DNA of 64,000 nt from Trichobilharzia regenti. Lineage: Eukaryota > Platyhelminthes > Trematoda > Strigeidida > Schistosomatidae. The DNA lies in assembly GCA_944472135.2 (NCBI GenBank), contig OX235268.1, positions 10,732,589-10,796,588 of the forward strand, given 5' to 3'. A program made the translations under genes and the position numbers. This document shows positions 1 through 64,000 of this stretch, piece after piece. Numbering within the stretch: the stretch's first letter is position 1; each line of letters begins with the position of its first letter. The notes under the pieces were generated by a model. The model made no database searches. It had not been told where the DNA came from and was given only the letters and a program-made list of their open reading frames with translations.

Positions 1-2765
1 CATTGCGGTGAAGAGAGTCAAAATAAGCCTTCGTAAGTCGTCATGTTCTGGTATTTATTTGCATTGGTGAACCCCTTTAAAAGACGTATACGGAGTTCCA
101 CTTCATACGCAAAAAAGGTAGGTTGTACAATGACTATATGCACCTTGTATACAATTCTAGACTTCAGTATCGTCAATATCTTGGTGCTATTACTATTTTC
201 TTTTGTTATTTTGGTAATAAAGTCATTAACAACAACTTTTTACAGACATTTTGCTTACTATTTCTCATTTCTTAGAAAGTTTAGGGCCTTTGTCATGTGG
301 ATGAGTATAAAAGAAATGACTGTTATTGCGATTATATGCCTTCAGAAACACGTGAGATACATGTTCAATAATTTTGAAATTATTCATGCATCAACTGCAT
401 TGAGTTTAATAGATATTCTAGTATAATAATTTTGCAATGAATCTCTACCACACATATTTGGAATGAACGCCTTATCTTCTTTAATTTAATAACTTCAAAC
501 TATCAAAAGAATTCACTCGCTAGAATTTGAGCTAATAAATCTAATTCAGTGTGCTGAAGTAGTGTTTGCTCATATTCATTAGAATATCATGGGTTTATTT
601 GTAAAGATAAATTGATTTGTCGTAATATGCATATTGTATTCCAGATCTGATTATTGTTGTTGTTAAAGATCTCTCGAGAAACCTCATAGACGTTCCATTT
701 GTCTTGTAAAAAAATGTCGGGAAATCCTCAGTAATCACGTGACAACCTGGCTACCGGGTGGAACAATATAACATACTTTCATGAAAATCTTCAGGCCGAG
801 GTTGGAAATGTTATGCAGCATTATGAGGAAAACACGTGTAGAAGAACACTGGAAATACCCGAAAGTGATGTCGAAGTTAACCTGTGCGTCTGTTTCAGGA
901 AGAAATAAGAAGCAATACAACTGATGGCTATCAAAGAAAACCTGAAAGTCAATTGATTAGGGACGAATGGTGAGACAGAGAATGAACCGGACGGACAACT
1001 TTGAAGAGAAGCTGAAAATAAATCAGGTAATCAGGTTGTAATCGGTGACGAGATTAGCATAGATGAAGCCAATGAGAAACAGAGAACCAAATCTGATAAC
1101 AATGGGCTGACAGATTCAAAGAACTTTGGAACTGGTCAGAATCTGTGTCTCATCAAGATAAGTCTTTGGCGGCCATGATGCAGTGGTCTTGAATGTTGCA
1201 AAGTTACTGAACCCTAGAAGCTTAGAAAGACTAGTCAGAATATATGCAGAGGTCTGCATGCCAACTCACAGGTCACAGCATATATGCTTACGACACTGCC
1301 GAGGAATGTTGACAAGGAAGGAAAAGTGGCTACATACAGGCGATTAGAAACGAAAGTCTTCTCAAATGAAAGCTACTGAAATCCAAGTAGGAAGGAGTAC
1401 TTAGATAGGATTTTTACCTGATGCGATGCAAATTAATTCAGAGACTGGCACAAATGCGCTCATGAAATCGTTGCAAATGTTTGGAGAGAAGAAAATGTAC
1501 CAAGTCATTGCAGAGAAGGCTACAGATGTAGAGAAACTTATGTTATTACAACGGCCGTCGCGGAATCATACACCTAATCGTGCTAAAACAAATATTAATT
1601 AGCTTCATCCTGAAGAGACTAATTCATGATCTGTATGAAGAAGTAAAACTCGTAGCTTGATCAAATTGGGACGATACGGATCAGCATGGATAGTTGGGTG
1701 CGACAAGTTAGTATTGCTTCGGAGTGATGAGATAACTCTAAGATTGTGGGCGCTTCATGGACGATTTGTCTCCAGTATCTCACTAGCTAGATTTTCTACA
1801 TGCCAAAAGCAACAAGCTAACGGAAAAGGCAGGTGTAAACGAGGGGATTCCAGATAACCATGAAGAACACAGAGGTGATGAGACTACATAAAGACCGACA
1901 ACAGTTAAGCATCAACCACTATCACAGGGAGGAATTCAAACGAGGTCACGTCAATTTTCTAGTCAGTTTCTTTTCAACAGCAAGTGTTACGTATGTCAAA
2001 GCCATCGAGGATCAGAATGGCAAGACAGGAAATCTACTGTACTCATCATAAAGAATTTGATATTGATTGTTAACATGACAATGTCTTTGTCATTTCGTGT
2101 CTTTGTCTTGGCCTTGTGTTTCACAGAATTGCATTGCCAACAATATCATTTTGAACCAGCTTTGAGTATTTGTTTGCGCCTGGAAATGAACCCACGGAGA
2201 AACTACTGCCGACATAGTATGCCGAATATTGCACATTTAGTCTGAATACACTCTGAGGAGACTTTTTCATGACATCACACGTCGAGCCATCGAGTCAAAA
2301 CCGTATGAAGAACAAAGAGTTTGGCGTGGGTCCCAGTGTGACATGAAGGAGATGGTGTGAAGAAGAGAGGAAGGCGTATGTACAATCAAGGAGCTTGTTA
2401 CAAAAGACTGCAGGTAACAAGAGGAAAAATACTCTGCTGAAGACAAATGATCAGCTAAGAACACAAGGGAACTATAAAATAATGATGAAGATTTATTGAT
2501 TTTCATGCTTACTCACATAAATCCAAATCAATTCTTAATATGAGTACAGTCATTTATTGGCTTAAAAACATCCACATGCCACATGAAGCGATTAGACGGC
2601 AGTGTCCACCACAGACCGCTACAAAACCTCACCGTACACACTATTTTGGTCAAATAAACACTTGCTTTTTGAATAGACCCTAGTGATCACGACAGATTTT
2701 CCTGCCCAACAATTGTTTCTCAACTACGTGAGTGTCCTTATAAATGTCAACAAATATTTGCATGT
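1..2765. other. Outer sequence whose palindrome partner lies beyond the window
   Basis: Because 2,766 pairs with base 64,000, this part should pair with sequence to the right of the window. No long open frame is present. From about 700 to 2,050 the plus strand has broken reading frames with slightly less AT-rich composition, including a short cysteine-containing segment near 1,980-2,010 that could be a worn retroelement gag or pol piece. I cannot place it in a family. The 127-residue open frame at 43-426 has AT-rich, hydrophobic composition and no motif I recognise, and I do not call it a gene. Confidence 0.4.
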
Positions 2766-4610
2766 GTTGCCCACAACGCAGCTTCAATTCATTAAAAATA
2801 TTATGAAAACACTTTGTAATCGTCAGGTTCAAAACCTTTTTCAATTGAAACCACTACTCGTTCATCGAGAATGCAAAGTTCAAGTAGCGTATTAAATTGT
2901 ATGCACTAATGAAATCATCTTCAAACATTTCAGTTTGTAATCTGAAATCTGGTTTCTTTAATCACTTTTACATCAGACCAAAAAAGTAAATATTCAAATG
3001 TTATCAGTGTGAAGAGATTTCATACCTTTGTATATATTAAATTTTCAGACTTTAATTTACTTGAATAACGATTTTGAATAGTTATATGTTGTATGGTATG
3101 AGCTTTGTGAGATATACACGCTGAACAGAATCTGTCGCATCGTTAATTTCGTTCAGAGAGTGGAAACACATTCCGTAATTTGTGATTACACCTAGAATTA
3201 ACAATACTTGGTGCAGGATAAATATTTAGATAACCCGAGAATGTGGTTGTACATCAAAGATATTATCATTATGAGAAAACACTTAAGTGTCAAGTATCAC
3301 ACTGTGGCTAATTGACTACCAAATTGAGAGGATCATTTAATTCCTGGATTTCTTTCGTAAATTTCTTCACACGCAGTATGCGTAAATATATTTTCCATCA
3401 GTCTAACTCAAATTATAGTAAGTAATGTGTAACAGAAGAACGCGGAGTGATGTCCACTCTAAAGCGAAATATTTTGACAGAATAAGAAACTTCCATAATG
3501 TTTAACGGTTACACTATAATAAAGAAATTCATAATCTTGTGAATACTTAAGACCGTTTCGGTAAGTGTAATTTTTACTGTGAATAGTGAGTTCTCTGAGA
3601 GTAGGCTGCATTTTGTGCATTTAATTCAGAATGAATTTTATACTGATGGAGGTAAAATGTTTAGAATGGTTAATCTGTGGCACCCTCATAAACGAGATGG
3701 TACTTGAGAGTGACATTTGCGAACAATCTCATATTATTTGTCTCATGGTTTTTATGAAAACTGTCATAAGTAATCAAGTATGTCAAACAGAAAAGACGAC
3801 ATATTTGATAGTGCAATAAATGGTAGTTCCGAGGTAGGAAAACACATGAGAATACTTGTGACTGTTTCTGTAATTTGAACAGTTGCCTTAAATTTAATTC
3901 AACCACCATCCTCATCTTTTCGAAATTGCCAATTTTACTAGTCTGCTGAATAGATTCAGTGCAAAGATTTCACCACAAATTCAAACGATATCTTTTTGAA
4001 AGGAATGTCACAATATGATATTCATTTTGCTTTCTAAGAAAAAAACTTAGTATGCATTTCAGTTCCATTTATAGGCTCATGTAATTACTGGTTGGGTCTA
4101 CCCGCATTGAGAGCTGAATACAGTGACGTAAGAATTAATGCACCTGAGGCAAGATTTGATCTGTAATGAATGAAGTTTAGATACGAAAGGCAAATAACTA
4201 AACAAATACTCAAAGTGATGTGGTGTTAATTTCCCCCGCCCCCGTCATATTCGTGAAATTTAACTTAATTGTGACAAATATAGTTCCGCTACTTCACTTT
4301 GCTGCTAGAATCTCTCACAATCTGCAAATTCTACCACAAACGTTTTCATTCTCAGACGCGATTGAAGGTGAGTGTAGGTATTTTATTGTGCTTTTCGTCA
4401 GCTCTTATTTCAGCAAAAATACTTGGAAACCGTATGGAATTCCATGGTATGTCAGGATTTCTCGTTGTTAGACCACTGGAGGCAAAATGAGGTCCTGAAC
4501 ATGGATGCTTTGTTTCATGGCACTCGCTTGTATGTTATCTCTAAGAAATTCATGTCATTTCCGAGACTGAAACCTGCATCACACGGTCGAAACAATCATA
4601 AACATTACAT

Positions 4611-4803
4611 TGTGTGCGTCAGTGGCCCGGTGGCTAGGACCCTCACCTACCAAGCACATGGTCGGAGGTTCAATCCCCTGCCGAAGAACTACTGATATCT
4701 CAGGTCGGCCTGCAAAATTCGGGCTATCGATGTCCATGCTGAAAATTCCATACTTGTACTCAAAATACAGTGTTGAATCAATCTGTAATCAAAAATAAAA
4801 ATA
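4611..4803 (+). mobile_element. tRNA-derived SINE, copy 1 (left arm only)
   Basis: About 193 bp with a tRNA-like head: an A-box-like segment at 4,622-4,633 and a B box (ggttcaatccc) at 4,667-4,677, followed by a tRNA-unrelated body shared with the copies at 5.3 and 15.9 kb and an A-rich tail (aaaaataaaaa). The mirror position in the right arm (about 61,960) lacks it, and the coordinate sum jumps by about 192 across this site. It was therefore inserted after the duplication, or lost cleanly from the right arm. No clear target-site duplication. I recognise no named family. Confidence 0.75.
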
Positions 4804-5304
4804 GGTTATTCGTTCTTTCAGTTGACCTGTCGTATTACTTAAAATGGATGGTATGGTTGGACATTAGGAAGAAACTAATTTCGTGTATCTAGTGCCCCGT
4901 TAAATGCAAACTGAATTCTGTCGTCGATGGAAACAATCGTGATTCGCGCCTGTACTTTCACTTCCAATAACTGTGATGATTGTAAGTGCGTCACTATAGT
5001 TATCACATGTGTAACTTATATTCGCTTTCTATTCGAATGCAGAAAATGAAATGTGAAAGCTGGCTGGATCTTGCAAAAATATATATGTGAACAGATTAAT
5101 ACCGTACAAGCTGAAATCAGAACTGTTTCAATGAGAAAACGGTGCTTTGAGTTCACGATACAGCACCAACATACACTTCGTATTTGAACTAAAGTTTATT
5201 ACCAATACGCCAAGATAGGAATCATATCGACAATAGCAAATTCTAACTTGTATTGATGAGAGCTGTGGACAACTGTGCAAGAAGTAAAAGCCGCACTAGG
5301 AATA

Positions 5305-5490
5305 TTGAATTTATATTTTTTAAATTTTCATCATAGCTTGTTCCACACAGTATTTTTGGCACAAGTGTGGAATTTTTAGAATGTGATATAGGTAACCCGA
5401 ATTTCGCAGGCCAACCATAGGTATCAGGTGTGGGATCGAACACCGGACCATGTGCATGATCGGCGACAGTCCTAACCTCTGTGCCTCACA
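5305..5490 (-). mobile_element. tRNA-derived SINE, copy 2 (left arm only)
   Basis: Same family as the copy at 4.6 kb in opposite orientation. The B box (tgttcgatccc on the minus strand) lies at 5,432-5,442 and the A-box region at 5,471-5,489. The body matches copies 1 and 3. The right-arm mirror (about 61,440) is an empty site, and the coordinate sum jumps by about 194. No clean target duplication is visible. Confidence 0.72.
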
Positions 5491-5904
5491 TTTGTTGACA
5501 TCACTTTAAATCACATGGATTCAACCTCAATGATTAAATTCATCAGTAGAAGTTTGGATAAACTTCAAAAAACTAACAACAATATATTTACTTCGTTTCA
5601 GTTAAGAGTAAGCATTCTATTTTTCGGACTTTATTGGCCACAAATTTTAACATTAACTTCTTGAAATTTCAAATCCCACGGAAAACAGCAAACATATGTC
5701 TTGGAAGAAAGGTTATCAGATTATATAAATACAGAAATGGATATATATCACAAGCGACTTCGTTTGTTGCAAATTCTTCTTGCATATATATATGTATGGT
5801 TGTAGCTAAACGCTGATAGCGTCGATTTCGAAACAGTTTTCATAATCAGAATGGATCTTGAGTACAGTAGCAAATATAAAGCAATTTCTTGGGACTGGTG
5901 CTTC

Positions 5905-6960
5905 ATGCAAATTACTATTCGCCTTGACAGTTTGAAGAGATACTTCTTAATCATTCTGAATTTCTCTCCTGTAATGCAAAAAAACGTACTTATTTACCAA
6001 CACCAAAGTAAGGTATTTGAAGGAAGTTTTATTATTGACAGGTTAAATCAGAAGATTACTGTGACGTGTTGGTGATAGTTATCAATGACTGTGCGAAATT
6101 TGGAAACCTTAGAAATCTCTTCAGTTTGTGCATTGAAATATTCTGCAATATTCACAGTTTGATAAATTGATGTCCCTATGACTAATTTTGTCCTCATTAT
6201 TTTGTGTGCAACATATCCAGTGGCCCGCATAAATCTCTGCACTACCATCAAAATGGTCAAACTCATTTGCACTTCTGATTGTTTCAATCGTATTTCTTAT
6301 ATCAAATGAGCAATACATGAACACGCGTGCATATTTAATTAGTTCCCCACTATATGCTATACAATTTTAGAAGGAGGTGAAAAAAAAATATGCAGAATTG
6401 GTTCGAATCACGGCGGGTGCGTACCGATGAAGACTCCAATACTTGAATGAAACAGTTGCAAAGCACTCCCAGGTTTTCTAATAGTTATCTAACTAATTTC
6501 ACCTCATGATGAAATCCTCCGATCAATCAAACAAAATCTCTACAAAATCAATACTTGAGAATTGGTTTTCTACTCAAATGCAGCAACCCTATGAAAAATG
6601 ATATACTTCAGATCAGTCCTTTGCATGCGAATTCTATATGGAGAAAAAATATTTTGGAAATACACTGACAATTTCTGTAATATATTTTCACATATTATGT
6701 GAAATAAGGCTTTGCTATTATTATTATTATTATTAATAATTTCTATCAAAAATTAATACGCTTATTTCAGACAGGGTTAAAAGTAAGGATATTTAATTCT
6801 TGTGCATTACTTTGCTACTATCTTCTGTGAAGACTTATTAATTTGAATAAGTTATACGATATATAAATAATAAGATCTTCTCGGTTTGGAATGAACACAT
6901 AACAAAGATGCTTTCGCGAGGATACAAACTGTATTATTAGGGTTATTACTATGAAACACA
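5905..6960. repeat. High-identity tract 1 of the palindrome (left copy)
   Basis: Over about 760 bases compared by hand with the mirror (about 59,420-60,476) I count about 15 substitutions, so about 98% identity. Just outside, at 5,500-5,900, identity falls to about 85%, and inside, from about 6,970, to about 92%. The outer edge lies about 20 bases from the point where a 547-bp insertion interrupts the right arm. The tract holds an Sm-alpha-like SINE and an (ATT)n run at about 6,716-6,740. Recent gene conversion is my preferred reading. Confidence 0.7.
6390..6540 (+). mobile_element. Decayed Sm-alpha-like SINE with hammerhead remnant (left copy)
   Basis: A B-box-like segment (ggttcgaatca) at 6,400-6,410 is followed by a cgatga segment at 6,425-6,430 and gaaac at 6,449-6,453, then an aggttttc-type body. 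This order (pol III box, hammerhead core, 'cccaggttttc' tail) matches the schistosome Sm-alpha family. The core starts with CCGATGA instead of CTGATGA, so the ribozyme is probably dead. The element is also present in the right arm and so predates the duplication. Confidence 0.6.
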
Positions 6961-7443
6961 TTCATTTTCTCTTCGAATACACAGAACTGAATGTATAAAC
7001 ATAAATATATAAAAGCTGGTTCAGTCAGATGTCGACTGTTTCAAGTAACATTAAAATGGTTACACGGATAATTACCGGGAACATTAGGATCAGAAAAGTT
7101 TCAATGATAAAACAATACTTTATGTTAAGAGACAACCACCGTTCACCCTTACAACCTGAAGAAATATCCTCAATACACAACTAATGTTCTTCCGAAATGT
7201 GAGAAATGTACTCATTTGCACCAACAAACATTATTTATTTGAAAAAGTGGTTATCACAGATGCGTCGACATAGGCGACATATTGATGAAAGCCATAAAGT
7301 TCTCAGCAACAAATAAAAGCCACATTCAATGTTTTTATCTCTACGACAGAATGTTTCTCCATGCTCATTTGATTTATTAAAAATTTGACAGATTCACTTT
7401 CACTGCCTCATTTTACCAGTGTCACTTCTCAAACACTACATTA

Positions 7444-8480
7444 TTTAAATAAGGTATTAAGAAGACAAATTTCGCGAGATTATACCGTCATTTCGTAGTT
7501 TCTTAACAACCGCTTTACAAACAACACGGTAGGTTAACAATAATAAAACAAAATAAAGATCATGACAATTACTCAGTTGGATAAAAAACAAAAGTACATA
7601 CTAATGACCAATCATATTTAGATAGGTCACGTAGTCTATGATAGGCAAAGATTGAAGTCTACTGTTTAGGCTGTATGTGATTAATCCAAAGTGTTTCCAT
7701 CACCTTTAATAACCAACCATGAATTAGAGTTATGTGATGAAATAATTGTGAAGCAGTCATTATTAATTATTTTGTGATCAGACATTAATAAGTGTTTTGC
7801 AATGCATGATGCTGGATTTCTTTTAAGATTAATCACACTGGGTTTTTTGTTTATGATTTAGTAGCCATTTTGGAACATGTTCTTTTCGACGACAACATTA
7901 GAACATTCTATTGGACCTACCTATATAGGTGTCGCCGCAGCTGCAGGTGAACTTGTAGATACAGTTTAAAGTACAGTCCACAGAATTTCGTCCTTTGATC
8001 GTCGGTACAGGGGTCGAAAATGTTCGGCGAGTGAGAAAAAGATATGCGACGTAGAACGTGCGTTTGATGGCTGATGGAAGTCTTTGAGTTGTCAACTGCA
8101 TAATCTGATCGACCTTGAATAGTAGGTTAACAAAATAGCTTTCTTTGGTACAGAAGCTGTCTTTTCGAGATGTTGTCTTTCTTTACTGTGACAAGTGATA
8201 AAATTTTCCGGATAACCATTAGCTAATAAAACTGAATGTATACATCGAAACTCATACATAAATGTGTCACTCGTTTATATCCTTCGGGCCATTGGGAACA
8301 AACATTTCACTAGGGAACGTTTATACTGGATAGGAACAAAACTGGCAAAATGAAAATATGGTCCAACCCATGTCTGTTTACGAAAAATAGACCAATGAAT
8401 CGTTCCATCATCTCCCCTAGTCATAGCAATATCCAGGAAACCAAGTTTGTTATTCGATTCTAGTTCGGAAGTCACTCGGT
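7444..8480 (-). pseudogene. Penelope-like element 3' fragment (RT thumb plus GIY-YIG), left ancestral copy
   Basis: On the minus strand the broken frames read, in order, a segment with SELESNNKLGFLDIAMTR (RT region after the catalytic core), a fingerprint with WVGPYFHFASFVPIQYKRSL, then FTCSCGDTYIGRSNR (GIY-YIG nuclease start), then a region matching EHVPKWL and a 3' untranslated tail ending near 7,444. PLEs couple a telomerase-related RT to a C-terminal GIY-YIG endonuclease. The fragment lacks the RT core and is broken by several frameshifts. It occurs in both arms. A younger relative lies at 50.2-51.3 kb. Confidence 0.75.
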
Positions 8481-9333
8481 TATTTATCAAAAATAAATTT
8501 CGTTTTCTCAGATGAGGGCGGTGAGTATTATAAATATCAATGTGTTGCTTTAACCTCACTTTTTAATAACAAGTTACTTCTGTCAAGCAATTTTAAACTG
8601 CACACGATGTCAGAGATTCATAGTTTGAGAGAAATATATGTAGCGAACCCGTTTGTTCCGATTATGGATATTAAGTCATTGTGTTTTAATACATGTGCAA
8701 CATGAATTCTCTATCCCTTCGAATATGTGTTTATGCAGGCTGATCATAACTATTTCTTGGATTCGTGCTTTTACACAAAAAAAGATTTCTCCTGCGAGAG
8801 AATAAAGAAATGTTTTTGATAAGTGTCAAGTTTTGTTTTACAGAATTTCTATATTGCCTCATCTACTCACACCTAGATTGAATATTTTAGCAGACTTTTA
8901 TTTAAGACGCCTAAATAGGGTAAATACTGTTAAAAAATCAATGCGCGATGTATTGGTGAGACTTATATATCACTAGGCGGTGGTTGAAAGCCCTAAGCAA
9001 CTTTCGAGTCTGTAGAATAGAAGGTTCCTCTGCATACAATTCACTTACATTTGGACACATTCAACTTCGATACTTCATTTCGTCCGTATCATTTGTTATA
9101 CACTATGAAATCCAAACAATTTTCTTTTTTTCTCAGAGGATTATTTTCGTAAGAATACTTAATTTTTCTGCATTTGATTAGAATCTACCTTTAAGGGCAG
9201 TATAATACTTGGAAGTTAAGTATTCCACAGCCTATAAGAACTTCATGTCTACAGACAAGTGATTTTCAAATAAACTGACTTCAATTTTTGTTAAAAATTT
9301 TTGACTATATGTTTTGATGATTAATAAAACCCG

Positions 9334-9387
9334 AATAAATCCGCTGAAGAAGCTGTGAGTTGCACAGCGAAACATTCAGAAATTATT
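9334..9387 (+). ncRNA. Hammerhead-ribozyme-like motif, left copy
   Basis: The conserved core boxes occur in order: CTGAAGA (9,344-9,350; fits CTGANGA), a hairpin with a perfect GCTGTG/CACAGC stem, then GAAAC (9,369-9,373). Flanking strands 9,334-9,343 and 9,377-9,387 can pair imperfectly as stem I. Stem III would be minimal (ACAT instead of a palindromic ACGT), which weakens the case for activity. Hammerheads of this compact type are known from Penelope-like elements and other retroelements. The repeat continues to about 9,500 with a segment (ctcaaattattccaggaagt) shared with the 44.4-kb insertion. Confidence 0.55.
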
Positions 9388-9884
9388 TTTTATTTTTTCT
9401 TAAGCATGATGAGATTGATTTAAATAATTGACAATGAATCAATCTGACTCGGTGCTCAAATTATTCCAGGAAGTTCGTATTACCTACGGTCTGAAAACTT
9501 ATAAGAACTTCACGGTTTGAAAAAATCATTAAACATCATCTAACTGCAGTTCCTTTAGTTTTGATTTTAGATATTTGTAAACACTATCAAGGATGAACTT
9601 TAGATCTGTATGTAGGGTAGCGGATAAATACTGATAACTTCCCTTTTAAAAAAGTGCTCATCTGCGAAATATATCTCAGTTTTACAGTCCCTTGCAGTGA
9701 TTTCCTATTTAAAATACAGTCTCTTTTGACAGGTTATGAAAATGTTCTCAACTTAGAGCACAATTAATCTCTGTAAAGTTCAAAGTGTACTTATTTACAC
9801 ACATCTACTTTCAGATATTTGAACAGTTTTATCACTGAGACGTTGAATCAGATGACATTCACAACAAAATAATCTGAAATGTGT

Positions 9885-9990
9885 TGATGATGGCTACGAA
9901 TGACCAAGCGACACAACAGTAGCTGTCCAGTACTCCCTGGTTTTCAATGGTTCTCTAACATATCAATCCGTCATTAACTCGTAAAAACAA
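9885..9990 (+). mobile_element. Fragment of Sm-alpha-like SINE (left copy)
   Basis: Shares the 'tgtccagtactccctggttttc' type tail region (about 9,920-9,950) and the following 'ggttctctaac' segment with the elements at 6.4 and 29.5 kb. The hammerhead part (ttgatga near 9,884) is badly worn. Present in both arms. Confidence 0.45.
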
Positions 9991-11860
9991 AAAGACCCAT
10001 TTAAATATCGAATCAGTTAAACAGAATGTAATTACATATTGATGGTATTTAATAACATTTTGACTAATTCACTTCCATCGCTTCAGTCTGTGTCATTTAG
10101 CGGTATCTTTCAATTTTCATACTTTTGTGATAGAATTCGAAAGAAGTGAGACTACTTTTGTATTACTGTTAACTACAATGATTATGTCTTTTATTAAGTT
10201 CCTTCATTATGATTTGAGTTTTAAGCTATAAGAACATGCAACCATTGCATTCAATTCTCTCAAACCATTTTTTCAACTGCTTTCATGACTGATGACGTAG
10301 TCCTTACCATGTGACGCACAAAAATTGAAACTTTTGCATACTTTTTGGGTTTCATTCCACATTGGAGACTATGAATGTCTTCTTGAGGCTTGTTGAGCCT
10401 GTGGTCTATTCATTAATCATTTGTTTCTAGTCTTGTTCCCTGAGTTCAAATGTTTCTCGTGTCTTATCTTTTGCTAACCATCACTCTGTAGCTTAAGATA
10501 CTGCTAAATGGGAGCTGTTAATTAAGTCTGCCGGCCGTTTGGAAAGTTACAAGTCTCCGCGGAGTAGAGACGAGCTAACATGGTTTCTAAATTCAAACTA
10601 TCTTACTTGTGTGAGGTGATGAATATATCCACAATGATCTCAGAATAATGAACGTGTACCATGTTTCTTGCATTCTGAGTAACATCTTCATCAATCGTTT
10701 CACCTGTGTGATGTCAGGCAACATTCTCTTTCTCGTGTATTCACTACGTAGAATTTATGATGCTAGTAATTTTAAAGTAGGTGCCATGCAGCATTGATTT
10801 GGGTTTAGAAGTGTTTATGAAACTGAACTATATAGTATAATAAAAAACTACATTTTACCATACGGTTGGAGCAGTTGCCAATTTGAGATGCTCTACGGTC
10901 GTGCAAAGATTCTGAACGGCGCAGAAGCAGCATCCTAAATTAGTGTTATTTTGTGTGATTCTAAACTCCGAGGTAGGTGTGTACGGAGTCTTCAGAGTGG
11001 TCGTTTCGTTGATCTTGAATTGAATTCATCATCCATGCCACCTGTCACTGTAACGATGATGACCTGGTAAGTGAAATCGACGACTTCAGTTTTATTTCTC
11101 ATACTGATGGTAATTTGAGTATGTTGCTTGCTTTTAATTACCTCCGTCTCCTCTAAGTTTGCGTGACTTCTTGCTATCGTCGTCGTTCCTGTCAGAAACT
11201 TTGTTTACTGCTATTATCTTCGCGTTTATGTGGGATGTAGCACTAATGATGCGCGAATTCCGGATTTCTCATTGCCTTTGCATCGATTCACCTTGTTTCC
11301 ATCTTCTCTGTGCTTTGGTGTGTTACATGATCTGGCTTATCATATTCAGGAAAGTCGATGTGATGGAGGTGAAGAATAAGCAGTCTGTCAGATGATGATG
11401 CGTATTCTCGTGATTTCATCGGCAGACAACATATTTCCCTACTATCCATGCCGCTCGGACGAAGTGCATTGGTTGCATGACATTATCTATCGACATCGCT
11501 GTGCTTGTTTTCAGTGTCTCTGTGAGCATTCAACCCGGTGCTTTATCTTCTCCAGCTAAGGTGTTCTTAATGACATAAGGGCTTTTCTGATTATCAGAGA
11601 GTTCGTATTAACTAGTAGTTTTCTGTTGGCCGATTCTAAATCTGTGCGATCATCTGACGTTAATCGACTCAAGAGTCATATAGTGTGATCACCCCTTTGA
11701 TTATGACGTTTATTATTTTGTAAGGTCTTTCATACTTGCAGCCTTCTATGGTTGTTTTCCGTCTTCTCATTAATTTCTTGTTGTTCAGCATGTCATGAAC
11801 TGAAATCAGATAATGTTTTGTGAGTTAGTAATTCAATTGGTTCCCCGACCCTTTTTATTT

Positions 11861-12091
11861 TACCGGTGTACAGGAATCTGTACAGAGATATTCAACATCC
11901 TGCTTCATTTTCATCAGTAAAATATCCAAACAGGCTTCTTTCCGCATTACTTGCATAAATTTCACTATCTCTCCTTGTAGTATTCATCGGTGACGTTGTC
12001 TGAATCCACCATCTTCTCTGATGAATAAACTGAAGATGCTTTATGTAGCTTCATGCCTCAAATTTTTTGTGTTGAACTGAAATTGTGGTCT
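11861..12091 (-). pseudogene. Possible Ty3/gypsy-like integrase zinc-finger remnant, left copy
   Basis: On the minus strand a broken frame reads KMKQDVEYLCTDSCTPVK, resembling the 'FYWpgMnqDVe.yc.sC' part of the integrase zinc-binding domain of Ty3/gypsy elements. Flanking sequence (about 10.9-13.0 kb) is less AT-rich on this strand and full of broken frames, consistent with a worn pol gene, but I cannot place other domains. The forward frames here (11,159-11,395; 12,541-12,849) are then antisense shadows. Confidence 0.35.
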
Positions 12092-12999
12092 GCCTTAGCT
12101 TTATTTGAGTACCTTCCACTTGATCTAGAATTCTTATTTCTCTAAATAGTGATGTGAGAGCACACCCACTCATCTTTTACATCTCCTTTACGATAATCAT
12201 CTTATCCATATTCTTTAGATTGAGGCAAGGTGTGTCTGATTTTAACTGTGTTGATCTTTCGGAATTCACGTCACCTAACGTTTATTTCTGTGCTTTTTGA
12301 CGCTGCCTACAATCATTTCATTCATAAAGGCTCTGGGGTTTTCGCCATTCATTTCACCCAAAACACCTCGGTAAATGTTGCCTAACCTTTACATGTATTC
12401 ACCTCCTAGTTTGACTTGCGTTTACTCCACCATCTAAATTTTTGTGTTGCTGACTGTATGAGGACTTGTCCATTTGCATTTGTCTGTGGAACACTTTCTT
12501 ATTTTGCTAGTTTGCATTTTCAGCAATAGCGTGACAATTCATGATTTCACTTCTTCCACTTATTGAGTTCAATCACATTGTCAGATTTCTCAGTAAAACT
12601 GATTCCCAGTGTATGAGATCTTTCGATGCACTTGTTAACTTTGAAACTTATATACAGCCTGTGTGCTCGTTATTTTTGTTCACTTGCCTATTGTGGATTA
12701 TTGACGCTTTAATTACTAATATGGAGAATTCATCTGTCATCCCTGGTTCTGAACAATCTCATGTCACATTTTCAAATCTTTTTCTGCAATCTCGTCAACC
12801 CTGTCTGCATCAAACATGGAGTAAACTTTCAGTTTTTAATGCGCAATAATCTTTCATTGTAAAAAGACATGGGTGAACTGGCCTCTGAGACGTTTTGCCA
12901 CCAACAACCTTAAATTAGGGTCCCTGCAGGTAATAAGAGTGTAGATTATTGTTCTCAGTTTAAATTCTCATATGCAATTGATTTGTTGCTGAAATATGT

Positions 13000-15732
13000 A
13001 AACTGTTCAACCTTTCTTCCATCAATAGCTACAAACAAGTTGACAACTGAGTTGTGGTTACTCTTCTTTGCACTTTAAGTAATGGTCTACCTCTTCAAGC
13101 AGTTTTAGAGTTTACACATTTTTAGAACTTCAGAGAAACTCAAATGGACATGCATTCGTATTTCCTTCGAATGCACTTGAAGGAATGTAAAAATATGTGT
13201 ATATCAGAAATGCAATTATTTGATTCAAGTCTCATCGTAGATACGTACACTTGAGGTGAACGTGGGTTGAGTATTCAGCATCTTCATTGATTTTGATTAT
13301 TCATCATCTTTGACTACATTCTACAACAAAATGAATTCGATTTGACAAGAGCATTTAGAACCGGTTTCAGATATCGCTGTAAAGTACTAGTTACTCCAGG
13401 CTGGATCTTATCTTTACAGAAGTAGTGGACAGCCATGCAAATTAGCGACTCCTTTGTACCAGTTATAATGTGTTCCTAATGACTGAACTTGCTTACGACC
13501 AGGAAATAACTCAAGCTTCATTGGAATTGAAACTTGTTTAGGGATATGTGGTCTGACGTTCAGCGTTATTAAATATCATTTCGATTGTCTCAGCTATATA
13601 ATGAGTATCTTCAATGTTTTTCTTTCAAAATGTTTACAATTTACTGAAGAGAAATCTTACGGTAAGTAATCGGTCTGTTTTCAGTTAAAATACCTCAGGT
13701 TTTCAAAATATTGTGTTCTACCTTTTCAAATTGTGTTGTCTCCGATTATGAGTATAGTGTCACTACAGCATTTCTATGCGTCATATACCTTCAATTTTTC
13801 CTTCAGTAATCGATAACAAAACAAATACAGAAATAGATCTTATTCAGAAATGAATCTATCTGATATCGACTGAATCTCGCATCAATATACAGGATAACAC
13901 ATAAATACTGAAAATTCTGAGATCTTGAATACAAGGGAAAAGTATAACAACTATTTGAATGGGATTCACCAAAAACAGAATTCATTTAAGTTATTGAGGA
14001 GAAAGTACTTATGAATACGCACAAACATGATAAATTCTTAAACAAATAAAAGGCATATATTAGATATTCTCATAGTAAAAATTAGAACAACACATTTCAG
14101 CCAACAATACTGTTTTCAATTAGATCTCATCAGGCTTAACTCTAAAATACATAACTTTACAAATAAATATTCAAATATAAACCGATCATGGTGTTTTGTC
14201 TATGGAATAATAAGATGGCGAATATAAATTGTACAATTATTCATAATATTAGTAATGATAATAATAATGGTTCTATCAGTAATATGGATAACAAAGTGGG
14301 GCAATCTGTGATAACACGAATAACGGAAGACTGCATGATTAAATAAACAAATGTTTAGGTAGATGTAGTGTAGTAGTCGGCTAAAAAACATATGAGCTGA
14401 TTACGTAATGCCAGACTGTGAAGAAAGTAAATGGAATACGTTATTAATGAAGATGTGATAGGATTAAGGTGTGATAAGAGAGGGGTTAAAAATAGAAGTA
14501 AGGGGTGATGGAGAAGTTACCAGTTAGTAATGTCTTAATTGGCTAAAAAAAGTCTATGTCTGTACGAACTTCTTTTGAATGTATAGTTTGGGTTTAATAC
14601 ATCGAATACCCATCACCTCAGACAACAACCTAATGTGATGTGTACTCTTGGGATGTAAAATCGACTGAGCGACAAGTGGAAGTCTTATTCGATTTCTGAA
14701 CATCTGAAATAGAAATGTCACCTATATTCGTGGAATTTCGTTACATTTGAACTGATTAATTTTTGCTGTTTCATATCTTCTGTAGCTTACATCTCGCTTT
14801 ATAGTTACATTCATATTTTACTCTTTATGTTAGCAATCGAAAACAGTGAGAATGCTAATATAGTGTATTATTGTTTTTATTCGCGTCATTGATTTCATCC
14901 TTATTACGTTGCTTCTTTCTAAACTTTGGTTACTCAAATAACACGTTATTGCAAGATTTCATTTGACAGTTACCTGGTTTTCGCTATGTGACACACAAAT
15001 ATCAAGACCGCTGTTTCCTATTCTGGTTACGCTTGACAATCTAGCGTTTTGGTTACACACACTGTCTGGTGAAAAAAATCACGTTCTCAGATATGACAAA
15101 ATGTTGTTTTGGTATGTCTAATTGAAACTTTTATTCCAAAAATACCAATGAACAAATGGATTACATGAGCGAAATTCCCATAGGAATTCAAAAATTTTTC
15201 AATGAACATTCATAATTTCATACGGTATAAATAAGCATACACGCTGATAGCTCCACCAGCTGTTTTTCACACAAAGGGGAAAGGCATACTCTTTTAAATC
15301 GTCTTTGTGCTTCGGTTTTCTGGCTATTTTTTGTATGTAAACACTTTGTTATGGAGAGTTCTTAGTAAAGAACACAGGCTTAGTGAATTAATTGTAATGG
15401 TTGTGCAAATGAATAGAGAATAAAGGTAAGCTCCTCATACAGATACATGTTCCTTTTTCATATTCTATTTGAAAAAATGTCTGAAAAATGCATAATAATA
15501 TATTTATATCAATGTGAAATTCGGGTAAGAATCATCATTTCCTTCAGTTCAAATAAGAGAGACAGTACGTACGAACACCAGGATGAATCATACTAACTTC
15601 ATCCAAAGATCTTACTCTTTCTCTATATCGACAAAGTGCTTACAGAATAGGTGGCAAGCATCCATATTACATTTTTCAAATCATGCCGCTCTCTTTCAAG
15701 TTTACATAAAGCTAAATGAGAGACTAATGCAG
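13000..15732. other. Arm sequence without recognisable genes
   Basis: AT-rich sequence paired with about 50.1-53.4 kb at roughly 85-90% identity. Only short frames with no motif are present. The target of the right-only PLE insertion corresponds to about 15,110. Confidence 0.6.
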
Positions 15733-15940
15733 ATTATTATTTCATCCACTATCCATGAATAAATTATATTTAAGAACACAATATTCAATGAAGAGACTTT
15801 TTTCAACAAATTAAATAATAAACTGTACGATGATATTTATATGGTTTTGTAATGAATTGTAACGCTTAAATATATGAAGTAATAGTAGCAACAAATGTAA
15901 TTATAATGTTTGTGATCATAATCATAGTAATATATCAAGT

Positions 15941-16143
15941 GCATTGTTGGCACAGTGGTTAGGATTTTCGCCGGTCATGCACATGGTCCGAGGTTCGATC
16001 CCCTACCGACGCAAACCTGATATCTATGGTCGTCCTGCAAAATTTGGCCTACTGATATCACATGCTGAAAACCCCGTACTTGTACCAAAAAATACGTTGT
16101 GCAATCAAGCTGCAATCAAAAAAGGTAGCAAAAGCAAAACAAA
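15941..16143 (+). mobile_element. tRNA-derived SINE, copy 3 (left arm only)
   Basis: Best preserved copy. The A box (tggcacagtgg) lies near 15,948-15,958 and the B box (ggttcgatccc) at 15,992-16,002. The family body follows and then a long A-rich tail. It sits inside a left-only block of about 425 bp (about 15,733-16,156); its right-arm counterpart near 49,540 is contiguous without it. The open frame at 15,944-16,237 is an accidental reading of the SINE. Confidence 0.78.
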
Positions 16144-16156
16144 TAATTTGATGTAC

Positions 16157-19100
16157 AAAATAATTCATAGGATGAATAGAAGTTGCAGAGTGGCGTATAG
16201 ATTTAACATCAGTAGACAATTAAAAGATGTTACATAACACGATGTCGAATTTGATAGGAGAGAATTCAACAATGCAAAAGGTTTTTAATTCAGATTGACA
16301 TGTGATGCAAGTAAGGTAATACTAGAAACAGTTCAGAGTGATAATTATACTGGTAATAATAATAAGGTTGCTGGTATGAATGGTATTGAAGAGGGAACTC
16401 TAGGTGGACTAACCAAACAAACACATAAAAAAGAAAGTATGTTTATTTACTAATAGTGAAAGCCCAAACAACGAAAATACATATTTCTTTTTTACACAAA
16501 GGTCTTACTTAGGCTCATGGCTTTCGTTGTCATTATAAGTGCATAACAAAGAAGTCACAGCAAATTTGACAGATAGTCTTAAAATCATGGTCAGGCTTGG
16601 TAGAGCGTTACAAGTCGATCAAGCGATCAACACACCCTTTCTTTTTCTTTTGTTCTCTGTGTGGAAAGCAATCTCTGTCCATGGTCAATGTACCTGATTC
16701 TACGAAAGTGTACTTCGTGACAGTGTGATGTTGTGTAATATATAATGATAATTTGCAGACTGGAAAGTGGTGGCAATCGATGTATCTTCTGTGTGCAAGA
16801 ATTTTCATTCAAGCCTTTGTCCGTGTTACGTCAAAAAAAATACAAAATTGCCTGAGTTGGTTTCATGTTGTTCATTTCTGAAATCGTCTAAATATAGTTT
16901 TTCGACCTTAAAACTCACACTGCCTTTATTTCAAAAATCTCAAAACTTTCGTGAATTTACGGCGGTGTGAACAGTACAATAATTGTGTTCATCCTAAATT
17001 TGTCTGCAGACAAGGTGCTACTGGCATCTCATGAAGGATCTAATATTAATCTGAATTCGACACACTGGTTGTGTTCATGGATAACATTCGCACATAATTC
17101 AGAAATCCAAAAAAATAAATATTTACAGTAAAATATCCATCAGTGAACTGTTCAGCATACATTTTGCAAGCCAAGCAGTTCAGTGCTACGAATATTGACA
17201 TAGATATAATTAGAGACATTCAAAGGCTACTACAAGGAGATTTCAGTCGTTTGACATTATTTTCATTGTTAAATTGTGCTTAAACTCCTTAAGAGCAAAG
17301 CGGTAAGTAATGTGGCATACAAGTCAATTGTACTGAGAATTTGAGATTTTTGAAAGTTGTAATCTTAAGTAAAAGTTCGCAACATTGATAACACCAAAGA
17401 TCGACTGATATAAATTCGATACAATAGCCTAATTTATTTTGAAAATTGTTTGCGATGTATTGTACTGCAAAGAGATCTCAAGTTGTAGTTTAACTGTTGA
17501 TTCATCAACTTCAAATCATTTAGGTTTCGCCTTATACTGACCTGTCGTTATTCAAGTTCTGTGACCAGTTCATTCATCAAGGAAATAAATTTGATTAAAA
17601 ATGTGGATATACTCTATTCTTTCGTTTATATTTTTTCATATTGATTCGTATTTTTGCTATATGATTACAAACGGTAATTTAGGGGTGTTATGTGAGTGAA
17701 TGATATTAGTAACAAGTTTCCGATTTTCTTCAAATAAGATGTGATGAATTATGTGACTGATGTACACATCAAGAATTTTAGGATCATTATGAAAGCATGT
17801 TTCTAGGTAGTGTTTAATTAAAGCATTATGTTTCGCAGAAATCATAATTAGAGTGTTTGACATCACTTGATTAACTTGAATTATTTAGAAAACAAGGTTA
17901 CTTAATGGAATCGCAACTTTACAGTTGGCTTCAGTGATGGCATTGTGTTAAACAGAAAGTGAATCACTATACAAAAGTCAGCAGAGATCTGCGTATCCAG
18001 CACATTCTTAGTGTATGTTGTTCTTAAGATTCCTAAAATATTTTTGGCTTATTCCTGAAGAACAAGCATGATTTTCAGAGTTTCTGAAATCACGTTATTA
18101 GACTTAGAGTTGTCTGTTATTTTGACTTAAAGTTAAGTGCAAATCCGCATAAATCATCCACTAGAACATCCTATGTACACACATTTTTGATAAAATATCA
18201 ATCGTTAAATAATTCATTCAATTAAAAACTATCAGCAATAGGCTGAATTCGCTGTAAGGCTTCCACAAGATTATGTATGTCGTTCCCAAGAGTAAATCGT
18301 TTCGTTTTTCTATACTCTGATGTTGACAAAAATGTTGTATTTTTTCGAAATTAGATGATGCAGGTTAGTTCTCCGTCAGCATTTTATTCAAAATTATTTC
18401 ATACGGTGCATGGATAGATTAATGGCAGAAGGTAATAGTAGGAGAGGAGGCGGAGCAGAAGGTTGTTTTTAATAAAAGAGAAACAGTTTCACTTTGTTTC
18501 AAAAAATTATTATTATTATTAAATACAAAACGAAATTAAATACCTGGGAATGCATGAATAGAAGATGGAAACAATTTACGTTATGTGTTTACAGATATAA
18601 GGTGATGAAATCTCCGTTGGTAGACAATTTCTTTATCCTCTCAGCACTCGATGTTAAAATCAACTCCAAATCATACTGAAGTCATGAAACATCCAAGGAA
18701 CAAAAAGAGAAAGGTTTTTCTTGACAGGTGATGAATTTTCACTGATAAAGCTGACGACATTTTATCTAGTGGACTGTGAGTAGGCTTTCATTTTTATTTT
18801 TGCCAAATTTATTTTAGAATAACTTCAAAATCATTTGAAAGTGCACAGCTAGAATAGATTTGCGATGATATTCAATGCACAGTAATTTATGCCTATTAAT
18901 TCTGTCAATGTAACCTGGAAGAATTTTGCGCTTCTTACAGACTGAGTATTATAATACACATGTGGAAATATGCAGCTGTATACTTTAATGAAACTAATCT
19001 GTTGCATCTGTGGAAGGGATCTGCCGGAAATAGGTAGTGTTAAATGGTATAACACCTAAAACCTATAGGAGTTTGATGACAATAAGCTCCTTCAGGCTGT

Positions 19101-21099
19101 GAAACTGATGACTGTTATTATATGAATGAACACCTTTCGAATCATCACTGAATGTGATATGTTTAGTTGAATTTCACCTTCATATATAATTTGAAACTAA
19201 AACAAGTGTAATATGAAAAAATTACTTGCCTTTTAATAAATAAATTAAAAAAATCAATGTTCAAACGTCTTAATACAAAGCCTTGAGAGTAAAAATGTTT
19301 CTGTCTTCATCTTGCGTTATCCTTAATATTATTTTAATCCGTTATATTCCGAATGGATAATAGGGCCCTAATGTTTCATATGTGAAGTTCTGGCAGCAGT
19401 AGCTTTATTTATACGACGCGAGTTCGCTAAAATCACGTCCAACCTTCGCTTCTTACGGGGTGGTTAGCAGTGGGGGCCAGTCGACCAGTTGTTAAGCGCC
19501 CTGACTATGTGGGTGGTTAGCGAGCATTCCAGCATTGGACATACAAAGCATTTCGCTTGCGCATCACAAACTCAGTATTCTCTGAGAACTTTATATCTGA
19601 AAACGTCAATTTTCCTCACACATTTATGAACCTTGATCCTCACATGGATCACAGCTCTTGTTTTTATTTCTCAGTGATTTTCCAAGGCAACCCCTGGAGT
19701 TCTTAGCGTTAAGAAGTGTGTTTCGGTGCTTATCACCTGTAACAAGACTGAATTTACAAACACCAGAACACTGAGTAAAATCTTAACCTCAGATTTTTCT
19801 TAGTTTCTGATAATTTTGTGTAATCCCTTAAAGATTGCAGTGAGTATACATTTTTATTTCGGTCAACTCGTTACTTTCTGAGTTTGTAACTGTATATTAG
19901 AAGCCTCGAGATACTTCATAGACTATTTGTATGAATTGAATTCATGTTTAATAGATGAGTTATAACTGAAGTGTCAAAGTGAAAGCAGTTGATAATCTTC
20001 ATCCTTTGAATATGGAGTAACAATCGCTATAAATTTTCGAATAACTCCCATTAATTTCAAGATTCACAAGAAGCCTCACATTTTCAGATGTTGAGATGCG
20101 TAAAAAGCAACAATTGGCAAATTAGTAAATTTGAAAAAATCTAAAGATTCACTGTTATACAGTCAGATTTATTAACCATATTAGCGCGGGATATATTTGG
20201 AAGTAAGCAACACTGAAAATAATTGGGATATACTGGCTTGAAAAGACTAGGTTAAGCCGAAATAACAAACTCACATATAAGGCCATGACTTCATTCATTG
20301 TGAATATTTATGGTTCTCAGGGAAAGAAAGATACCATTTTGCCATAGTTTCCAAAATTATTAGGGAATATAATGATTTCGTACTCAATGGAAATACCTTA
20401 ATTTACCAGGACGTTCTCAGTAATATTTTTAGCAGCAGTCTCAGAAAATTCTTTTCGAAGTATGCCTGAACATTTGAAATGTTCAGGTATCCTGTTAGCT
20501 TCACTAATCACAAGAGCGTGTCAGTTTATGCATTTGATTTGCCTAAGTGACCTACACTAAACAACTAATATGGAATGTTGATACCTATGCTGCTATAGCA
20601 TCTGTCTTGCTGAAGTATAATCATTCGAATACAGACCACGGATAAGACGAGATGAAGTGACCATTTTGTCCTTTTTAGATTGCAAGGAAACACAAATGAC
20701 TCACATCATATAAAGTGATGAAACACTGAGGGAAGGTTTGTGATCTGTGAAGTTATCCCACTGAAAAACTCGCTTTCTTAGTGCTTTCAGTGATATAAAG
20801 CAATTCAATAATTTAGTAAACCAATAAGAGACTCAAATACATATTACCAACTCACCGAAGGACAAAGTAGCACGTTAATTGATAACAGCAGAGCCAAAAC
20901 AAACTGGAAACATCAAGATTCAAACGTCGCTAGAACTGCACGTAAAACATTATGGATTCTATTAGTGCGTAGATTCCAGTTGCAGAGAAACATCTTACAG
21001 ATGTTTCCTGCGATTTTCTCACCACATTGAAGACAAAGGAAATCATTTAATTATTATGTTACCTTCACGCGAAACAAACCAGATTAGAATGTTAAACCT
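16157..21099. other. Arm sequence without recognisable genes
   Basis: Paired with about 44.7-49.5 kb. The shared frames (18,849-19,055 with 46,665-46,871; 16,608-16,808 region with 49,007-49,213) have amino-acid divergence higher than nucleotide divergence, arguing against coding function. A short (ATT)n lies at about 18,507-18,521. Confidence 0.6.
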
Positions 21100-23070
21100 G
21101 ACATGAACGACAGCCTTCTACCCATTGAAGTCCAGCAGAAGTTCCCCAGTGATTCCAATGAACTAGTTTTCGATCAGTTGTCAGTCAGTTTCTCAACGTT
21201 ACAATGTGAAGCTCCGTCTTGATTGTTGACATTTTACGACATGACTTTAAACATCAACAGACTTCATAGGTTTATCCAATTTGAAAAATTTTTATCAGTC
21301 AAACGAGTGACGTTACTTCAGTCTTCAATGCAGAATTCTTACATTATAAGTCAACAATCTTCGGCTGCCTCAGTCAATACCTTAGCTCAGAAATAGAAGT
21401 GCGATACCTCTTTACAAATGAACAGAGACAGTTGCTCAAAGAAACAAGAAATAATGTTAATCTAACCAGGAATACAGTTGTGGAGTGGTTCTCTTGGATA
21501 GAGATGTATATGGCAGCAAATTCGCAGCTTTAATATCTGATAGGAATTTTCCGTCGCTCAAACAATGAGAAAAAAACGACCGAACTGATGTATCAACAAG
21601 TGACAGATTTTTTAGAAGAACGAAAAACAACCGTCCTACAAATGATGATTTTTAGACGCCTGATACCAACAAACTCAATTATCTCATGACTCTAAAGTCT
21701 ACCGAAGGAGGCAGAAACGTGATATGCCACTTCGACTAATTTTAAATGTGTCACGGTCACCAAACATCCGATTGCCAAATGGTTGTCGGAAATGTTAGAA
21801 CATGTGAAGTAACAACCGTGTATATACACTCTCAGAAATATTTTTGAAATTTTTGGATGCATAAAAAATTTGAATGTAAATGGAGAACGTATGCTATTAC
21901 CGGACGTAGAATCTTTATTTACCAATGTGCAGCACACACACACAACTTGTTTCTTGTACAGATGTATGGCGGACAGATATCTTAGCATCAAAATGCCAAC
22001 TTCATATCTGAAAAATTCTTTTCGTGAGATGCACATTCAATGTTACCCTTTTTTTACATCAACTGTATCTACAAACAGATATGCTTCAGTGCCATGGCCT
22101 CTCATTTGGTTCACTTTTGGCGGGCTGCTTTATGGTTAGTTTGGAAAACAGCATCTTATAATAAAAAATGGACATATGGCTGCTTTTCAAATGGTGTGTT
22201 AACAACGCTTTTATAGTCTGTCTTGATGATTCTGAATTAAAGTGTAACTTACAGGAATTTAACAATTGCCATCCACCAATTAAATTCACAATAGAAGTTC
22301 AAAATTTTTCAGGGATTCCATTTCTTGTTGTCAAACTGATCAGAAGAGGTTATGGAACTCTCAAAAGATCCATCCATGAGAAACCATCATGGAATGGCTA
22401 GCCGACAAACTTCTATAGTTGGTCACCTGTTAGTCAAAAAAGGGCTCTCATCATCCCACTGATCCACCACATCAGAATAATTGGCAACAAAACTGCTTAG
22501 AATGAAGAGCTTCTATCTCTGAGAAATATTCAGGCTCAGAATGGGTGCCTAGCGAAACCAACGCAAAATACAAGAATGTAATTCAGTGCCAGAAGAAAAA
22601 TTTATATTCGAATCTGGATTTCAAATGATATCTAGTGGCAAATGACGTTAAGAGAAGAATCCTCAACTCCTTATAGAAGACCCATCCTGCAGAAACTCTA
22701 AAAGTGATATTTTCTAGCCTTCTTCTGCTTCTAAGTAATGCGAGGGACAGGCTTCGCCACATAACCATTTCAGTGTGCATACATCGGTCTGTCTGCCTGT
22801 ACGGAGCTATGAGTCTCTTTTCAAAACATGTAAGAAAACACTACCTAGCATGACTGAAAATAGGAGTCACCAGTCTGGTCAGAAGCGCCGAAACTACGCA
22901 CCTCATCAACACTTATCACAGTATTCTAAACGACTCATCATTCTGATTCATCTACATAGGAAAAAAAATCTATCAAAGGCATATTTACTGAAATGCTGGA
23001 GCTGTGTGTTCAAAGACCTTAGTCCAACCTCTACATTTAAAAGCAATCTACTTCGTTTTGGCTCCTGAGT
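21100..23070 (+). pseudogene. Decayed Penelope-like element with RT and GIY-YIG remnants, left copy
   Basis: Broken plus-strand frames give the order of a PLE protein. A segment like NNVNLTRNTVVEW (21,450-21,490) corresponds to the LTRADKGN-type N-terminal motif. PDVESLFTNV (21,904-21,933) corresponds to RT 'DVKSLFTNV'. CHGLSFGSLLAGC near 22,095-22,135 is the 'MGSPL' region. CVNNAFIVCLDD (22,194 onward) stands where the catalytic YVDD should be, with both Asp lost. FSGIPFLVVKLIRRG and RSIHEKPSWNG (to 22,400) are the thumb. CAYIG near 22,772 starts GIY-YIG, and the C-terminal part reaches about 23,068. Many stops and frameshifts. Relative to the right copy it has about 90 extra bases at about 21,119-21,215. 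Confidence 0.75.
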
Positions 23071-24386
23071 TTCTTTTTAATCATTTCCGGATTTCACTGA
23101 ATTATTATTCCAGTTTTTTTCCATGCTTTTCTCGTCCAGACCTGTGTTCATCAAAGAAATTATTCTCTAATCCTGTGTAATTTTTATTTCTAAACCCATT
23201 GTAATCGATATTCACACCCTTCAATTTTTATATGCATATTCTCATGAACACAAACGAGAGAACAGTTGCAAATTACAGCTGAAATATTATTGAACAATGA
23301 TGTGCTGAAACTGTTACACATTTCGTAAATTGCTTTTTATTTCATTTATTCTACCAATATTTTCTCCCACTATTTGTAGAAAATAGTTATTCTTGACTTG
23401 TAAATTAAAGGGAATATTTTTATTATTACTGCTTACGAGACATTGCCTGTTCTATTCTTTGTTACACAGTAGGCAGCATCTAAGTAACACAAAAAGCTGT
23501 ATATTAACGTTTAACGAATGTATGTATATGTCCACAGAATTCAACCATCTGGAAGAGGGTGATTATAAATACGAAGATATCACATATTCAGCAAACAGAT
23601 GTTGTGATTACTGATTCTCAAGCACAAAGAAGTTTCTATTATCTCAAAACACGTGTGTAATTCTCACTCCCTCTTTTTCTTAAAATAGCGTGGCGTTGCA
23701 GAGGTGAGTAAAGTATCCAACTTCATATCGTTTTAAGTCAATGACATATTCACTTAAATTTAATATTTTCGTGAAAAAAATATTCTCATTTTTACACTTT
23801 GGGTCGCTCATTTATTGGTGTCCTGTGGAATAACGTTATCTTGTCTGAAAATTATTGACATTGAAGAACATGCAATTAATGATATAATGAGAACTTCGCA
23901 GTGACTTGATACATTCAAATGAGAAATGTTTTAATTACAATGCTGAATGTATTATATTCTATTCATAAATCTATACTGAATCACGAATTAAAGTATATTC
24001 GATGCATGTATGCATAGTTGTTAACACTGACGAACGCAGAGGGTTCGACAATTACACCAGATGGATCTCATGATTTTCAGAAGATCTTGAATTTGAAACA
24101 TTCCACATTTTGTGGCTGAAATTAGCTAGAAAACACAGTCCACTAAAGCGAAGTGCCAAAATAGTACTTATATATGTATGTATAGGTAGGTATGGTCAGC
24201 CTTCAATCTGCGGCAGTTTCTCAATCAGTCGCCCACGTAATGCTAACTGTTATCACTTCAAATTCTGCACAAAATATAAGTAGTTCATTCCTTCTGTACG
24301 CTGGCCAACATCCACATCCACTGTTCTCACTTTCAGCAGCTAATTTACACACCATTTGAGTAGCTTAAAAATTCCCATTGAAACAT

Positions 24387-25136
24387 ACGGAAAAGAGAAG
24401 ACATTCAGCGAGGAGACTTTTCTCGGCGAATTCATTCACATAGTTGTTTAAACCCAATTATACATCGACTAAAATATTTCAACCTACGTCAGCATAGCAA
24501 CAGAGTTAATTACGTGTAGAGACTAATTAGAGGTGGGGTGGAGATTAAGGTCATTTAAATTAGGACTGAAGTTGAGCAAATAAATTGGATGACGCAACAT
24601 AGATGACTAAAATTTGAGCGCTGGTCAAGCCAGCAACAGTGATAAAGAAGTGTAGAAATTAAATCGGGTGGGGCTGAAGAAAGTAGGAAATGTAATCTAT
24701 TACAATTGCAAAGAAAACATAATATTTATGAAGACACAGAAAGAAATAGAATTTACCTGTCGGGTACTAAGACAGACTACGTCTTACCCAATGTATTTGC
24801 CCAAATTTAGTCCTAATTCAAATGGCATTATTCTCTACCTACCTCTACTTAGTCTTTACCTGGAAATACCTCTGGTGCTATCCTGAGCCAGATGAGAACA
24901 CTTTAGTCAATTATATTACTTCATCTAACTAAATAACTCAATCTCAATTTACTTGATGTCTAATTAACCTTGTTTCTACATTAGATCATGCTTGTATTAC
25001 CTGATTAATTATCTAGGTTTGAAAAACCTCATGTACACACACACACAAAATAATTATATATAAATGCGATTGTACAACTATGTGAATGGATTCGACGAAG
25101 AGAGTCTCTTTGCTGAACGTCTTCTCTTTTTCATAT
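24387..25136. mobile_element. Foldback-type element with long terminal inverted repeats, left copy
   Basis: The left end (from 24,387, gaaaagagaagacattcagc) matches the reverse complement of the right end (to 25,136). Similarity continues inwards through the segments at 24,460-24,590 and 24,785-24,915, interrupted by about 170 bp extra in the right terminal repeat, which contains a short (CA)n. A non-repeated centre lies at about 24,600-24,780. This is either a foldback/MITE-like DNA element or a local inverted duplication. It carries no transposase. I see no clear target-site duplication. The frame at 24,668-24,886 is not a gene. Confidence 0.6.
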
Positions 25137-28100
25137 CAATTGTTCATAACATCAGAAAAATAACTTTCATGTTCGTTAAGCAGTCAGTATGTGTATTTGC
25201 ATTTAGATTTCGGCAAACGTAAGTCTTATTTCATTCTGATGAACACTTGATTTCCAAGGATGATCAACCAGGTTTCAGTTTCTTATTGAGTCACACCACT
25301 AATTACTATGAGAGAGAGATTGAATTCTGTGCCTAGTTCTGCATGCTTTTTGCGTTCACCATCCAACAGGATGCACTCTTACTTATACAAATATCTTTGA
25401 GCGCATAGCAAATGCTGTTTCTTCCTTCTAATTAATTATGAAAAAAGAAACCTGAAAATTGTAATGCACTGAAGTAAATGACGAGAGAACTCAAGCATCT
25501 TACATCTTTATTCTATACGCGCAGTGATTTGTTGTTGTGGCACCTGTCATCTTCTTGTTTGTGTTTCTAGTTGTACTCTTACACAAGATAAGGTTCTGTG
25601 TATGACTTCTCAAATGCATTGATTCAAGAATCATTGATTTTCAAATCTTTAACTGTTGCTGTTCGAATTAACCCATAGCATGATTATTAAGGTAATTGTG
25701 TGACAGAGTGTAGTTTGAATAAAAGTGTGTGGTGAGCACAGTTTTTATCCTAAGACACTTCAGGAGACATGAGTATTTACTCAGGGATCATCTGATCAAT
25801 TTGTAACATTAATTGTGCCGGTTTTCAGCTACAATATAACGCGTAGTATTATTTGATCAGCTCACGCTGACTTCGAAATTCCAGTGCTTACGCGATTACT
25901 TGTGATGGAAAGTACGCAAGTTATTTAGTGTTCATTCACTGAATATCTAAGAGATTCGTGGCAGAGAGTGGACATTTTGACTTCAGTGTTAGAGATGAAG
26001 ATAGGTGAAAAACGGTATGGCTGTACCCTTTATAATAAATTATGTAACCATTGCCAATGTGTAAAATATTTTAGGTAGTCTTCACTTGAAAATTATCGAT
26101 ATAACACTGATGCTGTCATGGGACGTTCACCAGAAAACATGATTCTATATAGTATTGTGAGAAATGACATCTGTGTCAACAGCTTACAACTGCAAAGAAC
26201 GGTATACCATTTGAGCTCCCATATGCTAGATGATACTTCTTGAAATTACCGTCAGTTTTTCAAAAGAAATGTGTTAGTTATTGATGAATTTGCCGAGAAG
26301 ACGTCTGTTTCAATAAATATGACTAGGAAAATCCACAACAATTTCAATAACTACACTAACATTTCACATAGACAAGTTGTTCATTTGCGAATCGGGGTAA
26401 TTTACTCACACATTTGCCAAATTTCCAAAAGTAGTAAATAAATATACTGAGAAAATTTCATTAAAATTTTTTCCCTACAAACAGGTTGGTTAGAAAGGCA
26501 ATGGTAATTGATTTTGTTTACAGCAAAGTGAAATGTATTGCGAGAAGCATAGAACTATTGTATTTTTGATGTTGCTGACTTAAAAGCTGTCTTTGGTCAC
26601 ATTATTTCCCCAGGCGCGATAGTCACAGGAACCACAAACCCAGTTTGCCTATGCATTTTGTAAATGAATCGACGGACGATTTTGAAGTTGATTCACCTGT
26701 AGCGACGTCAACTTTCTGAGCTTGATAAAGTATCTAAAAACAAGATATTTAGATGTAACGCTTCAAATCATATCAGTATAGCAATTCTTTCAGTGGCTAC
26801 GTTTCCCACTGGCATCAAACGATGTATCGCTTGGTTTCCCCCCTGTTTATCGCCTACAATAAACTACGGGATTAGTTTCACGTGTTTCAGGCCCAAATAG
26901 AATGCTAGTAAAAGCTCCTGGATATTTCAAACAATGATACTCATTTGCAGTAAACATATGACAAACAAACTGTCAGTGCTCTTTGAACGTCAGTTTCATT
27001 CGTTGTTAATATATAACCTCGCAAACTGCATCAATTTATATGATAAACAAACGGAGCATTGTCATCATGGGTAATAAAAATATTTGACAAATGCTTCATT
27101 TCAACGAATATTCAGGACAAACTCTGGAATAATGACTTTCTAAGAAGAAATTCACTTGAATAAATGCAAGTAGTTAAGGAGAAGATTAGATTTGCACATA
27201 TGACATTAAGTATAATGTCTTAAGTCTGATTTAAAGCCCGTAACCAACTTATTAGAAAATATAATATGTATGCACACAGTTAGCTAAGAGTAATACATTC
27301 ATCTTTTTAGTTCCATCGTTATTCCGGTATAACAGTATCAGCTTTAGATAAAGCATGCAGCTGCTTGTAGATGAAATACTGCTGAAACTTATTTCAAGAC
27401 TTTATATCCTTCTGCAATTTGTCATATTTGCCTGATATTAGCATAGCAATCAAGAGCACTTATCGACAGAAGAATCAAGACGAGTACCTTCATCTTGTAC
27501 ATATCCTATGTGGATTAGTACAATGTAACTAGATTCCAGATTTTACGCCAATTGCTCATAGCCCGTCGGAATGCTACAAATGAGGAAATTTTTTTCAACC
27601 GTTTAGGTTTTTTACAAACTTCATGGAATTCCTCACATTAATAAACTTGAACAAATCTAAGGTTCAGGTTTTACATGGATGACAGACGGTGAAGCTTATA
27701 AAAGTAGACATTCTGGTGAGCAGTGATAGTTTGTTTGGGTATTACTGTATGACGTATTTAGTAATACTAGTTCTTAGTCAACTGTGATTAATTCCAAAAA
27801 AACCAAGTGATAGTAAACTTTGTGTGATAAAGAATTTCAATGGATATTTGGGAGAAATTCGCTTAGTTAGTATCTTCCACTAATATACTCAAAGCAATGA
27901 AACTCATAATCTGTGCTTTGTATCAGGGTTTGCCTTTGTTTCATATAAAGCACAGCCTCAGGGTTTTATCCTATGAGGAATTAATTTCATATGAGGAACC
28001 AGTGTTTGATTTTATAGCCTTTAGAGGGAATTAAATACTGGTTTGTCTTCATAACATTTTCAACAACAAGCATCGCTATTTATATACATTCGAATACACA

Positions 28101-29114
28101 ATAAGAGTGTCAAAATATTTTATTTTTATTCAAGTGAACAAGTCCTGGGGGTAAATAGAGTTTCACGTTTCATTGTACAAATAACATCTGTTTTGTTTAC
28201 CCGGAAAATTCTGTCCCACATTTTTTAAAATTTTAATGTTTGTGAACAGCCTTGATATTGGGATTTTATAGATGTCATTGGCAAAATCGAAATTAGCTAT
28301 TCAAAAGTGCACCTCAGTTTCAAGTTAACTGGCAGCCTTTCATGACATACAAAAAAATCTCCTGAAATAAAGTTCAATTACGACACTAAAAGTAACACCT
28401 TTCCATAATTTATAGTAGTTAGCTCAACGGCAGAAGAACGAATATTAACCTCCCAACACCTTGTCTTGACGCGTGTATGCATCAAACAAATTTACGCAAA
28501 TTCAAGCATAGAGTTTTTCAGTAGTTTTAGTTACCGAACACCTAATTCACTCAAATGAGATATTGGAAAAGGATTTTTGACTCCTCCTGACTATCCAACT
28601 TTAATTCAGATTGCAGTGATTAATATCGTCATGCTTTTTGCCTGTTTTCTTCTTCCTTTTTATAGTGGTAAAAGCGGACGATATCCAAGTGTTGCTGAAC
28701 TTAAATAAAATGTTTTATTTATTCTTTCACTTCAAAAACAATTTTCGTGGGATAAATTTCTGATAACATTTTTATTGTTGGTCGATGCACCTATTGACAT
28801 AACTTGAAATATATGCTTATCTTTAAATGGATAGTTCTATTTTCTGTACTGTTTCCACTTTCGGGAATAACAAAGTGACTTTTTCACGATGGTTGATTTT
28901 GTGTCATTTGGATATAATGAATGAGTGAACACAGAATGTAACAAGGAGAATATCATGAAATCTGAGTTGCACAGCAAAACAGGTGAAAAAATGACTTCGA
29001 GCAATGAACTGTTTACATTGTATACAGATGATTATAGAAACATGAATACTGATTAGTGTAGATTGACAGGTTAATCGTGGTCATGGAATTAACATGCAGT
29101 TCAAGCAATCGAAC
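25137..29114. other. Inner left arm without recognisable genes
   Basis: Paired with 35,937-39,902 at about 90% identity. I see no repeat family, gene or RNA that I can name. Similarity ends abruptly at 29,114. Confidence 0.6.
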
Positions 29115-29459
29115 TCAACTTGAAAAAAAAGCCGGGTGAAGGGAGATCAGTGGGAATCTAAAGGCAAATATCCTCTTCATAACCCGCATGCTGGATTAAT
29201 TTAAGTTGTTTTGCAAACTAATCAAAATCGACAAAACTTGGTCAGAGTTCACAGGCGTTTGCTGAGTATAGGAAAACGATATACAAAGAGACAGTTCTGC
29301 TAAAAACGAACTATCAATGACTACTGTAAAATTTATTAAACACTTGAAATCTATAGCGATTGCGTTGGTCATGCAAACAACTTTTTCTGAAGTACAATTT
29401 ACATTACGTATAAATAGTAGTTGAAAATATTCTACTAAACTTTACGGAGAAATTCAGCA

Positions 29460-29640
29460 TTCAGCCTCAGTGGCTGAATGGGTTAACGGGTCAACCATCT
29501 CGAAACGTGAAAGTGATGGATTCGTAGTGCTGAAGAGTCCCTAACTAGAACAGAACAGCTTTTCAGTGCCTCCTGATTTTCAGTGGTTCTCTAACTGATG
29601 TTAGTCAATTCACGACTCAACCTGAAAGCGATCAAATTTT
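29460..29640 (+). mobile_element. Decayed Sm-alpha-like SINE in the spacer
   Basis: A tRNA-like head (gtggctgaatgggttaacgg) near 29,470 is followed by ctgaagagtccc at about 29,530, a degraded closing strand, and the family tail with 'ctcctgattttcagtgg'. In intact Sm-alpha copies this part folds as a hammerhead ribozyme (CTGANGA, stem II, GAAAC). Here the GAAAC box reads gaaca or gaacag, so it is likely inactive. It lies about 350 bp inside the left breakpoint and has no partner in the other arm. Confidence 0.55.
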
Positions 29641-32600
29641 CGCAGACCAATAATTGAAAATAGAAAAATGGTGATCTAACTAACCACCGGGGGCGGATAA
29701 AATACTTTGAAGCGGCCGATCATGAGTTCATTGATGCATAACGCCATGTACAGCTGATTGATTGTGATGAGTAGTTGGATAACACTGTCACGTTCAATGG
29801 TAGTCCTTGAGAACCAGATCGAAGTAATTTAAACAACGGACTGTCATCTCACTCGTTCGGAGCTCACATCATCATCATCGGTAGTGTACTCCATCCGACT
29901 CAGTGCAGAAAGCCATATCTGTTTGGGTGGTGATCTGAGTAGTTTCTGTTTCTCAAAGTAACTGTTGTAAACTTTCACGACAATCTTTAATACTTGCATG
30001 ATCTGAAAATCTTTAATTTAATTTTGCTTTTGAGTTTGTTCTAAACCGACAAACTCATCCAAATTTTGTCCTTTTTGACACCATCTTCAAGGCTTTTAGA
30101 AACCACCATGGATGAAGTATTCCTTTCTCTTAATGAACCTCTTTGTAATTTAGAGTATGCAATAAGCTTATGCGTTCTTCTTAATAAAGTTACTTTATTA
30201 TACTATTATTATTAATATTCACTAGAGTTGCTAGTGTAGAAAAGCACTACATCCACATTTTAACATGTTCCCTCCTGCCTTTTTTTGTTGGCTCCACGGT
30301 ATCTCTTCAAACCACCCCCTCTACATCGCATTTCAACACAAGCTCATGTAGACATTTCCCCTTTCCGGGTTCTACTGAATGCGTGTTATGTCACTCGACG
30401 ATGGTCTTTTTAACGTGTGTGCAGTCAATCTCCATTTCTTTCCATATATTTGTTGGGCTAAAATTTCCTGTCTGATGTGTTGCCCCTCACAGTTCTTTGT
30501 TGCTTACCCTCTCTAACCAACCATTTGGTCTTCAGTATTCACCAGAGACAGGCGTTTATGAAGGCCTGCAGTCTGTTGGAAATGATTTTGGTGGCGCCAA
30601 GCGTCAAGTCTTCCAACCACACAGAAGCAGTGACTTCACACTTTAGTGTTACAGACCTCAATCGTGTTCTTCATAGTGAGTGCAGTAAATATCTACATTG
30701 ATTTTAGATAAATAAAGGACTGCACCTTGCTTTTCTAATGTGATCCTGCCTTTGATATCTTCATCCGTGTCTCCATCTATTTTTCAGTAAACGGTGTTTT
30801 CAAACAGGAATTGAATACCCGTGGTACACATCAGAAGTGGGCGTTTGAATTCCGACTCTGGCAGTGAGAGAAGATCAGACTGTTTACAAATTACCTCCTA
30901 TTAAATGAAACCACTGCGGCAACTTGCCAGCAGTCTGATCTCCCACAACGGTTGTCCTCAAAGATTCACGAAAAGTGTGAAAGGTGTGAAGGCGCAAACA
31001 TCAATTAAATCACAGTTGGAAAAAAGCTCGTCTTCATTGATCTAGATTTAAAAGGTGACAGCATTGAAGCAAACTAAACATTTGGAAAGAAGGCCCCCTT
31101 CCAAGCTCCCGACATACTAGCTTGCCCTAATTAGAAATTCATTTTTTCCCAAATAACTATTTCTACTAAGTGCTCCTCAAACAAGCCTAAGCTGTTCATC
31201 TAGACTGTGTTTACACTAGATCATTCTAGTTCCATTGACCAAAGAAGAACCGGTTGATATAGGAGTTTTTTGCACTATGCTCCTTTCAAGTCGTAAGGAA
31301 ATGAAATACTACAACTTGTTTTGCTCTCCTCGGTAGGAATTATTGCAGGATTCACACTGATATATTTGTCAGGGGTTTGTTTCAATTGCTTTACTTCTAT
31401 TTTTCATAATGAAGAGCATTACAATATCACTTTCTGGTAACAAATGAGTACTTTCCATTTTTAAATTCTCTAATTTCTAGAAGAGACAGCCACCCTGGAT
31501 TATAGGAAGCTCCTTAATCTGATGAGTTCTACACTTGCGTTTCCATCACACCTTCTTAATCGGTGTTACATTTTAGAAAAAGATCCATTGTCAGTGCTTG
31601 AATTTCTTATCTATTCAACAAATTCTGAAATATCCTTCATCCCGTGTTTCACCAAATTACATGATACTTGGGTTTCGAAATATCTAGCAATTGAGGAGGG
31701 GGGAACCATTTCGAAGCATATTTGTCAGGCCACGTAATCCTGGCGTTTTCGTACTAGTAAGCTTGCGTAATTCTCGTACCTTGTTAGATACAACATTGTT
31801 GCTTCATCATCCTTAATACTTCTAAATCTTTGCTGCTTGGTCCAGGGAATTTTAGAATATCCATGGTGAAGATGTGTACCGTTCTATTTGTGTAAATATT
31901 CCGTCTTATCCATGATTACTACTCAAAAACCATCATTAAGGTTAGCGATTACTGCATGTTTTATTTTACTGCAGATTATGGAAGTCTTTACAATGAATTG
32001 TGATCAAAATGTTGCTTGAATTCTTCTGAGCGACCGCAAATTCCTAGCAACAATCAACCAAATTTGACTTAAGTGTTTCTGTGCCCTACTCTGACGAAGG
32101 TATCAGTTATTCAGTTTACATAGAGAAGTATTCGAACTGAAGTCGAATGTATGTCATTTCTCATGTAGAGCTGAAGATTCCAGAATCCATGTGAAGAAAT
32201 CAGTCCTGTTTCATCAGAGGAGAAGCATACAGCCGCTTTCATTATCATGGCCATCACTTCATGCATTTCAAAATCTTTCAACACCGTCTGCAGTTAAAAA
32301 ATGTTATTGCTTCGATCATTATATTATTTGTTTTTACTCACTTCAAATTGTTTTTGCAGAATCAATTTCATCTTTTAACTGCGCATCACTTAACCCTCTT
32401 GGTTTTACGATATTTCTGTATTGTATTCAATTATTCTAGATATTCCCCCTCTTTAACTGTTGCATTAATTTCTTGATTTATATGACATTTGATCTAGTGA
32501 CACACAAATGGCTATTAAGATATGGGCATGTTTCTTACGGCAGCATGTGTGTCACATTGACTGAAGTTCACTACGAATATGAGTGTCTCTTAGCAGTCAC

Positions 32601-33587
32601 TCCTAAATATTACATATGTGCACTGCACAACTTCCTGTAGACCTTTTTGGAAGTATCATTTTTGGCTCAATGGAAATGCCTAATTTGGGAATTTCGCTAC
32701 GTTTTGTATCAGTAAATGGTTCCAGTTTCGGGTGTTTTTGGAAACTTTAATTGATGTACTGGTATATTTATTAAAATGAGAATGAGCATATACGCTTTGA
32801 TTTTTCTCTATCTAACAAATTGTTTTGCATCTTACTTGAAATTCGGCCTTTTTTTAAATAATAATTTCTGACGAATTGGGCGATGATCGTTTAAATTCTT
32901 TAATATTACAAAACCTATTGACTCCTCGACCTTTATGTGATATTGATAATGATTCGATAGATGTTCAAATGTTATGTATGCGCACTATTTGCCATATGAT
33001 TATTGTCACAAACATGAATATTTCGATTTCCCGTCGCAATGGTCCTCATGAATCTGTTTAGTCGCTCAGCCGCCAGGAGTAAATGTCAGCGGACTAACTG
33101 GCTATTTCTAAATTTCAACAATGATAAGCTCTGTGCAATATGAACGCCTTTTTTTTAGAAGGGCCCTACCTTATTTGGCGATGAAATTGTACATCACTCG
33201 GAATTTCTAGCTTAATGATATATTCTGAATACAAATGACCCGTTATTCTGAAGTTACTGAAATGTAGAGGCTATTCAGAAAATTGGAGTTATTTCCTTAT
33301 CTTGTGAAAAACGTTATTTGTTTGAGATATTTTCAAAAGTGACTTACATTCCTCTGATATTGCATGAAAAATGGAGATGTACATTAGCTACTAATTTTAC
33401 TCATTTATGCATTATAATACAGTTCTATGTCAACCATAATAAAAGAAAATTTTATAATAACCTCAATTTCTTAGACTGAAATTCCTGAAAATAATGTAAG
33501 GAACTAATCTATGTGGTTATCATGTAATGAAATTACTTTTTCCATCGCTGCTTCCTGATTCCGCTTTGTTAATGCTGTCTGGTTTGA

Positions 33588-33610
33588 ATATATATATATA
33601 TATATATATA
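33588..33610. repeat. (AT)n microsatellite in the spacer
   Basis: About 11-12 AT units, uninterrupted. Confidence 0.95.
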
Positions 33611-33859
33611 CCTAAACTTCATTCATTCTCATATATTACGTGCCTAAGTTTTTAATATTTTCTATTTTCGAAATCGGCGAAACAATATCAGCTTAATGCA
33701 GAGGTCATAAATACTCACAATTCAGTCGCCATTTGAGGTTTTCTTCAGAATTCGGCTCGTGGTATAACTTATTGGTCTTCTCAGAGAATGATGAACTCAC
33801 CTAAATCGCCTTCTACATACTTGGTCAGCGGTAGGAGCGCTGTTAGCCTATTGTACATT

Positions 33860-35190
33860 TTATCACCCCTTATTCTTTCAGGAAGCCTATTTCGTTTTCA
33901 CTAAACGGCAAGATTTGTTGTTTGAAAAAAATATTTCGTGATGTCCTAAGTCTCTGAATCGTACGAAAGAAGTGACTTCACATTGATGCTGAAAAAACGA
34001 AATTTCTCTCATGATGTGTCTGCGAATTCCCACAATGCCTTGAAGTAGTTAACATGTCTCCATACTTTTCTACTCTGCCACCGTCAGCTAGAAATCAGCC
34101 ACGTGTATCGACTCCCCTCAGATGCGGGAATGAAGTGACCTCCCTCAAAATCCTCCCGTTGATGTTGACTGTTGCTAATTGTTGGGTACGTATCTTCATA
34201 ATTTCTGTCTCTTCCATGTTTTTCATGTCTCTGCAGCTTCTTCTGACAACTTGTTTCTTTGAGGCAGTATATCTTCAGATTTGCTTGACCTATGAAATCC
34301 AGTGAATCTTGCCTCACTCTTGTATTCACTCAGAGCGACTGAGTGATCTTTCCTCTCTGATTCACTGCACATCTGTTATCGTCATGTACTTATTGAGTGC
34401 GGGTGACAAAAGTACGGGGACTCCGCAGTCCTGAAACAGTTTTCTAAATGCTTCATAGTCAACGTATTTGAAAGTTTTTTACGAAGTGAGTGACTCTGAG
34501 GTAGACAGATGACTGTCATCATATGTTGCCTTAGGTGATTTGTGTCTCTACAATTCGCTTTTATTGAGTCCAGCTTTCTCTGGGAGGCGTTCTGAATGGA
34601 AATCACCTTCCAGTCGTTTGGAAACTGTGCAAACTTGCAAAACCTCATGTCCCATTTTCATAATGTTGAACAAAAGGTTGATATCTGCATATTTGTTGAA
34701 GACATTGTGTTTTTTTTTCAATTTATCTGCGAAAATTCCATTTCATACTGCTTCTTTTCTAGATCTCAGTAACTTTATGGCGTTCAACACTTCTGCTTGT
34801 GTGAGGACATCAGCGTTCACCCCTGGTCCTTTATTCTCCTTCCTTTTTCCATCTCCGCACCGCTTCATCGGGTACTCCGTCATCACCATATAATCTGTGA
34901 ACTTCCAGGTATCAGGTGTCAGACAGTTCGTGCGTTACCCTTCCTTGTATTTTAAAGCAACTGATGCTTCTTCTGTGCAGCTTCCTCTGTTGATGTTCCT
35001 CAATATCTTCAGATTTACCCTGAAAATCTCAAGGAAGTTGTTATTTCTAATTGTGCTCTTAAGCTTGCGGCTGCTGATTTCGAATTGTGGTCCGTCTGCA
35101 GCTTGTTACAAAACTTTCATCTTCAGATTTCCCCATTTGTCACTTGTGCTTGTGAAAACCCAAACAAATGACCTTTTCTCTCTGAAGGAG
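33860..35190 (-). pseudogene. Decayed RTE-clade LINE remnant in the spacer
   Basis: Minus-strand frames, from 35,190 downwards, give pieces in the order of an RTE-type reverse transcriptase. LTQAEVLNAIKLLRSRKEA (about 34,830-34,760) matches the 't.eEi..AIk.lksGKA.G.D.ip' segment. FPNDWKVISIQ (about 34,620) matches the 'vP.dWk.g.i' segment. YVDYEAFRKLFQDCGVP (about 34,460-34,410) matches 'FIDY.KAFDs...L...lr.yGvP'. VNINGRILREVTSFPHL (about 34,180-34,130) matches the 'ltl.g..LeeVe.FtYLGS' segment. A worn C-terminal part reaches about 33,860. Sections including the catalytic FADD box are missing. Unique to the spacer. Confidence 0.6.
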
Positions 35191-35936
35191 AAGTAAGCAA
35201 ACGTTTTTCAGCTTAGATTATGGCTACAACGTCAGTCGATAAGAGTTAAGGGTGGAAATTACGCAGCAGTGAAGTATAAAATTCAGTCAACCAACTCAAA
35301 GTTATATCACTCTTCATATCAAAATGTGGGGAAAATTCTGGGTTCTTTGATAGATAAGTGTTGAGAAAAATGGGCGAATAGCGAAGTGAATCAATCCTAC
35401 ATCTCTGATTTTTCAAAGTAATTTCACCCATCATGCCTATCAGTTTATGACTACTATTGTTAGTCTTGTCTTGTATTTTCCAGTTTCAGATAAATAAACA
35501 TGATGTGTAGTCGATTAGCATGTACAAATGAGCGATAATTTTTTTTCATTTCGATTCATTGTTCTTGGGACTACTTGCTTTCTTGAAATGTTATTTTATC
35601 AGGACGAAAAAAGCAAAAGTAATAACACATTCTTGTAAACATCGGACATCCTTGTACGTTTGTCCAGGTACAATTTCCGATACCCTAAATGTAGACACTG
35701 TTGTTTTTACAGGAAAAACTTTTCTTAATTCAGGTTAACATTTGTACACTCTGCATCGTTTATGATGACACTCTGTAAGTCGTTTTGCCGGTAGAGCACA
35801 AAAACTTGTAACGTAATTCACGGTAATGTAGAACAACAGTGCCATTTTTCCACTGTAGATTCCAACTGGATTTATATTTATAGACAATATTCATATGTCT
35901 GTCGACTGCATGTTTTACTGTTGTTTCTTCAAAACT

Positions 35937-38900
35937 GTTTGATTGCTTGAATTGCATGTGAATTCCATGATCACGACTTACCTGTCCGTATACACTAATC
36001 AATATTCATGTTTCTATTATCAGATGTATGCAATGTAAACAGTTCATCGCTTGAAATTACTTTTTCACCTGCTTTTAACTGTGTAACTCAAATTTCATGA
36101 TATTCTCCTTGTTACATTCTGTGTTCACTCATTTATTATATCCAAATGACACAAAATCAACCATCGTGAAAAAGTCACTTTGTTATTCCCGAAAGTGGAA
36201 ACAGTACAGAAAATAGAACCATCTATTTAAACATAAGCATATATTTCAAGTTATGTCAATAGGTGCATCGACCAACAATAAAAAAGTTATTAAAAGTTTA
36301 TCCCGCGATAAAATGTTTAAAAAGAAAGAATAAATAAAACATGTTATTTAAGTTCAGCAACACTTCAGTTTCGTTCGCTATGGAGACAACTAAATGGAAG
36401 AAGAAAACAGGAAAAAAGCATAAGGATTTTTAATCACTGCAATCTGAATTAAAGTTGGATAGACAGAATGAGTCAAAAATCCTTTTTCAATATCTTATTC
36501 AAGTGAATTAGGCGTTCTGAATCCGTATAATTTATATAATGCATACACGTCAACGCAGGGTGTTAGGAGGTTTGTAGTAGTTCTTCTGCTATTGAGCTAA
36601 CTACCAAAAATTTTGGAAGGGTGACACTTTTAGTGTCATATTTGCATTTAATTTTAAGAAGATATTTTGTGCTTAGAATAGTTTAGCAAATGTCATGAAA
36701 CGCTGCCAGCTAATTTGAAAGGAAACTGCGCTTTTGAATAGGCGAATTCGATTTCGCAAATGCGATCTAGAACATCCTAATATCAAGGTTGTTCACAGGC
36801 CTTAAAATAAAAAAAGATTGGGACAGAATTTTCCAAGTAAATAAACAGGTGTTATTTGCACAGTGAAACGTGAAACTCTATTTACCTGAGGAAATCGATC
36901 ACTTGAATAAAAATAAAATATTTTGACACTCTTATTATGTATTAGACTGTAAATAAAAAGCGGTGCTTATAGTTGCAAATATGTTATGAAGGCAAACCAA
37001 TATTTAATTCCCTCTAAAGGTTATAAAATCAAACAATAGTTCCTCATCTGAAACCAGTTCCTCATAAGATAAAGCCCTAAGGCTCTGTTTTATTTCACAC
37101 AAGGGGACACCGTCATACAAAGCACCGATTATGAATTCCTTTGCTTTAAGTATATTAGTGGAAGATACTAACTAAGCGAATTTCTCCCAAATATTCATTG
37201 AAATTCTTTATCACACCAAATTTACAATCAGTTGGTTTTGTGGAATTAATCACCGCTTGACTAAGGACTAATGATACTAAATACGTGATGCAGTAAACCC
37301 GAACAAACTGTCGCCGCTCACCAGAAGGCACACTTTTATAAGCTTCACCTCCTGTCATCGAAATACAACCTAATAGTTGAAATAATTTCGTCATTGGTAG
37401 CATTCCAACAAACTACGAGAAATTGGCCCAAAATCTGAAATCTAGTTACATTGTACTAATCCACATAAGATGAGGGTACTCATTTTGAGTTTTATGTAGA
37501 TAAGTACTCTTGACTGCTATGCTGATATCAGAAAAGTATAACAAATTGCACAAGAATGTAAAGTCTTGAAATCAGTATCAGCAGTATTTCATCTACAAGT
37601 AGCTGCTTGCTTTATCTAAAGCAGAGGCTGTTATACTGGAGTAACGACGGAACTAAAAAGGTAAAAGTATTAGTCTAAGTTAATTGTGTGCGTGTATTAC
37701 CTTATCTAAGAACTTGGTTACGGGCATGAAATCTGACTTCAGATATTAAACTTCAAGTCATATGTGCAAATCTAATCTTCTCCTTAACTACTTGCATTTA
37801 CTCAAGTGAATTTCTTCTTAGAAAGTCATTATTCCAGAGTTTGTGTTGAATATTCGTTGAAATGAAGCATTTGTCAAAGTTTTTTATTACTCAAGATGAC
37901 ACTGTTCCGTCCGTTTATCATATAACGTGATGCAGTTTGCGTGGTTATATATTAACATGGAAGCAAATTGATGAGCAAAAAGCACTGACAGTTTGACTGT
38001 CATGTGTTTACTGGAAGGACGTCTCATTGTTTTTGAAATTCTGTAAAATCTAGGAGCCTTTACGAGCATTTTATTTGGGTCTGAAATATTTGAAACTAAT
38101 CCCGTAGTTTATTGTAAGCGATAAACAGGGGGGAAACCAAGCGATACATCGTGTGATGCCAGTGGGAAACGTAGCCACTGAAAGAATTGCTATACTGATA
38201 TGATTTGAAGCGTTACATCTAAATATCTTGTTTTGAGATACTTTATCAAGCTCAGAAAGTTGACATCGCTACAGGTGAATCAACTTCAAAATTGTCCTTC
38301 GATTCATTTGCATAATGCATTAGCAAACTGGACTTTTGGTGCCAGTGACTTTCTCACCTGGGGAAAGAATATGACCGAAGACAGCTTTCAAGTCACCAAC
38401 TTCCAAAATACAATAATTCTATGCTTTTCACGATACATTTCACATTACTGTAAAGAAAATAACTTACCATTGCCATACTCTATTAGCTGTTTGTCGAAAA
38501 GAAAATTTTTAATGAAATTTCTCAGTATATGTATTTACTGCTTTTTGAAATTTGGCAAATGTGTGAGTAAATTACCCCGATCCGCAAATGAACAACTTGT
38601 CTATGTGAAATGTTAGTGTAGTTATTGAAATTGTTGTGGATTTTCCTAGTCATATTTATTGAAACAGACGTCTTCTCGGCAAATTCACCAATAACTAACA
38701 CATTTCTTTTGAAAAACTGACAGTAATTTCAAGAAGTATCATCTAACATATGGGAGCTCAAATGGTATACCGTTCCCTGCTCTTGCAAGCTGTTGACACA
38801 GATGTCATTTCTCACACTACTCTATATGATCATGTTTTCTGGTTAACGCTCCATGATAGCATCGGTATTATATCGATAGTGTTCAAGTGAAGACTACCTA

Positions 38901-39902
38901 GAATAGTTCACACATTGGCAATTTTTACATTATTTATTATTAAGGATACAGTCGTATCGTTTTTCATATCGCTTTGTCTCTAACACTGAAGTCAAAATGT
39001 CCACTCTCTGCCACGTATCTCTTAGATATTGAGAGAATGAACACTTAACAACTTGTCTACTTTCCGTCACAAGTAATCGAGTCGGGAGAACTAAAAGATG
39101 CATTCCATGACAACTTTTGTTCACTGGATTTTCGAAATCCATGTGAGTCCATCAAATAATACTATGCGTTATATTTCAACTGAAAACTGGCACAATTAAT
39201 GTTATAAATTAATCAGATGATCCTTGTGTGAATACTTATGTCTCCTGAAGTGTCTTAGGATAAAAACTGTGCTCACCACACAGTTTTATTCAAACTACAC
39301 TATGTCACACAATTACCCTTAAAATCAGGCTATGGGTTAATTCGAACAGCAACAGTTAAAGATTTGAAAATCAATGATTCTTGAATCAATGCATTTGAGA
39401 AGTCATATACAGAACCTTATCTTGTGTAAGAGTACAACTAGAAACACAAACAAGAAGATGACGGGTGCCACAACAACAACAAATCACTGCGCGTATAGAA
39501 TAAAGATGTAAGATGCTTGAGTTCTCTCGTCATTTACTTCAGTGCATTACAATTTTCAGGTTTCATTGTTCATAATTGATTAGAAGGAAGAAACAGCATT
39601 TGCTGTGCGCTCAAAGATATTTGTATAAGTAAGAGTGCATGCTGTTGGATGGTGAACGCAAAAAGCATGCAGAACTAGGCACAGAATTCAATCTCTCTCT
39701 CTCATAGTAATTAGTGGTGTGACTCAATGAGGAACTGAAACCTGGTTGACCATCTTTGGAAATCAAGTATTTATCAGAATGAAGGAGGACTTACGAAAGG
39801 CTGAATAAAAATGCAAATATGTTTACATGCATGCTTACTTCTATCATATAACTGACTGCCTGACGAACATGAAAGTTATTGTTCTGATGTTATGAACAAT
39901 TG
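35937..39902. other. Inner right arm without recognisable genes
   Basis: Mirror of 25,137-29,114. The frame at 38,233-38,616 (127 residues) is the longest here. Its left-arm mirror does not keep it open, and I see no motif. Confidence 0.6.
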
Positions 39903-40669
39903 ATATGAAAAAGAGAAGACGTTCAGCAAAGAGACTCTCTTCGTCGAATCCATTCACATGGCTGTACAATCGCATTTATATATAATTATTTTGTGTGTGT
40001 GTGTGTGTGTACATGAGGTTTGTCAAACCTAGATAATTAATCAGGTAATACAAGCATGATCTAATGTAGAAACAAGGTTAATTAGACATAAAGTAAATTG
40101 AGATTGAGTTATTTAGTTAGATGAAGTTAATATAATTGACTAAAATGTTTCCACCTGGCTCAGGATAGCAACAGAGGTAATTTCAGGTAGAGACTAAGTA
40201 GAGGTGGGGTAGAGAATAATGCCATTTGAATTAGGACTAAATTTGGGCAAATACACTGGGTAAGACGTAATCTGTCTCAGTACTCGACAGCTGAATTCCA
40301 TTTCATTGTGAGTCTCCATTAGTATTATTTTGTCATTACCGTTGTTATAGTTTACATTTCCTACTTTCATGTTCTTCACCCTCACCTGATTTAATTTCTA
40401 CACTTCATTATCACTGCTACTGACTTGATCAAGGCTAAAATTCCAGTAATTTAAGTCGCGTCATCCAAATTATTTACCAAACTTTAGCCGAAATATAAAT
40501 GACATTATTCTTCACTCCACCTCAACGTAGTCTCTACATTTAAATAACTCTGTTGCTATCCTGACCCAGGTCGAAACATTTTAGTCGATGTATAAATGCG
40601 TCTAAACAACTATGTGAATGAATTCGCCTAGAACAGTCTCTTCGCTGAACGTCTTCCCTTTTTCATATG
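39903..40669. mobile_element. Foldback-type element, right copy
   Basis: Mirror of 24,387-25,136, so it predates the large duplication. Its (TG)n run at 39,992-40,010 is longer than the (CA)n of the left copy near 25,036-25,048. Both ends begin with atatgaaaaag-type sequence. Confidence 0.6.
39992..40010. repeat. (TG)n microsatellite
   Basis: About 9 TG units; the left copy near 25,036-25,048 has about 6 CA units. Confidence 0.9.
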
Positions 40670-40741
40670 ACTAAATGGGAATTTTTAAGCTACTTAAATG
40701 ATGTGTAACTTTGCTTTTGAAAGTGAGAACAGTAGATGCGG

Positions 40742-40990
40742 ACACATTAAAATTTGGCACTTTATTCACTTCTTAGTAATAAATTAAAATCTGCTGGATG
40801 CCATACGTAAATTGTGTTTGTTTTGATTTCTTGCAATTGTGTGATAATTCAGATTTAGACCATTTTTGATGGGGGCGTATTCGACGGATAACTGCAGTTA
40901 CATAAAGCACTTCTAAATCATGCTCACATGAGGTTTTTTTCCATTCATGGTAAAGAAAGGGTAATTTCATATGATTTGATGAAATTACGC

Positions 40991-41024
<34 letters not shown>

Positions 41025-41030
41025 AGTAAC
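40742..41030. mobile_element. Right-only insertion ending in an (AT)n tract
   Basis: About 290 bp absent from the left arm, which reads directly from the gagaacagt block to ttggccagc near 24,300-24,325. It includes an (AT)n run at 40,993-41,022. No coding potential or duplicated target is evident. The frame at 40,773-40,970 lies inside it and is not a gene. Confidence 0.6.
40993..41022. repeat. (AT)n microsatellite
   Basis: About 15 AT units, inside the right-only insertion at 40.7-41.0 kb. Confidence 0.95.
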
Positions 41031-42369
41031 GTGTTGGCCAGCATACATAAGGAACGGAATACTTATATTTTCTGCAGAAGTTGAAGACTGATAATTTACC
41101 AAACAGCTGTTGCAGATGAAAACTATGACTGTTAATGTAACAAAAGTTAGAATTACCTGGGCAACTGATCTACAAGCTGCCCAAGATTGAAGGCTGACTA
41201 CACCTACCCATACATATGAATATAAGTACTATTTTGGCACCGCGCTCTAAAGTGATTGTGGTTCCTAGCTAATTTCAGCCACAAAATGTGGAATTTCGCA
41301 AATTCAAGACCTTTTGAAAATCGTGAGATCCATCTCCTGCAATTTTTTCAAACCCTCTGCATTCGTAGGTTTTAACAACTATGCGTACATGCATCAACTA
41401 TTCTTTATTTCGAGATTCAGCATAGATTTATGAATAGAATACGATACATTCAGCCTTGTAATTAAAATATTTCTCTTTTGAATGTATCAAATCATTGCGT
41501 AGTATTCATTGAATAATCAGTTACATGTTCTTCTATGAGAAAATATCAGACATCAATATAAATAATTTCAAGGCAAGATAACGTTATTCCACAGGACACT
41601 ATTAGACTAGTGATCCTAAGTGTAAAAATGAAAATATTCGCTTTACGAAAATGTTAAATTAAAGTGAATGCGTCATTGACTTAAAACGATACTTTACTCA
41701 CCTCTGCAATACTTCACTATTTTAAGGAAAAGGAGTGAGAACTACACTAGTGTTTGGAGATATACAAACTTCTTTGTGCTTGCAATTCAGTAATCACAAC
41801 ATCTGTTTGTTGAATGTGTGATATCTTCGTATTTATATTCACCCTCTTCCAAATGATTGCATTCTGTGAACACATTCATATGTTCGTCGAACGTTAATAC
41901 ACAGCATTTTGTGTTACTTAGATGCTGCCTACTGTGTAACAAAGAATAGAACAGGCAATGTCTCGTAAGCAGTAATAATAAAAATATTCCCTCTAATTTA
42001 CAAGTCAGGAATAACAATTTCCCACAAATAGTGGGATCTAAGATTGGTAGAATAAATGAAATAAAAAGCAATTTACGAAATGTGTAACAGTTTCAGCACA
42101 ACATTGTTCAATAATATTTCAGCTGCAACTCGCAACTGTACTCTCGTTGTGTGTTTATGAAAATATACATATGAAAATTAAAGGGTGTAAATATCGATTA
42201 CAATGGGTTTAGAAATAAAAATTACACAGGATTAGAGAATAATTTCTTTGATGAATACAGGTCTGGACGAGATAAGCATGGAAAACAAACTGGAATAATA
42301 ATTCAGTGAAATCCGGAAATGATTAAAAAGAAACTCATGAATTAAAACGATTTAGATTCAGTTAGGATG

Positions 42370-44260
42370 TAGAGGTTGCACCAGTTTCTTTTGAACACAC
42401 AGCTCAGGCTTTTCGGTAAATATGGTGAGGTATTCTGCAGTTCAAAGAAGTCAGAGACACACTGCCTTTGAAAGAGTTTTGTTTCCTTTGTAGATGAATC
42501 AGAATGATGAGTCGTTTAGAATACTGTGAAAAGTGTTGATGAGGTGCTCAGTTTCGGCGATTCTAACGAGACTAATGCCTCCTATACTCAGTCATTCTAG
42601 GTAACATTCTCTTACGTATTCTGAAACGACCTACGTCCCTAGCTTCATATATATGGACACTGGAATGGTTGTGTGGCAAAGCTTGTCATCCCTATTACTT
42701 CGAAACAACAGGAGGTTAGAGAATGTTACTCTCAGAGTTACTGCAAGAAAATTCTTCTTTAAGGAACTAGGTATTCTCCTCCTAAAGTTATTTGCAGCTA
42801 GATCTCCCCTGAAGTCCAAATTCAAATATAATGTTTCCTCTGGTACTGAATTGCATACTACTTCTTTGTGTTGGTTTCCTTTTCTTCTCCACGGAATTCG
42901 CTAGGCATCCATTTTGAGACTGAATATTTCTAAGAAATAGAAGCTCTTCATTCTAAGCAGTTTTGTTGCAAATTATTCTGATGTGGTGGGCCAGTGAGAA
43001 GATGAGAGCCCTTTTTTGACTAATAGGTGACTAGCTATAAAAGTTTGTCGGCTAGCAATTCCATGATGCTTTCGCATGGATGGAACTTTTCAGAGTTTCA
43101 TAACCTCTCCTGATCAATTTGATAACAAGAAATGTAATCTATGATTAATTTTCAACTTCCTTTGTGAATTTAATTGGTAGATGGCAGTTAGTTAATTCCT
43201 GTAAGTTACAATTCAATTCAGAATCATCAAGACAGACTATAAAAGTGTCGTTAACACATTATCTGAAGAGCAGCCAAATGTCTATTGTTAATTATAAGAT
43301 CCTGTTGTCCACACTAACTATAAGGCAGCCTGCCAAAAGTGGACCAGTGGAGAGCCCATGGCAGTTTAGTACATCTGTTTGTAGATATAGCTGTTGAAGG
43401 AAAATTTCTACATTAAATGTGAATCTCAGGAAAACATTTATCAGATATGAAGTTGGTATTCCGATGCTAAGATATCTGTCCTCCATATATCTGTACAAGA
43501 AACAAGTTGTTTGTGTGGACGCCACATTGATAAATAAAGATTTTACGTCCGATAATAGCAGATGTTCTCCATTTACATTCAAATCTTTTAAACATCCAAA
43601 AATTTCAAAAATATTTCAGAGAGAGTGCTTACACGGTTGTTACTTCACAGGCTCTAACATCTCGGACAACCATTCGGCAATCGGATGTTTGGTGACCGTG
43701 ACACATTTTAAATAAATCAAGGTGGCATATCACGTTTGTGACTCCTTTGGTAGACTTTGGAGTCGTGATATAACTGATTTCGTTGGTATCAGGTGTCCAA
43801 ATATTCTTCATTTAAGGGACAGTTGTTCTTCGTTCTTCTTAAAAATCTATCACCTGTTGGTACATCAGTCCTTTCTTATTTTCCTCATTGTTTGAAGACG
43901 GAAAATTCCCATCAGATATCATTTCAGCGTATTTGCTGCCATATACATCTCTCCCCAAGAAAACCACTCCACAACTATAGTCCTGGTTAGATCAACATTA
44001 TTTCTTGTTTCTTTGAGCTGCTGTCTCTGTTCATTCGTAAACAGATATAGGACTGATATTTCCGAGCTAAGGTATTGACTGAGACAGTCGAAGATTGTTG
44101 ACTTAAAACGTAAGAATTCTGCATTGGAGACTGCAGTAACGTCACTCGTTTGACTGATAAAAATTTTTTTAAATTCGATACACCTACGAAGTCTGTTGAT
44201 GTTTAAAGTCATGTCGTAAAACTGCTGCACTCAGGACGGAGCCTCTTATTGTCGTTGATG
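42370..44260 (-). pseudogene. Decayed Penelope-like element with RT and GIY-YIG remnants, right copy
   Basis: Mirror of 21,100-23,070. On the minus strand the frame ending at 43,919 (start 44,230) carries NNVDLTRTIVVEW, that at 43,292-43,582 carries LSDVKSLFINV and HGLSTGPLLAGC, and upstream bases near 43,250 give CVNDTFIVCLDD at the catalytic box. FTKEVENLS and RRGYETLKSSIH follow. The many stops make it a pseudogene. The antisense frames in this stretch (for example 42,653-42,904 and 43,164-43,397) are shadows. Confidence 0.75.
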
Positions 44261-44419
44261 TCAAGTTTAACATTCTAAGCTGGTCTTTTTTGCATGAAGC
44301 TAACATATTAATTAAATGATTGTCTTTGATTTCAATAAAGTGAACGAAGATCAGAAAACTTCTGCATTATGTTTCTCTGCAACTGGAATATGCGTAAATC
44401 AATAGAACCAATAATGTTT

Positions 44420-44699
44420 TAAGTAAGACTTTAATGACTTTATAGAGCTCCAAACCGTAGGTGTCACGAACTTCCTGGAATAATTTGAGCGTCAAGTCGG
44501 ACTGAATCATTAAAAATTATTTAAATTATTCCCAGTGTGATTAAGAAGATTAAAACAAGATTTTTCTGATTGTTTCGCAGTGTTAGCCACAGCTTCTTTA
44601 GCAGATTCATTCGAATTTTTATTATTGTTGCCTACACAGCGAAACGTTCAGGAAAATCTTGTTTTGATTTTGTCAAACACGCTGGAATTTATAACAACT
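44420..44699 (-). mobile_element. Right-only insertion with head-to-head hammerhead-like repeats
   Basis: The left arm near 20,940 lacks this block of about 280 bp. It is bounded by ccaataatgttt (44,408-44,419) and ccaataacgttt (44,700-44,711), an 11-of-12 direct repeat that may be a target-site duplication, although the left empty site has 16 extra bases there. Inside, the minus strand repeats the 9.3-9.5 kb unit (hammerhead-like part 44,561-44,620, then the 'attccaggaagttcgtg' segment to about 44,466). Its core reads CTAAAGA, losing an essential G, so it is inactive. An inverted copy of the hammerhead 3' half follows at 44,634-44,665. Confidence 0.6.
44552..44665. repeat. Small inverted repeat of hammerhead 3' halves
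   Basis: 44,552-44,583 and 44,634-44,665 are inverted copies, each containing a GAAAC box plus a tail of the form cagaaaaatcttgtttt. They are separated by about 50 bp. Head-to-head partial copies are common among Penelope-like insertions. Confidence 0.6.
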
Positions 44700-44711
44700 C
44701 CAATAACGTTT

Positions 44712-45393
44712 GAATCCCGGTGTTGTTGCAGCACGGAAATTATTCCAGTTTTTTTTTGGTTCTACTGTAATCAGTAAACGTGCTACTGTGTCCATCGGTG
44801 AGTTGGTAATATGTATTTGAGTCTCTTCATGGTCTATTAACATATTTAATTGTTATGTATCAATGAGGGCAATAACAAAGCGGGTTTTCCCTGAAACAAC
44901 TTAACAAACCGAAAAATAAGCTGTCAGTGTTTCGTCACTTCATATAATGTGATTCATCCGTGTTTCCATCAAATCTGAAAAGGGCGAAATGGTTACTTCA
45001 TCTCTATTTATCCATGGCCTGTATGCGATTGATTATACTTCAGCAAGACATATGCTATAGCAGCATAGGTATCAACATTCCATATTAGTTGTTTAGTGTA
45101 GGTCACTAAGGCAAGTCAAACAAATAAAATGACATGATCTTGTGATTAGTAAAGTTAACAGAATACTTGAACAATTCAAATGGGAAATTTGAAGTTTCTC
45201 AGAGTTACAGTCACGCTTCAAAAATAATGTTCTGAGACTGCTGCTAAAAATATTACTGAGAACCTCCTGGTAAATTAAGGTATTTCCATTGAGTACGAAA
45301 TCATTATATTGCTTAATATTTTTGAAAACTATGGCAAAACGGTTACTTTCTTTCCCTGAGAACCATAAATATTCACTGAGAATGAAGTCATGG

Positions 45394-45427
<34 letters not shown>

Positions 45428-48400
45428 TATTTCGGCTTCACCTAATCTTGTCAAGCCAGTTTATCTCAATTATGTACATTGTTGCTTACTTCCAAATATA
45501 CCGCGTGCAAATATGGTTAATAAATCCAACTGTATAACAGTGAATAATTAGTTTTTTACAGTTTAACTAATCTGCCAATTGATGCTTCTTGAGCATCCCA
45601 ACATCTGAAAATGTGAAGCTTCTTGTGAATGTGGAAGCCAATGGGTGTTGTTCGAAAATTTAAAGCGATCGTTACACCATATTCAAAGGATGAGGATTAT
45701 CAACCGCTTTTATGTTGAAACCTCAGTCATAACTCATCTATTAAACATGAATTCAATTCATACAAATAGTCTATGAAGTATCTCGAGGCATCTTAGATAC
45801 AGTGACATGCTCAGAAAGTAATGACTTGACCGAAATAAAATGTATACTCACTGCAAACTTTAAGGGAATACACAAAATTATTAGCAACTAAGAATAATCT
45901 GAAGCTAAGGTTTTACTCAGTGTTCTAGTGTTTGTGGATTTAGTCTTGTTAGAGGTGATAAAAATGGTTGAAATGCATTTAACCAATAAGCACCGAATCA
46001 CACTTCTTAACACTAACATCTCTAGGAGTTGCCTTACAAAGTCATTGAGAAATATAAACAAGAGCTGTGATCCATCTGAAGATCGAGGTTAATAAATCTG
46101 TGAGGAAAATTGACGTTTTCGGATAAAGTTCCCAGAGAATACTGAGTTTGTGAAATGCATTGTATGTCTAATGCTGAAATACTCGCTAACCAGACACATA
46201 GCCAGCGCGTTTGAAAACTGGTCGACCGTACCCACTGCTAACTAAGCGCGTATGAGGCTCGGTAATCGGGAAGATTGAACATGATTTTAGCAAACTCGCG
46301 TAGCATAAATAGAGCTACTGCTGCTGTAAATTCACAGCTGAAACATTACAGCCATATTATCCGTTCGGAATATAACGGATTAAAATAATATTAAGGATAA
46401 TGTAAGATGAAGACAGAAACATTTTTACCCTCAAGGCTTTGTATTAAGACGTTCGCACATTGATTTGTTTTGTTTATTTACTTAATATCAAGTAATTTTG
46501 TCATATTAGACTTGTTTTAGTTTCAAATTATATATGAAGGTGAAATTCAACTAAACATATCACATTCAGTAATGATTCGAAAGGTGTTCATTCATATGAT
46601 AACAGCCCAGCCTACTCGCCCAGCCTAGAGGAGCTTATTGTCATCATGTTCTTATCGGTTTTAAGTGTTATTCTATTTATCTCTATCTGTTTCCAGCAGA
46701 TCCCCTCCACAGATGCAACAGAATAGTTTCATGAAAGAATACAGCTGCATATTGCCACATGTGTATTATATAATTCAGTCTGTAAGAAACGCAAAGTTCT
46801 TCCAGGTTACATTTACAAAATTACTAAGCATAAATTACTGTGCATTCAATGTCTGTGTAAATCTATTTTAACTGTACACTTTTAAATCAGTTTGAATTTA
46901 TTCTAAGATAAATGTTAGCAAAAAATAAAAGAACTCACTTTTCACTAGATTAAATGTCGTCAGTTTTATCAGTGAAAATTCATCACTTGTCAAGAAAAAC
47001 CCTTCTCTATTTCTTTCTTGTAAGTTTCTTGACTTCAGTATAATTTAGAGTTGACTTTAAAGTCGTGTGCTAACAGGATAAAAATGTTGTCTAACAACGG
47101 AGATTTCATCACTTTATATCTGCAAACACAACGCAAATTATTTCCATCGTCTATTCATGCATTCCCAGGTATTTAATTTTGTTTTGTATTTATTAATAAT
47201 AATAGTATTTCGAACCAAAGTGAAACTGTTTCTCTTTTATTAAAAACAACCTTCTGCTTCGCCTCCTCTCCTACTATTACTTTCTGCCATTAATCTATCC
47301 ATGCACCGTATGAAATAATTTTGAATATAAAGCTGACGGATAACTTACTCGCTAGATCTGATTTCGAAAATATGCAAAACTTTATTCAACCTCAGTGTAC
47401 AGAAAAATGAAACAAGAGTTACTTTTGGGAACGACATAATTTTGTGGAAGCCTGATAGGCAATTCAGCCTATTACTGTAAGATTTTAATTGAAAAAATTA
47501 TTTAACGATTGATATTTTATCAAAAATGCGTGTACATAGGATGTTCTAGTGGATGGTTTGTGCTGATTTGCATTTAAATTTGGGCGGAAATAACAGATAC
47601 CTCTACGTATACTAACGTGACTTCAGAAACTCTGAAAATCATGCTTGTTCTTCAGGAGTCAGCCAAAAAAATTTTATGAATCGCAAGAACACCCCAAAGT
47701 AAGAACTCGCTGAATATGCAGATATCTGCTGACTTTTGCATAACGATTCATTTTCTATTTAGCATTATTCCATCATTGAAGCCAACTGCACAGTTGCGAC
47801 TGCATTAAGTAACCTTGTTTTCTACATAATTCTTTCAGTGCTCAAGTTGATGAAGTGACATAAAACAATCTAATTTTGATTTCTGCAGAACAAAATATTT
47901 AATTGAACACTTCCGGGAAACATTTTTACATAATGACCCTAAAATTCCTGATATGTATATCTGTCACAAAATTCATTACATCTTATTTGGAGAAAATTAG
48001 CAAAATTGCTAGTAATATCATTCACTTACATAACACCGCTAAATTACCGTTTGCAATCATATAGGAAGAATATGAATTAACAAGGAACAAATTAAACGAA
48101 AGACAAGAGTATTTTCACGTTTTTGAACAAACATCATTTCTTTCATTTTCCTGATGAATCTGACAGTCACAGAGATTGAATAACGGCAGCTCAGTATAAG
48201 GCGAAACCTAAATGATTTGAAATTGATGAATTAAAAGTTATACTACAACTGGAAATCTCCATGCAGTACAATACATCGCAAACAATTTTCAAAATAAATT
48301 AGGCTATTGTATCGAATTTATATCAGTCGATCTTTGGTGTTATCAATGTAGCGAACTTTTACTTCAGTTTACCACTTTCAAAAATCTCAAATTCTCAGTA

Positions 48401-50171
48401 CAACTGACTTATATACCACATTACTTACCACTCTGCTCTTAAGGAGTTTAAGCACAATTTAACAATAAAAATAAAGTCAAACGACTAAAATCTCCTTGTA
48501 GTAGCCTTTGAATGTCTCTAATTATATCTATGTCAATATTTGTAGCACTGAACTGCTTGGCTTGCAAAATGTATGCTGAACAGTTCACTGATGGATATTT
48601 TACTGTAAATATTTATTTTTTTGGATTTCTGAATTATGCGCGAATGTTATACATGAACACAATCACTTTGTCGAATTCAGATAAATCTTAGATCCTTCAT
48701 GAGATGCCAGTAGCACCTTGTCTGCAGAGAGATTTAGAATGAACAAAATTACTGTACTGTTTGCACCACCTTAGATTCACAAAAGTTTTCAGCTTTTCTA
48801 AATAAGGACAGTGTGGATTTTAAGGTCTTAAAACTATATTTAGACGATTTCAGAAATGAACGACATAAAACCAACTCAGGCATGCAATGCGAATTCTTGC
48901 AAACAGAAGGTATATCGATTGTTACCACTTTCCAGTCTGCAAAGTATCATTATATATTACATAACATCACACTATCACGAAGTACGCTTTCGTAGAGTCA
49001 GGTACATTGACCATATCTAGAGATTGCTTTCCACACAGAGAACAAAAGAAAAAGACAGGGTGTGTTGTTCACCTGATCGACTTATACCGCTCTACCAAGA
49101 CTGACCATGATTTTATGACTATCTGTCGAATTTGTTGTGATTCGCAGGGTTTCCCTTGTTCTGTACTTATAATGACAACAAAAGCCATGAGCTTAAGTCA
49201 AACCTTCGCGTAAAAAAGAAATATGTATTTTCATTATTTCGACTTTCACTATAAATAAATAAACATACTTTCGTTTTATATGTTTGTTTGGTTAGTCCAC
49301 CTACAGTTCCGTCATTATTACGATTATTACTATTAAATTTTATTATTACCAGTACTATTATCACTCTGAACTGTTTGTAGCACTATCTTACTTGTATCAG
49401 ATGTCAATCTGAATTAAAAACCTTTTGTATTGCTTAATTGTGTCGTATCACATTCGACACTGTATTATGTAACTCCTTGTGACTGCCTACTGTTATTAAA
49501 TTAAAACACCACTTTGAAAAATCTATACATCTTATGAATTATTCCCATTAGTCAATCCTTTAGCTTTATGTAAACTTGAAAGACAGCAGCGTGATTTGGA
49601 AAATATAATATGGATGTTTGCCATTTATTTTTTAAGCATTGCATCGATATGAAGAATGAGAAAAATCTTTCGAGGAGATTGGCATGATTCATCCTGAGGT
49701 TTGTACCCACTGTCTCTTATTTAAACCTAGGGAAATGATGATTCTAAACCGGATTTCGCACTGACATACATATATTATTAAGCATTTTCAGACATCTTTT
49801 CAAACAGAATATGAACGAGGAACATGTTTTTGTATGAGGAGCTTACCTTTGTTCTCTATTCATTTGCACAAACATTACAATTAATTCACCAGTCGGTATT
49901 ACATTAACATGTATTCTCTACTAAGAATTCTTCATAATAAAGTGTTTACATACAATATTTAGCCAGAAGATTGAAGTGCGATGATGATTTGGGAGTATAT
50001 CTTTATCCTTGGTGTGAAACAGCCAACTGGTGAAACCATCAGTATGTATACTATTTTGTATTGTATGAAATTATAAATGTTCATTGAACAAGTTTTGAAT
50101 TTTTATGAGAATTCGGCTAGTGTAATCCATTTGTTCATTTGTATTTTTAAAATCAAAGTTTCAATTAGACG
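44712..50171. other. Right-arm sequence without recognisable genes
   Basis: Mirror of about 15.1-20.9 kb, lacking the SINE of copy 3. It contains the (TA)n tract at 45.4 kb and otherwise only short, unsupported frames. Confidence 0.6.
45397..45425. repeat. (TA)n microsatellite, expanded in the right arm only
   Basis: About 14 TA units. The left-arm counterpart (about 20,272-20,280) has only cacatata, so the tract grew or shrank after the duplication. Confidence 0.9.
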
Positions 50172-50182
50172 TAACAAATAAC
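50172..50182. repeat. Target-site duplication, copy A (taacaaataac)
   Basis: Perfect 11-bp direct repeat with 51,288-51,298, bounding the Penelope-like insertion. The corresponding left-arm sequence near 15,105-15,116 has one diverged copy only. Confidence 0.85.
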
Positions 50183-51287
50183 TTTGAACAAGGCATTGAG
50201 AAGACAAATTTCGCGAGATGATATCATTTCGTAGTTTCTTTACAACCGCTTTACAACTAACATTGTTAACAATGATAAAATAAAGTTCATGAAAATTACT
50301 CAGTTAAATAAAAACAAAAGTACATACTAATGACCAATCATATTTAGATAGGTCATGCAATCCAGGGTAGGCGAACATTGAAGTCTATTGATTTTTGTAC
50401 ATACATTTTTTAGCTGTATGTGATTAATCCCCCCAAAGTACTTCCATCACCTTCAATAACCAACCTTGAATTAGAGTTATGTGAAATAATCGTGAAACAG
50501 TCATTAATATTGATTTTGTGACCAGACATTAATAAGTGTTTTGCAATGGATGATGCTGGATTTCTTTTAAGATTAATCACATTGGGATTTTCTATATGAT
50601 TTAGTAGCCATTTTGGAACATGTTCTTTTCGACGACGACATTAGAACATTCTATTGGCTCTACCTATATAGGTGTCGCCGCAGCTGCAGGTGAACTTGTA
50701 GATACAGTTTGAAGTGGAGTCCACAGAATTTCGTCCTTTAATCGTAGGTACAGGGATCGAAAATGTTCGGCAAGTGAGAAAAAGAGATGCGGCGTAGAGT
50801 GTGCGTTTGATGGCTGATCGAAGTCTTTGAGTTGTCAACTGCATAATCTGGTCGCCTTTGAATGGTAGATTAATAAAGATGGCTTTCTTTGGTACAGAAG
50901 CTGTCTTTTCGAGATGTGGTTTTTCTGTGCTGTGACAAGTGATAAAGGTCTCCGGATAACCATTAGCTAATAAAACTGAATGTACATGTCGAAGCTCATC
51001 CATCAGTGTGTCACTCGTGCATATTTTTCGGGCCCTTGAGAACAAACATTTCACTAGGGAACGTTTAAACTGGATAGGAACAAAACTGGTAAAATGAAGA
51101 TATTGTCCAGTCCATGTTTGTTTACGAAAAATAGAGCACTGAATCGTTCCATCATTTCTCCTAATCATAGTAATATCCAGGAAATCAAGTTAGTTATTCG
51201 ATTCTAGTTCGGAAGTCACTCGAATATTTGGATGAATATGATTAAATAGAGTAATGAAGTTTTCAATAGATTTACTATTATTATTAT
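50183..51287 (-). mobile_element. Young 5'-truncated Penelope-like element insertion (right arm only)
   Basis: The insertion is 1,105 bp, flanked by an 11-bp target-site duplication (taacaaataac at 50,172-50,182 and 51,288-51,298). The left arm at about 15,110 keeps the empty site. Reading the minus strand from 51,287, one frame runs through SIENFITLFNHIHPN, VTSELESNN, LDFLDITMIRR, RKQTWTGQYLHFTSF, a KRSLVKCLFSRARKICT block, FINLPFKGDQ, FTCSCGDTYIGR, then KEHVPKWL and SSIAKHLLMSGH. This is the RT C-terminal part, the linker, and a GIY-YIG nuclease with its YIG and catalytic Glu region. Only two in-frame stops interrupt it (tta at 51,190-51,192 and 50,641-50,643). The RT core is absent because of 5' truncation, so it is not autonomous. 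It is less decayed than the mirrored copies, as expected for an insertion after the duplication. Confidence 0.88.
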
Positions 51288-51298
51288 TAACAAATAAC
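51288..51298. repeat. Target-site duplication, copy B (taacaaataac)
   Basis: Second copy of the 11-bp duplication. The sequence outside it (actttgtcatg) resumes similarity to the left arm (attttgtcata). Confidence 0.85.
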
Positions 51299-54200
51299 AC
51301 TTTGTCATGTCGGAGAACGTGATATTTTCACCAGGCAGTGTGTGAAACCAAAACGCCATATTGTTCTGTGCAACCAGAATAGGAGACAGCGGTATTGATA
51401 TTTGTGCATCACATGGCAAAAACCATGTAACTATCAAAGTAAAGCTTGCAATCATTTGATCAGTGAGTATATAATGGTTGAAAAGAACTGAGTGCAAATG
51501 ATGATTTCCATTTGTAGCCAAAGTTTTAAACAGGATTCAACGTAATAATGATGGGAATAATGACGCGAATAAAAAAATGATAATACACTATACTAGCATT
51601 CTCACTTTTTTCCGTTGCTAACATGAAAAGTCAAATGTAAATGATACTCTAGAGCAAGATGTAAACTACTGAATACCTGAAACATCAAATATGAATGAGT
51701 CCAGATGTAACGATATTCCACTAATTTGCGAGACATTCTATTTAACATGTTCAAAAGTCGAATGAGTCTTCCACTTGTCGCTCAACCGATTTTAAGTTTC
51801 AAGAGTACGTATCACATTAGGTTGTTGTCTGAGTTGATGGGTATTCGATATTGTAAACCCAAATTTTACATTCAAAAGACGTTTGTACAGTCATATACCC
51901 TCCCTTGGTCTATTAAGAGAAAATCAACTGCTGACTTCTTAATCACCTATTACTTATATTTTTAACCTCTATTTTATCACCCATTATTCTTATCACATCT
52001 TCATTTATAACGTATTTTATTTACTTTCCTTATAATCTGGGATTACGTAATCGATTCCTTTGTTTTTTAGCCTACTACTAGACTAGTTCCACCAGAACAT
52101 TTGTTTGTTTAATCACGCAGTCTTCCGTTATTCAGGTTATCACAGATTGCCCACGTTTTCATCCATATTAATAATAGAACCATTATTATCATTACTAATA
52201 TCACGACTAATTGCACAATTTATATGCACCATCTTATTATTCCATTGACGAAACACCATGATCGGTTTATATTTGAATATTTTTTTGTAAAGTTATGTAT
52301 TTTAGAGTTAAGCCTGATGAGATCTAATTGAAAACAGTATTGTTGGCTGAAATGTGTTGTTCTAATTTTTACTATGAGAATATCTAATGTATGTCTTTTA
52401 TCTGTTTTAGAATTTATCGTAATTGTGCGTATTTAAAAGTATTTTCGCCCAATAAGGAAACCGAATTAAGCTTTCAATGAATATCTATTTCAAGAACTTG
52501 TTATACTCTGTCCTTGTATTCGAGATCTCAGTATTTCCAGTATTTATCTGTTTCCCCGTATATTGGTGCATGATTCAGTCGGTACCAGACAGATTCATTT
52601 TTGATAAAGGTCTATTTCCATATATTTATTTTATCGATCACTGATGAAAAAATTGAAGGTATATGGCGCACAGAAAAGCTGTAGTGACACTATATTCATA
52701 GTCAGAGCCAATTGAATTTGAAAAGGTAGCACACGATATTTTGAAAACCTGACGTATTTCAACTAAAAGCAGACACATTGCTTACCGTCAGCTTTCTCTA
52801 AAGTAAATTATAAAAATTTTGAAAAAAACATTGTAAAAAATCTTTGTAAAGGTGAGACAATCGAAATGCAATTTAATAACGCAGAATGCTGGACCACCTA
52901 TCCTTAAAAAAGCTTCAATTCCAATGAAGCTTGAGTTATTTACCGATCGTAAGCAAGTTTATTCATTCGGAACACATTATAACTGCTACACGGGAGTATC
53001 TAATTTGCATGGCTATCCACTACTTCTGTAAAGATAAGATCAAGCCTGGAATAACTAATACTCTAAATGCTAAATGCTCTTGTCAAATTGTATTCATTTT
53101 GTTGTAGAATCTAGTCAAAGATGATGAATAATCAGAATCAATGAAGACGGTGAATACTCAGCCCACTTTCACCTCAAGTTTACGTATCTACAATGAGAAC
53201 TGAATGAAATAATTCCATTTCTGATATACATATATCTTTACATTTCTCCACGTGCATTCGAAGGAAAGATGACTGCATGTCCATTTGAAGTTCTAAAAAC
53301 CTGTAAAACCTAAAACTGCTTGAAGAGGTAGACCATCACTTAAAGTGCAAAGGAGATTAACCTCAACTCAGTTGTCTTCTTGACTGTAGCTACTTACAGA
53401 AGAAAGCCTGAATAATTCATATATTTCTGCAACAAATCAATTGCATATGAGAATATAAACTGAGAAGAATAATCCACACTCCTAATACCTGCAGGAACCC
53501 TAATTTAAAGTTGTCGGTGGCAAAAGTTTCAGAGGCCAGTTTGCTCATGTCATTTTACAATGAGAGGGAATTTCGCATGAAAACACTGAATATCCACTTC
53601 ACGTTTGATGCAGACGGGGTTGACAAGATTGTAGAACAAGATTTGAAAATGTGACACGAGACTGTTCAAAATCGGGTATGACAGATAAATTCTCCATATT
53701 AGTAATTAGGGAGTCATTAATCCACCATAGGCAAGTGTACAACAATTACGAGCAGATAGGCTGCATATAAGTCCAACGTTAAAAGTTGGATAGGTAGGTC
53801 GCAAACACTGGGAATCAATTTCTTTGAGAAATATGACAGTGTGATGGAACTCAATAAATGGGAGAAGTGAAATCCCGAATTGTCACGCTCCTGATAAAAA
53901 CGCAAACTAAGAAAATAAAAAAGTGTTCCACAGACAAATGCAAACAGAAATGGATAAGTCCTCATATAGTCAGCAACACAAAAATTTAGATGGTGGAGTA
54001 AACGCAAGTCAAACAAGAAGGTGAATACGTGTGAAGGCTACGCAGTACAAATCGAAATGTTTTCGGTAAAATGAATGATAAAAACATCTAAGCCTTTATG
54101 AATGAAATGTTTGTAGGCAACGTCAAAAAGCACAGGAATATACGTAAAGTGACGTGAATTCTCAGACATTAACACAGTGAAAATCAGACACACAACGCCC

Positions 54201-54329
54201 TATCCTAAATAATACGGATAAGGAGATCTAAAAGATGAGTGAGTGTGCTCTTACATCAACATTTAGAGAAATGTGAATTCTAGATCAACTGGAAGGTACT
54301 CAGATAAAGTTATGGCAGACCACAATTTC

Positions 54330-54560
54330 AAATCTACACACAAAATTTGAAGCATGAAGCTACAAAATTCATCTTCAGTTTATTCAGCAGAAAAGATGTT
54401 GGAGTCAGACAACATTACCGATGAATACTGCCTGGGAAAAAGGTCTCTGAAAGAGATGCGCGAAAACGCTTGTTTGAATTTTTACTGGGACGAAATGAAT
54501 CAGGATGTTGAATATCTCTGTATAGATGCCTGTACGCCGGTAAAATAAAGAAGGTCGCTG
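54330..54560 (+). pseudogene. Possible Ty3/gypsy-like integrase zinc-finger remnant, right copy
   Basis: Mirror of 11,861-12,091, better preserved. The frame at 54,354-54,548 contains NFYWDEMNQDVEYLCIDAC, close to the FYW..M..DV...C..C pattern of retroviral-type integrase HHCC domains, and is followed by a KKVAEPMQKLS-like linker in another frame. The spacing of the last cysteines (C-x3-C) differs from the usual C-x2-C. No RT or protease part is recognisable. Confidence 0.4.
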
Positions 54561-56434
54561 AACCAATGCAAAAGCTAAGTTGTGAAACATAATCAAATTT
54601 CAGTTCAAGACATGCTGAACAAAAAGAAGGTGATAAAAAGAAAGAAGACAACCGTATAAGGCTGCAAGTATGAGAGTCCTTACAATGCTAGACCGTGGAT
54701 AATGATATAGTAAATGTCATAATCAAAGAAGTTATCACACTTAAGGACTCTTGAGTCGATCGAAGCCAGATGATCGCTCAGATTTAGAATCATCCGAGAG
54801 ATAACTACCAGTTACCACGAACACTCTGATAATCAGAAAAGCCTTTTCGTGATTGCGAAAACTCTAGCTGGAGGAGATCAAGCACAGGGTGAAATTCTCG
54901 CAGAGACACTGAAAACAAACACAGCGACGTCCACAGATAATGTCATGCAACCAATGCACTTCGTAAAAGCGGCATGGATAGGGGGACAATGTGTAGTCTG
55001 CCGATGAAATCACCAGAATGTACATCATCATCTGACAGACTGCTTATTCTTCACCGCCATCACATCGACTTTCCTGAATATGATAAGCCAGATCACGCAA
55101 CAGACCGAAGCACAGGGGAGATGGGAATAAGCTAAATTGATGCAAAGGCAATGAGAGATCCGGAATTCGTGAATCATTAGTGGCACTTCCCACATAAAAC
55201 GCGAAGAAAATATCAGTAATCAAAGTTTCTGATAGGAACAACGACGATAACAGGAAGTCATGCAAAAGTAGAGAAGATGAAGTTAATTAAAAGCAAGCAA
55301 CAAACTCCAATCACCGTCAGTATGAGAAACTGAAGTAGCCGATTTCACTTACCTGGTCACCATCGTTAAAATAACAGGTGACATGGATGACGGATTCAAT
55401 TCAGAATCGAAGAAACCACCACTCTGAAGTCACTAGGAGATCCGTACACACCTACCTCGGAGTTTAGAATCACACATAATCGTATAAATTTAGGATGCTG
55501 CTTCGGCACCGTTCAGAATCCTTGCGCGACCGTAGAGCATCTCAAATTCGCAACTGCTCAGACCGTATGGTTAAATGTGGATTTTCATCATACTTTATAG
55601 TTCAGTTTCGCAAACACTTCTAAACCTAATTCAATGCTGCATGATGCCTACTTTAAAATTACCAGCATCATAAATTCTACGTAGTGAATACACGAGAAAG
55701 AGAATGTTGCCTGACATCACACAGGTGAAACGATTGATGAAGATGTTACTCAGAATGCAAGAGACATGGTACACGTTCATTATTCTGAAAACAGTGTGGA
55801 TACATTCATCACCTCACGCAAGTAAGATAGTTTGAATTTAGGAACCATGTAAGTGTGCCTGTACTCCGCGGAGACTTAGAACTTTCAAACGGCTGGAGAC
55901 TTAATTAACAGCTCCCATTTAGCAGTATCTTAAGCTACAGAGTGATGGTTAGCAAAAGATAAGACACGAGAAACATTTGAACTCAGGGAACAAGACTAGA
56001 AACAAATGATTAATGAATAGACCACAGGCTCAACAAGCCTCAAGAAGACATTCAAAGTCTCCAATGTGGAATGAAACCCAAAAAGTATGCAAAAGTTTCA
56101 ATTTTTGTGCGTCACATGGTAAGGACCACGTCATCAGTCATGAAAGCAGTTGAAAAAATGGTTTGAGAGAATTGAATGCAATGGTTGCATGTTCTATAGC
56201 TTAAAACTCAAATCATAATGAAGGAACTTAATAAAAGACATAATCATTGTAGTTAACAGTAATACAAAAGTAGTCTCACTTCTTTCGAATTCTATCACAA
56301 AAGTATGAAAATTGAAAGATACCGCTAAATGACACAGACTGAAGCGATGGAAGTGAATTAGTCAAAATGTTATTAAATACCATCAATATGTAATTACATT
56401 CTGTTTAACTGATTCGATATTTAAATGGGTCTTT

Positions 56435-56540
56435 TTGTTTTTACGAGTTAATGACGGATTGATATGTTAGAGAACCATTGAAAACCAGGGAGTACTGGAC
56501 AGCTACTGTTGTGTCGCTTGGTCATTCGTAGCCATCATCA
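56435..56540 (-). mobile_element. Fragment of Sm-alpha-like SINE (right copy)
   Basis: Mirror of 9,885-9,990 inside high-identity tract 2; essentially the same sequence. Confidence 0.45.
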
Positions 56541-57037
56541 ACACATTTCAGATTATTTTGTTGTGAATGTCATCTGATTCAACGTCTCAGTGATAAAACT
56601 GTTCAAATATCTGAAAGTAGATGTGTGTAAATAAGTACACTTTGAACTTTACAGAGATTAATTGTGCGCTAAGTTGAGAACATTTTCATAACCTGTCAAA
56701 AGAGACTGTATTTTAAATAGGAAATCACTGCAAGGGACTGTAAAACTGAGATATATTTCGCAGATGAGCACTTTTTTAAAAGGGAAGTTATCAGTATTTA
56801 TCCGCTACCCTACATACAGATCTAAAGTTCATCCTTGATAGTGTTTACAAATATCTAAAATCAAAACTAAAGGAACTGCAGTTAGATGATGTTTAATGAT
56901 TTTTTCAAACCGTGAAGTTCTTATAAGTTTTCAGACCGTAGGTAATACGAACTTCCTGGAATAATTTGAGCACCGAGTCAGATTGATTCATTGTCAATTA
57001 TTTAAATCAATCTCATCATGCTTAAGAAAAAATAAAA

Positions 57038-57091
57038 AATAATTTCTGAATGTTTCGCTGTGCAACTCACAGCTTCTTCAGCGGATTTATT
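57038..57091 (-). ncRNA. Hammerhead-ribozyme-like motif, right copy
   Basis: Mirror of 9,334-9,387 within high-identity tract 2. CTGAAGA and GAAAC boxes and the stem II hairpin are unchanged. Confidence 0.55.
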
Positions 57092-57939
57092 CGGGTTTTA
57101 TTAATCATCAAAACATATAGTCAAAAATTTTTAACAAAAATTGAAGTCAGTTTATTTGAAAATCACTTGTCTGTAGACATGAAGTTCTTATAGGCTGTGG
57201 AATACTTAACTTCCAAGTATTATACTGCCCTTAAAGGTAGATTCTAATCAAATGCAAAAATTAAGTATTCTTACGAAAATAATCCTCTGAGAAAAAAAGA
57301 AAATTGTTTGGATTTCATAGTGTATAACAAATGATACGGACGAAATGAAGTATCGAAGTTGAATGTGTCCAAGTTTAAGTTAATTGTATGCAGAGGAACC
57401 TTCTATTCTACAGACTCGAAAGTTGCTTAGGGCTTTCAATCACCGCCTAGTGATATATAAGTCTCACCAATACATCGCGCATTGATTTTTTAACAGTATT
57501 TACCCTATTTAGGCGTCTTAAATAAAAGTCTGCTAAAATATTCAATCTAGCTGTGTGTAGATGAGGCAATATAGAAATTCTGTAAAACAAAACTTGACAC
57601 TTATCAAAAACATTTCTTTATTCTCTCGCAGGAGAAATCCTTTTTTGTATAAAAGCACGAATCCCAGAAATAGTTATGATCAGCCTGCATAAACACATAT
57701 TCGAAGGGATAGAGAATTCATGTTGCACATGTATTAAAACACAATGACTTAATATCCATAATCGGAACAAACGGGTTCGCTACATATATTTCTCTCAAAC
57801 TATGAATCTCTGACATCGTGTGCAGTTTAAAATTGCTTGACAGAAGTAAATTGTTATTAAAAATTGAGGTTAAAGCAACACATTGATATTTATTATACTC
57901 ACCGCCCTCATCTGAGAAAATGAAATTTATTTTTGATAA

Positions 57940-58905
57940 ATAACCGAGTGACTTCCGAACTAGAATCGAATAACAAACTTGGTTTCCTGGATATTGCTAT
58001 GACTAGGAGAGATGATGGAACGAATCAGCGATGTATTTTTCGTGAACCTACATGGAGTGGACAATATCTTCATTCTACCAATTTTGTTCCTATCCTGTAT
58101 AAACGTTCCCTTGTGAAATGTTTCGACACACACTTTCAGTTTTATTAGCTAATGGTTATCTGGAAAATTTTATCACATGTCACAGTAAAGAAACACCACA
58201 TCCCGAAAAGACAGCTTCTGTAACAAAGGGTGACCAGATTATGCAGTTGAAAGTTCAAAGACTTCGGTCAGCCATTAAACGCACATTCTACTCCACATCT
58301 CTTTCTCTCACTTGCCGAACATTTTTGATCCCTGTACCTACGATTAAAGAACGGAATTCTGTGGACTCTACTTCAAACTGTATCTACAAGTTCACCTGCA
58401 GCTGCGGCGACACCTATATATATGTAGAGCCAATAGAATGTTCTAATGTCGTCGTCGAAAAGAACATGTTCCAAAATGGCTACTAAATCATATACAAAAT
58501 CCCAATGTGATTAATCTTAAAAGAAATCCAGCATCATCCATTGCAAAACACTTATTAATGTCAGGTCACCAAATCAATATTAATGACTGTTTCAAAGTTA
58601 TTTCACATGACTCTAATTCAAGGTTATTGAAGGTGATGGAAGCACTTTGGGGGGATTAATCACATACAACCTAAACTGTGTGTACAAAAATCAATAGACT
58701 TCAATGTTCGCCTACTCTGGACTGCATGACCTATCTTAATATGATTGGTCATTAGTATGTACTTTTGTGTTGTTTATTTAACTGAGTAAATTTCATGAAC
58801 TTTATTTTATCATTGTTAACCATGTTAGTTGTAAAGCGGTTGTAAAGAAGGTACGAAATGATATCATCTCGCGAAATTTGTCTTCTTAATGCTTTATTTA
58901 AATGT
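57940..58905 (+). pseudogene. Penelope-like element 3' fragment, right ancestral copy
   Basis: Mirror of 7,444-8,480. The frame at 57,933-58,148 carries SELESNNKLGFLDIAMTR, and that at 58,118-58,486 carries FTCSCGDTYI. It is shorter than the left copy: a segment of about 70 bp that encodes KKAIFINLPFK in the 51-kb copy is missing near 58,225. Frameshifts and stops make it non-functional. Confidence 0.75.
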
Positions 58906-59419
58906 TGTAGTGTTTGAGAAGTGACACTGGTAAAATTAGGCAGTGAAAGTGAATCTGTCAAATTTTTAATAAATCAAATGAACATGGAGAAACATTCTGT
59001 CGTAGAGATTACAACATTGAATGTGCCTTTTATTTGTTGCTGAGCTGTTTGTGGCTTTCATCAATATGTCACCTATATCGACGCGTCTGTGATAAACACT
59101 TTTTCAAATAAATATTGTTTGTTGGTGCAAATGAGTACATTTCTCATATTTCGGAAGAACATTAGTTGTGTATCGGGGATATTTATTCAGGCTGTGAAAG
59201 TGAATGGTGGTTGTCACTTAACTTCATCCCAGATAGTTGTTATGCTATCTCATGAACACAAAGTGTTGTTTTATCGTTAGAACGTTTCTGATCCTAATGT
59301 TCCCAGTAATTATCCATGTAACCATTTTAATTTTGCATGAAACAGTCAACATTTGACTGAACCAGCTTTCATATATTTGTGTTTATGCATTCAATTCTGT
59401 GTATTCGAAGAGAAAATGA

Positions 59420-60476
59420 GTGTGTTTCATAGTAATAACCCTAATAATACAGTTTGTATCCTTGCGAAAGCATCTTTGTTAAGTGTTCATTCCAAACCGA
59501 GAAGATCTTATTATTTATATATCGTATAACTTATTCAAATTAATAAGTCTTCTCAGAAAATAGTAGCAAAGTAATGCACAAGAATAAAATATCCTTACTT
59601 TTAACCCTGTCTGAAATAAGCGTATTAATTTTTGATAGAAATTATTAATAATAATAATAATAATAGCAAGGCCTTATTTCACATAATATGTGAAAATATA
59701 TTACAGAAATTGTCAGTGTATTTCCAAAATATTTTTTCTCCATATAGAATTCGCATGCAAAGCACTGATCTGAAGTATATCATTTTTCATAGGGTTGCTG
59801 CATTTGAGTAGAAAACCAATTCTCAAGTATTGATTTTGTAGAGATTTTGTTTGATTGATCGGAGGATTTCATCATGAGGTGAAATTAGTTAGATAACTAT
59901 TAGAAAACCTGGGAGTGCTTGGCAACTGTTTCATTCAAGTATTGGAGTCTTCATCGGTACGCACCCGCCGTGATTCGAACCAGTTCTGCATATTTTTTTT
60001 TCACCTCCTTCTAAAATTGTATAGCATATAGTGGGGAACTAATTAAATATGCACGCGTGTTCATGTATTGCTCATTTGATATAAGAAATACGATTGAAAC
60101 AATCAGAAGTGCAAATGAGTTTGGCTATTTTGATGGTAGTGCAGAGATTTATGCGGGTCACTGGATATGTTGCACACAAAATAATGAGGACAAAATTAAT
60201 CATAGGGACATCAATTTATCAAACTGTGAATATTGCAGGATATTTCAATGCACAAACTGAAGAGATTTCTAAGGTTTCCATATTTCGCTCAGTCATTGAT
60301 AACTATCACCAACACGTCACAGTAATCTTCTGATTTAACCTGTCAATAATAAAACTTCCTTCAAATACCTTACTTTGGTGTAGGTAAATAAGTACGTTTT
60401 TTTACATTACAGGAGAGAAATTCAGAATGATTAAGAAGTATCTCTTCAAACTGTCAAGGCGAATAGTAGTTTGCAT
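59420..60476. repeat. High-identity tract 1 (right copy)
   Basis: Mirror of 5,905-6,960. Two overlapping frames are shared by both copies (here 60,057-60,260 and 60,094-60,333). In the first, at least three of five nucleotide changes alter the residue, so there is no sign of coding constraint and the high identity is better explained at DNA level. Confidence 0.7.
59841..59991 (-). mobile_element. Decayed Sm-alpha-like SINE (right copy)
   Basis: Mirror of 6,390-6,540 in high-identity tract 1, differing by about two bases. Same broken hammerhead core. Confidence 0.6.
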
Positions 60477-60498
60477 GAAACATCAATCTCAAGAAATT

Positions 60499-61045
60499 TC
60501 TATACATCCAGATGAACTGTCGACAGGATTTGACAAAATAGTTCTGAAATATTTGGGAGCCCAAATATATATTCTGGATACTAACAGTTTGAACAGACAT
60601 GAAGGTGTGATGTTAGCTGATGCATAGGAAATTCTTATTAATGAATGAAAATGGATGTGTATCACTAGTTAATAATACATTGTCAACATTCCCGACTGTC
60701 CATATCTTCTTATAGAGACATTAAGAAATGTCTTACAGCTATTTACCCACACGCATACACACTATGTTTAAAGGTGTTTAACAAGGGTAGATCAATATTT
60801 GTAAGTCCGAGGTAAAATTTTGATGACAACTCATACAATCTTGTTTATTATGCTTGTTGATACTTGTTTTATGACTGATGATTGGACAAAGGTTTCAAAA
60901 ATAAGGGATGTTCCTTTTTTTATGTAAACCTCCGTTATGTTAATTTCGATTAATTTTCCTGAGGAAGTTCGGACAAGATTGACGAACGAAACGTTGGAAT
61001 TATCTACTTCAATCTCTCTGAGATTTTACAAATATAGCGTTTTAC
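60499..61045 (+). mobile_element. 547-bp right-only insertion carrying a hammerhead-like motif
   Basis: The left arm (about 5,880) is contiguous where the right arm has this extra block. The junctions show aaatt at 60,494-60,498 and 61,046-61,050, a possible 5-bp target-site duplication (7 bp with one mismatch: agaaatt/acaaatt). Near its 3' end lies a hammerhead-like motif (60,948-61,005). No protein coding is visible. It could be a PLE-derived or retrozyme-like non-autonomous element. The insertion lies about 20 bases from the edge of high-identity tract 1. Confidence 0.65.
60948..61005 (+). ncRNA. Hammerhead-ribozyme-like motif with palindromic ACGT stem III
   Basis: CTGAGGA (60,959-60,965) is followed by a GTTCG/CGAAC stem II, then GAAAC and GTT (about 60,988-60,995). 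The ACGT after GAA is self-complementary, as in minimal hammerheads thought to act as dimers. Strand 60,949-60,959 (gattaattttc) can pair with ggaattatc directly after the core as stem I, with two bulges. All invariant core bases I can check are present, so this is the best ribozyme candidate in the window. Confidence 0.6.
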
Positions 61046-62310
61046 AAATTGCTATTCATTTGTTGCTGTACTCAAGATACATTCTGAACATGGAAACTGT
61101 TTCAAAATGGAAACTATCAGAGTTTAGCTACAACCACACGTATATATGCAGGAAGAATTTGCAACAAACGAAGTCGCATATGATATAGATCCTTTTCTGT
61201 ATATAATATGATATGATAACCTTTCAACGAAGACATTATATAGCTGTATTCCGTGGGATTTGAAATTTCAAGAAGTTAATGCTAAATTCTGTGGTTAATA
61301 AAGTTTAAAAAATAGAAAGCTTACACTTTTCTGCAACGAAGTAAATTCATTGTTGTTAGTTTTGAAGTTCAGGCAAACTCCCACTGATGAATTAATATCA
61401 TTGATGTTGAATTCCTGACATGTTAAGTGATATTAGCAAATGTGAATTTTACTTCTTGCACAGTTGTCCACAGTTCCCATCAATACAAGTTCGAAATCGC
61501 TACTGTCGATATGTTTCCTATTTCTAAGTATTGATAATAAACTTTAGTTCAAATACAGAGTGCATGTTCTTCCTGTCTCCTTAACTCAAAACACCGTTTT
61601 CTCATTAAAACATTTCTGATTTAAGTTTTTACGGTATTAATCTGTTCCCCAATTTATTGTTGCATGATCCAACCGCAATTGGTGAAAATAAATTCAGCTT
61701 TTTTCTCCGATTTTCACATTTTATTTTCTGCATTCAAATAGAAAGTGAATATAAGCTGCACATGTATTTACTATAGTGACGTACTAAGAATAATCACAGT
61801 CACTTGAACTGAAGGAACATGCGAGAATCACGAATGTTTCCATCGACGATAGAACTCAATTTATATTTATCTAGCTACTAGATAGACGAAATTAATTTCT
61901 TCCTAATGTTCTACCACTGCATTCATTTTAGTATTACGATAGGTTGACTAAAGTGACGAATAGCCCAGATATAATGTCTATGATTACACAAATGTGTGAT
62001 GCAGGTTCCAGTCTCAGAAATGGCATGAATTTCTTAAAGACAACATAGAAGCGAGTGCCATGAAACAAAGTGTCCACGTTTAGGACCTCCTGTTGCCTCC
62101 AGTCTTCTAACAACGAGAAATCCTTAAACACTATGGAATTCCATACGGTTTCCAAGTATTTCTGCTGAAATAAGAGCTGACAAAATGTACAATGAAATAT
62201 CCACGCTCACCTTCAATCTGATCTGATAATAAAAACGTTTTGGTAGAATTTAAAGGTTGTGAGAGATTCTAGCAGCAAAAGGAAGCAGCGAAATTAAATT
62301 TGTCACAATT

Positions 62311-62480
62311 AAGTTTAATTCATTTACCTCGCTAAACCAGAAATAATGCTGGTAAAGAGGAAAGGTTGGGCATGGGGCTAGCAACTCCATCCTGTAAAAT
62401 AGACACTGCTGCGAGAACTTCAAGCCACTAGCTTGAAGCCCTATGTTCCACTGGGAAACGTGAAGGAAAAAAGTTTAATT
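62311..62480 (+). mobile_element. 150-bp right-only retroelement fragment with 10-bp target-site duplication
   Basis: aagtttaatt occurs at 62,311-62,320 and again at 62,471-62,480. The left arm (about 4,255-4,275) has a single diverged copy and no insert. The 150-bp insert ends in an A-rich run (gaaggaaaa), typical of the 3' end of a non-LTR element or SINE inserted on the plus strand. Its middle (gaggaaaggttgggcatggg) is of a kind seen in schistosome LINE ends, from memory and not checked. Confidence 0.8.
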
Positions 62481-64000
62481 CCACGATTATGACGGGGAGT
62501 GGGAGGAATTAACGTCTTCACACCATTTTGAGTATTTGTTTAGTTATTCGCCCTTCGTATCAAAACTTCATTCTTTACAGATCAAATCTTGCCTCAGGTG
62601 CAAGAATATCTGGCGTCACTCTATTCAGCTCTCAATGAGGGTGGACCCAACTAATAAATACATGAGCCTCTAAAAGGAACTGAAATGCATACTAAGTTTT
62701 TTTCTCAGGAAGCTAAACGACGATCATATTGTGACAAACCTTTCAAAGAGATATTGTTTGATTTTGTGGTGAAATCTTTGCAATGAATCTATTTAGCAGA
62801 CTAGTAACATTAGCGGTTTCACAGATGAGGCTAGTTGTTGAATTAAATTTAAGTCAACTGTTCAAATTACAGAAACAGTTACGAGTATTCTCATTTTTTC
62901 CCACCTTGCAACTACCATTTACTGCGCCATCATATATGTCGTCTGTTTCTGTTTCATATAGTTGATTCCTTATGACAATTTTCATAAAACCAAGTTAAGT
63001 GGACAGAAGACCATGAGACAAATATTAGATTGTTCGCAAATGTCACTCCTAAATACCGTCTCGTTCATGAGAGTGCCACAGAGTAACCATTCTAAACATT
63101 TTCCCTCCATTAGTATAAATGTCATTCAGAATGTCTAAGTTGCATTCTGGAAAATAAAATGGACAAAATGCAGCCTAATCTCAAGAAACTCAATATTCAC
63201 AGTAAAACTTGCACTTACCGAAACGGTCTTAAGTATTCACAAGATTATGAATTTCTTTATTATAGTGTAACCGTTAAACATTATGGAAATTTCTTATTCT
63301 GTCAAAATACTTAGCTTCACAGCGGACATCACTCCGCTTACACATTACTTACTATTATTTGAGTTAGATTGAGGGCAAAATATATTTATGCAAACTGTAT
63401 GTCAAGAAATTTACGACAGAAATCCAGGAGTTAAATGATCCTCTTGATTTGGTAGTCAGTTAGCCACAGTGTGATACGTGACACTGAAGTTAAGTATTTT
63501 CTCAAAATGATAATATCTTTGATGTACAACCACATTCTCGGGTTACCTAAATATTTATCCTGCCCCAGTTATCGTTATTTCTAGAAGTAATCACAATTTA
63601 CGGAATGTGTTTCCACTTTCTGAACGAAATTAACGATGCGACAGATTCTGTTCAGCGTGTATATCTCACAGAGCTCATACTATACAACATATAATTATTC
63701 AAAACTTTTTTCAAATAAATTAAAATCCAAAAACGCAAGGATGTGAAATCTCTTCACACTGATAACATTTCAATATTTACGTTTTTGAGCTAAAGTAAAA
63801 GTAACAGAATAAATCAAATGTCACAATACATGTTGAAATTTTTGAAGATGATTTTATTAGTCCAAACAAACTAATACGCTATTTGAACTTTGCATTCTCG
63901 ATCAACGAGTAATGGTTTCAATTGAAAAAAGTTTTGAAACTGACGATCACAAATTGTTTACATCATATTTTTAATGAATTGCAGCTGCATTGTAGGCAAC

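Follow-up and report, generated by a model that had tools for sequence, protein, structure and literature searches.

Old segmental duplications of more than 20 kb lie on several chromosomes of Schistosoma mansoni, in gene-poor regions, with chromosome 7 prominent (PMC10900676); the catalogue admits blocks with a repeat content of up to 80%. They are largely subtelomeric, and in 93.9% of pairs one or both loci sit close to a chromosome end (PMC10900676). Intrachromosomal pairs were removed in that study, and the terms 'inverted', 'palindrom' and 'gene conversion' are absent from its main text (PMC10900676). The best-known large palindromes are those of sex chromosomes (PMC8981503, PMC3403216). 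In mammals, their linked inverted arms are more than 99% identical and carry kilobase conversion tracts (PMC3723533, PMC8981503), which in the human Y palindrome P6 have a mean minimum length of 2,068 bp and show GC-biased conversion (PMC3723533).

The window analysed here, 64,000 nucleotides of contig 7 (C7) of Trichobilharzia regenti, very probably contains two neighbours, inverted relative to each other, from an old and dispersed low-copy family of segmental duplications, and these have exchanged tracts with each other on what is probably an autosome. A preliminary description had reported collinear reverse-complement similarity from 2,766/64,000 to 29,114/35,937, continuing past the window. 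BLAST of the window against itself agrees with this report (identity about 80-97%). A chained BLAST search that included 40 kb on each side extended the left arm (L) from window coordinate -33,805 (C7 about 10,698,784) to 29,114, and the inverted, collinear right arm (R) from 35,937 to 92,191. The arms measure about 63 kb and 56 kb rather than the 26-28 kb first estimated, and the whole structure, at about 126 kb, is larger than the window. The L-R chain comprises 38 blocks and 44,156 alignment columns, of which one block (444 columns) is a dispersed retroelement match; collinearity over so many blocks rules out a chance origin. Insertions confined to one arm, which had also been described, were recovered (Table 1), and the overlap of L matches at the shorter of the two listed is as expected from a target-site duplication.

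The interval 29,115-35,936 had been regarded as a 6.8-kb spacer, a designation that holds only in part since unit sequence occupies its L side and, in pieces, its R side (Table 1). R lacks 2.7-4.9 kb that the copies on C5, C3 and at C7:0.14 Mb carry beside 35,937. The centre is too heavily rearranged for a fold-back loop to be discernible.

Table 1. Features of the inverted repeat in window coordinates.
Feature	Position	Strand	Remarks
Left arm L within window	1..29114	+	Self-BLAST and extended chain; goes on leftward to -33,805
L-R tract 1	5913..6986	.	19 differences/1,074 sites; R partner about 59,395-60,468
L-R tract 2	8416..10764	.	28 differences/2,342 sites; R partner about 55,660-58,007
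Shorter and less similar L-R tract, weakest of six	17093..17469	.	13 differences/377 sites
Two adjoining L-R tracts	24902..25770	.	24,902-25,176: 5/275; 25,285-25,770: 10/485
L-R tract	26197..26425	.	4 differences/229 sites
Unit continuation beyond the L arm end first described	29115..29311	+	Also matched in all five further copies compared at this point (C7:0.14 Mb, C5, C2, both C3)
Stretch matching C7:151,621-151,999 (87%), partly C5:51,487,550	31146..31535	+	Possibly L-side unit sequence
Unit continuation at R side, in pieces	33717..35936	-	Collinear with C5, C3, C7:0.14 Mb
Right arm R within window	35937..64000	-	Self-BLAST and extended chain; goes on rightward to 92,191
R-only insertion with Penelope-like (GIY-YIG) retroelement frame inside	50179..51291	-	
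R-only insertion, 538 bp	60508..61045	.	L matches overlap 14 bp at site

At least seven long copies of the unit were located, namely L, R and five more, distributed over contigs 7, 3, 2 and 5. Because the best 40 of 3,341, 5,943, 6,386 and 3,976 candidates were scored in four genome probe searches, copy numbers and absences are bounds; two other probes, with 9 of 9 candidates scored, met mainly the small set of unit copies, besides some short and weak matches. The locus is thus more than an isolated inverted duplication at one site, and its arms are members of a low-copy segmental duplication. Jukes-Cantor distances from L to family members are about 0.13-0.15. Homology of L or R with the C5 copy spans tens of kilobases, and thus more than 20 kb on a different contig, while the C3 and C2 copies are documented through probes and fetched pieces. 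Of the seven, the copies at C7:85-152 kb (termed C7b) and C3:0.21-0.29 Mb fall inside the first 0.3 Mb of their contigs. The remaining five are interstitial: L and R, and copies at C3:6.24-6.31 Mb, C2:53.31-53.37 Mb and C5:51.42-51.49 Mb. Two or more tandem TTAGGG units were not found in the three stretches searched. C7b has a separate inverted arm (C7:151,985-160,356), 99.6% identical, which ends exactly at an N run and could be a palindromic assembly artefact. At the start of C3, unit pieces are present in both orientations. Also on C3, two same-orientation matches 9 kb apart have equal scores, which suggests that near-identity may not need inversion.

The relationships among these copies differ along the unit. 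Trees of the blocks at 18.5-22.5 kb and 11.0-13.5 kb group L with C7b (100/100 and 100/99) and C2 with one of the C3 copies, C3a (99/99 and 100/100). In these two best-covered blocks the closest relative of L is C7b, 10.6 Mb away, not R. At 3,116-4,600, a block outside the tracts represented by four copies without C7b, L groups with R (93/94, unstarred), possibly through an older exchange or a mixed history. The outer flank of L (1,346 bases) has a full-length match of 94% in C7b, with the best 40 of 3,976 candidates scored, and was not seen on R or C5 among the matches listed. Past 92,191, where L ends, R remains collinear with C5. Identity between L and C7b is 94% in the flank versus 88% within the unit, so exchange between distant copies may also have occurred.

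Only in discrete tracts are L and R clearly each other's closest relatives. Six such tracts, 4.8 kb in total as read from the assembled sequence, are 96.6-98.8% identical (1.2-3.4% different), and identity outside them is 86.3% over 36,060 sites. As a correction to the earlier figure of 85-93% in most places, the higher values belong to the tracts. Windows at least 97% identical number 18 of 202 between L and R, and 0 of 925 in the 14 other pairs among six copies; likewise, the model returned six tracts for L-R and none for these control pairs, which were selected by length and position limits with no identity filter, lack C3b and include C3a and C2 over the fetched parts. Comparisons with C7b miss 3.4-10.8 kb, where both main tracts lie and which C2, C3a and C5 cover in part. 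In tract 2, L and R are 99.0% identical, whereas each of them compared with C2 and C3a gives 87.3-88.2%; the two arms match without a difference over 587 bp (starting at 9,170) and 473 bp (starting at 9,758). One tract core of about 1.2 kb is nearly identical between the arms. Trees join L with R at 100/100 in tract 2 and 100/99 in tract 1. The two main tracts gave no sign of GC bias (AT-to-GC 15 and 37, versus GC-to-AT 16 and 33). Since L-R alone among 15 pairs carries tracts, on a background of 86.3%, the patches are best read from these sequence comparisons as gene conversion between the arms, which probably exchanged fairly recently at least once.

The duplicated unit is without detected genes, and no coding function is evident. 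Among 33 window frames of at least 90 aa, 20 were sent to Pfam and gave three weak matches, with no family above cut-off. Frames of at least 130 aa, taken from two other copies as well as from the window and its flanks, are retroelement-like or without clear identity; retroelement labels other than Penelope/GIY-YIG are presumptive assignments from motifs. Of eight relatives of a retroelement frame from the window, the three with an organism name are Trichobilharzia, in line with a schistosomatid host. The best scores of a codon-constraint scan, which like some other earlier comparisons excluded C5 matches more than 94% identical, did not exceed those of six column shuffles, and segments above 12 numbered 2 versus 2-6 after shuffling. 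Segments above 8 were in excess (50 versus 31-46), so a weak coding signal may exist. Rfam found four hammerhead ribozymes over 144 kb, all outside the window, and no tRNAs were found within the 64-kb window.

It had been proposed that the palindrome might be Z- or W-linked; it would then be comparable to mammalian Y palindromes. Schistosomes have a ZW system (PMC8662593) and the most familiar large palindromes belong to sex chromosomes (PMC8981503, PMC3403216), but we consider this reading very improbable. In Schistosoma, u2af2 is Z/W-borne and lies in the oldest stratum (PMC8662593), and all three U2AF-large-subunit matches over cut-off are on contig 8 (C8), although its linkage in the present species is extrapolated from Schistosoma, and retrocopies could underlie all three frames. 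The sizes of C1-C7 broadly track S. mansoni chromosomes 1-7, and C7 fits chromosome 7 in both order and size; contig 7 is probably an autosome. Arm-to-arm conversion is a trait of sex-chromosome palindromes that the locus possesses, but its arms, with only transposon-like frames or frames without identification, are not the more than 99% identical, germline gene-bearing arms of those structures. A giant mobile element, with the arms as two insertions, would account for a few large copies spread over several contigs. This origin is very improbable given that the termini vary, that R and C5 continue where L and C7b switch flank, and that no conserved coding frame was detected beyond the retroelement-like ones. 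We give least credence to an assembly artefact, either a hairpin read or a head-to-head scaffold join. Palindromic artefacts do exist, and the separate inverted arm of C7b that stops at an N run could be one. However, no N run is present in the 144 kb inspected, so the palindrome was not joined across a gap; the arms diverge by 13.7% outside tracts and carry insertions of their own, and their outer flanks differ, each with different relatives. These observations uphold the initial view of an old duplication rather than a fresh hairpin, and speak against two loci having been scaffolded together in inverted orientation.

More serious, though still rather unlikely, is the possibility that the palindrome came first: a unit folded back or inverted-duplicated at 10.7 Mb, after which L seeded the copy at C7:0.1 Mb and an R-like arm seeded those on C2 and C3. 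The inverted neighbours at a single site would fit such an origin, and the short inner branches of the trees are compatible with it. The both-orientation pieces at the C3 start and the separate inverted arm of the C7:0.14 Mb copy also favour it, and they suggest that inversion near that unit end may recur. Against it, the outer flank common to L and C7b is more simply explained if block and flank were copied together, R and C5 both extend past L's end, and the centre is too rearranged to reveal a fold-back loop.

We therefore favour two neighbouring members of a dispersed family. The family would owe its dispersal to non-allelic recombination or break-induced copying, partly near chromosome ends, and two of its copies would have come to adjoin head to head. 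Because they are linked and inverted, the arms could pair, each serving as template for break repair in the other, leaving kilobase conversion tracts, at least one of them recent. The palindrome would persist as a by-product, homogenised patchwise. More speculatively, this may be an autosomal flatworm palindrome, with no genes detected, that has long exchanged sequence between its arms, in which inverted linkage rather than overall similarity enables conversion, and which may even be the source of the copies.

The locus also resembles the inverted low-copy repeats of autosomes in general. One example is the GOLGA core duplicons of human 15q25, which are tied to inversions and structural instability (PMC6436712); the locus differs in its older divergence and flatworm host. 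Like the S. mansoni duplications, the family is old and places blocks of more than 20 kb on different chromosomes, some of them probably near chromosome ends (two of seven, at contig starts), and its distances (about 13-15) compare with a median Jukes-Cantor value of 17.33 (PMC10900676). Gene-poor surroundings and a prominent share for chromosome 7 are further points in common. Unlike them, it has no detected duplicated gene family, and the window lies 10.7 Mb inside C7. With mammalian sex palindromes it shares linked inverted arms with tracts, here of 0.2-2.3 kb; its conversion is patchy, no GC bias was detected, and it is probably autosomal, with genes not detected (PMC3723533, PMC8981503).

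For sex-chromosome research, a doubtful lead is removed and C8:108-114 Mb is indicated instead. Arm-specific exchange is the locus's best feature, the type of duplication being already known from S. mansoni. The seven copies provide a natural control experiment on how inverted linkage, compared with dispersed copies of similar age, affects gene conversion, and one unconfounded by known genes or sex linkage. The S. mansoni picture of duplicated blocks now takes in Trichobilharzia, as well as inverted pairs within one chromosome, a class of pairs that had been filtered out in S. mansoni.

The window occupies G000:C7:10,732,589-10,796,588, on contig C7 of a 954-Mb genome in 548 contigs. Comparison of the window with itself reproduced the inverted blocks of the preliminary description, from 2,766/64,000 to 29,114/35,937. 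After extension by 40 kb in either direction, the left (L) and right (R) arms run on beyond the window, as that description had held, and remain collinear to -33,805 and 92,191, giving a whole structure of approximately 126 kb. The L-R chain comprises 38 blocks, of which the one at the far end is a dispersed retroelement match, and the 144 kb spanning the window and its flanks contain no N run. Insertions occur in one arm only, several of them showing an overlap of 10-15 bp at the empty site, and L and R diverge by 13.7% outside the high-identity tracts described below. These two characteristics bear out the proposal that the duplication is old.

Both arms belong to a low-copy segmental duplication (the unit), which extends past the reported inner ends. 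On the L side it goes on to 29,311 in all five other copies examined there, and on the R side it continues in pieces of 33,717-35,936. Thus, the 6.8-kb spacer proposed previously consists in part of unit sequence that unequal deletions have left behind. The central stretch (29,312-33,716) is explained only in part. Near the middle of the palindrome, segments 31,146-31,535 and 32,096-32,599 match adjacent parts of C7:151,123-151,999 in opposite orientations, and are possibly a mobile element or a trace of the original inversion point.

The analysis detected no conserved coding frame, and a Pfam search of 20 frames gave nothing above the cut-off. The top scores of a codon scan were not above those of shuffled columns; when the threshold was lowered, the scan slightly exceeded the shuffled columns. 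An Rfam search identified only hammerhead ribozymes, all outside the window. There are four, of type I (L010:4040-4362, L013:9911-9955 and L014:185-232, in the numbering of the flanking stretches), two of them close together on opposite strands; they are presumably linked with retroelements. A 970-bp Penelope-like piece at L009:7743-8709 (window approximately -32,257 to -31,291) has at least 38 near-full-length places at 99-100% identity among the best 40 of 5,943 candidates, and is a recently active, high-copy element.

Linkage of the palindrome to Z or W, raised earlier as a possibility, is not favoured by the position of u2af2, which PMC8662593 describes as a gene of the old Z/W stratum and a proposed schistosome sex-determination gene. 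Matches above the cut-off fall in three places, all on contig C8, and partial matches below it are mainly on C8, with one on C9; the three are open single-frame copies, possibly retrocopies, and sex linkage of the gene in this species is inferred from Schistosoma. These three stop-free U2AF large subunit frames have equal scores and lie approximately 13.4 kb apart at C8:108,471,319-108,499,457, with partial copies nearby and also, in both orientations, at C8:113,760,292-113,896,840. The gene looks amplified on C8, the probable sex chromosome. Furthermore, the sizes of C1-C7 (197.6, 110.7, 125.8, 108.1, 67.1, 77.7 and 58.5 Mb) broadly track S. mansoni chromosomes 1-7, with the closely sized 2 and 4 swapping rank; in Table 1 of PMC10900676, chromosomes 1-4 end at 88.0, 45.7, 49.8 and 46.5 Mb and 6-7 at 24.7 and 19.9 Mb, with 5 not given. 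C8 (165.7 Mb) is extra to this series. Together with the u2af2 matches, this makes C7 probably autosome 7, and the palindrome is real, large, old and probably autosomal.

Arm probes also detected further long copies of the unit, and the pair in the window is not a lone palindrome. Since only the best candidates were scored, the copy counts are lower bounds. Near the start of C3, several unit pieces in both orientations lie at 82-290 kb, those at 82-175 kb included.

Further long copies of the unit and tracts of probable L-R exchange
Feature	Position	Description	Basis
C7b	C7:85-152 kb	long copy of unit	arm probes
C3a	C3:0.21-0.29 Mb	long copy of unit	arm probes
C3b	C3:6.24-6.30 Mb	long copy of unit with large gaps	arm probes
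C2 copy	C2:53.31-53.36 Mb	long copy of unit	arm probes
C5 copy	C5:51.43-51.49 Mb	long copy of unit	arm probes
L-R tract	5,913-6,986		two-state model
L-R tract	8,416-10,764	largest	two-state model
L-R tract	17,093-17,469		two-state model
L-R tract	24,902-25,176		two-state model
L-R tract	25,285-25,770		two-state model
L-R tract	26,197-26,425		two-state model

Across the 12,506 sites common to four copies, L shares 88.5% identity with C7b, 86.7% with R and 85.9% with C5, and sites split two against two favour L+C7b (217) over L+R (128) and L+C5 (106). Trees of two intervals, 18.5-22.5 kb and 11.0-13.5 kb, strongly support L+C7b and C2+C3a, with R apart. A tree of the 3.1-4.6 kb block, from which C7b is absent, joins L+R with weaker support (93/94), and at the inner end, where seven copies could be placed in one tree, only C3a+C3b is supported. 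The copy structure at the outer ends agrees with the pairing of L with C7b. Specifically, a probe across the outer end of L matches in full in C7b, whereas matches in R, C5 and two C3 places begin only at the arm end (all nine candidates scored). Likewise, among the matches listed, whose number was limited by a high-copy repeat, the 1,346 bases outside this end have a full-length match only in C7b (94%). R and C5 stay collinear past the outer end of L, with 72-83% identity as far as approximately 98.3 kb and 69% as far as 99,551.

Within C7b there is a second inverted pair (C7:141,464-149,834 / 151,985-160,356; L021, L022, L028) with 8.4-kb arms of 99.6% identity. It stops precisely where an N run (160,357-160,522) begins, and is a fold-back of recent date or else an artefact of the contig end.

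Identity between L and R is uneven, and a two-state model called six tracts. In the largest, L and R are 99.0% identical across 8,482-9,913, against 87-88% for either arm with C2 and C3a, and a tree of this interval unites L+R at 100/100. Counted in 200-site windows of the alignment, L-R identity is at least 97% in 18 of 202, whereas the 14 other pairs drawn from L, R, C7b, C5, C3a and C2 together give 0 of 925 (C3b left out; C3a and C2 covered in part, C7b without 3.4-10.8 kb). L-R differences of 1.2% to 3.4% within tracts, and two runs without any difference (587 and 473 bp) within 9,170-10,230, make it likely that several exchange events took place at different times. The two main tracts show no GC bias; PMC3723533 served as the reference for GC bias and tract length.

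The structure belongs to a class already known, the inverted segmental duplication with conversion. Among the matches listed from open-access papers, no report was found of palindromes or inverted duplications in schistosomes, or of segmental duplications there with conversion. For S. mansoni, PMC10900676 gives 968 interchromosomal pairs longer than 20 kb, 93.9% of which touch a subtelomere, with a median distance of 17.33 and chromosome 7 richest; intrachromosomal pairs were excluded from that study.

The best account is structural, in that linked inverted copies would act as mutual repair templates. Two findings call for caution before a rule is made of arm-specific exchange: the L-C7b flank is 94% identical versus 88% inside the unit, and equal-scoring C3 unit matches at 279,283 and 288,294 share one orientation at a distance of 9 kb. 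Exchange confined to the arms, as set against the control pairs, is the part that specialists may value.
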